In this document: one piece after another, positions 1 to 31,918 of the stretch
Position numbering within the stretch: the first letter of the stretch is position 1
Layout of the letters: each line of letters opens with the position of its first letter
IMG/VR virus record: IMGVR_UViG_3300029319_000270
Location: 1-31,918 of that record
Direction: 5' to 3' (one strand)
Length of the DNA stretch: 31,918 nt
Origin: a virus
The notes under the pieces: generated by a model
Databases searched by the model: none
What the model saw: only the letters and a program-made list of their open reading frames with translations
Told to the model about the DNA's origin: nothing
Program-made: the position numbers and the translations under genes

Positions 1-1155
1 GGAGGTGCTGGTTGGAACCAATTACAAGAGGAACCAGACGTAATTATCACTCCTCCATTGATTGATTCGGGAAAACAGGCAACCGTGAAGACAACTTTTA
101 GTGCAGGTGTACTAACTGCGGTAGAAATTGAACGCGGAGGTAGCGGTTATGACGAAAATAATCTTCCAAAACTCTGGATTCGCAATAATTACAAGAAAAA
201 AGACGAAGTTTTTACAAATGCTGCGTATGATCCGACATTTACACAAAGAAATGAAGAAATTATGAGTTCATTTCCGAAACCTCAGTTCACTGAGATCGAT
301 GAAACCTTCATGAAAGCGTTAGATCCGACTACTTACAACAGATTATTGGAATTAGGCATTCCAGAAGAGAGAATAAATGAAATAATTCGACAAAATCAGG
401 CAACTTTGCAACAATTACCTCAAAATGTTGCTCCAGAGATGTCTTCTAGCGATATTCAAGCACTAGATGACGCATATCAACAAGTTTTACAGTCATCTAC
501 CAACGTTTCTCGTGAACCTACAGTAGAAATCAAGTTAGATAACGATAGAAGACGCATTTCCGTGATGCCACAACGTAAATATTCATCAAATGCGACTGAA
601 CCATTGCGTGAAATTGTAGAAACTACTTATGACCTGAGTTTTTTAGACAAAGATCAGTATATTGACTCATCTATGAAGCAAGTATTGATTGAAGAACTTG
701 AAAGAACTAAAGCGGAACGCAGTCAATCGATTGATGATGTTACACAAACCTCCATTCCAGAGGTAAGTAACTTTAAAGAAAGTTTTGTTGAGACAGTACA
801 AGGGTCATTTACGGAATTACCTGCTGCGTCAACCAATACTAAATACTTTATGACACAATACCGTGCGGATACCGCAAAAGAAACCACACTGAACGTAACA
901 TTGTCTATGAATCCCGTAAATACAGGATGTGCACATTTTACATGTAATGCACCTGCGGGATCTACTGGTGGAACCGCAAGTGACGGACAAGGTGGAACAG
1001 TAACTACTAACTACACCATGTCAGGTCTTTTAGGACCAGGTTGTAAGGCATGGACTGCAAGCGGAAGTTTGCGAATGTTCCATGATCTTAGTTCAGCTGC
1101 AGTTCAAGCAGCAGACGCGGGAGAAGCATACGGTAATCCTTTCCAAATAACGTAA
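1..1155 (+). CDS. Unrecognised phage structural protein, C-terminal part (5' end outside window)
   Basis: The frame is open from base 1, so the gene starts upstream and 384 residues are visible. I do not recognise the family. Seen: one GSGY-type beta repeat near the visible start (about bases 40-180, with GGSGYDENNLPKLWI), the same repeat that recurs in the giant protein and gp8. A middle region rich in Gln, Glu, Asp and Ser (about bases 240-780) looks helical and hydrophilic. The compact C-terminus carries three Cys at bases 928, 943 and 1042 (GCAHFTC and GPGCKAW) and then an Ala-rich segment. No signal peptide or membrane segment is visible. Position directly before the PAAR protein and the wedge genes suggests a tail or baseplate component. 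In T4 relatives hub genes such as gene 5 lie in this neighbourhood, but I see no lysozyme or gp5 needle signature, so that identity is not claimed. Its stop overlaps the next start by one base. Confidence 0.6.
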   Translation, partial: GGAGWNQLQEEPDVIITPPLIDSGKQATVKTTFSAGVLTAVEIERGGSGYDENNLPKLWIRNNYKKKDEVFTNAAYDPTFTQRNEEIMSSFPKPQFTEIDETFMKALDPTTYNRLLELGIPEERINEIIRQNQATLQQLPQNVAPEMSSSDIQALDDAYQQVLQSSTNVSREPTVEIKLDNDRRRISVMPQRKYSSNATEPLREIVETTYDLSFLDKDQYIDSSMKQVLIEELERTKAERSQSIDDVTQTSIPEVSNFKESFVETVQGSFTELPAASTNTKYFMTQYRADTAKETTLNVTLSMNPVNTGCAHFTCNAPAGSTGGTASDGQGGTVTTNYTMSGLLGPGCKAWTASGSLRMFHDLSSAAVQAADAGEAYGNPFQIT

Positions 1156-1700
1156 TGGCAGCAGGTACAGGAGCAGCACTCTATATGGGTAGTGACAGTG
1201 GTCACGGAGTCGGGGTTGGTGCATCGCATCATCCTGGCTTAGGTGGTGGTGTGTTACCTAATTGTCCACATCCATCACTTAGTCCTACAGTTAATCCTAG
1301 ACCCGTAAATTCTATGGATGCTACAACCATCTGGCCACCGCATCCGCAATTACCTGCGGGACCTTATCTAAGGACTGTTATTATCAATGGTCAACTACCA
1401 ATTATTGATCAGGATATTCTTACACCTCATCCTACACCTACACAGCATACAACAACGTCTGTTGGGTTTAAATGTTTTACCGTGCGTAACACACCCGCCT
1501 GGTGGTGTACAGTAGGGACTGCAGGTGGTAGAGAAGCAGCAGCAGGTCATGCAAGAAAACTTTTTGCTACAAGTAAGACTGTTTGGATTAATGGTCGTCG
1601 AGCAGGTAGGTTCGGAGACCCACTGGGTAATAATACAACCCCATTCCCCTGTAACTCTAAAGTTACGGGATGTTCACCTAATGTATTTGTTGGAGTTTAA
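1155..1700 (+). CDS. PAAR-like baseplate spike-tip protein
   Basis: 181 residues. PAAR proteins form a small metal-stabilised cone capping the central tail or T6SS spike that first contacts the cell envelope; T4 gp5.4 is the phage example. Seen: Gly/His-rich N-terminus (GHGVGVGASHHPG), Cys-Pro-His at about residue 37, then a PAAR-like unit near the end: KTVWINGRRAGRFGD followed by PFPCNSKVTGCSPNVFVGV. This resembles the family pattern of a T-V-x-I-N-G strand, A-R-x-G-D turn, Cys, and closing S-P-x-V-x-V-G. Multiple His and Cys residues could supply the buried metal site. There is no C-terminal effector extension, so this is a bare tip. The start ATG overlaps the preceding stop (TAATG) and has no good Shine-Dalgarno, suggesting translational coupling. 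A longer Pro/Thr-rich central stretch (about residues 45-95) is not typical of minimal PAAR proteins. Confidence 0.78.
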   Translation: MAAGTGAALYMGSDSGHGVGVGASHHPGLGGGVLPNCPHPSLSPTVNPRPVNSMDATTIWPPHPQLPAGPYLRTVIINGQLPIIDQDILTPHPTPTQHTTTSVGFKCFTVRNTPAWWCTVGTAGGREAAAGHARKLFATSKTVWINGRRAGRFGDPLGNNTTPFPCNSKVTGCSPNVFVGV

Positions 1701-1702
1701 TT

Positions 1703-1846
1703 ATGGCAACTAAAAATAGATCTTTTATGAGTGGAGGAGTTGATTCGACACCAAAAAAGACACGTCAAGGACGTGGGTCGCACACAAAATACAGTGCAAC
1801 ATCTAAAAATAGAGCAAAAAAGAAATATCGGGGTCAAGGTCGCTAA
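1703..1846 (+). CDS. Small, very basic protein of 47 residues
   Basis: ATG at 1703 is preceded by GGAG at 1692-1695 with 7-nt spacing, one of the few clear ribosome binding sites here, and the frame closes with TAA at 1844-1846. The product starts MATKNRSFMSGG and ends KNRAKKKYRGQGR. About a third of its residues are Lys or Arg, with almost no acidic or large hydrophobic residues, so it is probably disordered and binds something acidic (nucleic acid or a protein surface). It sits between the PAAR gene and gp25. I believe similar tiny basic proteins occur at this place in marine T4-like phages, but I know no function. The strong Shine-Dalgarno, exact fit in the gap and biased composition support it as a real gene. 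Possible roles, all inference: assembly factor for the spike, or a late regulatory peptide. Confidence 0.72.
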   Translation: MATKNRSFMSGGVDSTPKKTRQGRGSHTKYSATSKNRAKKKYRGQGR

Positions 1847-1849
1847 ATA
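1843..1849 (+). promoter_or_regulatory. Putative T4-type late promoter (CTAAATA) before gp25
   Basis: CTAAATA overlaps the stop codon of the small basic gene and lies 22 nt before the gp25 ATG. It resembles the T4 late consensus TATAAATA recognised with the phage late sigma factor. The same kind of box occurs at the same relative place before the genes at 24154 and 29578. AT-rich DNA gives chance matches, so the evidence is the repeated position, not the motif alone. Confidence 0.45.
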
Positions 1850-1871
1850 ATACAGGACAATTCCTGTATTA
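1848..1871 (+). promoter_or_regulatory. Perfect hairpin at the gp25 translation start
   Basis: A 10-bp perfect inverted repeat (taatacagga / tcctgtatta) with a 4-nt loop (caat) occupies 1848-1857 and 1862-1871 and ends on the base before the gp25 ATG. The left arm contains the only Shine-Dalgarno-like AGGA (1854-1857). There is no T-tract after it, so a rho-independent terminator is unlikely. It could instead damp gp25 initiation on read-through transcripts, mark an RNA-processing site, or be an operator at the overlapping promoter-like box. Confidence 0.55.
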
Positions 1872-2291
1872 ATGGCATTAAAACCCGTAACTGGCACTTC
1901 TTTTAAAAAATCCCGATCATTTAAGGATATCGGGATGAATTTTCGTTTGAATGCAAACACTAAGGACGTTGCTTCAGTGATAAATGATAACGCTATTAAA
2001 CAATCTATCAGAAACTTAATTTTAACAGTTCCTGGTGAGAAACCTTTTCAACCTTCTATCGGATCTCGTATTTCCGAACTCTTATTTGAACCACTTGATA
2101 ATTTTACTGCTGATGCTGTTCGACAAGAGGTAGTAAATACCATTGAACAGTATGAACCTAGAGTAACACTCGCTAGGGTGAATGTTAGAATGAATTTTGT
2201 TAACAACAGTTTTAATGTAGAGGTTGTATACAAAATTGTGGGACTGCCAACCGTAGAAACTATTGAGTTCGTTCTTAAGAGACCAGAATAA
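1872..2291 (+). CDS. 25: Baseplate wedge protein gp25 (GPW/gp25 family)
   Basis: 139 residues, close to the 132 of T4 gp25. In T4-like phages gp25 sits in the inner baseplate, helps join wedges to the hub and tube, and is thought to nucleate sheath polymerisation; T6SS TssE is the bacterial counterpart. Seen: N-terminal KSRSFKDIGMNF leading into NANTKDVASVINDNAIKQSIRNLI, the typical conserved helix, then VPGEKPFQPSIGSRI with the family G-E-x-P-F-x-P motif. The diagnostic Glu-Pro-Arg triad is at residues 95-97 (YEPRV), followed by the closing beta hairpin. All conserved parts are present, so the protein should be functional. The start lies directly after a perfect hairpin and 22 nt after a late-promoter-like box. 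The stop overlaps the gp6 ATG by one base. Confidence 0.96.
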   Translation: MALKPVTGTSFKKSRSFKDIGMNFRLNANTKDVASVINDNAIKQSIRNLILTVPGEKPFQPSIGSRISELLFEPLDNFTADAVRQEVVNTIEQYEPRVTLARVNVRMNFVNNSFNVEVVYKIVGLPTVETIEFVLKRPE

Positions 2292-4312
2292 TGCAACCAA
2301 ATAACCTAACAGCATTAAATTTCGAGGATATCAAAGCCTCGATCAAATCATACCTCAGAACAAGGTCAGAATTTACCGATTATGACTTTGAAGGGTCTTC
2401 ATTATCCTATCTGATCGATACTTTAGCTTATAACAGCTATTATAGTGCTTTTAATGCCAATATGTCGATGAATGAGGCATTTTTGCCATCGGCAACTGTT
2501 AGAGACAATATTGTTAATATCGCAAAACTGTTAAATTACGTTCCACGCTCTATTGTTTCGGCAAAAGGGTGTCTAAAACTGTCTGTACAGACAAATGCAG
2601 CAAATGGAGTGTATCCTTCAAGCGTAACTCTTGCTAAAGGTGCTATTGCAACTGGTGGCAACTACGTTTTCAATATTTTAGAGTCAGTCACATCTACAGT
2701 CAACACTTCTACTGGTATTGCGGAGTTTGATAACGTAATGATTAGTGAAGGTAGTATTGTAAACTTCTCATACACTGTAAATACCTTCTCATCACAGGTT
2801 TATAAGATTCCTTCAGAAGATGCTGATATTGCAACCTTAACAGTTCGAGTAAAACAAAATGAATCATCTACAAGCTCCGACTTATACAGTCGTGTAGATA
2901 CAATCACTGATTTAACTGCAACAACTCGTGCATATTTCATTTCTGAAGGCGAAGACATGCGTTATGAAGTTAAGTTTGGTGATAACACAGCAGGTAGAGC
3001 ACTTAATGATGGTGAAATCGTTCAATTAGAGTATTTGGTAACTGCAGGTGCAGAAGCGAACGAAGTTAGCAATTTTTCTTTCATAGGACAAATTACTGAT
3101 TCAAATAATGTTTCATATTCACCTTCAAATGTTACTTTAACGGTAAAAGATCGTTCTCAGTTAGGTGCTGCTGCAGAAAGTGTAGAATCTATCAAATATA
3201 ATGCACCAAGATACTACTCTGCACAATATCGTGCTGTAACTGCACAAGATTATGCTTTAATTACAAAAAGAGTATATGCTAACGCTGATTCTGTAGTTGC
3301 ATACGGTGGAGACAGTTTAAATCCTCCTGTATATGGAAAAGTTTATATTGCAATCAAAACTAAGACAGGATCTCTTCTAAATGACGCAACTAAGAAGACT
3401 ATTGCTGCAGATTTAAGAAAATATGCAATGGCATCGATTGATCCTGTTATTATTGATCCAGAAGACATTTATATCTACTTAAAAGTGTTTGCACAGTACG
3501 ATACTGCTACTGCATCTAATACTTCTGATATTAAAACAAATATTCAGAATGGTATTAATGATTGGGCAACACAAACTCAAATTAACAACTTTAACTCCAC
3601 ATTTAGATCTGGAGATTTTGAAAAAGCGGTTACTCTTTCTGATAATTCTGTCACTGACGTATCAATTCAACTTTCATTGTTGAGATACATTAGACCAGTT
3701 ACAAATCAGACAAATACTTACTGTATTGCGACTGGTGGTGATTTATATGATAGTAACCCCAGTAATAATGACGGAACTTGTAAAAAGGAACCAATTCTGT
3801 TATCAGGAACGTTTAGAACCTCTGACAGACCTGGTATTGATCAACAGTTTGAAGATGATGGTTTTGGTAATTTAAGAACATTCTATAACACTGGTAATAA
3901 AAAGGTTTATACAAACAATGCTGCTGGCACAGTAAATTACACTACTGGTGAGATATGCTTTGGTCCTGTTTCTATTATTGGTGCAGGTGTGAATGTTCCA
4001 ACATCAGGTGTTGCAATTACAGATGCTACAACTGGTGCAGGTAGTGTTACCGATGCAGATGTGCTTCCAACAGATTTATCAATTCCTGTTCTGTTTATTC
4101 CTGCTAACGTTTCAACAGTTCCTGCTTCAACACCAGGTACAATTATTAACATTATTAATCCAGAAGTAACAGTAGTTCCACTTGGTTCTACTCCACCTCC
4201 TACTATCCCACTAAATAGTTTGACACCTGCAGTATTCAATACTACTCCTACAACTTTAACTGTAGCAGATATTGGAAATGCTGGTAATTTAACCGACACA
4301 TCCTGTTTCTAA
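2291..4312 (+). CDS. 6: Baseplate wedge protein gp6 (Baseplate_J-like)
   Basis: 673 residues; T4 gp6 has 660. gp6 dimers form the continuous inner ring of the T4 baseplate and couple tail-fibre sensing to sheath contraction. Seen: N-terminus NFEDIKASIKSYLRTRSEFTDYDFEGSSLSYLIDTLAYNSYY, the hallmark of this family. It continues with FLPSATVRDNIVNIAKLLNYVPRS and a central APRYYSAQYRAVTAQDYALI, typical of gp6/Baseplate_J proteins in which a mature protein recruits neighbours. After about residue 500 the sequence passes through CxxxGGDLYDS (residue 480 region) and an FEDDGFGNLRTF segment. It ends in about 140 Thr/Pro/Val-rich residues of low complexity (VPASTPGTI, STPPPTIPLNS). The stop-start overlap with gp25 indicates coupled translation. 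No strong Shine-Dalgarno is visible. Confidence 0.95.
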   Translation: MQPNNLTALNFEDIKASIKSYLRTRSEFTDYDFEGSSLSYLIDTLAYNSYYSAFNANMSMNEAFLPSATVRDNIVNIAKLLNYVPRSIVSAKGCLKLSVQTNAANGVYPSSVTLAKGAIATGGNYVFNILESVTSTVNTSTGIAEFDNVMISEGSIVNFSYTVNTFSSQVYKIPSEDADIATLTVRVKQNESSTSSDLYSRVDTITDLTATTRAYFISEGEDMRYEVKFGDNTAGRALNDGEIVQLEYLVTAGAEANEVSNFSFIGQITDSNNVSYSPSNVTLTVKDRSQLGAAAESVESIKYNAPRYYSAQYRAVTAQDYALITKRVYANADSVVAYGGDSLNPPVYGKVYIAIKTKTGSLLNDATKKTIAADLRKYAMASIDPVIIDPEDIYIYLKVFAQYDTATASNTSDIKTNIQNGINDWATQTQINNFNSTFRSGDFEKAVTLSDNSVTDVSIQLSLLRYIRPVTNQTNTYCIATGGDLYDSNPSNNDGTCKKEPILLSGTFRTSDRPGIDQQFEDDGFGNLRTFYNTGNKKVYTNNAAGTVNYTTGEICFGPVSIIGAGVNVPTSGVAITDATTGAGSVTDADVLPTDLSIPVLFIPANVSTVPASTPGTIINIINPEVTVVPLGSTPPPTIPLNSLTPAVFNTTPTTLTVADIGNAGNLTDTSCF

Positions 4313-4318
4313 GTGTAG

Positions 4319-7300
4319 ATGAATATCAATAAAGTCTCACAGTCGATTGTAAATCAGACTCCTGCCTTTGTTGAGAACGATTATCCATTATTCAATAAAT
4401 TTATTGAGTATTACTATCGCTCTCAAGAGAAGACAGGTTTAGGTCAAAATATTCTCAACGAATTTTTACAATACCTCGATATCGATAAACTGAATATCGA
4501 TGTATTAGATGGTGCTACGAAAGTTGTAGAATCATTCACGACAACTGATGATGAAATTGTTGTAGAAAGTGTTGATCAGTTTTTAGAGAATGATGGATCA
4601 GTATTAATCGGTAATGAGGTAATATATTACGAAAAAACCACTCATGCACCAAATATTGCATTGAGTCCTGGTATTTCATACGAACAGGTAAAATTAAAGT
4701 GGACAAATCTTGCAAGTCCTATTGATTCTTTTGATGATTCTACAACTGCTTTTAATTTAACCTCTCAAGACAGTCCTATTGCTGCACCTTCAGCACAACA
4801 TCTTATTGTGTCTTTGTATGGTAAAGTATTAGTTCCAAATATTGATTATACAATTTCTGGAACACAAATTGTCTTTACTACTGCACCTAGAACAAGAATA
4901 CCTGCAGATGATGCTTCTTCAACCTACATTACATACTTAAGTGGTTTTGTAGAAAATCCAATCGTAGGTATTGATAATTTATCAAGTGCATTTGGTGGAG
5001 GAAAGACACAATTTACAATAACAAGAAATGGTACTAGATATGAACCAGTAGCAGATGAATATATTCTTGCAGTTTACGATAATCGTCTTTTAGTTCCTAA
5101 AGTTGACTTCTTTCTTGATGGTGACCAGTTTATTTTCTTAACTGCACCTCTAAACGGTCGTTTTCTTTCTTTATACTCTATTGAAGCACCGATCCCTTCA
5201 TTTGGTTCTAATGCTGTTGGTTATTCTCGTGTTAATGATGCAGGTGAGTTAACTAGCGTTTCAATAAACGCAAATGGTAGTAATTATAGATTTGAATATC
5301 CTCCTCAAGTGTCAGTAAACTCTGATGCAGGTAGTGGTGCGTCTGTAAGTAGTTTAGTTAATGGTATTAAGACAATATCATTAATTGATGGTGGTAAAGG
5401 TTACAGTGAAACCAATCCTCCCATTGTTCAAGTTCAAACTCCTACTAAACCAGGTTCTACAGCAGCAGTATTAAAGGCAACCGTTTCTAACGGTGCTGTA
5501 TCGGGTCTAGAAGTCCTTACTTCTGGTTCTGGGTATACATTTACCCCTAGAATCACTTTTAGGCAACCAGGCGGTGCTACACTAGGCACATGCCCTATTG
5601 TAAATGGTCAAGTAGTAGGAACTATTCCTATCACTGATGGTGGATTCGGATATACTACTGTTCCTACAGTTTATATCGATGAACCAACTGGAGTTAACGG
5701 TATTAGGGCAGCTTTAGAAGCAGTTTTAACTGATGGTGTAATTACATCAATCAATATCCTCAATGCAGGTCAAGGATATGAAACTACTCCTAGAATTGCT
5801 GTAATAGATCCTGTAGGTGCTCAAGTTCTTGAGACTACAGTTGATAATGACGGAAGAGTTATTGGAATCGAACTTTTAAATGGTGGTAGTGGATTTGATG
5901 ATATTCCTTCTGTTTATATCGTAGATAGTAGAACTGATGGACAAGGAAACTATGCAGGTGGAACTGGAGCAACTGCAACTGCTGCTATATTCAATGGTCA
6001 GATTACTGATATTAACGTAACTGCATTTGGTACTGGATATAGTCAAACTTCACCACCTAAAGTTGTAATTCAAAGTCCTCCAGAAGCAAGAGCATCTGCT
6101 GAGATTGGTTTAAACGAAGTTACTGGTTTTACAGTAAATCAAAAAGGAACGGGATATAGTAAAGCAAAATTTATTGGATGTGCTAGAGCAGCAAGTGGTA
6201 TTACCGATTATACTGAAGATGGTAATGCAGTATTCACAAATAATACTATTGCAGCAACTGGTGCTGTAGATGCGTCTGTAAAATGCCTTGATGCACTATT
6301 TGTTAAGAGATTACTAGACAAATATACAGAACAATACCTACCTGATGTTCCAGAACTTGATTACAAGAAAATTGATGTAAGAACATCAATTAAGACAATT
6401 AAAGACTTCTACATGGCTAAAGGAACCTCCTTTAGTATCAGTTATCTGTTTAAGTTACTTTATGGTGAGCAAGTAAGTATATCTTATCCTAAAGATCAAA
6501 TTATCAAACCATCTGCTGCAACATGGTCTATTGACACCATTTTGCGTGCAACTTTAGTCAGTGGAAATCCTGTTGACATCAGAGATGGTTTATTGACTCA
6601 AGATGCAGATATTGCAGATCCTAATATTAAAGCAGCGAGTGCTTTAGTTGAAAACTATATTTCTATTAAAACTTCTGATGTAGAAATTTTTGAATTAGTA
6701 TTATCAGAAGAAACTATCAATGGAACGTTTGTTGTTCCTTATAAAACAAAATTAGCAGAACCTCTCAACACAACTGAGTCCATTATTACTGTTGACTCTA
6801 CTATTGGTTGGCCAGAGAGAAATGGTGAGTTTATTATTGGTGGAACTGAGGTTGTTCAGTATAAAGAGAAATCATTAAACCAGTTTATTGAGTGTACTCG
6901 TTCTGTAAACAATATTGTAGAAGATTGGGATTCTGCTACAGAAGTAGCGTCTAGTTTCCAAGTTTTTGTTAATAAAGGAACTCCTCAAGAAGTTGTTTTA
7001 AAAGTTGTTGGTATTGTTGATGCACAACAGACAACTTTAACCGATACTGGTTCATATTACTTACCTGGTGATAAATTAACTGTTTCTAAGTTAGGTGGAA
7101 CAGGAATTTCTCCTGAGTTAACAACTTGGTTGTATAATGTTAAAAAGTTAATTTCAGTAACTGATATTTCATATGGTGGTGTTAATAATCAATCTGCAAC
7201 TGTAACTTGTTCTAATCCACATGGTCTTTTAGTTGGAGATCAGGTTACAATTTATGGTGCTAACCCAATTCTGTTCAATGGCACATTTGAAGTAACATCT

Positions 7301-10300
7301 AGAGATAGTACTACTGTATTCCAGTATCAATTACCTCAACCAGCAACAGTTGTTCCTCAAGGTAATATTCTAGTATCTGTTGACTTGAATAAAGGTAAAT
7401 CTGATGATACGCCAGTATTAAATTCTATTGGACCTTATACAACTAACGTTCAAAACTCATTCTTTAATACAGAATACGTTTATGTTGCTTCTACAGGTAT
7501 TCCTAACTACAAGATCGGACCTTTTCCTGGTTCTGCTCTTCTTCCTGGCAACCAACGTAAATTAAACAGATTTCCTCTTACACCTGTTACTATATCTACA
7601 AAAAACACTATCAATCCTGGTCCTATTGGAACTTGGGTAAATGGTGTATCAATTTGGTCTTACAAGTCTAGTATCAAGAAAACATTTGGTGCTGTAACTT
7701 CGATTGATATTACAAACGCAGGTTCTGGATATGATGCTGCATCTCCTCCAAATATTACTATCTCTGGTGGTAGTGGAACTGGAGCAACTGCATCTGTTGT
7801 TGTTAACGGTTCTATCTCTGAAATCACAGTTACAAACGGAGGTTCTGGGTATACATCTTCTCCTCTAGTTTCTATTGTTGGTGGAGGCGGTTCTGGTGCT
7901 GCTGCAACTGCAATTATTACTAAAGGTGTTGTATCTAGAATCTTAATTAATGATGGTGGAACAGGATATACATCACAACCTTCAATCACTATTGTTGGTG
8001 GTGGTGGACTTGGTGCGACAGGCACAGCAAACGTTAGAGGTCCTATTCAATCTATTGCTGTAAGTAGTGGAGGTTCTTCATATACATCTAAACCTAGTGT
8101 TGTTCTAAGTTCTGGTTCTGGTGCTGTAGCACAAGCGATTGTACAGAATGGTCGTATCATTTCTATCGCTATTATCTCTGCAGGTTCTGGATATACCACT
8201 GCACCTACAATTTCAATTCAAGGTGAAGGTTTTGGTGCTGTTGCAAGAGCAACTATTGATGTTGATGGTGAAAATGCAGGTAGAGTTACTGGTATTACAA
8301 TCATTAACAGAGGTATTGGATATACACAGGGAACAACAATTATTAATTTGACTTCAGTTGGTCAAGATGCTGCGTTTAATGCTAATGTATTTGAGTGGAC
8401 ATATAACTTACAAGAAACATCCACTTTAGATGCTGCTAAGGGTGGAGTGTTTGAAGGGTTTAATGCACAGTATGGTGGAGAATATGCACACCCATCTAAT
8501 CCTCAAACTTTAAGATATATTCTTGGTGACAACTTATTTAAGAATACACAACAGCAAATCAAAGAACAGGAAGATCAATTAGTTCACTCTCCTATTATTG
8601 GATGGGCATTTGATGGTAACCCAATCTACGGTCCTTATGGTTACTCTGATCCTACTGATCAAAACTCTTCGATTGCAAGATTGAATACTTCATATCGTTT
8701 AAAGACAGAACTTGTATATGATGCAAATACAAACCCATATCCTGTAAGAACTGCAGGTCCTCTTCTTACTGCAGAAGCAGCAGGTAGATTTGTTGAAGAT
8801 TATGAATATATTTTCAGTTTAGGTGATCTTGACCAGTACAATGGTCGTTTCTGTAAAACACCCGAATATCCTACAGGTAGATATTGTTACTTCGTTACTA
8901 TTGACACTACAGAAGATGGTAACCCACTTTTCCCATATATTCTCGGTCCTAGTTTTAACTCTGTTGTTGATAGTTGGAATCTAAATGCAGACGCTGTTCA
9001 GCAAAATATTCCTACTGGTGTTGTTAGATATCGTGATCCTTATGAGAACGTTGATATTGACGTTGAGAGGGCACCAAATGCCTCTACAAACGCTCTAACT
9101 ACCGAAGATGGAGATTTACTCCTATTTGAGATAGAAGACGAAGATAGAAGCGGTGTGATCGATCAAGCAGAGATTGATGATCCTGATCAAATCTTTGAAG
9201 AATCACCTTTACAACTTTTCGATTACTTCCCTAAAGTTAAACTTGATTCTAAGGTTGATATTGAAGTTGAAACTATTACTAAATTTGAAGATGCTTCTGT
9301 AACTGGATTTACTATTGAAAACCCAGGTGTATCTTATCAGGTTGATGACCGTTTAATATTTGATAACACTGGAACTGATGGAACAGGTGTATCTGCTCGT
9401 GTTTCAAGAATTGTTGGTGAAAGTGTTTTATCATACGGATTTGAAAATGTCAATGGTAATAACTTTGGTGTATTAAAAACTACTAATCCACATAACCTAG
9501 TTGCAGGTGATACTGTCTTTATTGACTATGAACCTATTATGAACAACACAAATAAAACATTTGTTGTTCGTCAATTTAAAGGTATTGAAGAAATTGTTGT
9601 AAATCAAACTGGTTCTGGATATAACAGTGATATTCCCCCAGTAATTACTATTGTTCCTAGAGATGGTGCAGGCACATCTGGTCATTTACAAGCAGTCGTA
9701 ACAAGTGTTGGTTCTATTGATACAGTTAATATCTTAAACTCTGGATCTGGTTACACACAAAATCCTCGTGTTATCTTATCACATCCTCAGATTTTTAAGA
9801 AGGCAGATTACTATGTGTCTAAGATTGAAAATCAAAATTATGTAAAAGTTAATGACGTAGTTGTTAACATCGATAAGGAAGTTTATATTTGCGGTATCAC
9901 TCAAGACGCAACTAATAATAAAGTTGGTTTTGTTGCAAAACTTTCTGCAACAGGTGTTAAAGAATGGGAGAAAACATTAGAAAGTACAGATGGAACTTAT
10001 TACACAGAATTCCAAAAACTTTATGTTGATGGCACTAGCATTTGGGTTGTTGGTAACAACAGACCAAATAGTTCTCTCCTTGATGCCTATAATCCTGATG
10101 TAATTCTTGCAAAATACACAGAGGCAGAAAATGGTCTAAGTGCTACGCTTAATTTACAGAAAGCATATGCAGGTATTTCTGGTGCAACTCGTGCAGATCA
10201 TGTAACTGCTCTTGAAAAATATTCTGACACTAGATTTATTATTGGTGGTTTTACTAATACTAACTCTGGTGCTCCTTATGATGCATATCTTGCTCTTGTT

Positions 10301-13300
10301 GATACTAGCGGTAACTTTGCTCTTAAGAGAAAAATTGCTTCAGCAAATGCTTCTGAAAAAATTACAGACATTATTATTAATGGCACAGATGTTTATTTCT
10401 CAATGGAAACTGCAACATCTGCAAATGCAACTGCTGTTAACGCTTCATTTGGTAAAGCAACTATTGGAACAAATGCTATTACAGTTGCTTGGATCAAGGA
10501 ATATACAAATACTCTATATTCATTCATAGATGTCGCTTGCTGTATTGATGAATTTGAAGAAGTTTATATTACATCTACTCTTAGATTAAAATCAAATAAC
10601 ACAACTAGAGATAGTTTCTGGGTTGGTAAAGTTGATACTGACGGTGATTTAATATGGAATTATCGTTATCTAGTTTCTGGTGGTCAAATTTCAATGGCAG
10701 GCAAATGCAGCATTGATATTTTTGGTGATCTTAATGTTACATTTGGAAAGACTGCTACTTCAGACAGTCTTAAGACAACTGAAAGTGTGAAGATTGGATA
10801 TGATGGTGCAATTAAAAATCATACAACTAATCAGTTTAATCTTAATAATATTGAAGGTATTACACCTTATGGTATTGCTACTGATAACTCTGGTGATGTT
10901 CACATCTTTGGTCAGTCATCTTGGAACAGAAATGAGTTTATTTTCCCATTCACATCAGGATCTAACGCTGATACCACTGGTCATTATACATTAACATCTA
11001 CATCAACAAACAACTCTATCACTTATGCTGATAATGTTGCTAAGATCTTTGGTTATCAAACTGGTCAAACTTCTTGGACTCAAGCAAATCTTCAAATTAC
11101 CTCTGCTCAATTAGGTACTAAGTTAGGAGATAATTGGACTCTTGAGATGATGTTGTATAAAGATTCTACAACTACATCTTTATCACAGACACAACAAACA
11201 ATATTTGCTATCGGTGATGCTGAAGATGCAACTGGTGGGCTTTGGTTATACTATGATATGTCTTCTGGACATTTAGAACTTGCGGTTACTAATCAGACCA
11301 CTAAGTTAAATTCTGCTAGTAGTGCATTACAATCTGGTTCAACAACCATGTTTGCTAACAACTCATGGCAATTTATATCTCTTGTTAAGAATGGAAATAC
11401 ATTTACTGCTTATGTCAATGGTTTACAAGCACTTACTGGTACTGTTGCAAATACATCTTTAGGTGGTAAAGATCTTTATGTTGGTAATATTCCTGGTAGA
11501 AGCACAACAGCTGGTCAATTCCGTTCTAATGAGCAAGGAACATATTATGTTGATAATTTAAGATTAAGAAACAGAGCAGTTACTCCTACAGTTCCTTCTG
11601 ATGTAACTACATTCCCAACTGTAGGTTTATTTGGATTTACTTTTGATTGGGTTGATGATGCATGGTTTACAACTAATCTTAATCAATATGATTATATTGA
11701 TTATACTGGTTGGGGTATTAAAGTTGACAAGAATGCAGATGCAGCAAGAATTGGCACTCAAACATTACAAACAAACACACAAGTTGGTTTTATCAGAACA
11801 AATGTAACTCCTGTAACTGGGTCTACTCTTACAATGGTGACCACAGGATATGCTTTAGGTGACGCAGGTTTCCAAAACTTAGACTTTGATGATGCTACAA
11901 CAACTATGTCTCAAGATACTGAGACACTTACATATACTCAAGATGTTTGGAGTTCTAGAACTGCTACAGTTCCTTCACCAGGTTCTCAAAAACTTTCTGT
12001 TACTGCGGTTGTTAAAGATAGATACTACTTCAAAGTTACACCTACTCTGAAGATTGATAACGTTCAAGAACTAACCTTGAATCAGTCATTCAGATTTACA
12101 ACAGGTGCAAAATTAAGACTTAATAATGATTCTGGTCAGTTTGTTAACTCTGGTTATATTGTAAATCAAGATACAACCAATAATAAGATATACGTTGCAA
12201 TTAACAATAATGCGTGGAGTAATGATACAAATACTGGTCTGTTAGTTACTGAACAGTTTAGTGAGCAATCTTCTTATGGTATTGTTGGTCCTATTCCTAA
12301 CGATGTTAATGAAATTGTAGGATATACTTTCCCTCAAATTAATAATACAACACCTGGTACATTTGATATTAATTTGAATGATTACAATCATCCTGAGGGT
12401 GGTTCTAATAACTTAGATGAACTTGCTAAATTTAAACCTCATAGTGATATTGATTATTCTATCAGGATTGATGAAGTAGCTGCTGGATCACCATTTATTG
12501 TTGGATCTGTTGTATTCATTACTTCTTCTGATATTTCATTCAACGCTGCATATACTACAGCACAAATTACAAACTTAACTGCTGTTCTTAAGATTACTTT
12601 AGTAGCAAATCTAACTAAGAGATTACAAGTTTCATCTGTTGCTAATAGTGATGAAGTTTATGTTATTACTTCAAACAGTCACTATCTAAATCCTGGTGAA
12701 ATGTTATTCATCGATGGTAATCCATCTGTTGAGCAAGGTGGTGTTACTTATGATGAATATGATGGATCATTCCCAGTTGACAGAGTAATTAGTTCTAAAG
12801 AATTTGTATATAAACTTCCACAAGCAGCAGTTACTTCACCTGCTACAACAGGATCTAGTGTTAACATTTTTGTTAAATCACCTGTTATTAAAATGTATAA
12901 TGGTCACCAATATTTGTTTGACTTAAGTCATTCATCTATGGTTGGTGGTAACTTATCATTCTCTAAAGATAACTTAAACAAACTTGAATATTCATTCAAC
13001 TCTATTGAACGTGTTGGAACTCCTGGTGTTACTGGGGAAGGTGTTCCTAATCCTACAGTAAAACTAAAAGTTGATAATACTATTGTTACTAATATTTCAT
13101 ATTACTTTGATCCTTCTAGAACAGGAACTGATTCTCCAATCGTAGAAGGTAGTTACTTAGATGTTACAAATTCACCTTATCTTGGTAACTTTGTAATTAC
13201 TAGCACTTCTGGTCAAACTATTACTCGTGGTGCAGATACCTTTAAATTCTCTCTTATCAATGAACCTGAGGGTGATGCTGATATTACACAAACATCTTAT

Positions 13301-16300
13301 ACAACCAGTTCTGTAAAAGCAGTTGGATCTATTGGTGCTGTTCGTATTGTAAACTCTGGTGGATTCTATACAAGGTTACCTATTGTAAGTTCTATTCAAT
13401 CAAATAGACAGATTGAACGTGTTGCTATCAATACACCAGGTACTGAATATGCTGTTGGTGTATACAATGGAGTTCCTATCGGTGGAGATGGAGAGGGTGG
13501 TTTAGTTCAAATTACAGTTTCTGATGGAACTGATGATGAAGGTGGAGTAATTCCTGGTCAAATTAGTGAAGTTGTTGTTACATCACCAGGTAAAGGTTAT
13601 ACAACTGCTACGATTGACATTGAAGCGATTGACGGTATTTTAGGTGCAGGTTTAACTGGTTCTGGTGCAGAACTAGAAGTTGTGATACCTGCATTTGGTT
13701 CTGGTGCTTCTATCTTCACTAAAGGTGATAAAGTTGGTAAGATCAAGAAACTTAAGAACAATAACTTTGGTTATGATTACCCTCATGACTATACTTTACG
13801 TCCTGAGATTACATTCCCAATTAACGCTCAGTTAACATCTACAAGTATTCTGGCAAGTATTACCGTAACTAATCCTGGTTCTGGTTATTCTCAAGCACCT
13901 ACTGTTGTAATTACAGGTGGTGGAGGAACAGGTGCTGTTGCTGAATCTACAATTAGAAATGGTAGATTAGATCAGATCATAGTTAAAGATCCTGGTTCTG
14001 GATATTCATCTACACCAACAGTTGCACTTAGATCTGCATTTAACTATGTTGTTAACCTTGACCTAGGTTTATTACAATTTGCCTTCCCACATGGTATTAC
14101 AAATGGTTCTGCTGTAACTGTAACAGTCACCGATACAGGTAGTGGTGCAGATTTCCCTCTTGCTGCAGGTGCAGTTGGTCGTCTTAATTCAACTACAACT
14201 TATTATGCGATTGCTGGTACTGCAAATTCTCTTGAGGATGATCAATTAAAACTTGCTCTTACTCCTGCAAACGCTGAATTAGGTGATGCTCTTTCCTTCG
14301 TTAACGCTGGTGAAGGTAGACAAACTGTATTAACTGAATCATTTGGTGGTGCTGCTACAGCAAATGTTATTACATCTACATTCCTTGAAGGTGAACTTGT
14401 ATATCAAGGTGATAGTCTTGAAACTGCTACTGCACAAGGATTTGTATCTACTAACCAAGGTTGGCAGATAGGACCTAGAGTTCTTAAGATTGTTGATTAC
14501 ACTGGTGATTTTTCACAAGGACAGAAAGTAACTGGTGTCATTTCTAAGTCTTCAGGTACTATTAGTGATCTAAACATTGCTAAGGGTGTTCTTGAAATTG
14601 GTTCTATTACTAAAACTACAGGTCAATTTATTGATGATGTTGGTAAACCATCTGAGATTATTCAAAAGATACAAGATAGTTACTACTATCAAGACTTCTC
14701 CTATGCTATTAAGTCTGCTGTTTCTATTGGTGAATGGAAAGACATTCTTATTAAGAACGTTCATCCTGCATCTTTCAAAGTATTCGGTGAATTAAATCTT
14801 TCTGATTATGGATCTATTCCTAACAAAACTACTGATTTTTCAATTACAAAATCTGTTGAACTTGCTAGAGAAGCGATCGTTCCTAATATTCAAAACTTTG
14901 CTCTAGTTGAACCAGTCTATTCTGAGTTCAATAATACAGAAGTATTATTCAGACAGAAACGATTAACTTCTTCTGAGAATATCTTAACATCTGTTGTTCA
15001 AAGATTAGATGATATTTCTAATCTATTTGATGGTGAGAGAATCTCATTCCCTCTAACAGTTAATACAGATAATGTTGTTGCTAACGCTAATCAGTTAATG
15101 ATTGTATTGAATGGTGTTGTTCAGAATCCTGGCACTTCATTCCAGATTCAAGGTGATTCTATTGTATTCTCTGAACCACCTCAACCACCTGCAAGTATCA
15201 AGTATGTTAATGTAAGTATTAATCAAATTGCAACTAAAGATCTTTCATTCACTAATATTAGTGGTATTTTCCCATTAGTAGGTAATACTTTAGTTGGTAC
15301 TGTATCTCTTGCTAGATTAACAGTTACAAAGGTTGTTGGAGACGTAGTTTCTGGTTTTATTACACAAGGAACATTTGTTGTTGGAGAACTTGTTAACGTT
15401 GGTGCTACTGGATTTGCTGCTAACATTGCTGCTGTAACTGATGTTACAAGTAACGGATTATATGCTTTTGGTGAAACAGTTACTAACCTTACAGGTGAGA
15501 CCGCTATTGTTGAACAAATTAACTTAGCAACTGGTCAAGAAACACCTTTAGCACAGTTAAGATATACCATCGGACCTTCTACTACTTCTATCGAAGTTGT
15601 CGCATATAAGACTAACAATGCGACTGCTGATCAGGTTGTTCCTGATAATACATTTGTTGCAACTAAGAACTATCAATTTGGTTCTGAAATTTTTAGAGTT
15701 GATTCGATTACAAATGGTTCTGAATCTACAACTCTTGGTGTTACAAGAGCACAAAGCGGAACTGCTGCTAGTTCTCAACAAGAAGATGTTCCTGTATATG
15801 GAACTGATATTCAAGTTACAGGAGCACTTACATTAAGTAAGACTGCTGGTACATATCAATCCACACCTGGTCTTTTTGATATTCAGTTAAATGATTACAT
15901 CATCGGTGCTTCATCTGGTGTTGTATCTCAGATTACTGCAACATCTGCATATCAAGATCCTGCAACTCAAGAGTTTATCAGTCAGGTTAATATTTCAGAA
16001 GGTTCATCATTCTTTGGTTTACTATTCAACAGAATCACATCTCAAACATATCCTAACGTTGTTCTTGATAATATTTCACAGTCTCAAGTTAGTATCGTAC
16101 AATTCCAAAATAATACAACTGCATTTGACTTTGATTTCCCAAATAATGAGATCTTAAACAGTTATGTAATTCCTTATGATAATCTTGTCACAGGTCCTAT
16201 TCAACAAGACGAAACTATCCGTAATTACAAATTAGATTACGGTAATTCAAGTGGAGACTTTAATGTTGGTGAAATTTGTAATGTAAGAAAACTTGCATTT

Positions 16301-19300
16301 AAAGATAAAGTTGGAGATGGTTTCTTTGCTGCAGGTCAAGTAATTAGAACTACAGATACTAAAGCAGAAGTTATTGGATATAACCAAGCAAGAAGCACAA
16401 TTTATCTTGGTAAGATTGGTAGAACTAAATCAACAGGTGAAGATTATCACGTTGCAACATTTACTAAAGCAACAATCAATACTGCTAATAAGAAATTTGG
16501 ACAAGCATGTTTAGCATTAACACCTGGTCTTTCTGATCATACTTTTGTAAGTGGTGTCACTGATGCAATTACTGCGAGTGGTGGTGCTACAGGATCGTTT
16601 ACTGCTGCTACTGGAACTACTTACAATCCAGTAACGGGTGATATGGTTCTTGAGATTGGAACACATACTTTGACCACATCAAACACTGTAACTATCGCTG
16701 ATGGTGGTGTCACATTTACATGTGATCAAGATGGTAATGTTTCTGGTAAGGCATATCCCCGTTCAACTGATCCTGCCTCTGGATCTGCTCTTAATATCAC
16801 TGCAGTTACAGGAACTACAATTACAGTTAATGTAGGTGTTGCATCTCCAATAGATGAGTATATCAATATTCCTTCTTCTTCTGAATTTGCATTTGGATCT
16901 GATGCATTTACTATTGAGTGTTGGGTAAAACCATTATCTGCATCTCTAACAAGTGAAAGAAATATTATTGATATGAGAGCAAGTTCTGCTACTGAGGTTG
17001 CAGGTCGTTTGTATCTTAATGCTGCTCAGTTACGTTGGAATGTAAATGGTAGCGATCTTGTTAACACAGGTGCGACAGTACTTGCTGCTAATACTTGGTA
17101 TCATGTTGCAGTTGTTAAATCTTCTACAACTACTAAGATCTACATTGATGGTGTAGAAAGAGGAACAGGAACTGACTCTACCACATACACTGCTAAACCA
17201 ATTAGAGTTGGTATGGATTACGCAGGTGCTAATGGATTTGCAGGTTATATTGATGAATTAAGAGTATCAACTACAAACCGCTATACAGGTGCGTTCACTG
17301 CTCCTCTAGGGGTCTTCCAAGGTGATGCTAATACAAAACTACTATTCCACTTTGATGGTGCTAATGGAGACCAGTTTACACAAGATTGGTCTGGTACAAA
17401 TGACTTTACTAAGGGTGAAGACTTTAATAATGATGCCATACTTGAAACATCAAGATTAACTGGAACTCCTGCAGGTTTTGCTGCTAAATCTCAAAGATAT
17501 TATGACGCTGCTGATCTAATCATTGCAAATACAGACTTGATTAAGAAAGAAGTTGTATATCAAATGAGACAGAGATATCCTGAGTTAGTAATCTTAGGGA
17601 CTCGTTATACACCAACTGCTGCAACTTATGATGCTGCTACTGGTCTATTGTCTATGACAGTGACTGGTAACAGTCTAGAAAATGGTGGAACAATAACTCC
17701 TCAGACAGCAACATACGACGCTGCTACTGGTGTAATGGTAATCACTAAGTTGGCACATGGTCTTAAGAATGGTCAAAGAGTCAATATCAAGGTTGGTGGT
17801 ATCACGTTTACTTGTACACAAGATAGTAATGCTTCAGAACATTCATATCCAAGATCAACTGATCCTGTAGCTGGTAAATGGATAAAAGTTGCTAACGTAA
17901 CTGATCATACATTTGAAGTAAATGTTGGTGCATCTCAAGTTGGTCAACAATACGCACATACATTCGTTTCTGCTCTTGCTAATGCGATTACTGTTGAAAA
18001 AGACAGAATTAAGATTTTAGATAATGCATTAACATTCACATGTGCGATGGATGGTAATACTTCTAATAAAACTTATCCTCGCTCAACAGATCCTGCATCT
18101 AAAGATGTTGCTCTTCCAATCATATCTTCTAGTTCTACTAACTTAACAGTTAATGTAGGACCTTCTCCTCTAGTTAATTACCAACCATCTAACGCAACCT
18201 ACGATCCTGCAACTGGTGCATTTGTAATGACGATTGCTAATCATACAATCAATGTTGGAACACAAATTAGATTGACTGCAGACTCATTTACATTTACTTG
18301 CACACAAGATGGCAACAGTGCACAGAAGACTTATCCTCGTGCAACTGCTGGTGATGGATCTCCTGATCCTGCATACAATACTGCTCTTGATGTAACCGCA
18401 GTCGGTACAACTACACAAGATATCAGTAACGCAGCATACAATCCAGTAACAGGTATTTTGACTGTTGATACTAACTCTGCTCATGGATTAACTACAGGTA
18501 ATAGAATTCAAATCGCAGATGAATCACTGAAGTTTACTTGTGCTTATGATGGCAATGCAACTCAGCATGATTATCCTAGACAGACTGATCCTATTAGAGG
18601 TGAATGGATTGAAGTGACTGTTGTTGATAGTGATACATTTACTGTTGATATTGGAACCTCTAGTGACACTTCTACTCACTCATTTGTATCTGCAACTGCT
18701 GGTGCTTTAATCAAGCAAACTGGAACTGTAACTATCAACGTTGGTGTTTCTGCACAGGCAGATCAATATGCTCATACATTTGTATCTGCTGCAGCAAATG
18801 CAGTTGTTACTGGTGGTAACTACTTACATACATTTGTTTCTGCTGTTGATAACAGTGTCATTGGTGATGAAGGTATTAACTGTGAAGATGATATTCGTGA
18901 CACATTAAATGCAATCGTTCAAGATCTTCGTAACGGATCTAATAATCATATTTGGGATGCTGCATCTTACTACGTTAATAGAAATGTTAATCCAGTTACA
19001 ATCGCACAGATTGAACCTGCAGTTAAAGAAACATTATTTGCTTATGAAAAAGTTGATGATATGCTTCAGTACATCATCACAAATACTCTTTGGACAATTC
19101 AAGGTGATCATGGATTGACACAGAAGACTGATACTACAATTACAGATTCTTCTAATCCAACATACACATATTTCCAACCAACTGATGCAACTTACGATCC
19201 TGCCACAGGTGACATGGTGTTGACTATTGGTTCTCACTCACTTACCACTGCTTCTAGAGTTGACATTGCAATCGGTGGTATCACATTTACATGCACTAAA

Positions 19301-22300
19301 GATGGTAATGCGACTAACCATTCTTATCCTAGGGCAACTGATCCTGCTGCTAACGCTGTTCTTGCAGTTAAATCTGTTGTTGCAAACACATCTATTACAG
19401 TTAATGTAGGTAAATCTGGTCCTAATGATCAATATGCTCACACATTCGTTTCTGCTAATCAAAATGCTGTAAGAGTATTGGATTACACAACAAGTGATTG
19501 TGCAGACGTATTTACAACTGTTGGTAACTTAATTGATATTCTCACAGACACAATTACAAATGCATCTGCTAATCCAGCTGTTGATCATTTAGCAAGTGTT
19601 ACTAGAGTTGAACCAAAATATGAATTTGTTGGTGGAACTGTTGATTCGTACTTAGATACAGAATTTACTTCTACATATCAAGACACAACAAATGATATTC
19701 TTTACACTAATCAAATTGATCTTGACACTAGAGCTAGATTTAGAGATTCTGCAAGATTAATTCGTTCTAATCGTTCTGTAATTGTTGATAAAGCAGCTGC
19801 TGATATGTTGGCAAGATATCCTGCTCTTGCTCAGGATATGCCTAGAAACCAAAATGGTGGTAGCACAGATGGAACATTACGTTGTAAGACTGACCTTGGA
19901 CTAATCCTTGATGGTCTTGCTGATGATGTAGAGAATGATGGTAATTTAGGAACTGTTACTGCTGCTAAGTTCTACATTGGTAATAGCGGTGAGTTATTAC
20001 ATATTCGTTTACAAGTATTCCAGTCAGTTTATGCTCATGAGCGTCTTGCTGAGTATGCTAAACAAGCAGTTCTAGGAACTTTAGATTATACAAATACTGA
20101 TAATATTATTGTTGGAAATTGGGGTGTTGCTGGTGCAGGTACTCCTAATTACTTTGATGCTGTTACCACTTACATTGATACTCTTGTTACAACTATCAAT
20201 GATATTATTGCTCCTACAGGTAATGATTTTGAGATTGGTGCTGATAGACTTTACTTTAATAGAGATTGGATCACTGATGAAACAACTGCATACACAACAA
20301 TTAATTTCCAGTATTCACTTAACGGTGTAAATTATAATGCATTTACATATGGTGCTGGTGAGCAATTACTTGCTAGAAATGCTCTTGAGGATCTTCTTTT
20401 AGCTGTTATCTCTGATCTCCAAACAGGTGGAACTAACTCTACCATTCAAGAAATGGAGAAATATTTGAATGCAAACTTGACTATTAATAATACTGTTATT
20501 GCTGAGAAAGCACTTGCTGCAAGAATCTACTCTATTGAAAAACTGAAGACTATTGGTGAATATGCAATTAAGAACTATGCATATTCATTATCTGAAGCTC
20601 CAGTAGCATCTCCTAATTATGCTGCGATTTACACAGGAGAAGTAGCTTACAGAGATACTGAAAGTCCTGGTGATATTAACGCTGTAGCATTTAGATTCAA
20701 AGAGTTAATTGATATTGCAGTGAACATTCTTGCACCAGGTAAAAATATTGCTAGAAGTGCTGCTAAGAATATTCAATATAATACAAACTATTATAAGAAT
20801 GAAATTTCAAACCAAGTTAATGCTCAGTTTGGAACTGGTGCTTGGGTATATGATGACTTTATTGATGAGTTAGTTGATAACTTTGTATCTGATAGTATTA
20901 CAACTGATGTTACTAAAACGTCTGATGCATATACAATTACCTTAAGTGCACAAAATGGAACTGACTTTATTGTAGGTGAAGTTGTTACTTCTAGTGGTGG
21001 TGGAATTGCAACAGTACTAGAATGGGATTCTGAAAATGATTTATTATATGTCGGACCATTTACTTCAACTGCATGGGTAGCAACAAACACTCTAACTGCT
21101 CCTAGTGGTGCTACAGGAACGATTGCAAGCGGTGGTGTAAGTAGTGCTTATACTTGGTATACTGAAGCTTCAAACGTTGAGTATCTTAAGAGTGCAAGAT
21201 CTATTACTAGCAACATTGCAGGTCAAGTTTCTGGAACTAATCTTTGGACTAATCCAGAAGCATTTGGAACTAACTGGACTGAAACTAATCTTACTAGAAC
21301 AGATAATGCTTTCGCTGGTCCTGACGGAACATTAACTGCAGAAAAATATGTTGGACAAAATGGTGTAGCAGGTAATCATATCTTACATAGAGACTTTAAC
21401 TTAACTGCTTTTGAAACCTTTGATACTGATGGTGTTAAGTTTGACTCTACAGGTGAAACCTTTGACACTGGTTCTACTAGCGATGTATCTCAAACATTCA
21501 CTGCATCTGTATTCTTTAAAGCAGTTGGATCACAATCTGTTAGATTTAAGTTACAACTTGATCAAGGACAAGCAGGTGAGCAAAATATATTCTTTGATCT
21601 AAATCTTACTAATGGAACTATCGGATCTCTATTCATACCTCAACTCGGTATTACTGGAGATGCTTACGGTGCAATTCCTTATGGTAATGGTTGGTATAGA
21701 GCATATATTACAGCAACATTCTCCTTCGGTTTCTCATCTCTTAGAACTCAAGTAACAGTCAATAGTTCTGCAGGTTCTCAATCTTGGACTGGAGACGGAA
21801 CTACTGGTGTATATTTCTGGGGTGCTAAACTCAATAAGGGTGCTGTTGATCCATATACAGCAGTTGGTGGTCAAATATTCTATGCTAATACTGAGTACAA
21901 TATCAAGAATTACACTATAGATCTATTAGAAGGATATATGGGTCAAGCACTTGATGGCACATTAACATCTCCTTCACCAAATGCAGGTTTCTATAGTTAC
22001 TATGATTCTACTGCAGCGAGTGACTATGCAAAGATTTCTATTCAAAGACTTCTTAGATATGGATTAAATATCATCCGTAATCAACTTAATGTTGATACTT
22101 ACTATACAACTATTACACAAGTTAATGGTATTTCTGTTCCTACTAAGACATACGGAACTAGAGATATTCCTGTTGGTGTTTCTGGTGGATTAACTTCTTC
22201 AGATTACATTTATGGAACTGTAAGTAGTCAATATGCTGAAATAGAAAGTGTACTTGAAAACTCTGGTAAAGTTGTTCAAGTTTATCAGAGATTCCGTATT

Positions 22301-24130
22301 GATGGTGATATCACAGACGGTCCTTTTACTATGAATGAAGTTGTTGCTAAACAAGGTAATCCTTCTGTTACTGGTGTTGTATATGGTTTCTTTGAAGATG
22401 AAAACTATAAATATCTTGATGTTCGTATAACTGCAGGTCCTTGGGCAGTAGCAGATAATATTGTTGGTGCTAATAATTCTACAACAGCACAAATTAGTGC
22501 AGTTGAAGATAGACTTCATATTATTGATCTTAAAGGTGCTTTTGCTGATAATATTCCATTCAAGGGATATACATCAGGTGCAACTGCAACACCTACATCA
22601 TTCATTAAATCTGAAGCAGCAATCATTGATAATACTGGTGGTAAATTAACTGTTGATACTGCATCTTTATTAGGAACATTTGAAACAACTACTGTTGTTT
22701 ATCCAGAATCTTCTAGACAGTATTTGGATGTTGTTAAGTTCTCTGGTCTTGATATATCCGTTGGTGATAGAATTGCATCCACAGGATATAAGAGACTTGG
22801 TATTTCTATTATAAGTGGATTGAATGTATTTGCTGAAGGTAATAGACTTTATAAAGTTAACTCAGGTATTCAAGATACAAGTACGTATGCGATTATTACT
22901 GAAGTTGACCTTGATAACAATTTCATTTACATCGCAGAATATCAAGGAACATTTACCAATGGTGACATAATTGGTGATTATGGTGTTGGTGCAAGTTTCC
23001 CTGTAGGATATGCTTCTGTTCTAACTGCAACTGTAACTGCAGGTCAGGCAGCTGGTCTCGTTCAAGACATTCGTGATGTTGGACTTAATAAGAGATTATA
23101 TCTTAGTGATGTTGTAGGAACATTTGATGATAAAGATGGACTCAAAGGACCAGATTCTTATGGATCTGTAATTATTGGTAAGGTTGAACTTAAAGCTCGT
23201 GTCAAACGTTCCTTTAGAGGATTTGATGGAGTACAAACTACATTCAAACTTACTACAGATAATGGAACTCAGTATCTACCAGATCCTGCAGGTCATCTAT
23301 TAGTATTTGTCAATGGTATTCTACAACCACCAGGTGCTACTAACGCATATACAGCGTTCTCTGATACTATTCAGTTTACTGAAGCACCTGATCTTGGAGC
23401 ATCGTTTACAGGATTCTATGTTGGTAAACTTAGACAGTTAGATGATATATCATTTGAGTTTGATTCATTACGTCAGTCATTTAACTTGAAACGTAATGAT
23501 GTATTCTACTCACTAACTCTTACAGAGGGTGTACAATCTAGTGTTATCAGACCTGAGAATAATATCATCGTTTCTCTTAATGGTGTTATTCAAGAACCAG
23601 GCGTTGGTTTTGAGATTGTTGGTTCTAGAATCATCTTCTCTGAGATTCCTAGATTTGGATCAACCTTCGTTGCATTCTCTTATGTTGGTTCTGAGGCAGA
23701 CGTTGATGCTGCTGAAGTTATTCCACCAATCGAACCTGGTGACTTTATTGATATTCAAGGTGAGACAGCAGATAGACAAGTTGCTGTTATTGAATCTTCT
23801 AACTCCTTGATCACATTCGATTATCTCGGATCTGTATTTGGTCAAGGTGCTGTTGGTCAATCAGTAATTACCTCAGGATTTATTAAGAATGTTCAAGTAA
23901 CATCTGGTGGATCTGGTTATACATCAAGACCTACTGTTAGACTTGATTCTATATCTGGTTTTGAAGGAAATATTAAGGCACTTGTTGGGGTAGCAGGTGT
24001 TGAAATGAGTGCTGCAGGTTCTGGATATCAAAATCCTGCAATCAATGTCGAGACTACAGTTCCAGATGATTGGACTGCTCCTGACCTTTCATTGTATGGT
24101 GAAGAGTTAGTAGACCCCGAAACCCCATAA
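4319..24130 (+). CDS. Giant (6,603-residue) mosaic baseplate/tail protein at the gene 7 position
   Basis: A single uninterrupted frame of 19.8 kb, product roughly 0.7 MDa. Modules in order (approximate residues): family N-terminus with PAFVENDYPLFNKFIEYYY at 15-33; two short beta units (LIVSLYGKVLVPNIDYTI-type) at 140-300; GSGY repeats 300-620; conserved helical module with IKTIKDFYMAKGTSFS around 690-710; GSGY repeats 1122-1345; YHYH domain 1360-1550; EF-hand-like loop 1607-1618; probable beta-propeller 1828-2205; LamG-like 2210-2420; GSGY repeats 3003-3237; conserved QDSYYYQDFSY/VHPASF module 3452-3490; TFTC repeats and a second LamG 4070-4357; helical units and more TFTC repeats 4390-5550; jelly-roll-like domain 5635-5860; C-terminal beta units ending with two GSGY repeats. 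Gene order (25, 6, this, then 8) puts it where T4 has gp7 (1,032 residues), but homology to gp7 cannot be shown by eye. An alternative is a fused baseplate-rim and fibre protein. There is no signal peptide or Shine-Dalgarno; ATG lies 6 nt after the gp6 stop. Confidence 0.9.
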   Translation: MNINKVSQSIVNQTPAFVENDYPLFNKFIEYYYRSQEKTGLGQNILNEFLQYLDIDKLNIDVLDGATKVVESFTTTDDEIVVESVDQFLENDGSVLIGNEVIYYEKTTHAPNIALSPGISYEQVKLKWTNLASPIDSFDDSTTAFNLTSQDSPIAAPSAQHLIVSLYGKVLVPNIDYTISGTQIVFTTAPRTRIPADDASSTYITYLSGFVENPIVGIDNLSSAFGGGKTQFTITRNGTRYEPVADEYILAVYDNRLLVPKVDFFLDGDQFIFLTAPLNGRFLSLYSIEAPIPSFGSNAVGYSRVNDAGELTSVSINANGSNYRFEYPPQVSVNSDAGSGASVSSLVNGIKTISLIDGGKGYSETNPPIVQVQTPTKPGSTAAVLKATVSNGAVSGLEVLTSGSGYTFTPRITFRQPGGATLGTCPIVNGQVVGTIPITDGGFGYTTVPTVYIDEPTGVNGIRAALEAVLTDGVITSINILNAGQGYETTPRIAVIDPVGAQVLETTVDNDGRVIGIELLNGGSGFDDIPSVYIVDSRTDGQGNYAGGTGATATAAIFNGQITDINVTAFGTGYSQTSPPKVVIQSPPEARASAEIGLNEVTGFTVNQKGTGYSKAKFIGCARAASGITDYTEDGNAVFTNNTIAATGAVDASVKCLDALFVKRLLDKYTEQYLPDVPELDYKKIDVRTSIKTIKDFYMAKGTSFSISYLFKLLYGEQVSISYPKDQIIKPSAATWSIDTILRATLVSGNPVDIRDGLLTQDADIADPNIKAASALVENYISIKTSDVEIFELVLSEETINGTFVVPYKTKLAEPLNTTESIITVDSTIGWPERNGEFIIGGTEVVQYKEKSLNQFIECTRSVNNIVEDWDSATEVASSFQVFVNKGTPQEVVLKVVGIVDAQQTTLTDTGSYYLPGDKLTVSKLGGTGISPELTTWLYNVKKLISVTDISYGGVNNQSATVTCSNPHGLLVGDQVTIYGANPILFNGTFEVTSRDSTTVFQYQLPQPATVVPQGNILVSVDLNKGKSDDTPVLNSIGPYTTNVQNSFFNTEYVYVASTGIPNYKIGPFPGSALLPGNQRKLNRFPLTPVTISTKNTINPGPIGTWVNGVSIWSYKSSIKKTFGAVTSIDITNAGSGYDAASPPNITISGGSGTGATASVVVNGSISEITVTNGGSGYTSSPLVSIVGGGGSGAAATAIITKGVVSRILINDGGTGYTSQPSITIVGGGGLGATGTANVRGPIQSIAVSSGGSSYTSKPSVVLSSGSGAVAQAIVQNGRIISIAIISAGSGYTTAPTISIQGEGFGAVARATIDVDGENAGRVTGITIINRGIGYTQGTTIINLTSVGQDAAFNANVFEWTYNLQETSTLDAAKGGVFEGFNAQYGGEYAHPSNPQTLRYILGDNLFKNTQQQIKEQEDQLVHSPIIGWAFDGNPIYGPYGYSDPTDQNSSIARLNTSYRLKTELVYDANTNPYPVRTAGPLLTAEAAGRFVEDYEYIFSLGDLDQYNGRFCKTPEYPTGRYCYFVTIDTTEDGNPLFPYILGPSFNSVVDSWNLNADAVQQNIPTGVVRYRDPYENVDIDVERAPNASTNALTTEDGDLLLFEIEDEDRSGVIDQAEIDDPDQIFEESPLQLFDYFPKVKLDSKVDIEVETITKFEDASVTGFTIENPGVSYQVDDRLIFDNTGTDGTGVSARVSRIVGESVLSYGFENVNGNNFGVLKTTNPHNLVAGDTVFIDYEPIMNNTNKTFVVRQFKGIEEIVVNQTGSGYNSDIPPVITIVPRDGAGTSGHLQAVVTSVGSIDTVNILNSGSGYTQNPRVILSHPQIFKKADYYVSKIENQNYVKVNDVVVNIDKEVYICGITQDATNNKVGFVAKLSATGVKEWEKTLESTDGTYYTEFQKLYVDGTSIWVVGNNRPNSSLLDAYNPDVILAKYTEAENGLSATLNLQKAYAGISGATRADHVTALEKYSDTRFIIGGFTNTNSGAPYDAYLALVDTSGNFALKRKIASANASEKITDIIINGTDVYFSMETATSANATAVNASFGKATIGTNAITVAWIKEYTNTLYSFIDVACCIDEFEEVYITSTLRLKSNNTTRDSFWVGKVDTDGDLIWNYRYLVSGGQISMAGKCSIDIFGDLNVTFGKTATSDSLKTTESVKIGYDGAIKNHTTNQFNLNNIEGITPYGIATDNSGDVHIFGQSSWNRNEFIFPFTSGSNADTTGHYTLTSTSTNNSITYADNVAKIFGYQTGQTSWTQANLQITSAQLGTKLGDNWTLEMMLYKDSTTTSLSQTQQTIFAIGDAEDATGGLWLYYDMSSGHLELAVTNQTTKLNSASSALQSGSTTMFANNSWQFISLVKNGNTFTAYVNGLQALTGTVANTSLGGKDLYVGNIPGRSTTAGQFRSNEQGTYYVDNLRLRNRAVTPTVPSDVTTFPTVGLFGFTFDWVDDAWFTTNLNQYDYIDYTGWGIKVDKNADAARIGTQTLQTNTQVGFIRTNVTPVTGSTLTMVTTGYALGDAGFQNLDFDDATTTMSQDTETLTYTQDVWSSRTATVPSPGSQKLSVTAVVKDRYYFKVTPTLKIDNVQELTLNQSFRFTTGAKLRLNNDSGQFVNSGYIVNQDTTNNKIYVAINNNAWSNDTNTGLLVTEQFSEQSSYGIVGPIPNDVNEIVGYTFPQINNTTPGTFDINLNDYNHPEGGSNNLDELAKFKPHSDIDYSIRIDEVAAGSPFIVGSVVFITSSDISFNAAYTTAQITNLTAVLKITLVANLTKRLQVSSVANSDEVYVITSNSHYLNPGEMLFIDGNPSVEQGGVTYDEYDGSFPVDRVISSKEFVYKLPQAAVTSPATTGSSVNIFVKSPVIKMYNGHQYLFDLSHSSMVGGNLSFSKDNLNKLEYSFNSIERVGTPGVTGEGVPNPTVKLKVDNTIVTNISYYFDPSRTGTDSPIVEGSYLDVTNSPYLGNFVITSTSGQTITRGADTFKFSLINEPEGDADITQTSYTTSSVKAVGSIGAVRIVNSGGFYTRLPIVSSIQSNRQIERVAINTPGTEYAVGVYNGVPIGGDGEGGLVQITVSDGTDDEGGVIPGQISEVVVTSPGKGYTTATIDIEAIDGILGAGLTGSGAELEVVIPAFGSGASIFTKGDKVGKIKKLKNNNFGYDYPHDYTLRPEITFPINAQLTSTSILASITVTNPGSGYSQAPTVVITGGGGTGAVAESTIRNGRLDQIIVKDPGSGYSSTPTVALRSAFNYVVNLDLGLLQFAFPHGITNGSAVTVTVTDTGSGADFPLAAGAVGRLNSTTTYYAIAGTANSLEDDQLKLALTPANAELGDALSFVNAGEGRQTVLTESFGGAATANVITSTFLEGELVYQGDSLETATAQGFVSTNQGWQIGPRVLKIVDYTGDFSQGQKVTGVISKSSGTISDLNIAKGVLEIGSITKTTGQFIDDVGKPSEIIQKIQDSYYYQDFSYAIKSAVSIGEWKDILIKNVHPASFKVFGELNLSDYGSIPNKTTDFSITKSVELAREAIVPNIQNFALVEPVYSEFNNTEVLFRQKRLTSSENILTSVVQRLDDISNLFDGERISFPLTVNTDNVVANANQLMIVLNGVVQNPGTSFQIQGDSIVFSEPPQPPASIKYVNVSINQIATKDLSFTNISGIFPLVGNTLVGTVSLARLTVTKVVGDVVSGFITQGTFVVGELVNVGATGFAANIAAVTDVTSNGLYAFGETVTNLTGETAIVEQINLATGQETPLAQLRYTIGPSTTSIEVVAYKTNNATADQVVPDNTFVATKNYQFGSEIFRVDSITNGSESTTLGVTRAQSGTAASSQQEDVPVYGTDIQVTGALTLSKTAGTYQSTPGLFDIQLNDYIIGASSGVVSQITATSAYQDPATQEFISQVNISEGSSFFGLLFNRITSQTYPNVVLDNISQSQVSIVQFQNNTTAFDFDFPNNEILNSYVIPYDNLVTGPIQQDETIRNYKLDYGNSSGDFNVGEICNVRKLAFKDKVGDGFFAAGQVIRTTDTKAEVIGYNQARSTIYLGKIGRTKSTGEDYHVATFTKATINTANKKFGQACLALTPGLSDHTFVSGVTDAITASGGATGSFTAATGTTYNPVTGDMVLEIGTHTLTTSNTVTIADGGVTFTCDQDGNVSGKAYPRSTDPASGSALNITAVTGTTITVNVGVASPIDEYINIPSSSEFAFGSDAFTIECWVKPLSASLTSERNIIDMRASSATEVAGRLYLNAAQLRWNVNGSDLVNTGATVLAANTWYHVAVVKSSTTTKIYIDGVERGTGTDSTTYTAKPIRVGMDYAGANGFAGYIDELRVSTTNRYTGAFTAPLGVFQGDANTKLLFHFDGANGDQFTQDWSGTNDFTKGEDFNNDAILETSRLTGTPAGFAAKSQRYYDAADLIIANTDLIKKEVVYQMRQRYPELVILGTRYTPTAATYDAATGLLSMTVTGNSLENGGTITPQTATYDAATGVMVITKLAHGLKNGQRVNIKVGGITFTCTQDSNASEHSYPRSTDPVAGKWIKVANVTDHTFEVNVGASQVGQQYAHTFVSALANAITVEKDRIKILDNALTFTCAMDGNTSNKTYPRSTDPASKDVALPIISSSSTNLTVNVGPSPLVNYQPSNATYDPATGAFVMTIANHTINVGTQIRLTADSFTFTCTQDGNSAQKTYPRATAGDGSPDPAYNTALDVTAVGTTTQDISNAAYNPVTGILTVDTNSAHGLTTGNRIQIADESLKFTCAYDGNATQHDYPRQTDPIRGEWIEVTVVDSDTFTVDIGTSSDTSTHSFVSATAGALIKQTGTVTINVGVSAQADQYAHTFVSAAANAVVTGGNYLHTFVSAVDNSVIGDEGINCEDDIRDTLNAIVQDLRNGSNNHIWDAASYYVNRNVNPVTIAQIEPAVKETLFAYEKVDDMLQYIITNTLWTIQGDHGLTQKTDTTITDSSNPTYTYFQPTDATYDPATGDMVLTIGSHSLTTASRVDIAIGGITFTCTKDGNATNHSYPRATDPAANAVLAVKSVVANTSITVNVGKSGPNDQYAHTFVSANQNAVRVLDYTTSDCADVFTTVGNLIDILTDTITNASANPAVDHLASVTRVEPKYEFVGGTVDSYLDTEFTSTYQDTTNDILYTNQIDLDTRARFRDSARLIRSNRSVIVDKAAADMLARYPALAQDMPRNQNGGSTDGTLRCKTDLGLILDGLADDVENDGNLGTVTAAKFYIGNSGELLHIRLQVFQSVYAHERLAEYAKQAVLGTLDYTNTDNIIVGNWGVAGAGTPNYFDAVTTYIDTLVTTINDIIAPTGNDFEIGADRLYFNRDWITDETTAYTTINFQYSLNGVNYNAFTYGAGEQLLARNALEDLLLAVISDLQTGGTNSTIQEMEKYLNANLTINNTVIAEKALAARIYSIEKLKTIGEYAIKNYAYSLSEAPVASPNYAAIYTGEVAYRDTESPGDINAVAFRFKELIDIAVNILAPGKNIARSAAKNIQYNTNYYKNEISNQVNAQFGTGAWVYDDFIDELVDNFVSDSITTDVTKTSDAYTITLSAQNGTDFIVGEVVTSSGGGIATVLEWDSENDLLYVGPFTSTAWVATNTLTAPSGATGTIASGGVSSAYTWYTEASNVEYLKSARSITSNIAGQVSGTNLWTNPEAFGTNWTETNLTRTDNAFAGPDGTLTAEKYVGQNGVAGNHILHRDFNLTAFETFDTDGVKFDSTGETFDTGSTSDVSQTFTASVFFKAVGSQSVRFKLQLDQGQAGEQNIFFDLNLTNGTIGSLFIPQLGITGDAYGAIPYGNGWYRAYITATFSFGFSSLRTQVTVNSSAGSQSWTGDGTTGVYFWGAKLNKGAVDPYTAVGGQIFYANTEYNIKNYTIDLLEGYMGQALDGTLTSPSPNAGFYSYYDSTAASDYAKISIQRLLRYGLNIIRNQLNVDTYYTTITQVNGISVPTKTYGTRDIPVGVSGGLTSSDYIYGTVSSQYAEIESVLENSGKVVQVYQRFRIDGDITDGPFTMNEVVAKQGNPSVTGVVYGFFEDENYKYLDVRITAGPWAVADNIVGANNSTTAQISAVEDRLHIIDLKGAFADNIPFKGYTSGATATPTSFIKSEAAIIDNTGGKLTVDTASLLGTFETTTVVYPESSRQYLDVVKFSGLDISVGDRIASTGYKRLGISIISGLNVFAEGNRLYKVNSGIQDTSTYAIITEVDLDNNFIYIAEYQGTFTNGDIIGDYGVGASFPVGYASVLTATVTAGQAAGLVQDIRDVGLNKRLYLSDVVGTFDDKDGLKGPDSYGSVIIGKVELKARVKRSFRGFDGVQTTFKLTTDNGTQYLPDPAGHLLVFVNGILQPPGATNAYTAFSDTIQFTEAPDLGASFTGFYVGKLRQLDDISFEFDSLRQSFNLKRNDVFYSLTLTEGVQSSVIRPENNIIVSLNGVIQEPGVGFEIVGSRIIFSEIPRFGSTFVAFSYVGSEADVDAAEVIPPIEPGDFIDIQGETADRQVAVIESSNSLITFDYLGSVFGQGAVGQSVITSGFIKNVQVTSGGSGYTSRPTVRLDSISGFEGNIKALVGVAGVEMSAAGSGYQNPAINVETTVPDDWTAPDLSLYGEELVDPETP
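5218..6180 (+). repeat. GSGY repeat block 1 of the giant protein (about 8 units)
   Basis: Encoded units of about 35-45 residues share the pattern: short beta strand, Gly-x-Gly-Tyr (GKGYSE, GSGYTF, GFGYTT, GQGYET, GSGFDD, GTGYSQ, GTGYSK), then Pro-x-V/I-x-I strand, Gly/Ala loop, and a nG-x-I/V-x-x-I strand. The units are diverged rather than identical, so they are old. The block lies between the N-terminal signature and the KDFY module. Confidence 0.8.
6270..6560 (+). other. Conserved helical module of the giant protein (KDFYMAKGTS)
   Basis: Residues about 651-747. It holds FVKRLLDKYTEQYLPDVPELDY, then K695-D696-F697-Y698 followed by AKGTSFSISYLFKLLYGEQ and SYPKDQI. I recognise this R/K-D-F-Y-x-x-K-G-T pattern, together with the residue 15-33 signature, from large structural proteins of marine T4-like phages. 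These two segments define the family to which the N-terminal half belongs. Confidence 0.65.
7685..8350 (+). repeat. GSGY repeat block 2 of the giant protein (6 units)
   Basis: Six consecutive units: GSGYDAAS, GSGYTSS, GTGYTSQ, GSSYTSK, GSGYTTA and GIGYTQG. Each has a P-x-I/V-x-I strand and a GGGGxGA loop. This is the most regular array in the window and the best template for a profile of the repeat. Two isolated units follow at about 9600-9780 (GSGYNSD, GSGYTQN). Confidence 0.85.
8400..8960 (+). other. YHYH domain within the giant protein
   Basis: Residues about 1360-1550. The first half has SPIIGWAFDGNPIYGPYGY. The second has LDQYNGRFCKTPEYPTGRY, then FPYILGPSFN. These are the characteristic YHYH-domain segments (D-G-x-P-I-Y-G-P and Y-N-G-R-F-x-x-T-P-E-Y-P). 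The tetrapeptide that names the family is Y1522-C-Y-F1525 here, so both His are replaced. The domain's biochemical role is not known to me. Confidence 0.75.
9137..9172 (+). other. EF-hand/dockerin-like calcium loop in the giant protein
   Basis: Residues 1607-1618 read DEDRSGVIDQAE. This matches the 12-residue EF-hand loop pattern (D at 1, D at 3, S at 5, G at 6, I at 8, D at 9, E at 12). It lies in a strongly acidic linker after the YHYH domain. Only one loop is visible, so calcium binding is an inference. Confidence 0.5.
9800..10935 (+). other. Probable beta-propeller domain in the giant protein
   Basis: Residues about 1828-2205 contain repeated short motifs of the kind 'evYicGi... vGFVAKLsatGvkeWekt', 'IWVVGNN... 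DVILAKYT', 'FIIGGFT... DAYLALVDTSGNF', 'VYITSTL... FWVGKVDTDGDLIWNYRYL' and 'VHIFGQSSW'. The recurrence of a beta strand plus Gly, then a vaKld-G-W strand is typical of SBBP/PQQ-like propeller blades. The number of blades is not certain (five to seven). Confidence 0.6.
10945..11580 (+). other. LamG/concanavalin-like domain 1 in the giant protein
   Basis: Residues about 2210-2420: NWTLEMMLYKD, GLWLYYDMSSGHLEL, SWQFISLVKNGNTFTAYVNG, then YVDNLRLRNRAVTP. These are the standard strands of the LamG/ConA-like jelly roll. Such domains often bind glycans in phage fibres, but no ligand can be named. Confidence 0.65.
13325..14030 (+). repeat. GSGY repeat block 3 of the giant protein (diverged)
   Basis: Four looser units: GGFYTR, GKGYTT, GSGYSQA and GSGYSST. 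Acidic and Gly-rich loops between them (GGDGEGG, DGTDDEGG) are not seen in block 2. The block precedes the QDSYYYQ module. Confidence 0.65.
14640..14800 (+). other. QDSYYYQDFSY / VHPASF module of the giant protein
   Basis: Residues about 3441-3494 contain IQKIQDSYYYQDFSYAI (Tyr 3455-3457) and VHPASFKVFGEL (His 3482). I associate this pair of motifs with the distal part of the same marine phage protein family whose N-terminus opens this gene. Here more than 3,100 residues follow it. Confidence 0.55.
16440..17390 (+). other. LamG-like domain 2, interrupted by a TFTC repeat
   Basis: The opening strand (ATINTANKKFGQACLAL, about base 16465) and the rest of the fold are in one frame. The rest is YINIPSSSEFAFGSDAFTIECWVKP, then WYHVAVVKSSTTTKIYIDGVERG, then GYIDELRVSTTNRYTG, from about base 16858. 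Between them lies one HTFVSG/TFTC repeat (about 16530-16855). Without the insert the LamG fold would be continuous. Confidence 0.6.
17480..20950 (+). repeat. Duplicated helical units in the giant protein, with TFTC insertions
   Basis: Unit part 1 occurs at about 17494-17610 (RYYDAADLI...MRQRYPEL) and 19735-19830 (RFRDSARLI...MLARYPAL). A trace appears near 20750 (IARSAAKNI). Part 2 occurs at about 18876 (INCEDDIRDTLNAIVQDL), 19877 (LRCKTDLGLILDGLADDV) and 20375 (ALEDLLLAVISDL). Each part 2 is followed by a helix like YAHERLAEYAKQA, IYSIEKLKTIGEYAI or FAYEKVDDMLQYI. These are diverged copies of one alpha-helical module. Confidence 0.6.
17623..18870 (+). repeat. TFTC/HTFVSA repeat array in the giant protein
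   Basis: About four to five diverged units share ATYDPATG-x-x-V/M-T-I, a glycine turn, F-T-C-x-x-D-G/S-N, three to five residues, Y-P-R-x-T-D-P, a T-V-N-V-G strand and a QYAHTFVSA end. FTC/YPR pairs occur near bases 17807, 18037, 18290 and 18530. A related unit precedes LamG 2 (16617-16860) and another lies at 19178-19475. Each unit carries a single Cys. Confidence 0.75.
21220..21900 (+). other. Jelly-roll/carbohydrate-binding-like domain in the giant protein
   Basis: Residues about 5635-5860: NLWTNPEAFGTNWT, TFTASVFFKA, GNGWYRAYITATF, then GVYFWGAKLNKGAVDPYTAVGG. The N-x-W opening, the W-Y/R-R strand and the closing 'G-V-Y-x-W-G-A-x-L-x-x-G' strand are typical of phage-fibre jelly-roll domains related to carbohydrate-binding modules. 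The ligand is unknown. Confidence 0.5.
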
Positions 24131-24133
24131 ATA
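24127..24133 (+). promoter_or_regulatory. Putative T4-type late promoter (ATAAATA) before the fibre gene
   Basis: ATAAATA overlaps the stop codon of the giant gene and lies 20 nt before the ATG at 24154. With T4 geometry transcription would start around 24139, giving a leader of about 15 nt. A separate promoter after a 19.8-kb gene would free downstream expression from transcript length. Confidence 0.55.
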
Positions 24134-24153
24134 ACTAAAAATCGTAGCAAGAA

Positions 24154-25374
24154 ATGGCTAAACAATCCCTAGGTCTTGGAGCATCAGCTAATGATAACAC
24201 AGGTGATACCCTGAGAGCTGGTGGTGACAAGATTAACGACAATTTTAATGAGATATATACCGCTATTGGTAACGGTACAAATTTGAATATCTCTTTATCT
24301 AATCCTGCCAGTGGTCAGGTTCTTAGATATAATGGTTCAACATTTTTACCTTCAGACTATAGTGCACTAACTACATCTCTGGATGTAGCAGGTTATTCTA
24401 TTATATCCTCTTCTAATGGTAATATAAATCTCAATCCGAATGGAACTGGTAATGTATTAATTAATAATGGAAGTATTGTTAACACTTTTAATGGAACTAC
24501 AGGAGTTGTAGACTTTCCAACAAAGATTCAATATAAAAATGAGTATGATGCTTTAGGAAATGCACCAGCTGCTGCATCTTACACTGGATACTTTTTTACT
24601 GTTGATGGTGACGATAATCCATATGTTAACATCAACATAACAGCTGGTGGTGTTGGTGATACCAGAGCAAAACTTCTTACTGAATATTCTAGTATTGATG
24701 CACTAAGTGACGTAGATATTACAACAGTAGCACCAACTGCTAACCAGATTTTAAAGTGGAATGGATCAGCATTTACACCAGCTGATGAGACTGGTGGTGG
24801 TGCTGCATCACAGAACATCTTTGCATCCGTAGCGGGTGATACTGGTTCAACAACTGCTGACAGCACAAGTGATACCTTAACTATTGCAGGTGGAACTAAT
24901 ATTACAACAGCAGTTTCTGGAGACACACTCACAGTTAACTTCAGTGGATCGTTATCTACGACTCTTGCTGCTCTTACTGATACAGATGTTTCTGGTATTA
25001 CTCAAGGTGATTCGCTCTTTTATAATGGAACTAATTGGACTGTTACTAGATCTCCTATTACATGGTGGGAGTTGACTGCACCTGACGCATCTGGTTATAA
25101 CTTTACAGGACCAGGTTTCGCGGCTGCGACAGCAGATCCTACTTTATATGTTATGAGAGGAATGACATATGCTTTTGATAACAATGCTGGTGGTGCACAC
25201 CCATTTAGAATTCAAAGCACACAAGGTCTAACAGGAACTCCATATACTACAGGTCAGACTGGTAGTGGAACTTCAGTTCTTTATTGGACTGTTCCTATGG
25301 ACGCTCCTAATACACTGTATTATCAGTGTACAATTCACGCAGCGATGGCTGGTCAAATTAACGTAGTTTCATAA
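24154..25374 (+). CDS. Tail-fibre-like protein with a C-terminal cupredoxin domain
   Basis: 406 residues. The N-terminus SLGLGASANDNTGDTLRAGGDKINDNFNEIY is a module common at the start of marine phage fibre and baseplate-attached proteins. Three copies of a fibre repeat follow: GQVLRYNGSTFLPSDY, NQILKWNGSAFTPADE and DSLFYNGTNWTVTR, the last two preceded by LSDVDI/LTDTDV. The C-terminal ~95 residues look like a cupredoxin: a strand TLYVMRGMTYAFDNN, then H349 in GGAHPFRI, and finally C392, H395 and M398 in YYQCTIHAAMAGQI. The Cys-x2-His-x2-Met spacing equals that of amicyanin's type 1 copper site, and the His-to-Cys distance (43) is near amicyanin's 39. All four ligands are present. Copper binding and any redox or adhesion role are inferences. 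ATG 24154 is the first in frame after a stop; no clear Shine-Dalgarno, but a late-promoter-like box lies just upstream. Confidence 0.85.
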   Translation: MAKQSLGLGASANDNTGDTLRAGGDKINDNFNEIYTAIGNGTNLNISLSNPASGQVLRYNGSTFLPSDYSALTTSLDVAGYSIISSSNGNINLNPNGTGNVLINNGSIVNTFNGTTGVVDFPTKIQYKNEYDALGNAPAAASYTGYFFTVDGDDNPYVNINITAGGVGDTRAKLLTEYSSIDALSDVDITTVAPTANQILKWNGSAFTPADETGGGAASQNIFASVAGDTGSTTADSTSDTLTIAGGTNITTAVSGDTLTVNFSGSLSTTLAALTDTDVSGITQGDSLFYNGTNWTVTRSPITWWELTAPDASGYNFTGPGFAAATADPTLYVMRGMTYAFDNNAGGAHPFRIQSTQGLTGTPYTTGQTGSGTSVLYWTVPMDAPNTLYYQCTIHAAMAGQINVVS

Positions 25375-25377
25375 TAG

Positions 25378-28300
25378 ATGACAAGAACTGTTCCTGGTAC
25401 TGGTGCTGTAATCAACCCCATCTTCGATGAAGTATTTGGGGTTCGTGCGGTTGAAGTTACGAATGGAGGATCTGGATACTCTCCTACTGATCCACCACGT
25501 CTAACCATAACTGGTTGTGGAACTCCAACGAGAGAGGCAATTTTATATCCGATTATTGACACTGATTCTGGTAGAATTATTCATGTTCGTGTTTTAGATA
25601 GAGGTCTAGGATATGATCCTCTAAGATTACAGATCATTCCTCAAGATGAAACTCCTAACGTTGTTAATTCATTTGACATCAATAGAATTTGGCAATCACA
25701 TCCAAACTCTCCTACTACAGGAACTTTCACAGGAACTACAGATAGACTTAGAATAGTATCTGATAATCATCCTAAACCAACTTGGACATTAGCAGAAGCA
25801 GCACCTGGCGGTGGTCCTTTAGTTGATAGGTCTTTTGATCAATCCTTTATATTTCGTGGTGGTAAAGATGTTCCTAATCCAGGCATAAGAGCATTTCAGA
25901 ATGATAGAGTAAATGGTATATTAGCAAACGGAGGTCTGTTACATACACCTGAGTGGGGTGTAGATGGTAATGCTCCAGCTGGTCAACAGATTGATGTAGT
26001 TAAGTATCCATATGTTAAATCTATGGATGATTATGATGTTGTCACTGAAAATAATATTAAGTATTATCATTCAAACAAATTAATTTCAGAGTTTGAATTA
26101 GAAAATGGTGTGTTTGATTGGGGTAATGTTCAAGTATTTACTTGGAATGTTAAAGTTGAAATGGATAATATTGTTCTTGATGTAACTGAAGTAGATGAAA
26201 CTTTAGGTGCATTTGAAGTAGGTAGAATAGTTGACGAAGTATCTGGTAATGCAAGAGGAGAAGTAGCTAAGGTTGTAAGAAATAATCAGAACGTTGTAAC
26301 AAGAGTTTATTTAAGAAATGTATCTACTGGTGCATCTTTTTCTGATCAAGATGTTTGTTTAGGTTCAAATGGATTTCAGTTCAAAATAAATGCTGATCCT
26401 ATTGCACTTACAACAGGTGTTTTTTATATTGATTTTGGAACAGATGCAGATGAGTTTGGTCCTTTTGTACCAGGTCAATATTATTTTGCTCCAGAAAATA
26501 TCAAAGTTCAAAGAAAGTATCTAATTATTTGGAATCAATCAGACTCATCTAATCAACAAGGTGCAGGTCATCAGATGCAGTTTAGTCTTACTCCTGATGG
26601 AATTCATAATGATTCACCAGGTACTCTCTACTATCAAAGCACTGGTGTATCACAAGCACCTGCTGCGGATTATGAAAATGAGTATGCACCTATCTTCATA
26701 ATGAACGGTGACGAAAGTGCTAGAATTTATTATTACTGTAAAAATCACCCTAACATGTCAGGTTATGATGGTGATGAAGGATATATGATTTTAGATCCTA
26801 CGATCGAAGATCATGCAATGCCTAATAATTATTATGCTGCAGATTTTTATCAGTCAGATTCAAATGATCCAAATACTATAGATAGATCACGTCATGTAAA
26901 TGGACATTCCAAAATTCTTGGTATGTCATATGATGGGTATCCTATTTACGGTCCTTATGGATATAATTCTATCGGTGCTGTAGCAAGAGAAGTATCATCA
27001 TATCGTTTAAGGACAACTGCTGAATTAGCAGGTAATAGACCGCAGGTAAATACAGTATCTACTGTTACATACGCTGTAACAATTTCCAATGGTCAATTTA
27101 TGTTTGATGGTTCTCGTCCATCATTCTTAGATTTGGATCGTGGAAAAACATATATTTTTAATCAAAATGACTCATCTAATGATAGTCAACATTTATTAAT
27201 CTCAACTACGGACGATGGATGGCATGGGCAAGATCCTGTTGTTATTGGGAATACTGCAAATCTGTATTCTGGTAATGGAATTAAATATTATATTGACGGT
27301 TCCGAGGTAACCTATCAATCATATCTGTCAGGATTTAACTTGGCAACCACTCGTGAACTTAGGTTCACAGTTCCTGTTGATTCGCCTGCACAGTTATTCT
27401 TATTTGCATATACAACTGCGGGTCATGGTATTAGAACTGTTCAAGAAGGATATGTTTTAGGTGATTTAGTTGGTGATTATATTTACGATTCTTCTGTAGG
27501 AACACTAGATGAATATAATGGTAAGTTTGACTCTACACCTGAGTATCCAAACGGAACATATGCATACTTTATGACAGAGGATAGTAGTGCTAATCCTACA
27601 TATCCATACGCTATTGGTCCTAAAATGTATGGCACACCTGTTGCTGAAGGAGACACGCTACCACCAGTATCAACTACATTCCCAACTCTTGCTGAAGGTG
27701 ATGTCATCTTAAATGATGACGGTACAGTTTCTTATGTCAAGATGACAAAGAAAGGAGATAATTACTTTGGTGCTGCTAGAGCAGAAATTTTAGGTGGACA
27801 AGGAACAGGTGCTGTAGGATCTCCTATTGTTCAAACTGTTACTGGTTTATCTCTACTTACAGCAGGTAGAAGTTATGCAACTCCTCCAACACTTATCTTT
27901 GAAGGTGGTGGTGGACAAGGTGCACAAGGTGCTGCTGAAATTGATACTTTAGGTAGAGTTACTTCTATTAGTATTGCAGATGATGGTGAATTCTATCAAG
28001 AACCTCCTTTTGTATTGATCACTGGTGGAGGTGGTATTGGTGCTAAAGCAGTTGCAACAATAGATCAAGGTAAAATTAGTAGCATTACAGTAACAGATCC
28101 TGGTAGTGGATATACATCTGCACCAAATGTTATCTTCACTAAATTAGTAAATCTTAAACGTAAAGCAAGAGCACGTCAGGCAAATAATTCAGGTACAATT
28201 TACTTAACTGGTCTCGTTAAAAATGTAACACCATCAGACTCAACAATATATGTTGATTCTACAGATGCATATCCTGGTTCTGGTCAAATTATTCTAAATA

Positions 28301-29541
28301 AAGAGACTATCACATACACTTCTAAAGCAGCAGGTGTATTCTCTGGTCTTACTAGAGGTGTAAACTTTAATTATGATCAACGTGTAATTCTTGATGCAGG
28401 TCAAAATGATTCACAAGGAAACTCAACTTACAAATTTAATGTTGGTGACCGAGTAATCCGTAAAGTTGAGAACGCAAATAATAAAGTTGCAAAGGTATAT
28501 GACTGGAATCCTGCTACAAGAGAACTTTTAGTTACTTTTGAAGTTGATGAATTAGCATTTATTGATGGTGGTAGACCTTCTACTGAAGATGCTATCGTTC
28601 AATTTGATGCAGGTGTTGCTGCATCTTCTGGACCAGGTGTTCTTCCTCATACCACTGAGGCAAATGTAGGAAGTAGTATTTCAACATTAACAGTTCCTAT
28701 TGGAGTAATCGCAGATACTAGATTTGTTGATATTGCTGAAAATGCTGGTGCTGGTGATGGTATACCAGATTTAGACAATACTAATACTGATTTCTTAAAT
28801 CAGATTAGTCTTGATGGTGGTATCTACAGTTCTTTATACGGTATTGAGGAAACTCAAGGTGGTCAAAACACTACCTTATTCCAAGTTGGTGACAATATCA
28901 AAGATGGTAGTATTCCATTCAAGTTTGCAAGTGTTGATACAGCAGGTGCATTAAGTGATGGTGTTGAGCATAATGCAGGTCTTAAGATTTTCTTAGATGC
29001 AACAAATGCTAATGGACAGAACTATAGTGTTAACGAAGTTGTCACAGGTTCTGTATCAGGTGTTCAAGCAACAGTAGTATCTTGGGATCCTTCTGAGACT
29101 TCAGTTGTTGTTCAGAACGTAGTCCCATATAACACAGGTAATATTGCTATTGGTATTGCTGGTTATCTTTATGAATTTTCACAGAAAGGCACGATTGTTG
29201 ATTTCAATGTTCAAAATCCAGGTACTAACTATTCTGCTCCTCCAACAGTTGCGATAGAAAATACTGGGGACATTCAAGCTACAGCAACAGCAGTTCTAAC
29301 AACTGCAGGTGACCAAGTTGCTTCATTAACAATCAATAATGGTGGGTATGGTATCCCACAAACAGTTGACGGAACTTATAACGTACACCCTACAGTAACA
29401 TTTACCAATGCAACTGGTGATACTACTGGTGCAGGTGCAGTTGCACAGGCAATTCTAGGTGGAGAAAATCTCGTTGGTAACGCAGGTGCAACCTATCGTA
29501 TCAAGAGAATTGAGTATCTAGCAACTGTTCGTTCAAAATGA
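25378..29541 (+). CDS. Large tail protein with cupredoxin, YHYH and GSGY modules
   Basis: 1,387 residues starting 3 nt after the previous stop, with no Shine-Dalgarno, so probably coupled. Order (approximate residues): GSGY repeat (GGSGYSPTDPP, 26-36); unassigned region with many Asn/Asp; cupredoxin-like domain about 370-470 with H398 (AGHQMQF), C454, H457 and M460 (YYYCKNHPNMSG), a complete type 1 copper set. A YHYH domain follows, with first half 509-555 (DGYPIYGPYGY) and second half 708-750 (LDEYNGKFDSTPEYPNGTY, then YPYAIGP). A second, Cys-less cupredoxin-like stretch (561-692) lies between the halves. Then come GSGY repeats 788-927, an 'IILNKETITY...LTRG' unit near 970, and a C-terminal GSGY pair. 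The YHYH tetrapeptide is Y728-A-Y-F731. The gene lies between the fibre gene and gp8, so a baseplate-attached position is likely. Exact function unknown. Confidence 0.85.
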   Translation: MTRTVPGTGAVINPIFDEVFGVRAVEVTNGGSGYSPTDPPRLTITGCGTPTREAILYPIIDTDSGRIIHVRVLDRGLGYDPLRLQIIPQDETPNVVNSFDINRIWQSHPNSPTTGTFTGTTDRLRIVSDNHPKPTWTLAEAAPGGGPLVDRSFDQSFIFRGGKDVPNPGIRAFQNDRVNGILANGGLLHTPEWGVDGNAPAGQQIDVVKYPYVKSMDDYDVVTENNIKYYHSNKLISEFELENGVFDWGNVQVFTWNVKVEMDNIVLDVTEVDETLGAFEVGRIVDEVSGNARGEVAKVVRNNQNVVTRVYLRNVSTGASFSDQDVCLGSNGFQFKINADPIALTTGVFYIDFGTDADEFGPFVPGQYYFAPENIKVQRKYLIIWNQSDSSNQQGAGHQMQFSLTPDGIHNDSPGTLYYQSTGVSQAPAADYENEYAPIFIMNGDESARIYYYCKNHPNMSGYDGDEGYMILDPTIEDHAMPNNYYAADFYQSDSNDPNTIDRSRHVNGHSKILGMSYDGYPIYGPYGYNSIGAVAREVSSYRLRTTAELAGNRPQVNTVSTVTYAVTISNGQFMFDGSRPSFLDLDRGKTYIFNQNDSSNDSQHLLISTTDDGWHGQDPVVIGNTANLYSGNGIKYYIDGSEVTYQSYLSGFNLATTRELRFTVPVDSPAQLFLFAYTTAGHGIRTVQEGYVLGDLVGDYIYDSSVGTLDEYNGKFDSTPEYPNGTYAYFMTEDSSANPTYPYAIGPKMYGTPVAEGDTLPPVSTTFPTLAEGDVILNDDGTVSYVKMTKKGDNYFGAARAEILGGQGTGAVGSPIVQTVTGLSLLTAGRSYATPPTLIFEGGGGQGAQGAAEIDTLGRVTSISIADDGEFYQEPPFVLITGGGGIGAKAVATIDQGKISSITVTDPGSGYTSAPNVIFTKLVNLKRKARARQANNSGTIYLTGLVKNVTPSDSTIYVDSTDAYPGSGQIILNKETITYTSKAAGVFSGLTRGVNFNYDQRVILDAGQNDSQGNSTYKFNVGDRVIRKVENANNKVAKVYDWNPATRELLVTFEVDELAFIDGGRPSTEDAIVQFDAGVAASSGPGVLPHTTEANVGSSISTLTVPIGVIADTRFVDIAENAGAGDGIPDLDNTNTDFLNQISLDGGIYSSLYGIEETQGGQNTTLFQVGDNIKDGSIPFKFASVDTAGALSDGVEHNAGLKIFLDATNANGQNYSVNEVVTGSVSGVQATVVSWDPSETSVVVQNVVPYNTGNIAIGIAGYLYEFSQKGTIVDFNVQNPGTNYSAPPTVAIENTGDIQATATAVLTTAGDQVASLTINNGGYGIPQTVDGTYNVHPTVTFTNATGDTTGAGAVAQAILGGENLVGNAGATYRIKRIEYLATVRSK
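27061..27455 (+). other. Degenerate cupredoxin-like domain nested inside the YHYH domain
   Basis: Residues about 561-692: strand TYAVTISNGQFMFDG, then FLDLDRGKTYIFNQNDSSNDSQHLLIST, LRFTVPVDSPAQLFLFAY, and AGHG. The layout (strand, 'GKTYIFNQND', His strand, 'FTVP..SPxxLFLF') parallels the copper-ligand domain of the same protein (RKYLIIWNQSDSSNQ..GH). The Cys-x2-His-x2-Met loop is replaced by a sequence without Cys, so no type 1 site can form. Confidence 0.55.
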
Positions 29542-29542
29542 G

Positions 29543-29550
29543 CATAAATA
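29543..29550 (+). promoter_or_regulatory. Putative T4-type late promoter (CATAAATA) before gp8
   Basis: CATAAATA begins 2 nt after the stop of the preceding gene and ends 27 nt before the gp8 ATG. It is in the longest intergenic gap of the window (36 nt), the third such box at a gene boundary. With T4 geometry the transcript would begin near 29556. Confidence 0.6.
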
Positions 29551-29553
29551 AAC

Positions 29554-29559
29554 AGGAGG
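29554..29559 (+). promoter_or_regulatory. AGGAGG, a full Shine-Dalgarno unusually far from the gp8 start
   Basis: A perfect AGGAGG ends 18 nt before the ATG at 29578, well beyond the usual 5-9 nt. An in-frame TAG at 29572 rules out an earlier start for gp8. Either it acts on an RNA folded to shorten the distance, or it is not used. The weak AGGA at 29573-29576 is too close to the ATG. Confidence 0.45.
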
Positions 29560-29577
29560 ACATATAGTCACTAGGAC

Positions 29578-31110
29578 ATGGCAGCTCTATTAACTGATCA
29601 ATTTAGAATTTTTTCAGCGAAAAAATTCATCAAGGCACTTGAAGGTCCCGATGCGACTCAGAGCGACGACGCTGCTGGTTCATCTAGAGACCGAGTATAT
29701 TTGTTTATCGGAAGACCACAAGTTTGGGATAATGAAAACTCGCCACCACAGGCAGTAGATTCATTCTCTGAATTTTCTGGTTCTTATGATGACATGATAT
29801 CTTTGAAAAGAGTGCTTGCATCTGACACTGTACAGGTGGTAAGACGTATCGACTGGGTTTCTCCAGAAGAAACTACTGGTGGATTAGGTTTCACCTATGA
29901 CATGTATCGTCAAGATTATTCTCCTAGTAAAACTGCTGCCTCAGGTGCTACTAAGTTATATGATTCTGATTTTTACGTTGTAAACTCTCAGTATCAAGTA
30001 TACAAGTGCATTTACAATGGAACCTCACCCTCTGATCCTAATGGTAAACCTTCTACTGTCGAGCCTACTGGCACTAGCACTAGCATCATCACTACTGGCG
30101 ATGGGTATCGTTGGAAGTATATGTACACTATTCCAGTTGCAAGCGTTCTTAAGTTTTTCTCGAATGACTACATGCCAGTCTTCACTAATGCTGCGGTAAA
30201 AACAAACGCTGTATCTGGTGAAATTGATACTGTTGTAATCAATGCAGCAGGTTCTGGATATAACAACGGAACTTATGACAACGTTGCCATCAACGGAGAT
30301 GGAACTGGTGGTCGTGTTTCTATTGTTATTGATGGTGGTAAAGTTATCTCTGCTACTGTTACATCTGGTGGAACTGGATATACATTCGGTAAAATCAGTA
30401 TTGACAACATCACAGGTGTTGGAACAGGAACTGGTGGACAGGTTGATGTTATCATTCCTCCTCCAAACGGTCATGGTGCTGACGCTGTTGTAGAGATTGG
30501 TGCATTCCGTGTAATGATCAATGCCAAACTCTCATATGATGAAGGTGCAGGTGATTTCCCTATTGATAACGACTATCGTCGTATTGGTCTTATCACAAAC
30601 CCTCTAAAGTTTGGAACTGAAGAACTTATTTCTGACTTGACAGTATCTGCTACAAAAGCAGTTATCTTCTCTCCTACATTCCAAGGCAACTATGTGCCTG
30701 ATGAAATTATTACACAAACACGAGTTGTTGGTGGAACCAACGTTACTGCTCGTGGAAGAGTAATTTCTTGGAACGCTACAACTAAACTTCTGAAATATTA
30801 TCAGAACGCAGTTGATGGTATTTTCCCTGAGGTTACAGGTACTCAAAATGAATTTGATGGTTCTAATGTCATCAATGGTGCAACATCTGGTGCTGCTGGT
30901 CAACCTGATGTTAACTTTCCAGCCGTGCCGAACTCTTCTTCTAGAACAATTAACAACACCGAGTATGACTTGGGTATGAAATTCAACAATGGATATTCTA
31001 AACCCGAAATCAAGTCAAATAGCGGTGACGTTGTGTATATAGATAATAGGAGAGCAATCAGTCGTGCTAACGACCAAGTAGAAGACATCAAAATCGTAAT
31101 CGAGTTCTAA
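29578..31110 (+). CDS. 8: Baseplate wedge protein gp8, with a GSGY insertion
   Basis: 510 residues, against 334 for T4 gp8. gp8 is a dimeric component of the T4 baseplate wedge that holds gp10/gp7-side parts. Seen: start LLTDQFRIFSAKKFIKAL; DRVYLFIGRPQVWDNENSPPQAVDS; FTYDMYRQDYSP; Y177-R-W-K-Y-M-Y with the surrounding GDG and PVASVLKFF; D332YRRIGLITNPLKFG; and a conserved end (GDVVYIDNRRAISRANDQVEDIKIVIEF). These match gp8 of marine T4-like phages. Residues about 212-300 are two GSGY-type units (GSGYNNGTYDN, GTGYTFGKISI) with Gly-rich loops, lying between DYMPVFTNA and VEIGAFRVMINAKL. T4 gp8 has no such insert, and it accounts for much of the extra length. The ATG is the only possible start, as a TAG lies two codons upstream. 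Confidence 0.9.
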   Translation: MAALLTDQFRIFSAKKFIKALEGPDATQSDDAAGSSRDRVYLFIGRPQVWDNENSPPQAVDSFSEFSGSYDDMISLKRVLASDTVQVVRRIDWVSPEETTGGLGFTYDMYRQDYSPSKTAASGATKLYDSDFYVVNSQYQVYKCIYNGTSPSDPNGKPSTVEPTGTSTSIITTGDGYRWKYMYTIPVASVLKFFSNDYMPVFTNAAVKTNAVSGEIDTVVINAAGSGYNNGTYDNVAINGDGTGGRVSIVIDGGKVISATVTSGGTGYTFGKISIDNITGVGTGTGGQVDVIIPPPNGHGADAVVEIGAFRVMINAKLSYDEGAGDFPIDNDYRRIGLITNPLKFGTEELISDLTVSATKAVIFSPTFQGNYVPDEIITQTRVVGGTNVTARGRVISWNATTKLLKYYQNAVDGIFPEVTGTQNEFDGSNVINGATSGAAGQPDVNFPAVPNSSSRTINNTEYDLGMKFNNGYSKPEIKSNSGDVVYIDNRRAISRANDQVEDIKIVIEF

Positions 31111-31918
31111 TGGCACAAAATACAAATCTAAACGTCACACCTTATTACGACGATTTCGATAAAACGAAAAACTTTTATCGAGTGCTATTTCGTCCTGGTT
31201 TCCCAATTCAAGCAAGGGAATTAACGACTTTACAAAGCACTATGCAGAATCAGATTGAGAATGTAGGTTCTCATCTATTCAAAGATGGTGCGATGGTTAT
31301 ACCAGGTCAAATTGGTTATGACCTAGAAGTTGATGCCATCATGCTTCAAGAATCATTCTTGGGTGCTGATGTTGAATTGTATAGAACTCAATTAGAAAAT
31401 AAAATTATCACTGGTTTGACATCTGGTGTTAAAGCAAAAGTATTATATAGTGTCTCTGAGACAGTTTCTGAGAAAGGATATATCACTCTTTATGTTAAGT
31501 ATATTGAATCTGGTGGAACTACACAGACTCAAACAACATTTACAAATAATGAACAGTTAGTTACTGATACTGAAATTACATTTGGAACCACTTTGATTGA
31601 AGTTGGTTCACCTTTTGCACAGTTACTTCCTACTGCTGCAATTCAAACTGGTTCTGCTGCATACATTCAACCTGGTGTTTATTTCATCAGAGGTTTCTTT
31701 GTAGACGTACCTTATCAATATATTCTTCTTGATCAATATGGAACAACACCTGCCTACAGGATCGGACTTGAAATCCTCGAATCAATCGTCACCCCAGAAG
31801 ATGACTTATCACTCAATGATAACGCTGCAGGCACATCTAACTATGCTGCTCCTGGTTCTCATAGATTCAGAATAACAACTAATTTAATTAAGAAACTTCT
31901 TACTGACGAAGCAGATAA
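31110..31918 (+). CDS. DUF4815-type virion structural protein, N-terminal part (runs off window)
   Basis: The frame is open from ATG 31110, overlapping the gp8 stop by one base, to the window end, giving 269 visible residues. The opening LNVTPYYDDFDKTKNFYRVLFRPGFPIQARELTTLQSTMQNQIE is the signature I associate with DUF4815 proteins. These are large tail/baseplate-associated proteins that follow gp8 in many marine T4-like phages. FKDGAMVIPG, AAYIQPGVYFIRGFFVDVPYQYILLDQY and a YRIGLEILESIVTPEDDLSLNDNAAGTSNYAAPGSHRFRI segment continue the same pattern. Its role is probably as an adaptor or fibre anchor on the baseplate; the enzyme-like activity of the family, if any, is unknown to me. It is likely translated by coupling to gp8, since only a weak GAG precedes the ATG. 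Confidence 0.85.
   Translation, partial: MAQNTNLNVTPYYDDFDKTKNFYRVLFRPGFPIQARELTTLQSTMQNQIENVGSHLFKDGAMVIPGQIGYDLEVDAIMLQESFLGADVELYRTQLENKIITGLTSGVKAKVLYSVSETVSEKGYITLYVKYIESGGTTQTQTTFTNNEQLVTDTEITFGTTLIEVGSPFAQLLPTAAIQTGSAAYIQPGVYFIRGFFVDVPYQYILLDQYGTTPAYRIGLEILESIVTPEDDLSLNDNAAGTSNYAAPGSHRFRITTNLIKKLLTDEAD

Follow-up and report, generated by a model that had tools for sequence, protein, structure and literature searches.

We found that a single giant open reading frame in a viral DNA record encodes gp7, the T4-type baseplate wedge protein that joins gp6, enlarged by domain gain. The window, meaning the whole stretch of DNA analysed, is the 31,918-base IMG/VR record IMGVR_UViG_3300029319_000270, of which this one ATG-started frame takes up 62.07%. 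Three gp7 core blocks, A, B, and C, together amount to about 280 of the 6,603 residues, and three expansions of about 600, 2,610, and 3,100 residues make up 96% of the protein. The giant is not unusual within its family, which is already on record in marine T4-like cyanophages; such giants were known before in this virus group, with a build that was only loosely understood, and the A/B/C anatomy of giant gp7 was not found in print in the open-access literature. The genes of the window were as follows.

1..1155, + strand: baseplate wedge subunit (phrog_719), cut at the record start
1155..1700, + strand: PAAR-motif protein (phrog_281)
1872..2291, + strand: gp25, baseplate wedge / sheath initiator (PF04965, phrog_261)
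2291..4312, + strand: gp6, baseplate wedge (PF21379, phrog_219)
4319..24130, + strand: giant gp7, 6,603 aa, ATG start, 706.5 kDa, predicted pI 4.5
24154..25374, + strand: gp9-like wedge / tail-fibre connector (PF07880, phrog_677)
25378..29541, + strand: gp10-position wedge subunit with YHYH (phrog_708)
29578..31110, + strand: gp8, baseplate wedge (PF09215, phrog_438)
31110..31916, + strand: start of a VrlC-type protein (DUF4815, phrog_358; named VrlC in S-SM1), cut at the record end

The genes for gp25, gp6, and giant gp7 were consecutive in the wedge cluster, with the giant directly downstream of gp6, and the gp25-gp6-gp7 synteny was also present in S-SM1 and P-SSM4. A sequence-only reading had placed the gene between gp6 and gp8. 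This held on the gp6 side but not on the gp8 side, where the downstream neighbour was gp9-like and gp8 lay three genes on.

Fifty Markov-1 resamples of the window yielded open frames of at most 163 codons. When the giant was compared with its S-SM1 orthologue over 6,167 aligned codons, codon position 3 held 58% of the nucleotide differences. The same comparison was made in 23 tiles of 300 codons. In each of the 21 tiles with sufficient aligned codons, position 3 held more of the differences than either other position (share 0.44–0.73); the two uncounted tiles were residues 4501–4800, for which S-SM1 has no counterpart, and the final tile, which had 2 codons. The giant ORF is under coding constraint end to end. 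We also analyzed 80 environmental loci centred on residues 3332–3631 of the giant. Upstream within the gene, 79 of them had no in-frame stop in the available sequence, and the sole exception, locus L134, had a stop 5,337 nt upstream. Downstream, none of the 80 had a stop closer than 8,199 nt; 34 had one at 8,199–10,107 nt, and 46 were open to the locus edge. Eight isolates (S-SM1, P-SSM4, P-SSM2, Syn9, S-SZBM1, Bellamy, S-CAM7, and S-CAM9) carried the gene as a single CDS of 3,884–7,312 aa, and phrog_701, a family of cyanophage giant virion proteins, matched the full length (profile positions 1–6134, in seven pieces). Neither promoter-like sites (57 inside the ORF, 80.4 expected from shuffles) nor terminator-like sites (12, with 8.2 expected, sd 2.5) made a case for internal units. 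The continuous 6,603-codon gene that the earlier reading had seen across 62% of the window was thus confirmed as a real, intact frame; its exceptional size among phage proteins was not borne out, the P-SSM4 orthologue being longer (7,312 aa).

It is scarcely conceivable that several genes were fused by an assembly or annotation artefact. P-RSM1 shows two CDSs, and PHROGs has shorter families for portions of the giant; however, the P-RSM1 gene is split because the opening point of the linear record falls inside it, and the partial CDS is flagged. Of the shorter families, phrog_19630 and phrog_18802 had been suspected of being natural fissions, and in P-RSM1 the split coincided with that opening point. 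Misassembly was dropped, since the same frame was open in independent isolates and contigs and showed coding constraint.

Among the closest described relatives was SSM1_102 of Synechococcus phage S-SM1 (YP_004322993, T4-GC969; 6,180 aa), with the same place and the same start as the giant. SSM1_102 was 85% identical to the giant over residues 1–1000 and 79% over the last 1000, and lacked most of the giant's hypervariable segment (about residues 4425–4900). This orthologue was detected in purified virions, according to the accessible part of Sullivan 2010. The gp7s of Prochlorococcus phages P-SSM4 (7,312 aa) and P-SSM2 (5,195 aa) are annotated as such, and share the position and the A/B/C core, with expansions longer or shorter than those of the giant. 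P-SSM2 gp7 lacks expansion 1 and has block B at 171–298, and its adjoining gene is gp8, not a gp9/gp10-like gene as in the window.

The identity of the giant was determined with profiles and with the following core features.

4328..4489, + strand: core block A, N-terminal helices, residues 4–57 (compact-gp7 HMM positions 5–58, E 6.4e-7)
6287..6766, + strand: core block B, three helices and then the start of a beta domain, residues 657–816 (HMM positions 65–209 at residues 667–816, E 9e-20)
6518..7042, + strand: beta domain matching T4 gp7 domain V by structure, residues 734–908
14606..14809, + strand: core block C, about residues 3430–3497 (compact-gp7 HMM, E 3e-18)

A cyanophage-only profile, built from residues 1–1066 with 45 cyanophage proteins, matched significantly only T4-type gp7 in the PDB (E 1.3e-5 and 2.9e-5, with the third row at E 0.9). 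A profile of the compact gp7s matched the same two T4-type entries (E 5.3e-11 and 5.1e-9), the remaining 5 rows being at E ≥0.17, and T4 gp7 matched phrog_26741 at E 1.7e-5. On the giant, an HMM of 19 compact gp7s found blocks A, B, and C in gp7 order. Block A, block C, and the core of block B were absent from all 12 other baseplate or tail proteins, four of which showed the shared repeat module only, and none of 15 shuffled giants was matched. PF23786 also matched within block B (residues 680–728; 30.1 bits, cut-off 27), and block C had the motif YYQDFSY.IKS...W...HPASF. The guess in the earlier reading that the gene was gp7 was right, and the profile comparison of residues 1–900 with T4 gp7 that it had proposed succeeded.

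Compact gp7s (466–601 aa), including those of phrog_26741 (ACP17, 482 aa; Mendera, 503 aa; pf16, 523 aa), carry the full A-B-C core in one chain as the giant does; they have a GGSGY-type repeat between blocks B and C but lack large expansions. In a survey of 17 phages, block B was found in all 17, block A in 16 (two at E >0.05), and block C by HMM in 16; the exceptions were HTVC008M for block A and T4 for block C. In T4 gp7 (1,032 aa; PDB 5hx2, 5iv5), blocks A and B lie at 651–829, and residues 860–902 aligned to block C weakly (3.3 bits) and in order. The 650 extra residues of T4 gp7 precede the core and do not lie inside it, and T4 gp7 has neither a lectin-like domain match nor a 3,100-aa C-terminal arm. 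The gp7 length ranged from 466 to 7,312 aa around a core that stayed constant. The Pfam families Gp7_5th, Gp7_6th, and Gp7_helical matched T4 gp7 but not the window; they appear to mark the T4 subgroup, because accepted relatives such as phiM12 also lack them. TIGR02242 (NCBIfam) matched only phiM12, ACP17, and Mendera, all below its cut-off. Single-protein gp7 queries in IMG/VR gave 4 loci with Mendera and 1 locus with pf16. A T4 portal sought in the genome to which the window belongs gave no match, and as no control genome gave one either, this negative is uninformative.

In the predicted structure of residues 1–1066 (mean pLDDT 59.4, pTM 0.33), the best PDB match was gp7 domain V. The beta domain, within which a second domain is nested at about residues 807–879, matched gp7 763–851 of 9f4a (Z 9.2, 88 aligned, 3.9 Å) and gp7 765–849 of 5iv5 (Z 8.8, 84 aligned, 3.3 Å) in VIA-align; the next unrelated row was a chain at Z 8.5, modestly under 9.2. 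In this model, the gp7 fold was recovered for domain V only. Block A was predicted to be helical (pLDDT 40–46), the helices of blocks A and B were mostly at pLDDT <60, and the model did not show A packed on B across the 600-residue insertion. A compact relative matched T4-type gp7 at Z 11.2, 11.0, and 8.2, and a 190-residue phi812 baseplate chain at Z 8.1 (3.8 Å). XM1 gp17 was absent among the structural match rows for both the compact relative and the window model.

The accessible part of PMC7029224 reports that T4 gp7 is absent in pelagimyophages and cyanomyophages and is substituted by VrlC. A fibre or adhesin gene would then have taken the gp7 slot, as the tiny whole-length similarity of the giant to T4 gp7 might also suggest. 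We consider this very improbable, because the core blocks and the PDB profile matches point to T4-type gp7. Furthermore, gp7 and a VrlC-type gene coexist in the window, in ACP17, Mendera, and phiM12, whose gp7s are compact or mid-sized, and in HTVC008M, where blocks B and C occur in the ORF after gp6. VrlC was rejected as a gp7 substitute, and the printed claim is contradicted.

The expansions contained the following features.

4490..6286, + strand: expansion 1, all-beta, residues 58–656, with five GGSGY-type repeats at 309–591
6767..14605, + strand: expansion 2, between blocks B and C, residues 817–3429 (about 275 compact-HMM positions)
7688..8368, + strand: five overlapping GGSGY-type repeats, residues 1124–1350 (iterated HMM)
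8384..8908, + strand: YHYH domain PF14240, residues 1356–1530 (E 3.4e-32)
11087..11587, + strand: ConA/laminin-G-like domain 1, residues 2257–2423 (PF13385, E 7.1e-9, 36.4 bits)
13844..14050, + strand: GGSGY-type repeat before block C, residues 3176–3244, in the order of compact gp7
14810..24127, + strand: expansion 3, C-terminal arm, residues 3498–6603, 3,106 aa (about 16 compact-HMM positions)
16853..17272, + strand: ConA/laminin-G-like domain 2, residues 4179–4318 (PF13385, E 1.5e-24 and 1.7e-26, 93.6 bits)
17519..19018, + strand: hypervariable zone with tail-fibre-like repeats, residues 4401–4900 (phrog_5342 match)
23219..23818, + strand: most conserved block outside the core, with two NG-PG repeats, residues 6301–6500

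Blocks A and B adjoin in compact gp7s and are separated by expansion 1 in the giant; Bellamy-type phages lack residues about 110–610. PF13385 (Pfam cut-off 27.6 bits) matched domain 1 in 30 of 30 aligned members and domain 2 in 21 of 21, and both lectin-like domains sit in variable zones. Of the fibre and adhesin functions proposed earlier, the domain content was borne out: the giant has fibre- and adhesin-like domains, namely the two ConA/laminin-G-like domains, the tail-fibre-like repeats, and YHYH. Median tile identities in the hypervariable zone were 31–44, and most of the zone is missing in S-SM1. YPR repeats occur at 4465–4830, with more copies at 4101–4192 and 4958–5052. A BLAST of the giant against itself gave no rows. 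Iterated HMMs, whose scores also cover the copies used for model building, counted 13 GGSGY modules in gp7, 5 in the gp10-like protein, 2 in gp8, and 1 in ORF1, with no matches among 45 shuffled proteins. Residues 6301–6500 were 93–95% identical to S-SM1, 88–89% to P-SSM4, and 75–77% to S-SZBM1, and such strong conservation speaks for the C-terminus having a structural role.

Taken with the core anatomy, this content suggested that the enlarged gp7 is probably one chain per wedge that anchors the gp6/gp7 core and itself bears peripheral arms for host contact. The three core blocks would assemble with gp6 as in T4, and the expansions would extend outward from the rim of the baseplate, forming six arms of about 0.7 MDa. 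The variable lectin and repeat zones may touch the cyanobacterial surface, and surface binding would be coupled to the wedge that triggers contraction. We infer a receptor role for the lectin-like and repeat domains, with the caveat that lectin folds serve structure too. A doubtful alternative keeps the same gp7 core, makes the expansions purely architectural, and leaves host contact to separate fibres; the expansions would then form a larger baseplate, perhaps one with a double layer, or brace gp8/gp10/VrlC. The conservation of residues 6301–6500 is consistent with this, as is the GGSGY module common to gp7, the gp10-like protein, gp8, and ORF1, as if they shared an interaction fold, and VrlC is linked to double-layered baseplates in the accessible part of a printed source. 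However, the hypervariability of residues 4401–4900 and the absence of most of them from S-SM1 are typical of exposed host-contact parts, and the lectin-like domains likewise lie in variable zones.

We regard it as improbable that the giant is a polyprotein cut at assembly, with the gp7 core released and the arms acting as separate fibres. The very long chain favours processing, the intact 0.7 MDa band being a prediction, and T4-like phages carry a prohead protease. However, any cuts would have to spare residues 1–3500, because block C lies at 3430–3497 and compact gp7s keep all three blocks on a single chain.

The accessible part of PMC10457771 describes gp17 of Vibrio phage XM1 (242 aa) as a gp7 orthologue which, like T4 gp7, is present once per wedge in a (gp6)2-gp7 module. 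One loop and the C-terminus of gp17 hold the tail spikes, 12 in number, which are a separate protein (gp18), in contrast to the built-in domains of the giant. Because gp17 holds its spikes in this way, the giant could be the XM1 arrangement fused into one chain. We tentatively suggest, while thinking it less likely than not to be correct, that the receptor-binding layer was absorbed into the wedge, with gp7 as a scaffold taking up whole spike-like arms wherever these are tolerated, namely behind the N-terminal helices, between blocks B and C, and at the C-terminus. If so, each baseplate would carry 12 lectin-like domains (two per chain, six chains), and host range would evolve by segment exchange inside a core assembly protein instead of a detachable fibre.

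These results provide a testable anatomy, in core, added, and variable parts, for a protein that ranks among the longest in abundant marine viruses. They remove the printed error that gp7 is missing and replaced by VrlC, correct labels of the kind 'head closure Hc2' or 'head and packaging', and indicate that the 'Synechococcus-enriched' cluster T4-GC969 is orthologous to T4-GC397 of a Prochlorococcus phage. They also point to where the poorly known host-contact parts of cyanomyoviruses should be sought.

The 31,918-base window, an entire IMG/VR virus record, contained a single frame of 6,603 codons with an ATG start (4319–24130, + strand), which occupied 62.07% of the record; the longest open frame in 50 Markov-1 resamples of the window was 163 codons. 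When this giant gene was compared with its S-SM1 orthologue, codon position 3 held 2,572 of the 4,401 nucleotide differences and led in all 21 countable tiles of the 23 (residues 4501–4800 had no S-SM1 counterpart, and the last tile had two aligned codons). Judged from these substitutions, the gene is under coding constraint along its length. In 79 of the 80 environmental loci containing residues 3332–3631, the frame ran upstream through the available part of the gene without a stop, and none had a downstream stop nearer than 8,199 nt. The sole exception, locus L134, carried an in-frame stop about 5,337 nt 5' of its match, possibly reflecting a split gene, a sequencing error or a real variant. 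Eight isolates carried one CDS of 3,884 to 7,312 aa at this place. These results confirmed the giant single frame proposed in the sequence-only reading. P-RSM1 showed the gene as two CDSs because its linear record (NC_021071) opens within gp7, which lies at positions 1–3556 and 161120–177190; this opening point may be why PHROGs also has shorter families for this protein.

The gene order was a cut wedge subunit, a PAAR protein, gp25, gp6, the giant gene, a gp9-like connector, a gp10-position protein, gp8 and a VrlC-type start, including the following:

1–1155, cut wedge subunit (phrog_719)
25378–29541, gp10-position wedge protein with a YHYH domain (phrog_708)
29578–31110, gp8

The order was the same in S-SM1, the nearest named relative by gp6 (82% identical), followed by P-SSM4, Syn9 and S-SZBM1 among the 17 compared. 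The gene had been placed between gp6 and gp8 and read as gp7; the gp6 side held, the gp8 side was loose, with the gp9-like gene as the direct downstream neighbour, and the gp7 identity was borne out by core blocks and PDB profiles. As a whole, that interpretation had partial support.

Compact relatives of 466–601 aa occurred in ACP17, Mendera, pf16 and IMG/VR contigs, directly 3' of gp6 where annotated. An HMM of 19 compact relatives (572 positions) matched the giant protein at core block A (residues 4–57, E 6.4e-7) and block B (residues 667–816, E 9e-20), and one match at 3176–3497 (E 3e-18) comprised a repeat module and then block C (about 3430–3497). Fifteen shuffled giants gave no match to this HMM, and the matches in 4 of 12 other baseplate or tail proteins used as controls were all confined to its repeat-module part. 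Block B was present in all 17 gp7s surveyed (482 to 7,312 aa), block A in 16 (only at E 0.19 in S-CRM01 and E 0.093 in S-CAM7; none in HTVC008M), and block C in 16, T4 being without a match at that setting. Against the whole PDB, a compact profile of 20 sequences matched T4-type gp7 (E 5.3e-11 and 5.1e-9) at T4 residues 652–833, with a weak block C match following at T4 860–902, and the other five rows had E 0.17 or worse. A profile of window residues 1–1066, made from 45 cyanophage sequences and no compact relatives, matched the same two entries (E 1.3e-5 and 2.9e-5) but no other PDB entry below E 0.9, and T4 gp7 as the query matched the compact PHROG (E 1.7e-5). The giant product is gp7.

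The AlphaFold model of residues 1–1066 was weak (mean pLDDT 59.4, pTM 0.33), with four N-terminal helices at 3–53, all-beta structure up to about 656 save two short turns of helix, and three helices at 657–715 followed by beta structure. A compact relative of 592 residues gave a better model (mean pLDDT 77.1, pTM 0.52), whose helices formed one run (12–113); expansion 1, between blocks A and B, therefore interrupts a single helical region, between its helices. The best chains for the window model were T4-type gp7 (734–908 on gp7 763–851, Z 9.2, 88 aligned, 3.9 Å; 737–906 on gp7 765–849, Z 8.8, 84 aligned, 3.3 Å), followed by an unrelated chain with Z 8.5. A small beta domain (807–879) lay inside this gp7 domain-V match, and its rows included the P22 coat I-domain and the GP4 portal-tail protein. 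The compact model best matched three T4-type gp7 chains (Z 11.2, 11.0 and 8.2) with rmsd values of 17–18 Å, probably caused by different domain placement, and then a 190-residue phi812 baseplate chain (Z 8.1, 113 aligned, 3.8 Å). Since the phi812 match extended over compact model residues 76 to 582, blocks B and C appear in the model to form one small fold with the middle inserted.

The core blocks, of about 282 residues, made up 4.3% of the giant protein, which also contained the following:

about 600 residues, expansion 1 (A to B)
about 2,610 residues, expansion 2 (B to C)
3,106 residues, expansion 3 (after C)
residues 1356–1530, YHYH domain
residues 2257–2423, ConA/laminin-G-like domain 1, above the Pfam cut-off (30/30 aligned members match)
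residues 4179–4318, ConA/laminin-G-like domain 2, above the Pfam cut-off (21/21 aligned members match)
residues 4101–5052, YPR repeat, 7 copies
NG-PG repeat, 4 copies

For the two ConA/laminin-G-like alignments, thinning at 80% identity left 29 of 71 and 20 of 37 rows, to which the window's own stretch was added; the domains aligned with each other (hhalign probability 95.7). A GGSGY-type beta repeat had 21 copies in the window proteins (gp7, 13; gp10-like, 5; gp8, 2; ORF1, the cut wedge subunit at 1–1155, 1) and none in 45 shuffles; one repeat was thus common to four baseplate proteins of the same phage. In 100-residue tiles, conservation was highest in block B and near block C, with a further peak in residues 6301–6500 when compared with S-SM1, P-SSM4 and S-SZBM1, and was lowest at residues 4401–4900; S-SZBM1 had no counterpart for most of residues 2001–2500. 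Residues 6301–6500 (window 23219–23818) were 75–77% identical to S-SZBM1, against 52% for block B. Unlike the window protein, those of Bellamy, S-CAM9, S-CAM7 and P-SSM2 lacked expansion 1, with block B starting near residue 148–171. In these four loci, moreover, gp7 and gp8 were not separated by gp9-like and gp10-like genes, and a co-gain of these genes with expansion 1 is possible.

Seven overlapping pieces of the giant protein matched phrog_701 (6,136 positions) end to end. In a search of 50,697 phage records, 476 matched the first 1,000 residues (290 with a query coverage of at least 80%) and 322 matched the last 1,000 (279 at that coverage), nearly all cyanophages; the family is therefore already known. 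P-SSM4 and P-SSM2 carry members under the name gp7, and the S-SM1 orthologue was 85% and 79% identical over the first and last 1,000 residues, respectively. The giant protein is an ordinary, slightly longer member of this cyanophage gp7 family. The PHROG entry phrog_701 is classed as 'head and packaging', but the family belongs to the baseplate wedge. The RefSeq note of SSM1_102, the S-SM1 orthologue, reads T4-LIKE GC: 969, and mass spectrometry of purified S-SM1 is reported to have detected T4-GC969 as a structural protein of the virion (Sullivan and others, PMC3037559). In S-CREM2, a 5,814 nt ORF located after the gene pair ORF120/ORF121 is reported with 91 unique peptides (PMC10665884).

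In XM1, each wedge is described as combining one gp7 orthologue of 242 residues with two gp6 orthologues, the tail spikes being held by a loop and the C-terminus of the gp7 orthologue (PMC10457771). By analogy, each giant gp7 would anchor one wedge through blocks A, B and C and bear its own arms, and would contact the cell through its variable lectin and repeat zones. The predicted mass was 706.5 kDa, or 4.2 MDa for six copies, the copy number being the wedge count of the XM1 paper. The strongest counter-reading is that the gp7 arms are architectural, which would fit both the conserved block at the C-terminus and the module common to gp7, gp8 and gp10.

According to one report, pelagimyophages and cyanomyophages lack T4 gp7 and have VrlC as its replacement (PMC7029224). 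We rejected this replacement: in HTVC008M the ORF 3' of gp6 had blocks B (E 7.2e-25) and C (E 4.2e-11) with a VrlC gene alongside, and ACP17, Mendera and phiM12 have both. The HTVC008M gene (L344:5983–9033, phrog_3465) is named 'head closure Hc2', but it is gp7 by position and by blocks B and C. T4-GC969 is listed as Synechococcus-enriched (Sullivan 2010, PMC3037559). Because the window protein, a close relative of that of S-SM1 (T4-GC969), aligned with that of P-SSM4 (T4-GC397) at 59% over 5,130 residues, the two clusters look, by sequence, like a single orthologous gene that divergence has split; the authors themselves describe large proteins such as gp7 as divided into many clusters (PMC3037559). 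The gain for this family is the core and expansion anatomy of gp7 together with a corrected naming.

Follow-up and report, generated by a model that had tools for sequence, protein, structure and literature searches.

A predicted FCCH-like barrel module nested in loops of a giant baseplate-region protein of marine cyanomyoviruses and probably exchanged between phages

Genomic context and inventory of the repeat units

The window, that is, the whole stretch of DNA analysed (31,918 nucleotides), represents a viral record of 31.9 kb whose baseplate genes are ordered as in T4-like cyanophages (Kyanoviridae). The genes for gp25 and gp6 are followed by a giant open reading frame (ORF) of 6603 codons and the genes for gp9, a 1387-aa protein, and gp8. 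The same order is found in P-RSM4, ACG-2014g, and S-SM1. PHROG 701, annotated as 'virion structural protein', matches the giant ORF along its whole length (E 0 in four of four segments scanned), and some depositors annotate this gene as 'similar to gp7'. In S-SM1, the orthologue is labelled T4-GC969 and is among the 41 proteins detected by proteomics in purified virions (PMC3037559). The S-SM1 orthologue is a virion protein. The main text of the S-TIM4 evolution study does not name ORF101 (PMC6224464), so that its data do not enter into the support for our reading.

We searched the giant protein with a profile of the TFTC/HTFVSA unit that was trained on named phages only, leaving out the window and its nearest relatives. 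The search recovered six complete TFTC cores of ~75 aa, each scoring 77-104 bits, and one half-unit; the best of 200 shuffles of the protein reached 1.4 bits with the same profile. All units lie within one uninterrupted frame, and the six cores occupy exactly three places: one in the LamG 2 domain, four arrayed in helical copy A, and one in the next loop of copy A (Table 1). The original prediction had read three insertion sites and proposed profile extraction of the units as a check; all three sites are present in the sequence. The motifs KKFGQACLAL (16490-16519), YINIPSSSEF (16859-16888), INCEDDI (18875-18895), and LRCKTDL (19877-19897) are present as read, but RYPEL lies at 17573-17587 (not 17595) and RYPAL at 19814-19828 (not 19830), so that these two positions were 16-22 bases off.

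Table 1. Features of the giant ORF, in positions of the window
Feature	Start	End	Strand	Evidence
Giant virion structural protein of 6603 aa, encoded between gp6 and gp9 (gp7 position), which carries every insertion	4319	24130	+	PHROG 701; synteny with P-RSM4, S-SM1, ACG-2014g
LamG 2, N-terminal piece, ahead of site 1	16406	16519	+	Pentraxin-like jelly rolls matched on either side of insert
Insert at site 1, a single unit of type E in permuted form, with HTFVSG strand ahead of core	16520	16858	+	Filled versus empty relatives
TFTC core, type E	16619	16843	+	Profile, 103.9 bits
LamG 2, C-terminal piece (PF13385)	16859	17359	+	Pfam E 2.2e-24; AlphaFold2 model and fold search
Helical copy A, first helices, ending RYPEL	17495	17587	+	Alignment to relatives and to copy B
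Insert at site 2, with the head of a half-unit, the four units A-B-C-D, and remnants of tails	17588	18874	+	~430 aa here versus 7 aa in S-SM1
Half-unit (head only)	17624	17707	+	Profile, 6.9 bits
TFTC core, type A	17711	17935	+	Profile and unit typing
TFTC core, type B, without YDPATG head	17945	18166	+	Profile and unit typing
TFTC core, type C	18197	18430	+	Profile and unit typing
TFTC core, type D	18434	18661	+	Profile and unit typing
Tail remnants (HSFVSA, HTFVSA, HTFVSA) behind unit D	18662	18859	+	Motif positions, alignment to relatives
Helical copy A, second part (INCEDDI ... GDHGLTQ)	18875	19138	+	Flank profile blocks, copy B alignment
Insert at site 3, a single unit of type Z, with HTFVSA strand behind core	19172	19474	+	Filled versus empty relatives
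TFTC core, type Z	19190	19417	+	Profile, 100.3 bits
Helical copy A, third part (SDCADV ... VTRVEP), approximate end	19493	19615	+	Flank profile block
Helical copy B, uninterrupted in window (RYPAL ... LRCKTDL), approximate end	19736	20098	+	Motifs, copy A alignment

Filled and empty insertion sites

Site lengths were measured with profile blocks of the flanks in more than 100 homologous frames; the counts given here include near-duplicate contigs. In alignments of filled and empty relatives, the host sequence continues on either side of each insert. Homologous phages with and without the inserts, which the original prediction had suggested looking for, were found for all three places.

At site 1, filled loops measure 110-114 aa and hold one unit (47 frames), versus 5-9 aa in empty ones (77 frames). 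One core lies between the first and the later strands of LamG 2 in the window, just where a unit had been predicted to split this domain between KKFGQACLAL and YINIPSSSEF. An AlphaFold2 model of LamG 2 with its unit has pLDDT values >90 for most of LamG and of ~75-87 for most of the unit, down to 57-71 at residues 101-130. Comparison of the predicted LamG part with the jelly rolls of PAPP-A and PTX3 by VIA-align gave Z scores of 18-19.5 (2.3-2.6 Å, 173-179 residues aligned). These matches run from model residue 26-33 to ~318, passing over the ~108-residue insert. Since so few residues are aligned across this range, the insert is skipped and the predicted jelly roll closes around it. Both the family match and the jelly-roll fold with the insert left out place the host domain in the LamG family (PF13385). 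The predicted LamG 2 thus matches pentraxin/PAPP-A jelly rolls on either side of the unit, as anticipated for a domain that is continuous without it. Neither of the two contrary outcomes named beforehand, a unit integral to its host domain or homologues that never lack the inserts, was encountered.

Site 2 lies in helical copy A, where 'several units' had been expected between RYPEL and INCEDDI; we found exactly four cores there, together with a half-unit head and tail remnants. This site holds four units in 15 frames, five units in a single frame, and seven units in four frames; the loops so filled are 422-653 aa long, while most other frames have ~7-8 aa. In S-SM1, the empty site reads QYPSLVIPGGNVNCEDDIRD between the anchors that hold ~430 residues in the window. 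The corresponding gap in copy B, claimed to be ~15 residues, is about 16. Removal of the array in silico, another check that had been proposed, leaves a copy A that aligns to copy B with a score of 91 (shuffled mean 28, maximum 40). An AlphaFold model of the helical part plus array is weak (pTM 0.39), with much of the helical part at pLDDT <50 and the barrels mostly at 70-90. Therefore, the nesting in the helical domain rests on the empty sites, not on structure. One clade (99% support) has no TFTC unit at site 2 but a 377-399-aa insert of another kind, identified as FG-GAP_2 (PF14312) with six repeats (E 8.7e-79 in L134 and 2.5e-71 in L033). Since this insert takes the place of the units, the site 2 loop accepts unlike domains, with the flanking helices still recognisable.

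At site 3, between GDHGLTQ and SDCADV, a single core of type Z parts the next helix pair of copy A, in line with the original reading. Filled loops are here 122-624 aa long with one to five units, and truly empty ones 10-19 aa. A fourth place was found in the linker from LamG 2 to the first helix, with one unit in 21 frames (134 aa versus ~34 aa). Unit number per ORF ranges from 0 to 20. No unit at all is present in the complete genomes of S-CAM8 and S-ShM2; ten other phage genomes each carry the units in one or two giant structural proteins. Parsimony on the flank tree counts four changes at site 1, six at site 2, and six at site 3, without distinguishing gain from loss. Taken together, these comparisons make it highly probable that the barrels are inserted in a nested fashion, with gain and loss.

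A unit was matched by 330 of 50,697 phage records, all of them cyanophages or marine viruses, so that a so far unnamed domain is identified in 330 sequenced phage records. A cellular origin was rejected, since domains of the giant protein accompany the unit in all five cellular-genome matches, which look like phage contigs; one of them is 98.8% identical to cyanophage P-TIM40. A search of plasmid sequences with the unit found none.

Predicted fold and permuted forms of the unit

Five units were compared to Pfam up to E 10, and no significant family was found. Weak matches were limited to E1_FCCH (PF16190, E 0.071), the better one, and Fn1_2 (E 0.15), each for one unit of the five. No Ig family appeared in the Pfam scans of the region or of the five units (up to E 10), and NCBIfam and PDB sequence searches with the unit returned nothing relevant. 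Among the top VIA-align matches, the nearest solved fold of the modelled barrels is the FCCH domain of ubiquitin E1 (Z 8.6, 2.5-2.6 Å over 76-79 residues), followed by the endosialidase barrels of phi92 (Z 8.1) and of the K1F-type endosialidase NF (residues 424-508, Z 7.7), both at 1.9-2.3 Å over 78-81 residues; these Z values are barely above the level of common arrangements and come from units modelled within larger fragments. Weak Foldseek matches include fibronectin strings at low probability. A common Ig fold was considered but drew no support from the family scans or from the fold comparison, where FCCH and endosialidase barrels head the VIA-align list; that other folds are missing from this list does not count against them. 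The likeness to phage Ig-like domains that had been proposed holds for behaviour only, not for family nor, as far as tested, for fold. Because there are fold matches only and no match to a curated family, the module is best described as an unnamed FCCH-like barrel, a name that marks predicted fold resemblance and not membership. Kinship to the domain with the NPHGL..GDQV motif (~aa 953-1013) was also considered and dropped, as the two profiles matched with a probability of no more than 38% across 15 columns; the resemblance is suggestive of a barrel motif shared with the units, but is not proof.

The units occur in two registers. In each of the 34 distinct single inserts at site 1, the HTFVSG strand lies ahead of the core and never behind it. 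At site 3, the HTFVSA strand stands behind the core in 34 of 42 inserts and never ahead. The two registers would likely reflect a closed barrel with neighbouring ends, which could be excised from a tandem array in either register.

Possible role of the barrels on the virion

Proteomics of the related S-SM1 virion (PMC3037559) suggests that the units are displayed on the virion surface. From the presence of the orthologue in the virion, the company of LamG and propeller domains, and the likeness to endosialidase barrels, we infer that the barrels would face outward and may, during adsorption, bind weakly and multivalently to glycans of the host surface. In the K1F endosialidase, the barrel provides one of the three sites for polysialic acid and is a hotspot of host discrimination (PMC12632334). 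Glycan contact is nevertheless put forward here as a tentative function only.

A serious rival, though in our view a doubtful one, is that the barrels bind no ligand and serve as passive spacers or stiffeners, which determine how far baseplate appendages extend. Such a role would fit a unit number that varies freely between 0 and 20 in an ORF, the dispensability of the modules, and the resemblance of tandem arrays to extension elements. But the same cargo site also takes an FG-GAP propeller of unlike shape, and a single barrel in the LamG loop would presumably lengthen little. The resemblance of the fold to an endosialidase barrel with a part in host discrimination (PMC12632334) likewise argues against mere spacing.

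Exchange and movement of the units

In a tree of the units, these cluster by their position in the array and not by phage, with 95-98 support for the groups A, B, C, and D of site 2, and most filled site 2 loops read A-B-C-D. The four-unit cassette is therefore old and ordered. The idea that the site 3 array of L108 is the same ordered cassette as that at site 2 of the window was given up, since unit types are only weakly assigned in that array.

The flanks of ACG-2014g are 91% identical to those of L146, whose site 2 is empty. The array of ACG-2014g, in turn, is 84% identical to that of P-RSM4, while the flanks of this pair share 51% identity. Between P-SSM7 and L029, the flanks are 91% and the arrays 76% identical, so close pairs do not show slower evolution of the array. 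Moreover, the array data reject (p-AU 7e-58) a clade of five phages that has 100/99 support in the flanks. This conflict between array and flank phylogenies indicates that the four-unit cassette was exchanged between phages. Lateral exchange of the site 2 cassette, independent of its flanks, is thus very probable on the strength of these alignments and trees, and the spread by recombination that had been suggested for the repeat is supported for this cassette. Movement would proceed by recombination between coinfecting phages, and unit number may be altered by unequal exchange.

Besides site 1, units of type E were also found in the linker, at site 3, and within copy B of P-SSM7-like phages; P-SSM7, L029, and L059 carry them at site 1, in the linker, and as the first unit of site 3. 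Related arrays are present in other genes, namely those for a tail fibre protein of Syn1 and a structural protein of Sf-FP1. Both observations support movement of units from site to site, and with it the original view of the units as itinerant, the first of them in a tree of 75 columns that resolves this only moderately. Most units, in contrast, keep their place: site 1 is nearly always E, site 2 A-B-C-D, and site 3 Z. Much of the pattern therefore reflects vertical inheritance or same-site exchange and not frequent jumping. Within a protein, no pair of units exceeds 78% nucleotide identity over at least 150 nt, which indicates that the movements are old and none is recent. A recent mobile element was rejected, given this absence of high-identity copies within a protein.

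One could argue that ordinary homologous recombination between conserved flanks exchanges units within a given site and no further, and that units never reach new sites. Conserved flanks and types that stay put in most phages would be expected, but the three places of E-type units in P-SSM7, L029, and L059 and the related arrays in different proteins of Syn1 and Sf-FP1 make this restriction unlikely. Still less credible is that the units are ancestral and were lost in many lineages without any travel, today's differences being deletions: largely site-specific unit types and parsimony counts that do not separate gain from loss would allow it, but it is at odds with arrays far more alike than their flanks, with the flank clade rejected by the arrays, with E-type units at the P-SSM7 linker and site 3, and with arrays in tail-fibre proteins.

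A model of interchangeable cargo

The best explanation as a whole, which we regard as probable, is that barrels are nested as cargo in the loops of a baseplate protein, exchanged, displayed, and engaged in glycan contacts. The module would be a small self-contained beta-barrel of marine cyanomyoviruses, nested in exposed loops of a giant baseplate-region protein. Sequence comparison shows that these loops act as cargo sites that are empty or hold at least one barrel, the second site alternatively taking an FG-GAP propeller, while the host domain is conserved. Going further, one may picture a plug-in system of the cyanomyovirus baseplate, in which fixed loops receive interchangeable, self-closing cargo that circulates among phages and tunes host-surface binding with the scaffold left unrebuilt; this wider picture remains speculative. 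Its cargo would comprise FCCH-like barrels in either of two circular permutations, cassettes of four barrels in fixed order, or FG-GAP propellers.

Natural filled and empty alleles in cultured phages provide a worked case of adhesion-type modules that move in nested form and not as tail-fibre tips. Gain, loss, multiplication, and swapping of such plug-ins probably varies how the virus grips its host. The role of giant structural proteins in widespread cyanophages, and the share of their variable parts in host range, become testable.

Comparison with known systems

Our literature search found no paper on the TFTC/HTFVSA module. Phage Ig-like domains are small dispensable beta domains on unlike virion proteins that have spread among phages and are thought to help adsorption; in many cases a programmed frameshift joins them to a structural protein. 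TFTC units share the small beta structure, as predicted, the dispensability, the occurrence on unlike virion proteins, and the spread among phages. They differ in that they sit inside other domains of a single ORF instead of being appended by frameshift, lack an Ig match in Pfam with barrels as nearest fold matches, and are known here from marine cyanophages only.

The BACON repeats of crAssphage are tandem beta domains in a structural protein as well and have been discussed as a hotspot of evolution (PMC6949934), but they belong to a different family, whereas TFTC arrays lie inside LamG and helical loops and can be replaced by a propeller. The predicted fold of the unit resembles the endosialidase barrels of K1F and phi92 (Z 7.7-8.1), without detectable sequence relation; the endosialidase barrel is part of a tailspike enzyme, the TFTC unit of a baseplate protein. 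E1 FCCH is both the best fold match (2.5 Å over 77 residues) and the best weak Pfam match, but the latter is not significant and FCCH is part of a eukaryotic ubiquitin-activating enzyme, while the conserved TFTC...YPRSTDP stretch is a feature of the phage module.

Protein-level mosaicism, in which fragments are exchanged among those phage proteins that meet the host (PMC10684548), resembles our case in that pieces of proteins pass between phages. Here, however, the cargo sites are loops within folded domains, one site takes unlike cargo, and the module exists in two permuted forms. The shuffling of domains in phage proteins (PMC10684548) is already known, as are tandem repeats of beta domains (PMC6949934). 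New, as far as tested, are the domain family, the way it is nested in loops, a loop with interchangeable cargo, and the occurrence in two registers.

Results

The helical loop of the giant ORF that carries four TFTC barrel units in the window (site 2) is occupied by an FG-GAP propeller of ~380 aa in the homologous loci L134, L033, and L053. This replacement of the array was observed in one clade (n = 11 loci). A further homologous locus, L181, is a 188,235-bp contig (NZ_RMVE01000006.1) of the Nonlabens xiamenensis 1Q3 assembly. Since it is 98.8% identical to cyanophage P-TIM40 (188,632 bp) across 6.2 kb, this bacterial genome assembly seems to contain an entire cyanophage.

Repeats of the type GGSGYTSxPTVxIxGGGGxGA are numerous in the giant ORF, chiefly between aa 300 and 1900, where repeated matches to several PHROG tail families were obtained; they are also present in gp8 and the 1387-aa protein. 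The N-terminal third of the giant ORF harbors a YHYH domain, and similar text of the form YPIYGPYGY is present in the 1387-aa protein as well.

Features of the baseplate gene region
Feature	Position in window	Remarks
181-aa protein	1155-1700	His/Pro/Gly-rich
Giant ORF	4319-24130 (+)	
YHYH domain (PF14240)	8384-8908	aa 1356-1530 of giant ORF; E = 8e-32
gp9	24154-25374	C-terminal stretch HPFRIQ...YYQCTIHAAMAG
1387-aa protein	25378-29541	next after gp9; contains YYYCKNHPNMSG

The 181-aa protein looks like a PAAR-type spike tip and is a candidate for this role. The tabulated motifs of gp9 and the 1387-aa protein read like putative copper sites of the cupredoxin type.

Follow-up and report, generated by a model that had tools for sequence, protein, structure and literature searches.

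Profile comparison and structure prediction identify the last ~100 residues of gp9, a baseplate protein of a T4-like cyanophage, as a genuine cupredoxin domain in which the type 1 ligand set is complete. The gene (24154..25374, + strand) lies in the window, i.e. the whole 31,918-nucleotide stretch of viral DNA analysed here (IMG/VR record IMGVR_UViG_3300029319_000270), and its 406-residue product is a gp9-like connector between the baseplate wedge and the tail fibre. The predicted copper ligands are conserved in a near all-or-none manner throughout a family of domains found in marine phages, bacteria and archaea.

The PHROG model phrog_677 ('baseplate wedge tail fiber protein connector') spans residues 1-405 of the 406-residue ORF (E 2.2e-192, a full-length match), and PF07880 (T4_gp9_10_N) matches residues 3-101 with 39.6 bits against a curated cut-off of 25 (E 7.3e-10). 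With phmmer the protein matched T4 gp10 (2fl8, E 3e-5) and T4 gp9 (1pdp, E 1e-4), and the N-terminal segment common to T4 gp9 and gp10, which in T4 attaches to the baseplate, covers approximately residues 1-43 (24154..24282, +). The nearest isolate homologue is gp9 (T4-GC398) of Synechococcus phage S-SM1 (Kyanoviridae, Thetisvirus), whose cupredoxin domain is 92% identical to that of the window, and the gene order gp6, giant protein, gp9, T4-GC 399, gp8 is the same in the window and in S-SM1. By sequence, the ORF is gp9 of T4-like cyanophages, and its identity together with the gene order indicates that the window is the baseplate region of such a phage. According to PHROG annotation and the S-SM1 gene order, gp9 and its neighbours are tail genes.

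Several observations concern these surroundings. In the giant ORF between gp6 and gp9 (4319-24130, 6603 residues), a baseplate wedge domain accompanies a YHYH domain (E 6e-33); its positional counterpart in S-SM1 is a member of gene cluster T4-GC969, one of 41 virion proteins reported for S-SM1 (PMC3037559). At 1155-1697, a 181-residue PAAR-like protein (phrog_281, classed as moron in PHROGs) adjoins gp25 and gp6 and is here located within the baseplate cluster. A contig filed under a prokaryote genome bears cyanophage gp9 together with T4-GC399, which could reflect either a binning error or host-associated phage DNA.

In T4, gp9 is present in 18 copies per virion, which form six trimers on the baseplate periphery; its N-terminal domain attaches to the wedge protein gp7, the long tail fibre docks coaxially onto its C-terminal domain, and upon tail triggering gp9 swivels along with the fibre (PMC3004832). 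Because the protein is gp9, whose C-terminal domain receives the fibre in T4, the cupredoxin site is placed, by analogy, at the base of the fibre at its joint with the baseplate. The initial annotation had located the domain at the tip of a tail fibre, which is ruled out by the gp9 identity of the protein (phrog_677, PF07880 and S-SM1 gene order). A model of full-length gp9 was poor (pLDDT 56), and the position of the domain within the trimer is accordingly taken from T4.

Fold and predicted copper site of the C-terminal domain

The cupredoxin domain comprises residues 304-406 (25063..25371, +), as delineated by AlphaFold2, Foldseek and comparison of a family profile with the PDB. The AlphaFold2 model of residues 297-406, calculated with an alignment of 99 relatives, had a mean pLDDT of 93.2 and a pTM of 0.85. 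In this model, strand 351-354 lies just after H349, strand 387-392 ends at C392 and strand 399-405 begins right after M398, which in the predicted structure is the classical cupredoxin arrangement. The best Foldseek matches in the PDB were rusticyanin (2.7e-5), Hyphomicrobium nitrite reductase, laccases, amicyanin (4.1e-4) and plastocyanin (7.3e-4), with a probability of 1.00; T4 proteins did not appear among the model's top 50 fold matches in the PDB. Model and fold search together show the features of the cupredoxin superfamily, namely a Greek-key sandwich, a Cys ending a late strand and the last ligand before the final strand. TM-scores against single-domain cupredoxins were moderate (~0.5-0.6, rmsd ~5 Å), indicating that the loops are unlike those of any one classical cupredoxin.

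Sequence profiles led to the same fold. Profile A1, built from 15 diverse members that share ~30-54% identity with the window domain, matched plastocyanin (1.6e-5) and amicyanin (5e-4) in the PDB, along with rusticyanin, auracyanin and copper nitrite reductase. Profile A2, built from 99 family members, gave 14 matches, all of them to type 1 copper proteins. As a control, the four ligands were replaced by X in 13 members; 12 out of 13 matches were still cupredoxins, albeit weaker (best E 0.007). The similarity to cupredoxins is therefore not due to the motif alone, and a match produced by the letters CxxHxxM only is ruled out; at the profile level the motif nevertheless contributes much of the match. 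The cupredoxin fold that had been claimed from the sequence is thus confirmed by AlphaFold2, Foldseek and profile A1, and structure prediction and fold search of the C-terminal part did not yield a fold whose topology places the four residues apart.

The first predicted ligand, H349 (25198..25200, +), is located in the stretch HPFRI, aligns with the ligand His of Prochlorothrix plastocyanin (1b3i) and is invariant in A1. The putative thiolate ligand C392 (25327..25329, +), the second His ligand H395 (25336..25338, +) in the loop after the Cys and the axial Met ligand M398 (25345..25347, +) were assigned from A1, the 1b3i alignment, the sequence clusters and the AlphaFold2 model. In the A1 alignment the H, C, H and M of the family fall onto the four copper ligands of 1b3i, so that this alignment and the conservation in the family place a Cys, a pair of His and an axial Met in the register of cupredoxins, as is typical of type 1 sites. 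The four residues, the C-x2-H-x2-M spacing and the flanking HPFRI, LYYQC and MAGQI were all found in the ORF translation where the initial annotation had put them, and its proposal of an amicyanin-type loop spacing in a virion-type protein was borne out, with ligands that align to plastocyanin. H349 is followed by Pro. Small blue copper proteins usually have Asn or Ser after the first His, and His-Pro resembles the type 1 sites of multicopper oxidases. Topology and alignment together support a predicted type 1 copper site in the gp9 domain.

Conservation and distribution of the ligand set

CxxHxxM is kept in 81 out of 81 gp9 loci (80 homologues and the window's own). Exactly seven columns (G, H, P, Y, C, H and M) are invariant among the 15 members of A1, and in 347 unique domains the three columns with the highest conservation are those of M (99%), H (99%) and C (98%). 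Grouping at 70% identity gave 77 clusters in which the C-terminal part was aligned, and 71 of these have all four ligands. In two of the six exceptional clusters the first His was unaligned, one had Gln and one Ser in place of the Met, and two lacked both the Cys and the second His (NAQM and HNTM), one of the latter having lost the first His as well. Free variation of the ligands among close homologues, which had been named at the outset as an argument against a copper site, is thus contradicted by both the gp9 loci and the clusters.

When domains were chosen via YYxCxxHxxMxGxI alone, a selection that placed no condition on the upstream His, this residue was present in 137/140 viral domains and, among the matches listed, in 105/105 cellular domains. 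The codons of the ligands vary synonymously in 59 distinct gp9 sequences (His, 26 CAC and 33 CAT; Cys, 37 TGT and 22 TGC); as this set was chosen by motif, it shows only codon drift under a fixed residue. A chance motif is ruled out by the family-wide conservation and the fold. A conserved stretch of 7-10 residues is absent from this family of domains, and the collections were therefore scanned with single divergent members and a DNA pattern as queries.

The gene following gp9 (25378..29541, +) encodes a baseplate wedge subunit (phrog_708; T4-GC 399 of S-SM1) with two cupredoxin copies. The first copy (residues 364-463; 26467..26766, +) has the intact ligands H398, C454, H457 and M460, and H-C-H-M is found in 13 out of 13 rows of its alignment (12 distinct sequences). 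The second copy (residues 557-681; 27046..27420, +) is degenerate and lacks the Cys; in the window it has lost all copper ligands, and the four ligand positions vary freely across the homologue rows. Ligands are retained at an apparently equivalent place in S-RIM14 and ACG-2014d, and the homology of the second copy is weak by an independent profile (E ~0.01-0.14). Judged by sequence, the second copy can serve as a natural ligand-less internal control beside the intact first copy. Since no columns of the family are better conserved than those of the ligands, and since the first copy of the neighbouring protein is fixed while the second drifts, we interpret the conservation of the ligands as selection for metal binding. 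The same protein contains a YHYH domain (PF14240, residues ~692-737), which also occurs in the giant ORF before gp9.

At E 1e-5 the domain was detected in 327 of 50,697 phage records, nearly all of them cyanophages, and the gp9 body in 307 phage records. Besides gp9, the phage carriers include proximal tail fibres (in P-SSM2, two domains within a single protein), subtilisin-like and amidase-containing proteins, long structural ORFs of P-HM1 and MED4-213 and a tail fibre of a Pelagibacter phage; many metagenomic phage carriers match tail, baseplate and virion PHROGs, and predicted structures of viral proteins gave the same picture. A motif scan of genomes yielded, among the matches listed, cellular carriers in Flavobacteriia, SAR86, other Gammaproteobacteria, Nitrososphaerota, marine Euryarchaeota and others. 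According to a crude rule, a signal- or lipobox-like N-terminus was present in 51 of 77 complete cellular carriers (among the matches listed), and the same rule assigned a signal peptide to 1 of 212 phage carriers. At the sequence level, the module is thus common to marine phage virion proteins and to secreted proteins of marine bacteria and archaea, and the blue-copper-like domain initially regarded as a rarity of one phage turned out to be family-wide, with 327 phage records and cellular members. A tree of 157 phage and cellular domains was poorly resolved, with 18 changes between phage and cell labels at best fit; only 2 of these are forced by strong branches, which leaves the direction and number of transfers unsettled.

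In SAR86 (two contigs) and Flavobacterium (two), the same family occurs in small lipoproteins or multidomain surface proteins (E 1e-23 to 1e-31); one small SAR86 lipoprotein was searched and had no Pfam or NCBIfam match. Matches in BFVD included A0A481Z6J5, A0A481YWX9 and A0A481YY19, which are named 'Beta-sandwich proteins' and come from Pithovirus- and Marseillevirus-like giant viruses (E ~1e-7 to 1e-6). Based on these predicted structures, it is possible that giant viruses have cupredoxin-fold proteins.

Possible role of the site in the virion

On balance, we lean towards a copper-stabilised docking or adhesion module that receives its metal after virion release and serves a structural or adhesive purpose, not a redox one. 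As in T4, trimers of gp9 would be anchored to the baseplate by their N-terminus, with the cupredoxin domain facing outward where the long tail fibre docks; if the T4 arrangement holds, there would be three cupredoxin domains per fibre joint. Since the protein lacks an export signal and assembly takes place in the cytosol, where copper is scarce, each domain would take up its single copper ion after release of the virion or lysis. Binding would stiffen the ligand loops, which are located at one end of the sandwich and may contribute to a docking or adhesion surface. We favour such a role since the varied carriers make a single redox partner improbable, while a surface sandwich firmed by a metal would suit all of them. 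Judging from sequences and models, marine phage particles bearing this domain may carry copper.

A working redox or host-contact copper centre on the virion surface appears unlikely to us. Such a centre would engage host-surface copper or an electron-transfer protein, as a copper counterpart to the 'Trojan horse' proposed for iron in tail fibres, or act as a contact switch. It would agree with the retention of all four type 1 ligands, the axial Met included, with the presence of the domain in exposed virion proteins of many phages, those of tail and baseplate among them, with the secretion of the same family by marine bacteria and archaea, and with the receptor-decoy role already proposed for iron-bearing tail fibres of marine phages (PMC11705849). 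However, the carriers (gp9, tail fibres, subtilisin-like and amidase-containing proteins) are too diverse for one redox partner, and the gp9 domain is positioned at the base of the fibre, away from the receptor-binding tip.

Binding of another soft metal, or of Cu(I) only, by the Cys-His-His-Met set (e.g. Zn, Cu(I)) seems quite improbable. The ion would in this case be taken from the host cytosol during folding and would lack type 1 Cu(II) chemistry, in line with a protein that is made in the cytosol with no signal peptide and with the two clusters that have Gln or Ser at the Met position. Yet few residues are conserved as strongly as the axial Met, which is kept in 97-99% of the domains, whereas a zinc site would not need a thioether Met, and both the fold and the loop match type 1 proteins. 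Least probable of all is an Ig-like sandwich for adhesion or docking that descends from a cupredoxin and whose relic ligands bind nothing: cupredoxin-fold modules can lose copper, as the second copy of the neighbouring protein did, but relics would be expected to drift, as the ligand positions of that copy do, and the ligands are instead the most conserved positions in gp9, in the first copy and in the phage and cellular members.

Taken more broadly, we tentatively consider it possible, if rather doubtful, that many marine phages, above all T4-like cyanophages, carry functional type 1 copper centres on the virion exterior, either for redox chemistry or host contact or as a latch at the fibre joint that depends on the metal. 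If this is true and the copy number is as in T4, gp9 alone would contribute on the order of 18 copper centres per particle, and these phages would constitute a class of copper-binding particles in the sea. If copper is bound, marine phages of a widespread class would have metal centres in the joint coupling host recognition to tail firing, as well as in hundreds of further virion proteins, and copper would join the debate on iron in tail fibres. Bound copper would also provide a spectroscopic handle, i.e. virions that are blue or absorb near 600 nm, and the copper dependence of cyanophage infection would be directly testable in cultured phages.

Comparison with known copper proteins and phage proteins

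The window domain scored under the cut-off of PF00127 (Copper-bind, 21.2 bits), the second domain of P-SSM2 reached 21.0 bits, and 3 of the 99 members of A2 matched PF00127 at E <=0.01 (best 9.5e-7). NCBIfam gave no match for the window domain, and a bacterial relative attained only 25 bits with the amicyanin model TIGR02657 (cut-off 110 bits). As the scores stay below the curated cut-offs of both PF00127 and amicyanin, the domain is not filed as amicyanin or plastocyanin. None of the Pfam, NCBIfam and PHROG models met in the searches is specific for the family, so that in annotation the domain goes unseen or is mislabelled as plastocyanin. No description of a phage virion cupredoxin, type 1 copper or plastocyanin-like domain was found in the open-access literature; the gene itself is already annotated, and the domain with its intact copper site is apparently undescribed in that literature.

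Amicyanin and plastocyanin (PF00127) share the cupredoxin fold with the gp9 domain, which has the His...Cys-x2-His-x2-Met pattern of amicyanin and ligands that align to plastocyanin. They differ from it in having His-Asn instead of His-Pro and in being soluble exported carriers, whereas the gp9 domain belongs to a virion protein that has no signal peptide. Plastocyanin is also known as an auxiliary gene of cyanophages, petE, which belongs to the same superfamily with the same ligand set and encodes a separate photosynthetic carrier (PMC3037559). The gp9 cupredoxin is in contrast a module of a structural protein, and its fusion to a baseplate protein rules out a separate petE gene. In Synechococcus phage S-SCSM2R, a protein annotated as 'PetE' (PQ898602.1 170926-171432) lacks a signal peptide, ends in the virion cupredoxin domain and adjoins an S8 peptidase, as does the gp9-annotated gene of S-SSM7; from its sequence it is probably a mislabelled structural protein and not a photosynthetic carrier.

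T4 gp9 has a homologous N-terminal segment, and the cyanophage gene is likewise situated near gp8 among baseplate genes. The match to T4 extends at most over approximately residues 1-101, and the C-terminal domain in the window is a predicted cupredoxin. Iron-binding HxH tail fibres, i.e. T4 gp37 and gp12 of Alteromonas phage R22Y, resemble the gp9 domain in that metal ligands are found in a phage tail protein with a proposed metal role in the sea (PMC11705849), but they have octahedral, His-only iron sites in fibre trimers of an unrelated fold.

Follow-up and report, generated by a model that had tools for sequence, protein, structure and literature searches.

The gp7-position protein of a marine cyanophage baseplate appears to carry a cupredoxin-type domain (cu2) that has all the ligand residues of a type-1-like copper site, in the short spacing of amicyanin. 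We put the probability at about 0.55 that this assignment holds together with the insertion of cu2 into a YHYH domain and with the prediction that the site fills with copper and locks the domain. Among homologues, every long-form gp7 that is complete carries the full ligand set in one domain only, either cu2 or a related domain further along the chain (cu3).

The window, a viral contig of 31,918 bases from IMG/VR, is by its genes and their families a baseplate cluster of a T4-like marine cyanophage, and it shows the T4-style order in which gp6 precedes a gp9/10-like gene, gp7 and gp8 (Table 1). Homologues were found in 384 phage records, nearly all of them Synechococcus or Prochlorococcus phages. 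In the case of the gp7-position protein, 279 phage records hold homologues across at least 80% of its length, many of which are annotated as baseplate wedge subunit or initiator. We identify the protein as gp7 from this synteny and annotation; a search for a solved gp7 returned no PDB sequence matching the 1,387-aa protein at E ≤ 1.

Table 1. Positions in the window of the baseplate genes, the cupredoxin-like domains and the YHYH pieces
Feature	Position	Strand	Basis and details
gp6-like	2291-4312		phrog_219
6,603-aa virion protein	4319-24130		
Uninterrupted YHYH domain, 6,603-aa virion protein	8420..8908	+	PF14240, 116.5 bits
406-aa baseplate wedge tail fibre connector, T4 gp9/gp10-like N-terminus	24154..25374	+	phrog_677; PF07880; PDB 2fl8/1pdp matches
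cu1, C-terminal cupredoxin-like domain of the 406-aa protein, residues 295-406	25036..25371	+	H349, C392, H395, M398
1,387-aa baseplate wedge protein, gp7 position, host of cu2	25378..29541	+	ORF; phrog_708, E=0, residues 1-1386
Segment missing from cu2-less cyanophage gp7s, about residues 248-501	26119..26880	+	alignment with ACG-2014d, S-RIM14 and L313 gp7; approximate boundaries
cu2, cupredoxin-like domain, gp7 residues 358-478	26449..26811	+	alignments; family profile A4 match
Codon of predicted ligand H398	26569..26571	+	
Codon of predicted ligand C454	26737..26739	+	
Codon of predicted ligand H457	26746..26748	+	
Codon of predicted ligand M460, axial position	26755..26757	+	
YHYH-domain piece between the two cupredoxin inserts (GHSKILGMSYDGYPIYGPYGY...)	26881..27021	+	PF14240; sequence
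cu3, second cupredoxin-like gp7 domain, residues 549-697	27022..27468	+	AF2 pLDDT about 90; fold matches; ligand states
C-terminal YHYH piece	27451..27588	+	PF14240 best stretch, residues 692-737
gp8	29578-31110		phrog_438

The four candidate ligands of cu2, H398, C454, H457 and M460, lie at exactly the residues given for them in an earlier note on this DNA, in a part of gp7 (residues 368-474) that corresponds to window positions 26480-26800. They stand in type-1 order and end in a short C-terminal ligand loop; order and spacing, His ... C-x2-H-x2-M, are the same as in amicyanin, from which cu2 differs by its long loop from the first His to the Cys. Across the 6,603-aa, 406-aa and 1,387-aa proteins, the C-x2-H-x2-M motif occurs only in cu2 and in cu1, the C-terminal domain of the neighbouring connector, whose ligands are unchanged in 108 of 108 homologues. 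The earlier note had described these two domains as differing strongly around the ligands, and they are only 22% identical. This value rules out a recent duplication of cu1 into cu2, and the comparison supports the view that they are two old, separate domains.

Within cu2 itself, the ligands are nearly invariant. A first set of viral-contig relatives covering them retained the first His in 124/124, the Cys in 125/125, the second His in 124/124 and the Met in 124/124. A non-redundant set of 72 cu2 domains, with a mean identity of 0.65 and a minimum of 0.36, has His, Cys and His throughout and Met in 71, with one gap; all four ligand columns are among the 20 of 118 columns that are invariant, for which the random-column probability is 6e-4. 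Synonymous codons are mixed at these positions (CAT/CAC 72/18 and 51/39 for the two His, TGT/TGC 74/16 for the Cys), which implies that ligand identity has been maintained and is not recent. Non-ligand His residues vary freely: of 33 non-redundant proteins, 21% retain H410. A few non-ligand Met and His residues are well kept too. In some homologue scans the ligand motif was part of the search pattern; the phage records were gathered by plain tblastn, and those read in detail keep the ligands likewise. This near-invariance is indicative of strong purifying selection, as had been proposed. Loss of Cys or Met at the background rate, named beforehand as the result that would overturn the proposal, is absent from cu2 and is seen in its sister domain cu3 in the same proteins, which makes cu3 a good control. 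One gp7 fragment (L263) has a divergent cu2 (YYYCKNHGSYHPEEAY) with an altered Met loop, the sole cu2 seen without the Met.

A wider comparison drew on a set of 15 divergent phage tail, baseplate and fibre domains, whose identity to the first is 22-63%. In this alignment just six columns out of 113 do not vary (H, G, Y, C, H and M), and four of these are the ligands; the same reckoning gives about 2e-6, which is indicative only, the sequences being related. Members of this set were picked after the ligands had been seen, and every domain fetched in the first round had them. The full set is present in domains fetched by tblastn from S-H34, P-RSM6, S-SCSM1, Sf-FS3, S-B68, S-CAM4, S-H9-1, S-TIM5 and Pelagibacter phage Baldr, and is kept in an S-RIM44 domain that has a long insertion within it. 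When nine further domains were fetched, seven retained the ligands (HTVC028P, a Pelagibacter phage; a Methylophilales phage; MED4-213; P-TIM68; a single-cell marine virus; an S-BM3 peptidase S8 protein; and S-P4 gp7), while those of PSS2 and S-IOM18 had lost them. Related domains of P-RSM6 and S-WAM1 have lost ligands as well, implying that the site is dispensable in some settings. Two of these relatives, L408 (S-WAM1) and L412 (P-RSM6), keep the first His, but their Cys loop appears to be gone; the ligands are thus not always lost together. A further domain, in a 2,539-aa protein of P-RSM6 (L407), reads C-x2-H-x2-Q, with an axial Gln as in stellacyanin.

When the profile of these 15 domains (A4) was searched against all PDB sequences, it matched mainly plastocyanins, amicyanins, copper nitrite reductases and rusticyanin, while some antibody chains ranked below these; plastocyanin, amicyanin and copper nitrite reductase came up at E 1e-5 to 1e-3, with values of 1e-5 for copper nitrite reductase, 1e-4 for plastocyanin and 5e-4 for amicyanin, and in the alignments the C, H and M of the profile fall on known copper ligands. 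Profile comparison places cu2 in the same phage domain family, and A4 matches cu2 at 8e-26, although A4 itself includes the cu2 sequence. The proposed kinship of the ligand-bearing domains to type-1 copper proteins thus gains support from profile matches, and the link runs through a mixed-family profile. Searched against PDB sequences, cu2 alone or a profile of its close relatives returned designed-repeat proteins and antibodies only. There was no Pfam match for cu2, which did not reach the gathering score of PF00127; the best related phage domain scored 19.2 bits with that family against a cut-off of 21.2, and a match to TIGR02656 was likewise below threshold. For this reason, we do not file cu2 as a member of PF00127.

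The same viruses also carry a plastocyanin (petE) as an auxiliary metabolic gene, present in 13 of 18 phage genomes checked. It shares the blue-copper ligand set with cu2; unlike cu2, however, it is a separate small gene with a signal peptide and a longer loop, C-x2-H-x4-M. Profile alignment (hhalign) of cu2 (A3) or cu1 (A2) with the phage plastocyanins gave no convincing score.

Structure prediction, for which the earlier note had called, gave a beta-sandwich for cu2 alone (pLDDT 79.6) but not a distinct cupredoxin match. The best fold match was to a nucleoside hydrolase-related protein (Z 4.4), and copper nitrite reductase (4.2), plastocyanin (3.5) and amicyanin (3.3) were mixed with immunoglobulin domains and not separated from them. 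Overall, Foldseek and VIA-align searches with this model returned mostly immunoglobulin domains; that no clear cupredoxin stood out in them is not evidence against a cupredoxin fold. Since the fold search with cu2 alone was indecisive, we assign cu2 to the cupredoxins, at the level of sequence, by its profile kinship to cu3 and to the wider phage family and by its ligand pattern.

In the case of cu3, the fold is clearer. In an AF2 model of gp7 residues 345-770, confidence is high (pLDDT about 90) over about residues 556-690. The fold matches of this larger model come from cu3: residues 552-697 align with two-domain laccases, auracyanin A and rusticyanin at Z of about 7.4-8.1. Where the earlier note had two cupredoxins in neighbouring genes, there is thus a third cupredoxin-like domain further along the same protein, and in the window it is ligand-less, with Q/A/T/H at the four ligand places and no Cys. 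The two gp7 domains are related (hhalign of cu2 and cu3, 95%, 3.5e-8, from an alignment that leaves out four truncated ORFs carrying cu2 sequences). Both are inserts in a PF14240 YHYH domain, which is found in gp7 in two stretches (52.1 bits, cut-off 25) and serves as their scaffold. YHYH has been proposed to be a tail-associated metal-dependent hydrolase (Iyer et al. 2021, PMC7824862), in an account that mentions neither cupredoxin nor copper. Unlike the namesake of the family, the gp7 copies are without the eponymous motif, Y-H-Y-H being present in 0 of 192 gp7 proteins over 1,000 aa.

By alignment, cu2 and its leader are an insertion into the YHYH domain relative to the gp7s that have no cu2. 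Among these, the gp7s of ACG-2014d, S-RIM14 and S-SSM2 have H ... C-x2-H-x2-M in cu3. Among 238 gp7-like ORFs, every cu2-bearing protein has a ligand-less cu3 or ends before cu3, and cu2-less proteins that have cu3 carry the full site there (23 ORFs); the one exception, L341, begins at a contig edge and is missing the cu2 end. The number of ligand letters per cu3 domain is 0 (183 domains), 1 (9) or 4 (24), and never 2 or 3. Where cu2 is present, the cu3 ligand positions rank 141, 91, 137 and 143 of 146 in conservation. No complete gp7 with two ligand-complete sites was seen among the 238; four proteins that seemed to have both intact were truncated ORFs carrying cu2 sequences. As cu3 keeps its fold after losing the ligands, the fold does not need them, and something else keeps them. 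A tree built from the C-terminal part puts the gp7s with cu2 on one side of a branch, which indicates that the switch between cu2 and cu3 happened once; as a single event, it is not repeated proof. The short gp7s of S-WAM1, P-RSM6 and S-H38 have neither insert, and the domain lies in other genes there. In five relatives (L087, L097, L141, L143 and L150), the cu2-YHYH-cu3 region is longer, by up to about 320 extra residues.

Because the ligands are near-invariant and the site is kept in cu3 where cu2 is absent, marine phage tails probably carry copper, and we judge it likely that the predicted site binds copper or a like metal. Each gp7 chain would then hold one copper ion. A T4 wedge has one gp7 and three gp9, which by analogy would give about 6 gp7 sites and about 18 cu1 sites per baseplate. 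Amicyanin and plastocyanin are free secreted or lumenal electron carriers, whereas cu2 is a domain within a virion protein. The cu1 and gp7 proteins are without the signal peptides found on phage plastocyanins and so should be assembled in the cytosol; the site would probably fill once the virion has left the cell and encounters copper there. Given metal binding, we see about even odds that its role is structural: the bound metal would lock the domain into a rigid shape that resists proteases and salt at the baseplate exterior, where the domain may touch either the host surface or an adjacent protein of the baseplate. Electron transfer or sensing by cu2 is possible but unsupported.

Other roles can be weighed against such a lock. 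The retention of the full type-1 set, axial Met included, exceeds the needs of a structural metal site, and might instead reflect a redox-active switch, in which copper passing between Cu(II) and Cu(I) at the host surface would alter the domain and help to license adsorption or baseplate triggering. Extracellular superoxide, surface reductases or leaked photosynthetic electrons could drive the change, and light-dependent adsorption, described for some cyanophages, would fit. Yet no redox partner or trigger is known, and Pelagibacter and Methylophilales phages also have the domain, so photosynthesis is not required; we consider such a switch unlikely. It is decidedly improbable that marine phage baseplates have a dedicated copper redox site that gp7 must hold in one copy, in either domain, and that the redox state of this site at the cell surface controls adsorption or DNA ejection.

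The copper-laden tail might also serve as bait or receptor ligand, a copper Ferrojan horse whose site docks a host copper-uptake or surface protein. Many marine phages do have the domain in proteins of the baseplate, the tail-fibre connector or the fibre, and PMC11705849 discusses metal-bearing tail fibres in others. We think this quite unlikely, given that cu2 belongs to a wedge protein of the baseplate core, not to a variable tip, and that it is conserved between phages of different hosts. Equally doubtful is the idea that the four residues are kept without metal, whether to pack the core, to form a hydrogen-bond network or to make contact between subunits. In its favour, residues Y, G, N and D are also invariant in the close cu2 set, but the divergent set fixes the ligands while nearly all else varies, cu3 retains its fold after joint ligand loss, and ligand order and spacing are those of amicyanin. 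Cupredoxin sites can accept other divalent metals, and assembly takes place in a copper-poor cytosol, but occupation in vivo by Zn, Ni or Co, or by Cu only adventitiously, is very unlikely because an axial Met within a Cys/His2/Met set is the family's copper signature.

A search of the open-access literature found no earlier description of cupredoxins in phage virions. If the lock or any other copper-bearing role is correct, virion copper sites would be a chemistry not seen before in these viruses, which are among the most abundant in the ocean. With roughly two dozen filled sites per baseplate, these phages would carry copper, and their adsorption could depend on how much light, copper and superoxide there is in surface water. 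The pair cu2 and cu3 amounts to a natural experiment: one protein and one fold, with one copy bearing ligands and one without. The iron-binding tail-fibre domains of the Ferrojan-horse hypothesis (e.g. PMC11705849) likewise place a metal site at the host-facing end of a marine phage tail, the metal there being iron and here, by prediction, copper.

Similar domains occur in other proteins of marine phages. Tail fibres of two Pelagibacter phages (L434, L385) and a Methylophilales phage (L435), which infect non-photosynthetic marine hosts, have a full-ligand domain, and ligand-complete cupredoxin domains lie in proteins annotated as peptidase S8 or subtilisin-like in S-BM3 (L438) and S-H9-1 (L384). 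A search of eight window proteins gave a weak, ligand-less cupredoxin-like match in the 6,603-aa protein (12848-13105, E 0.0015), and the giant proteins of S-WAM1 and P-RSM6 have similar matches.
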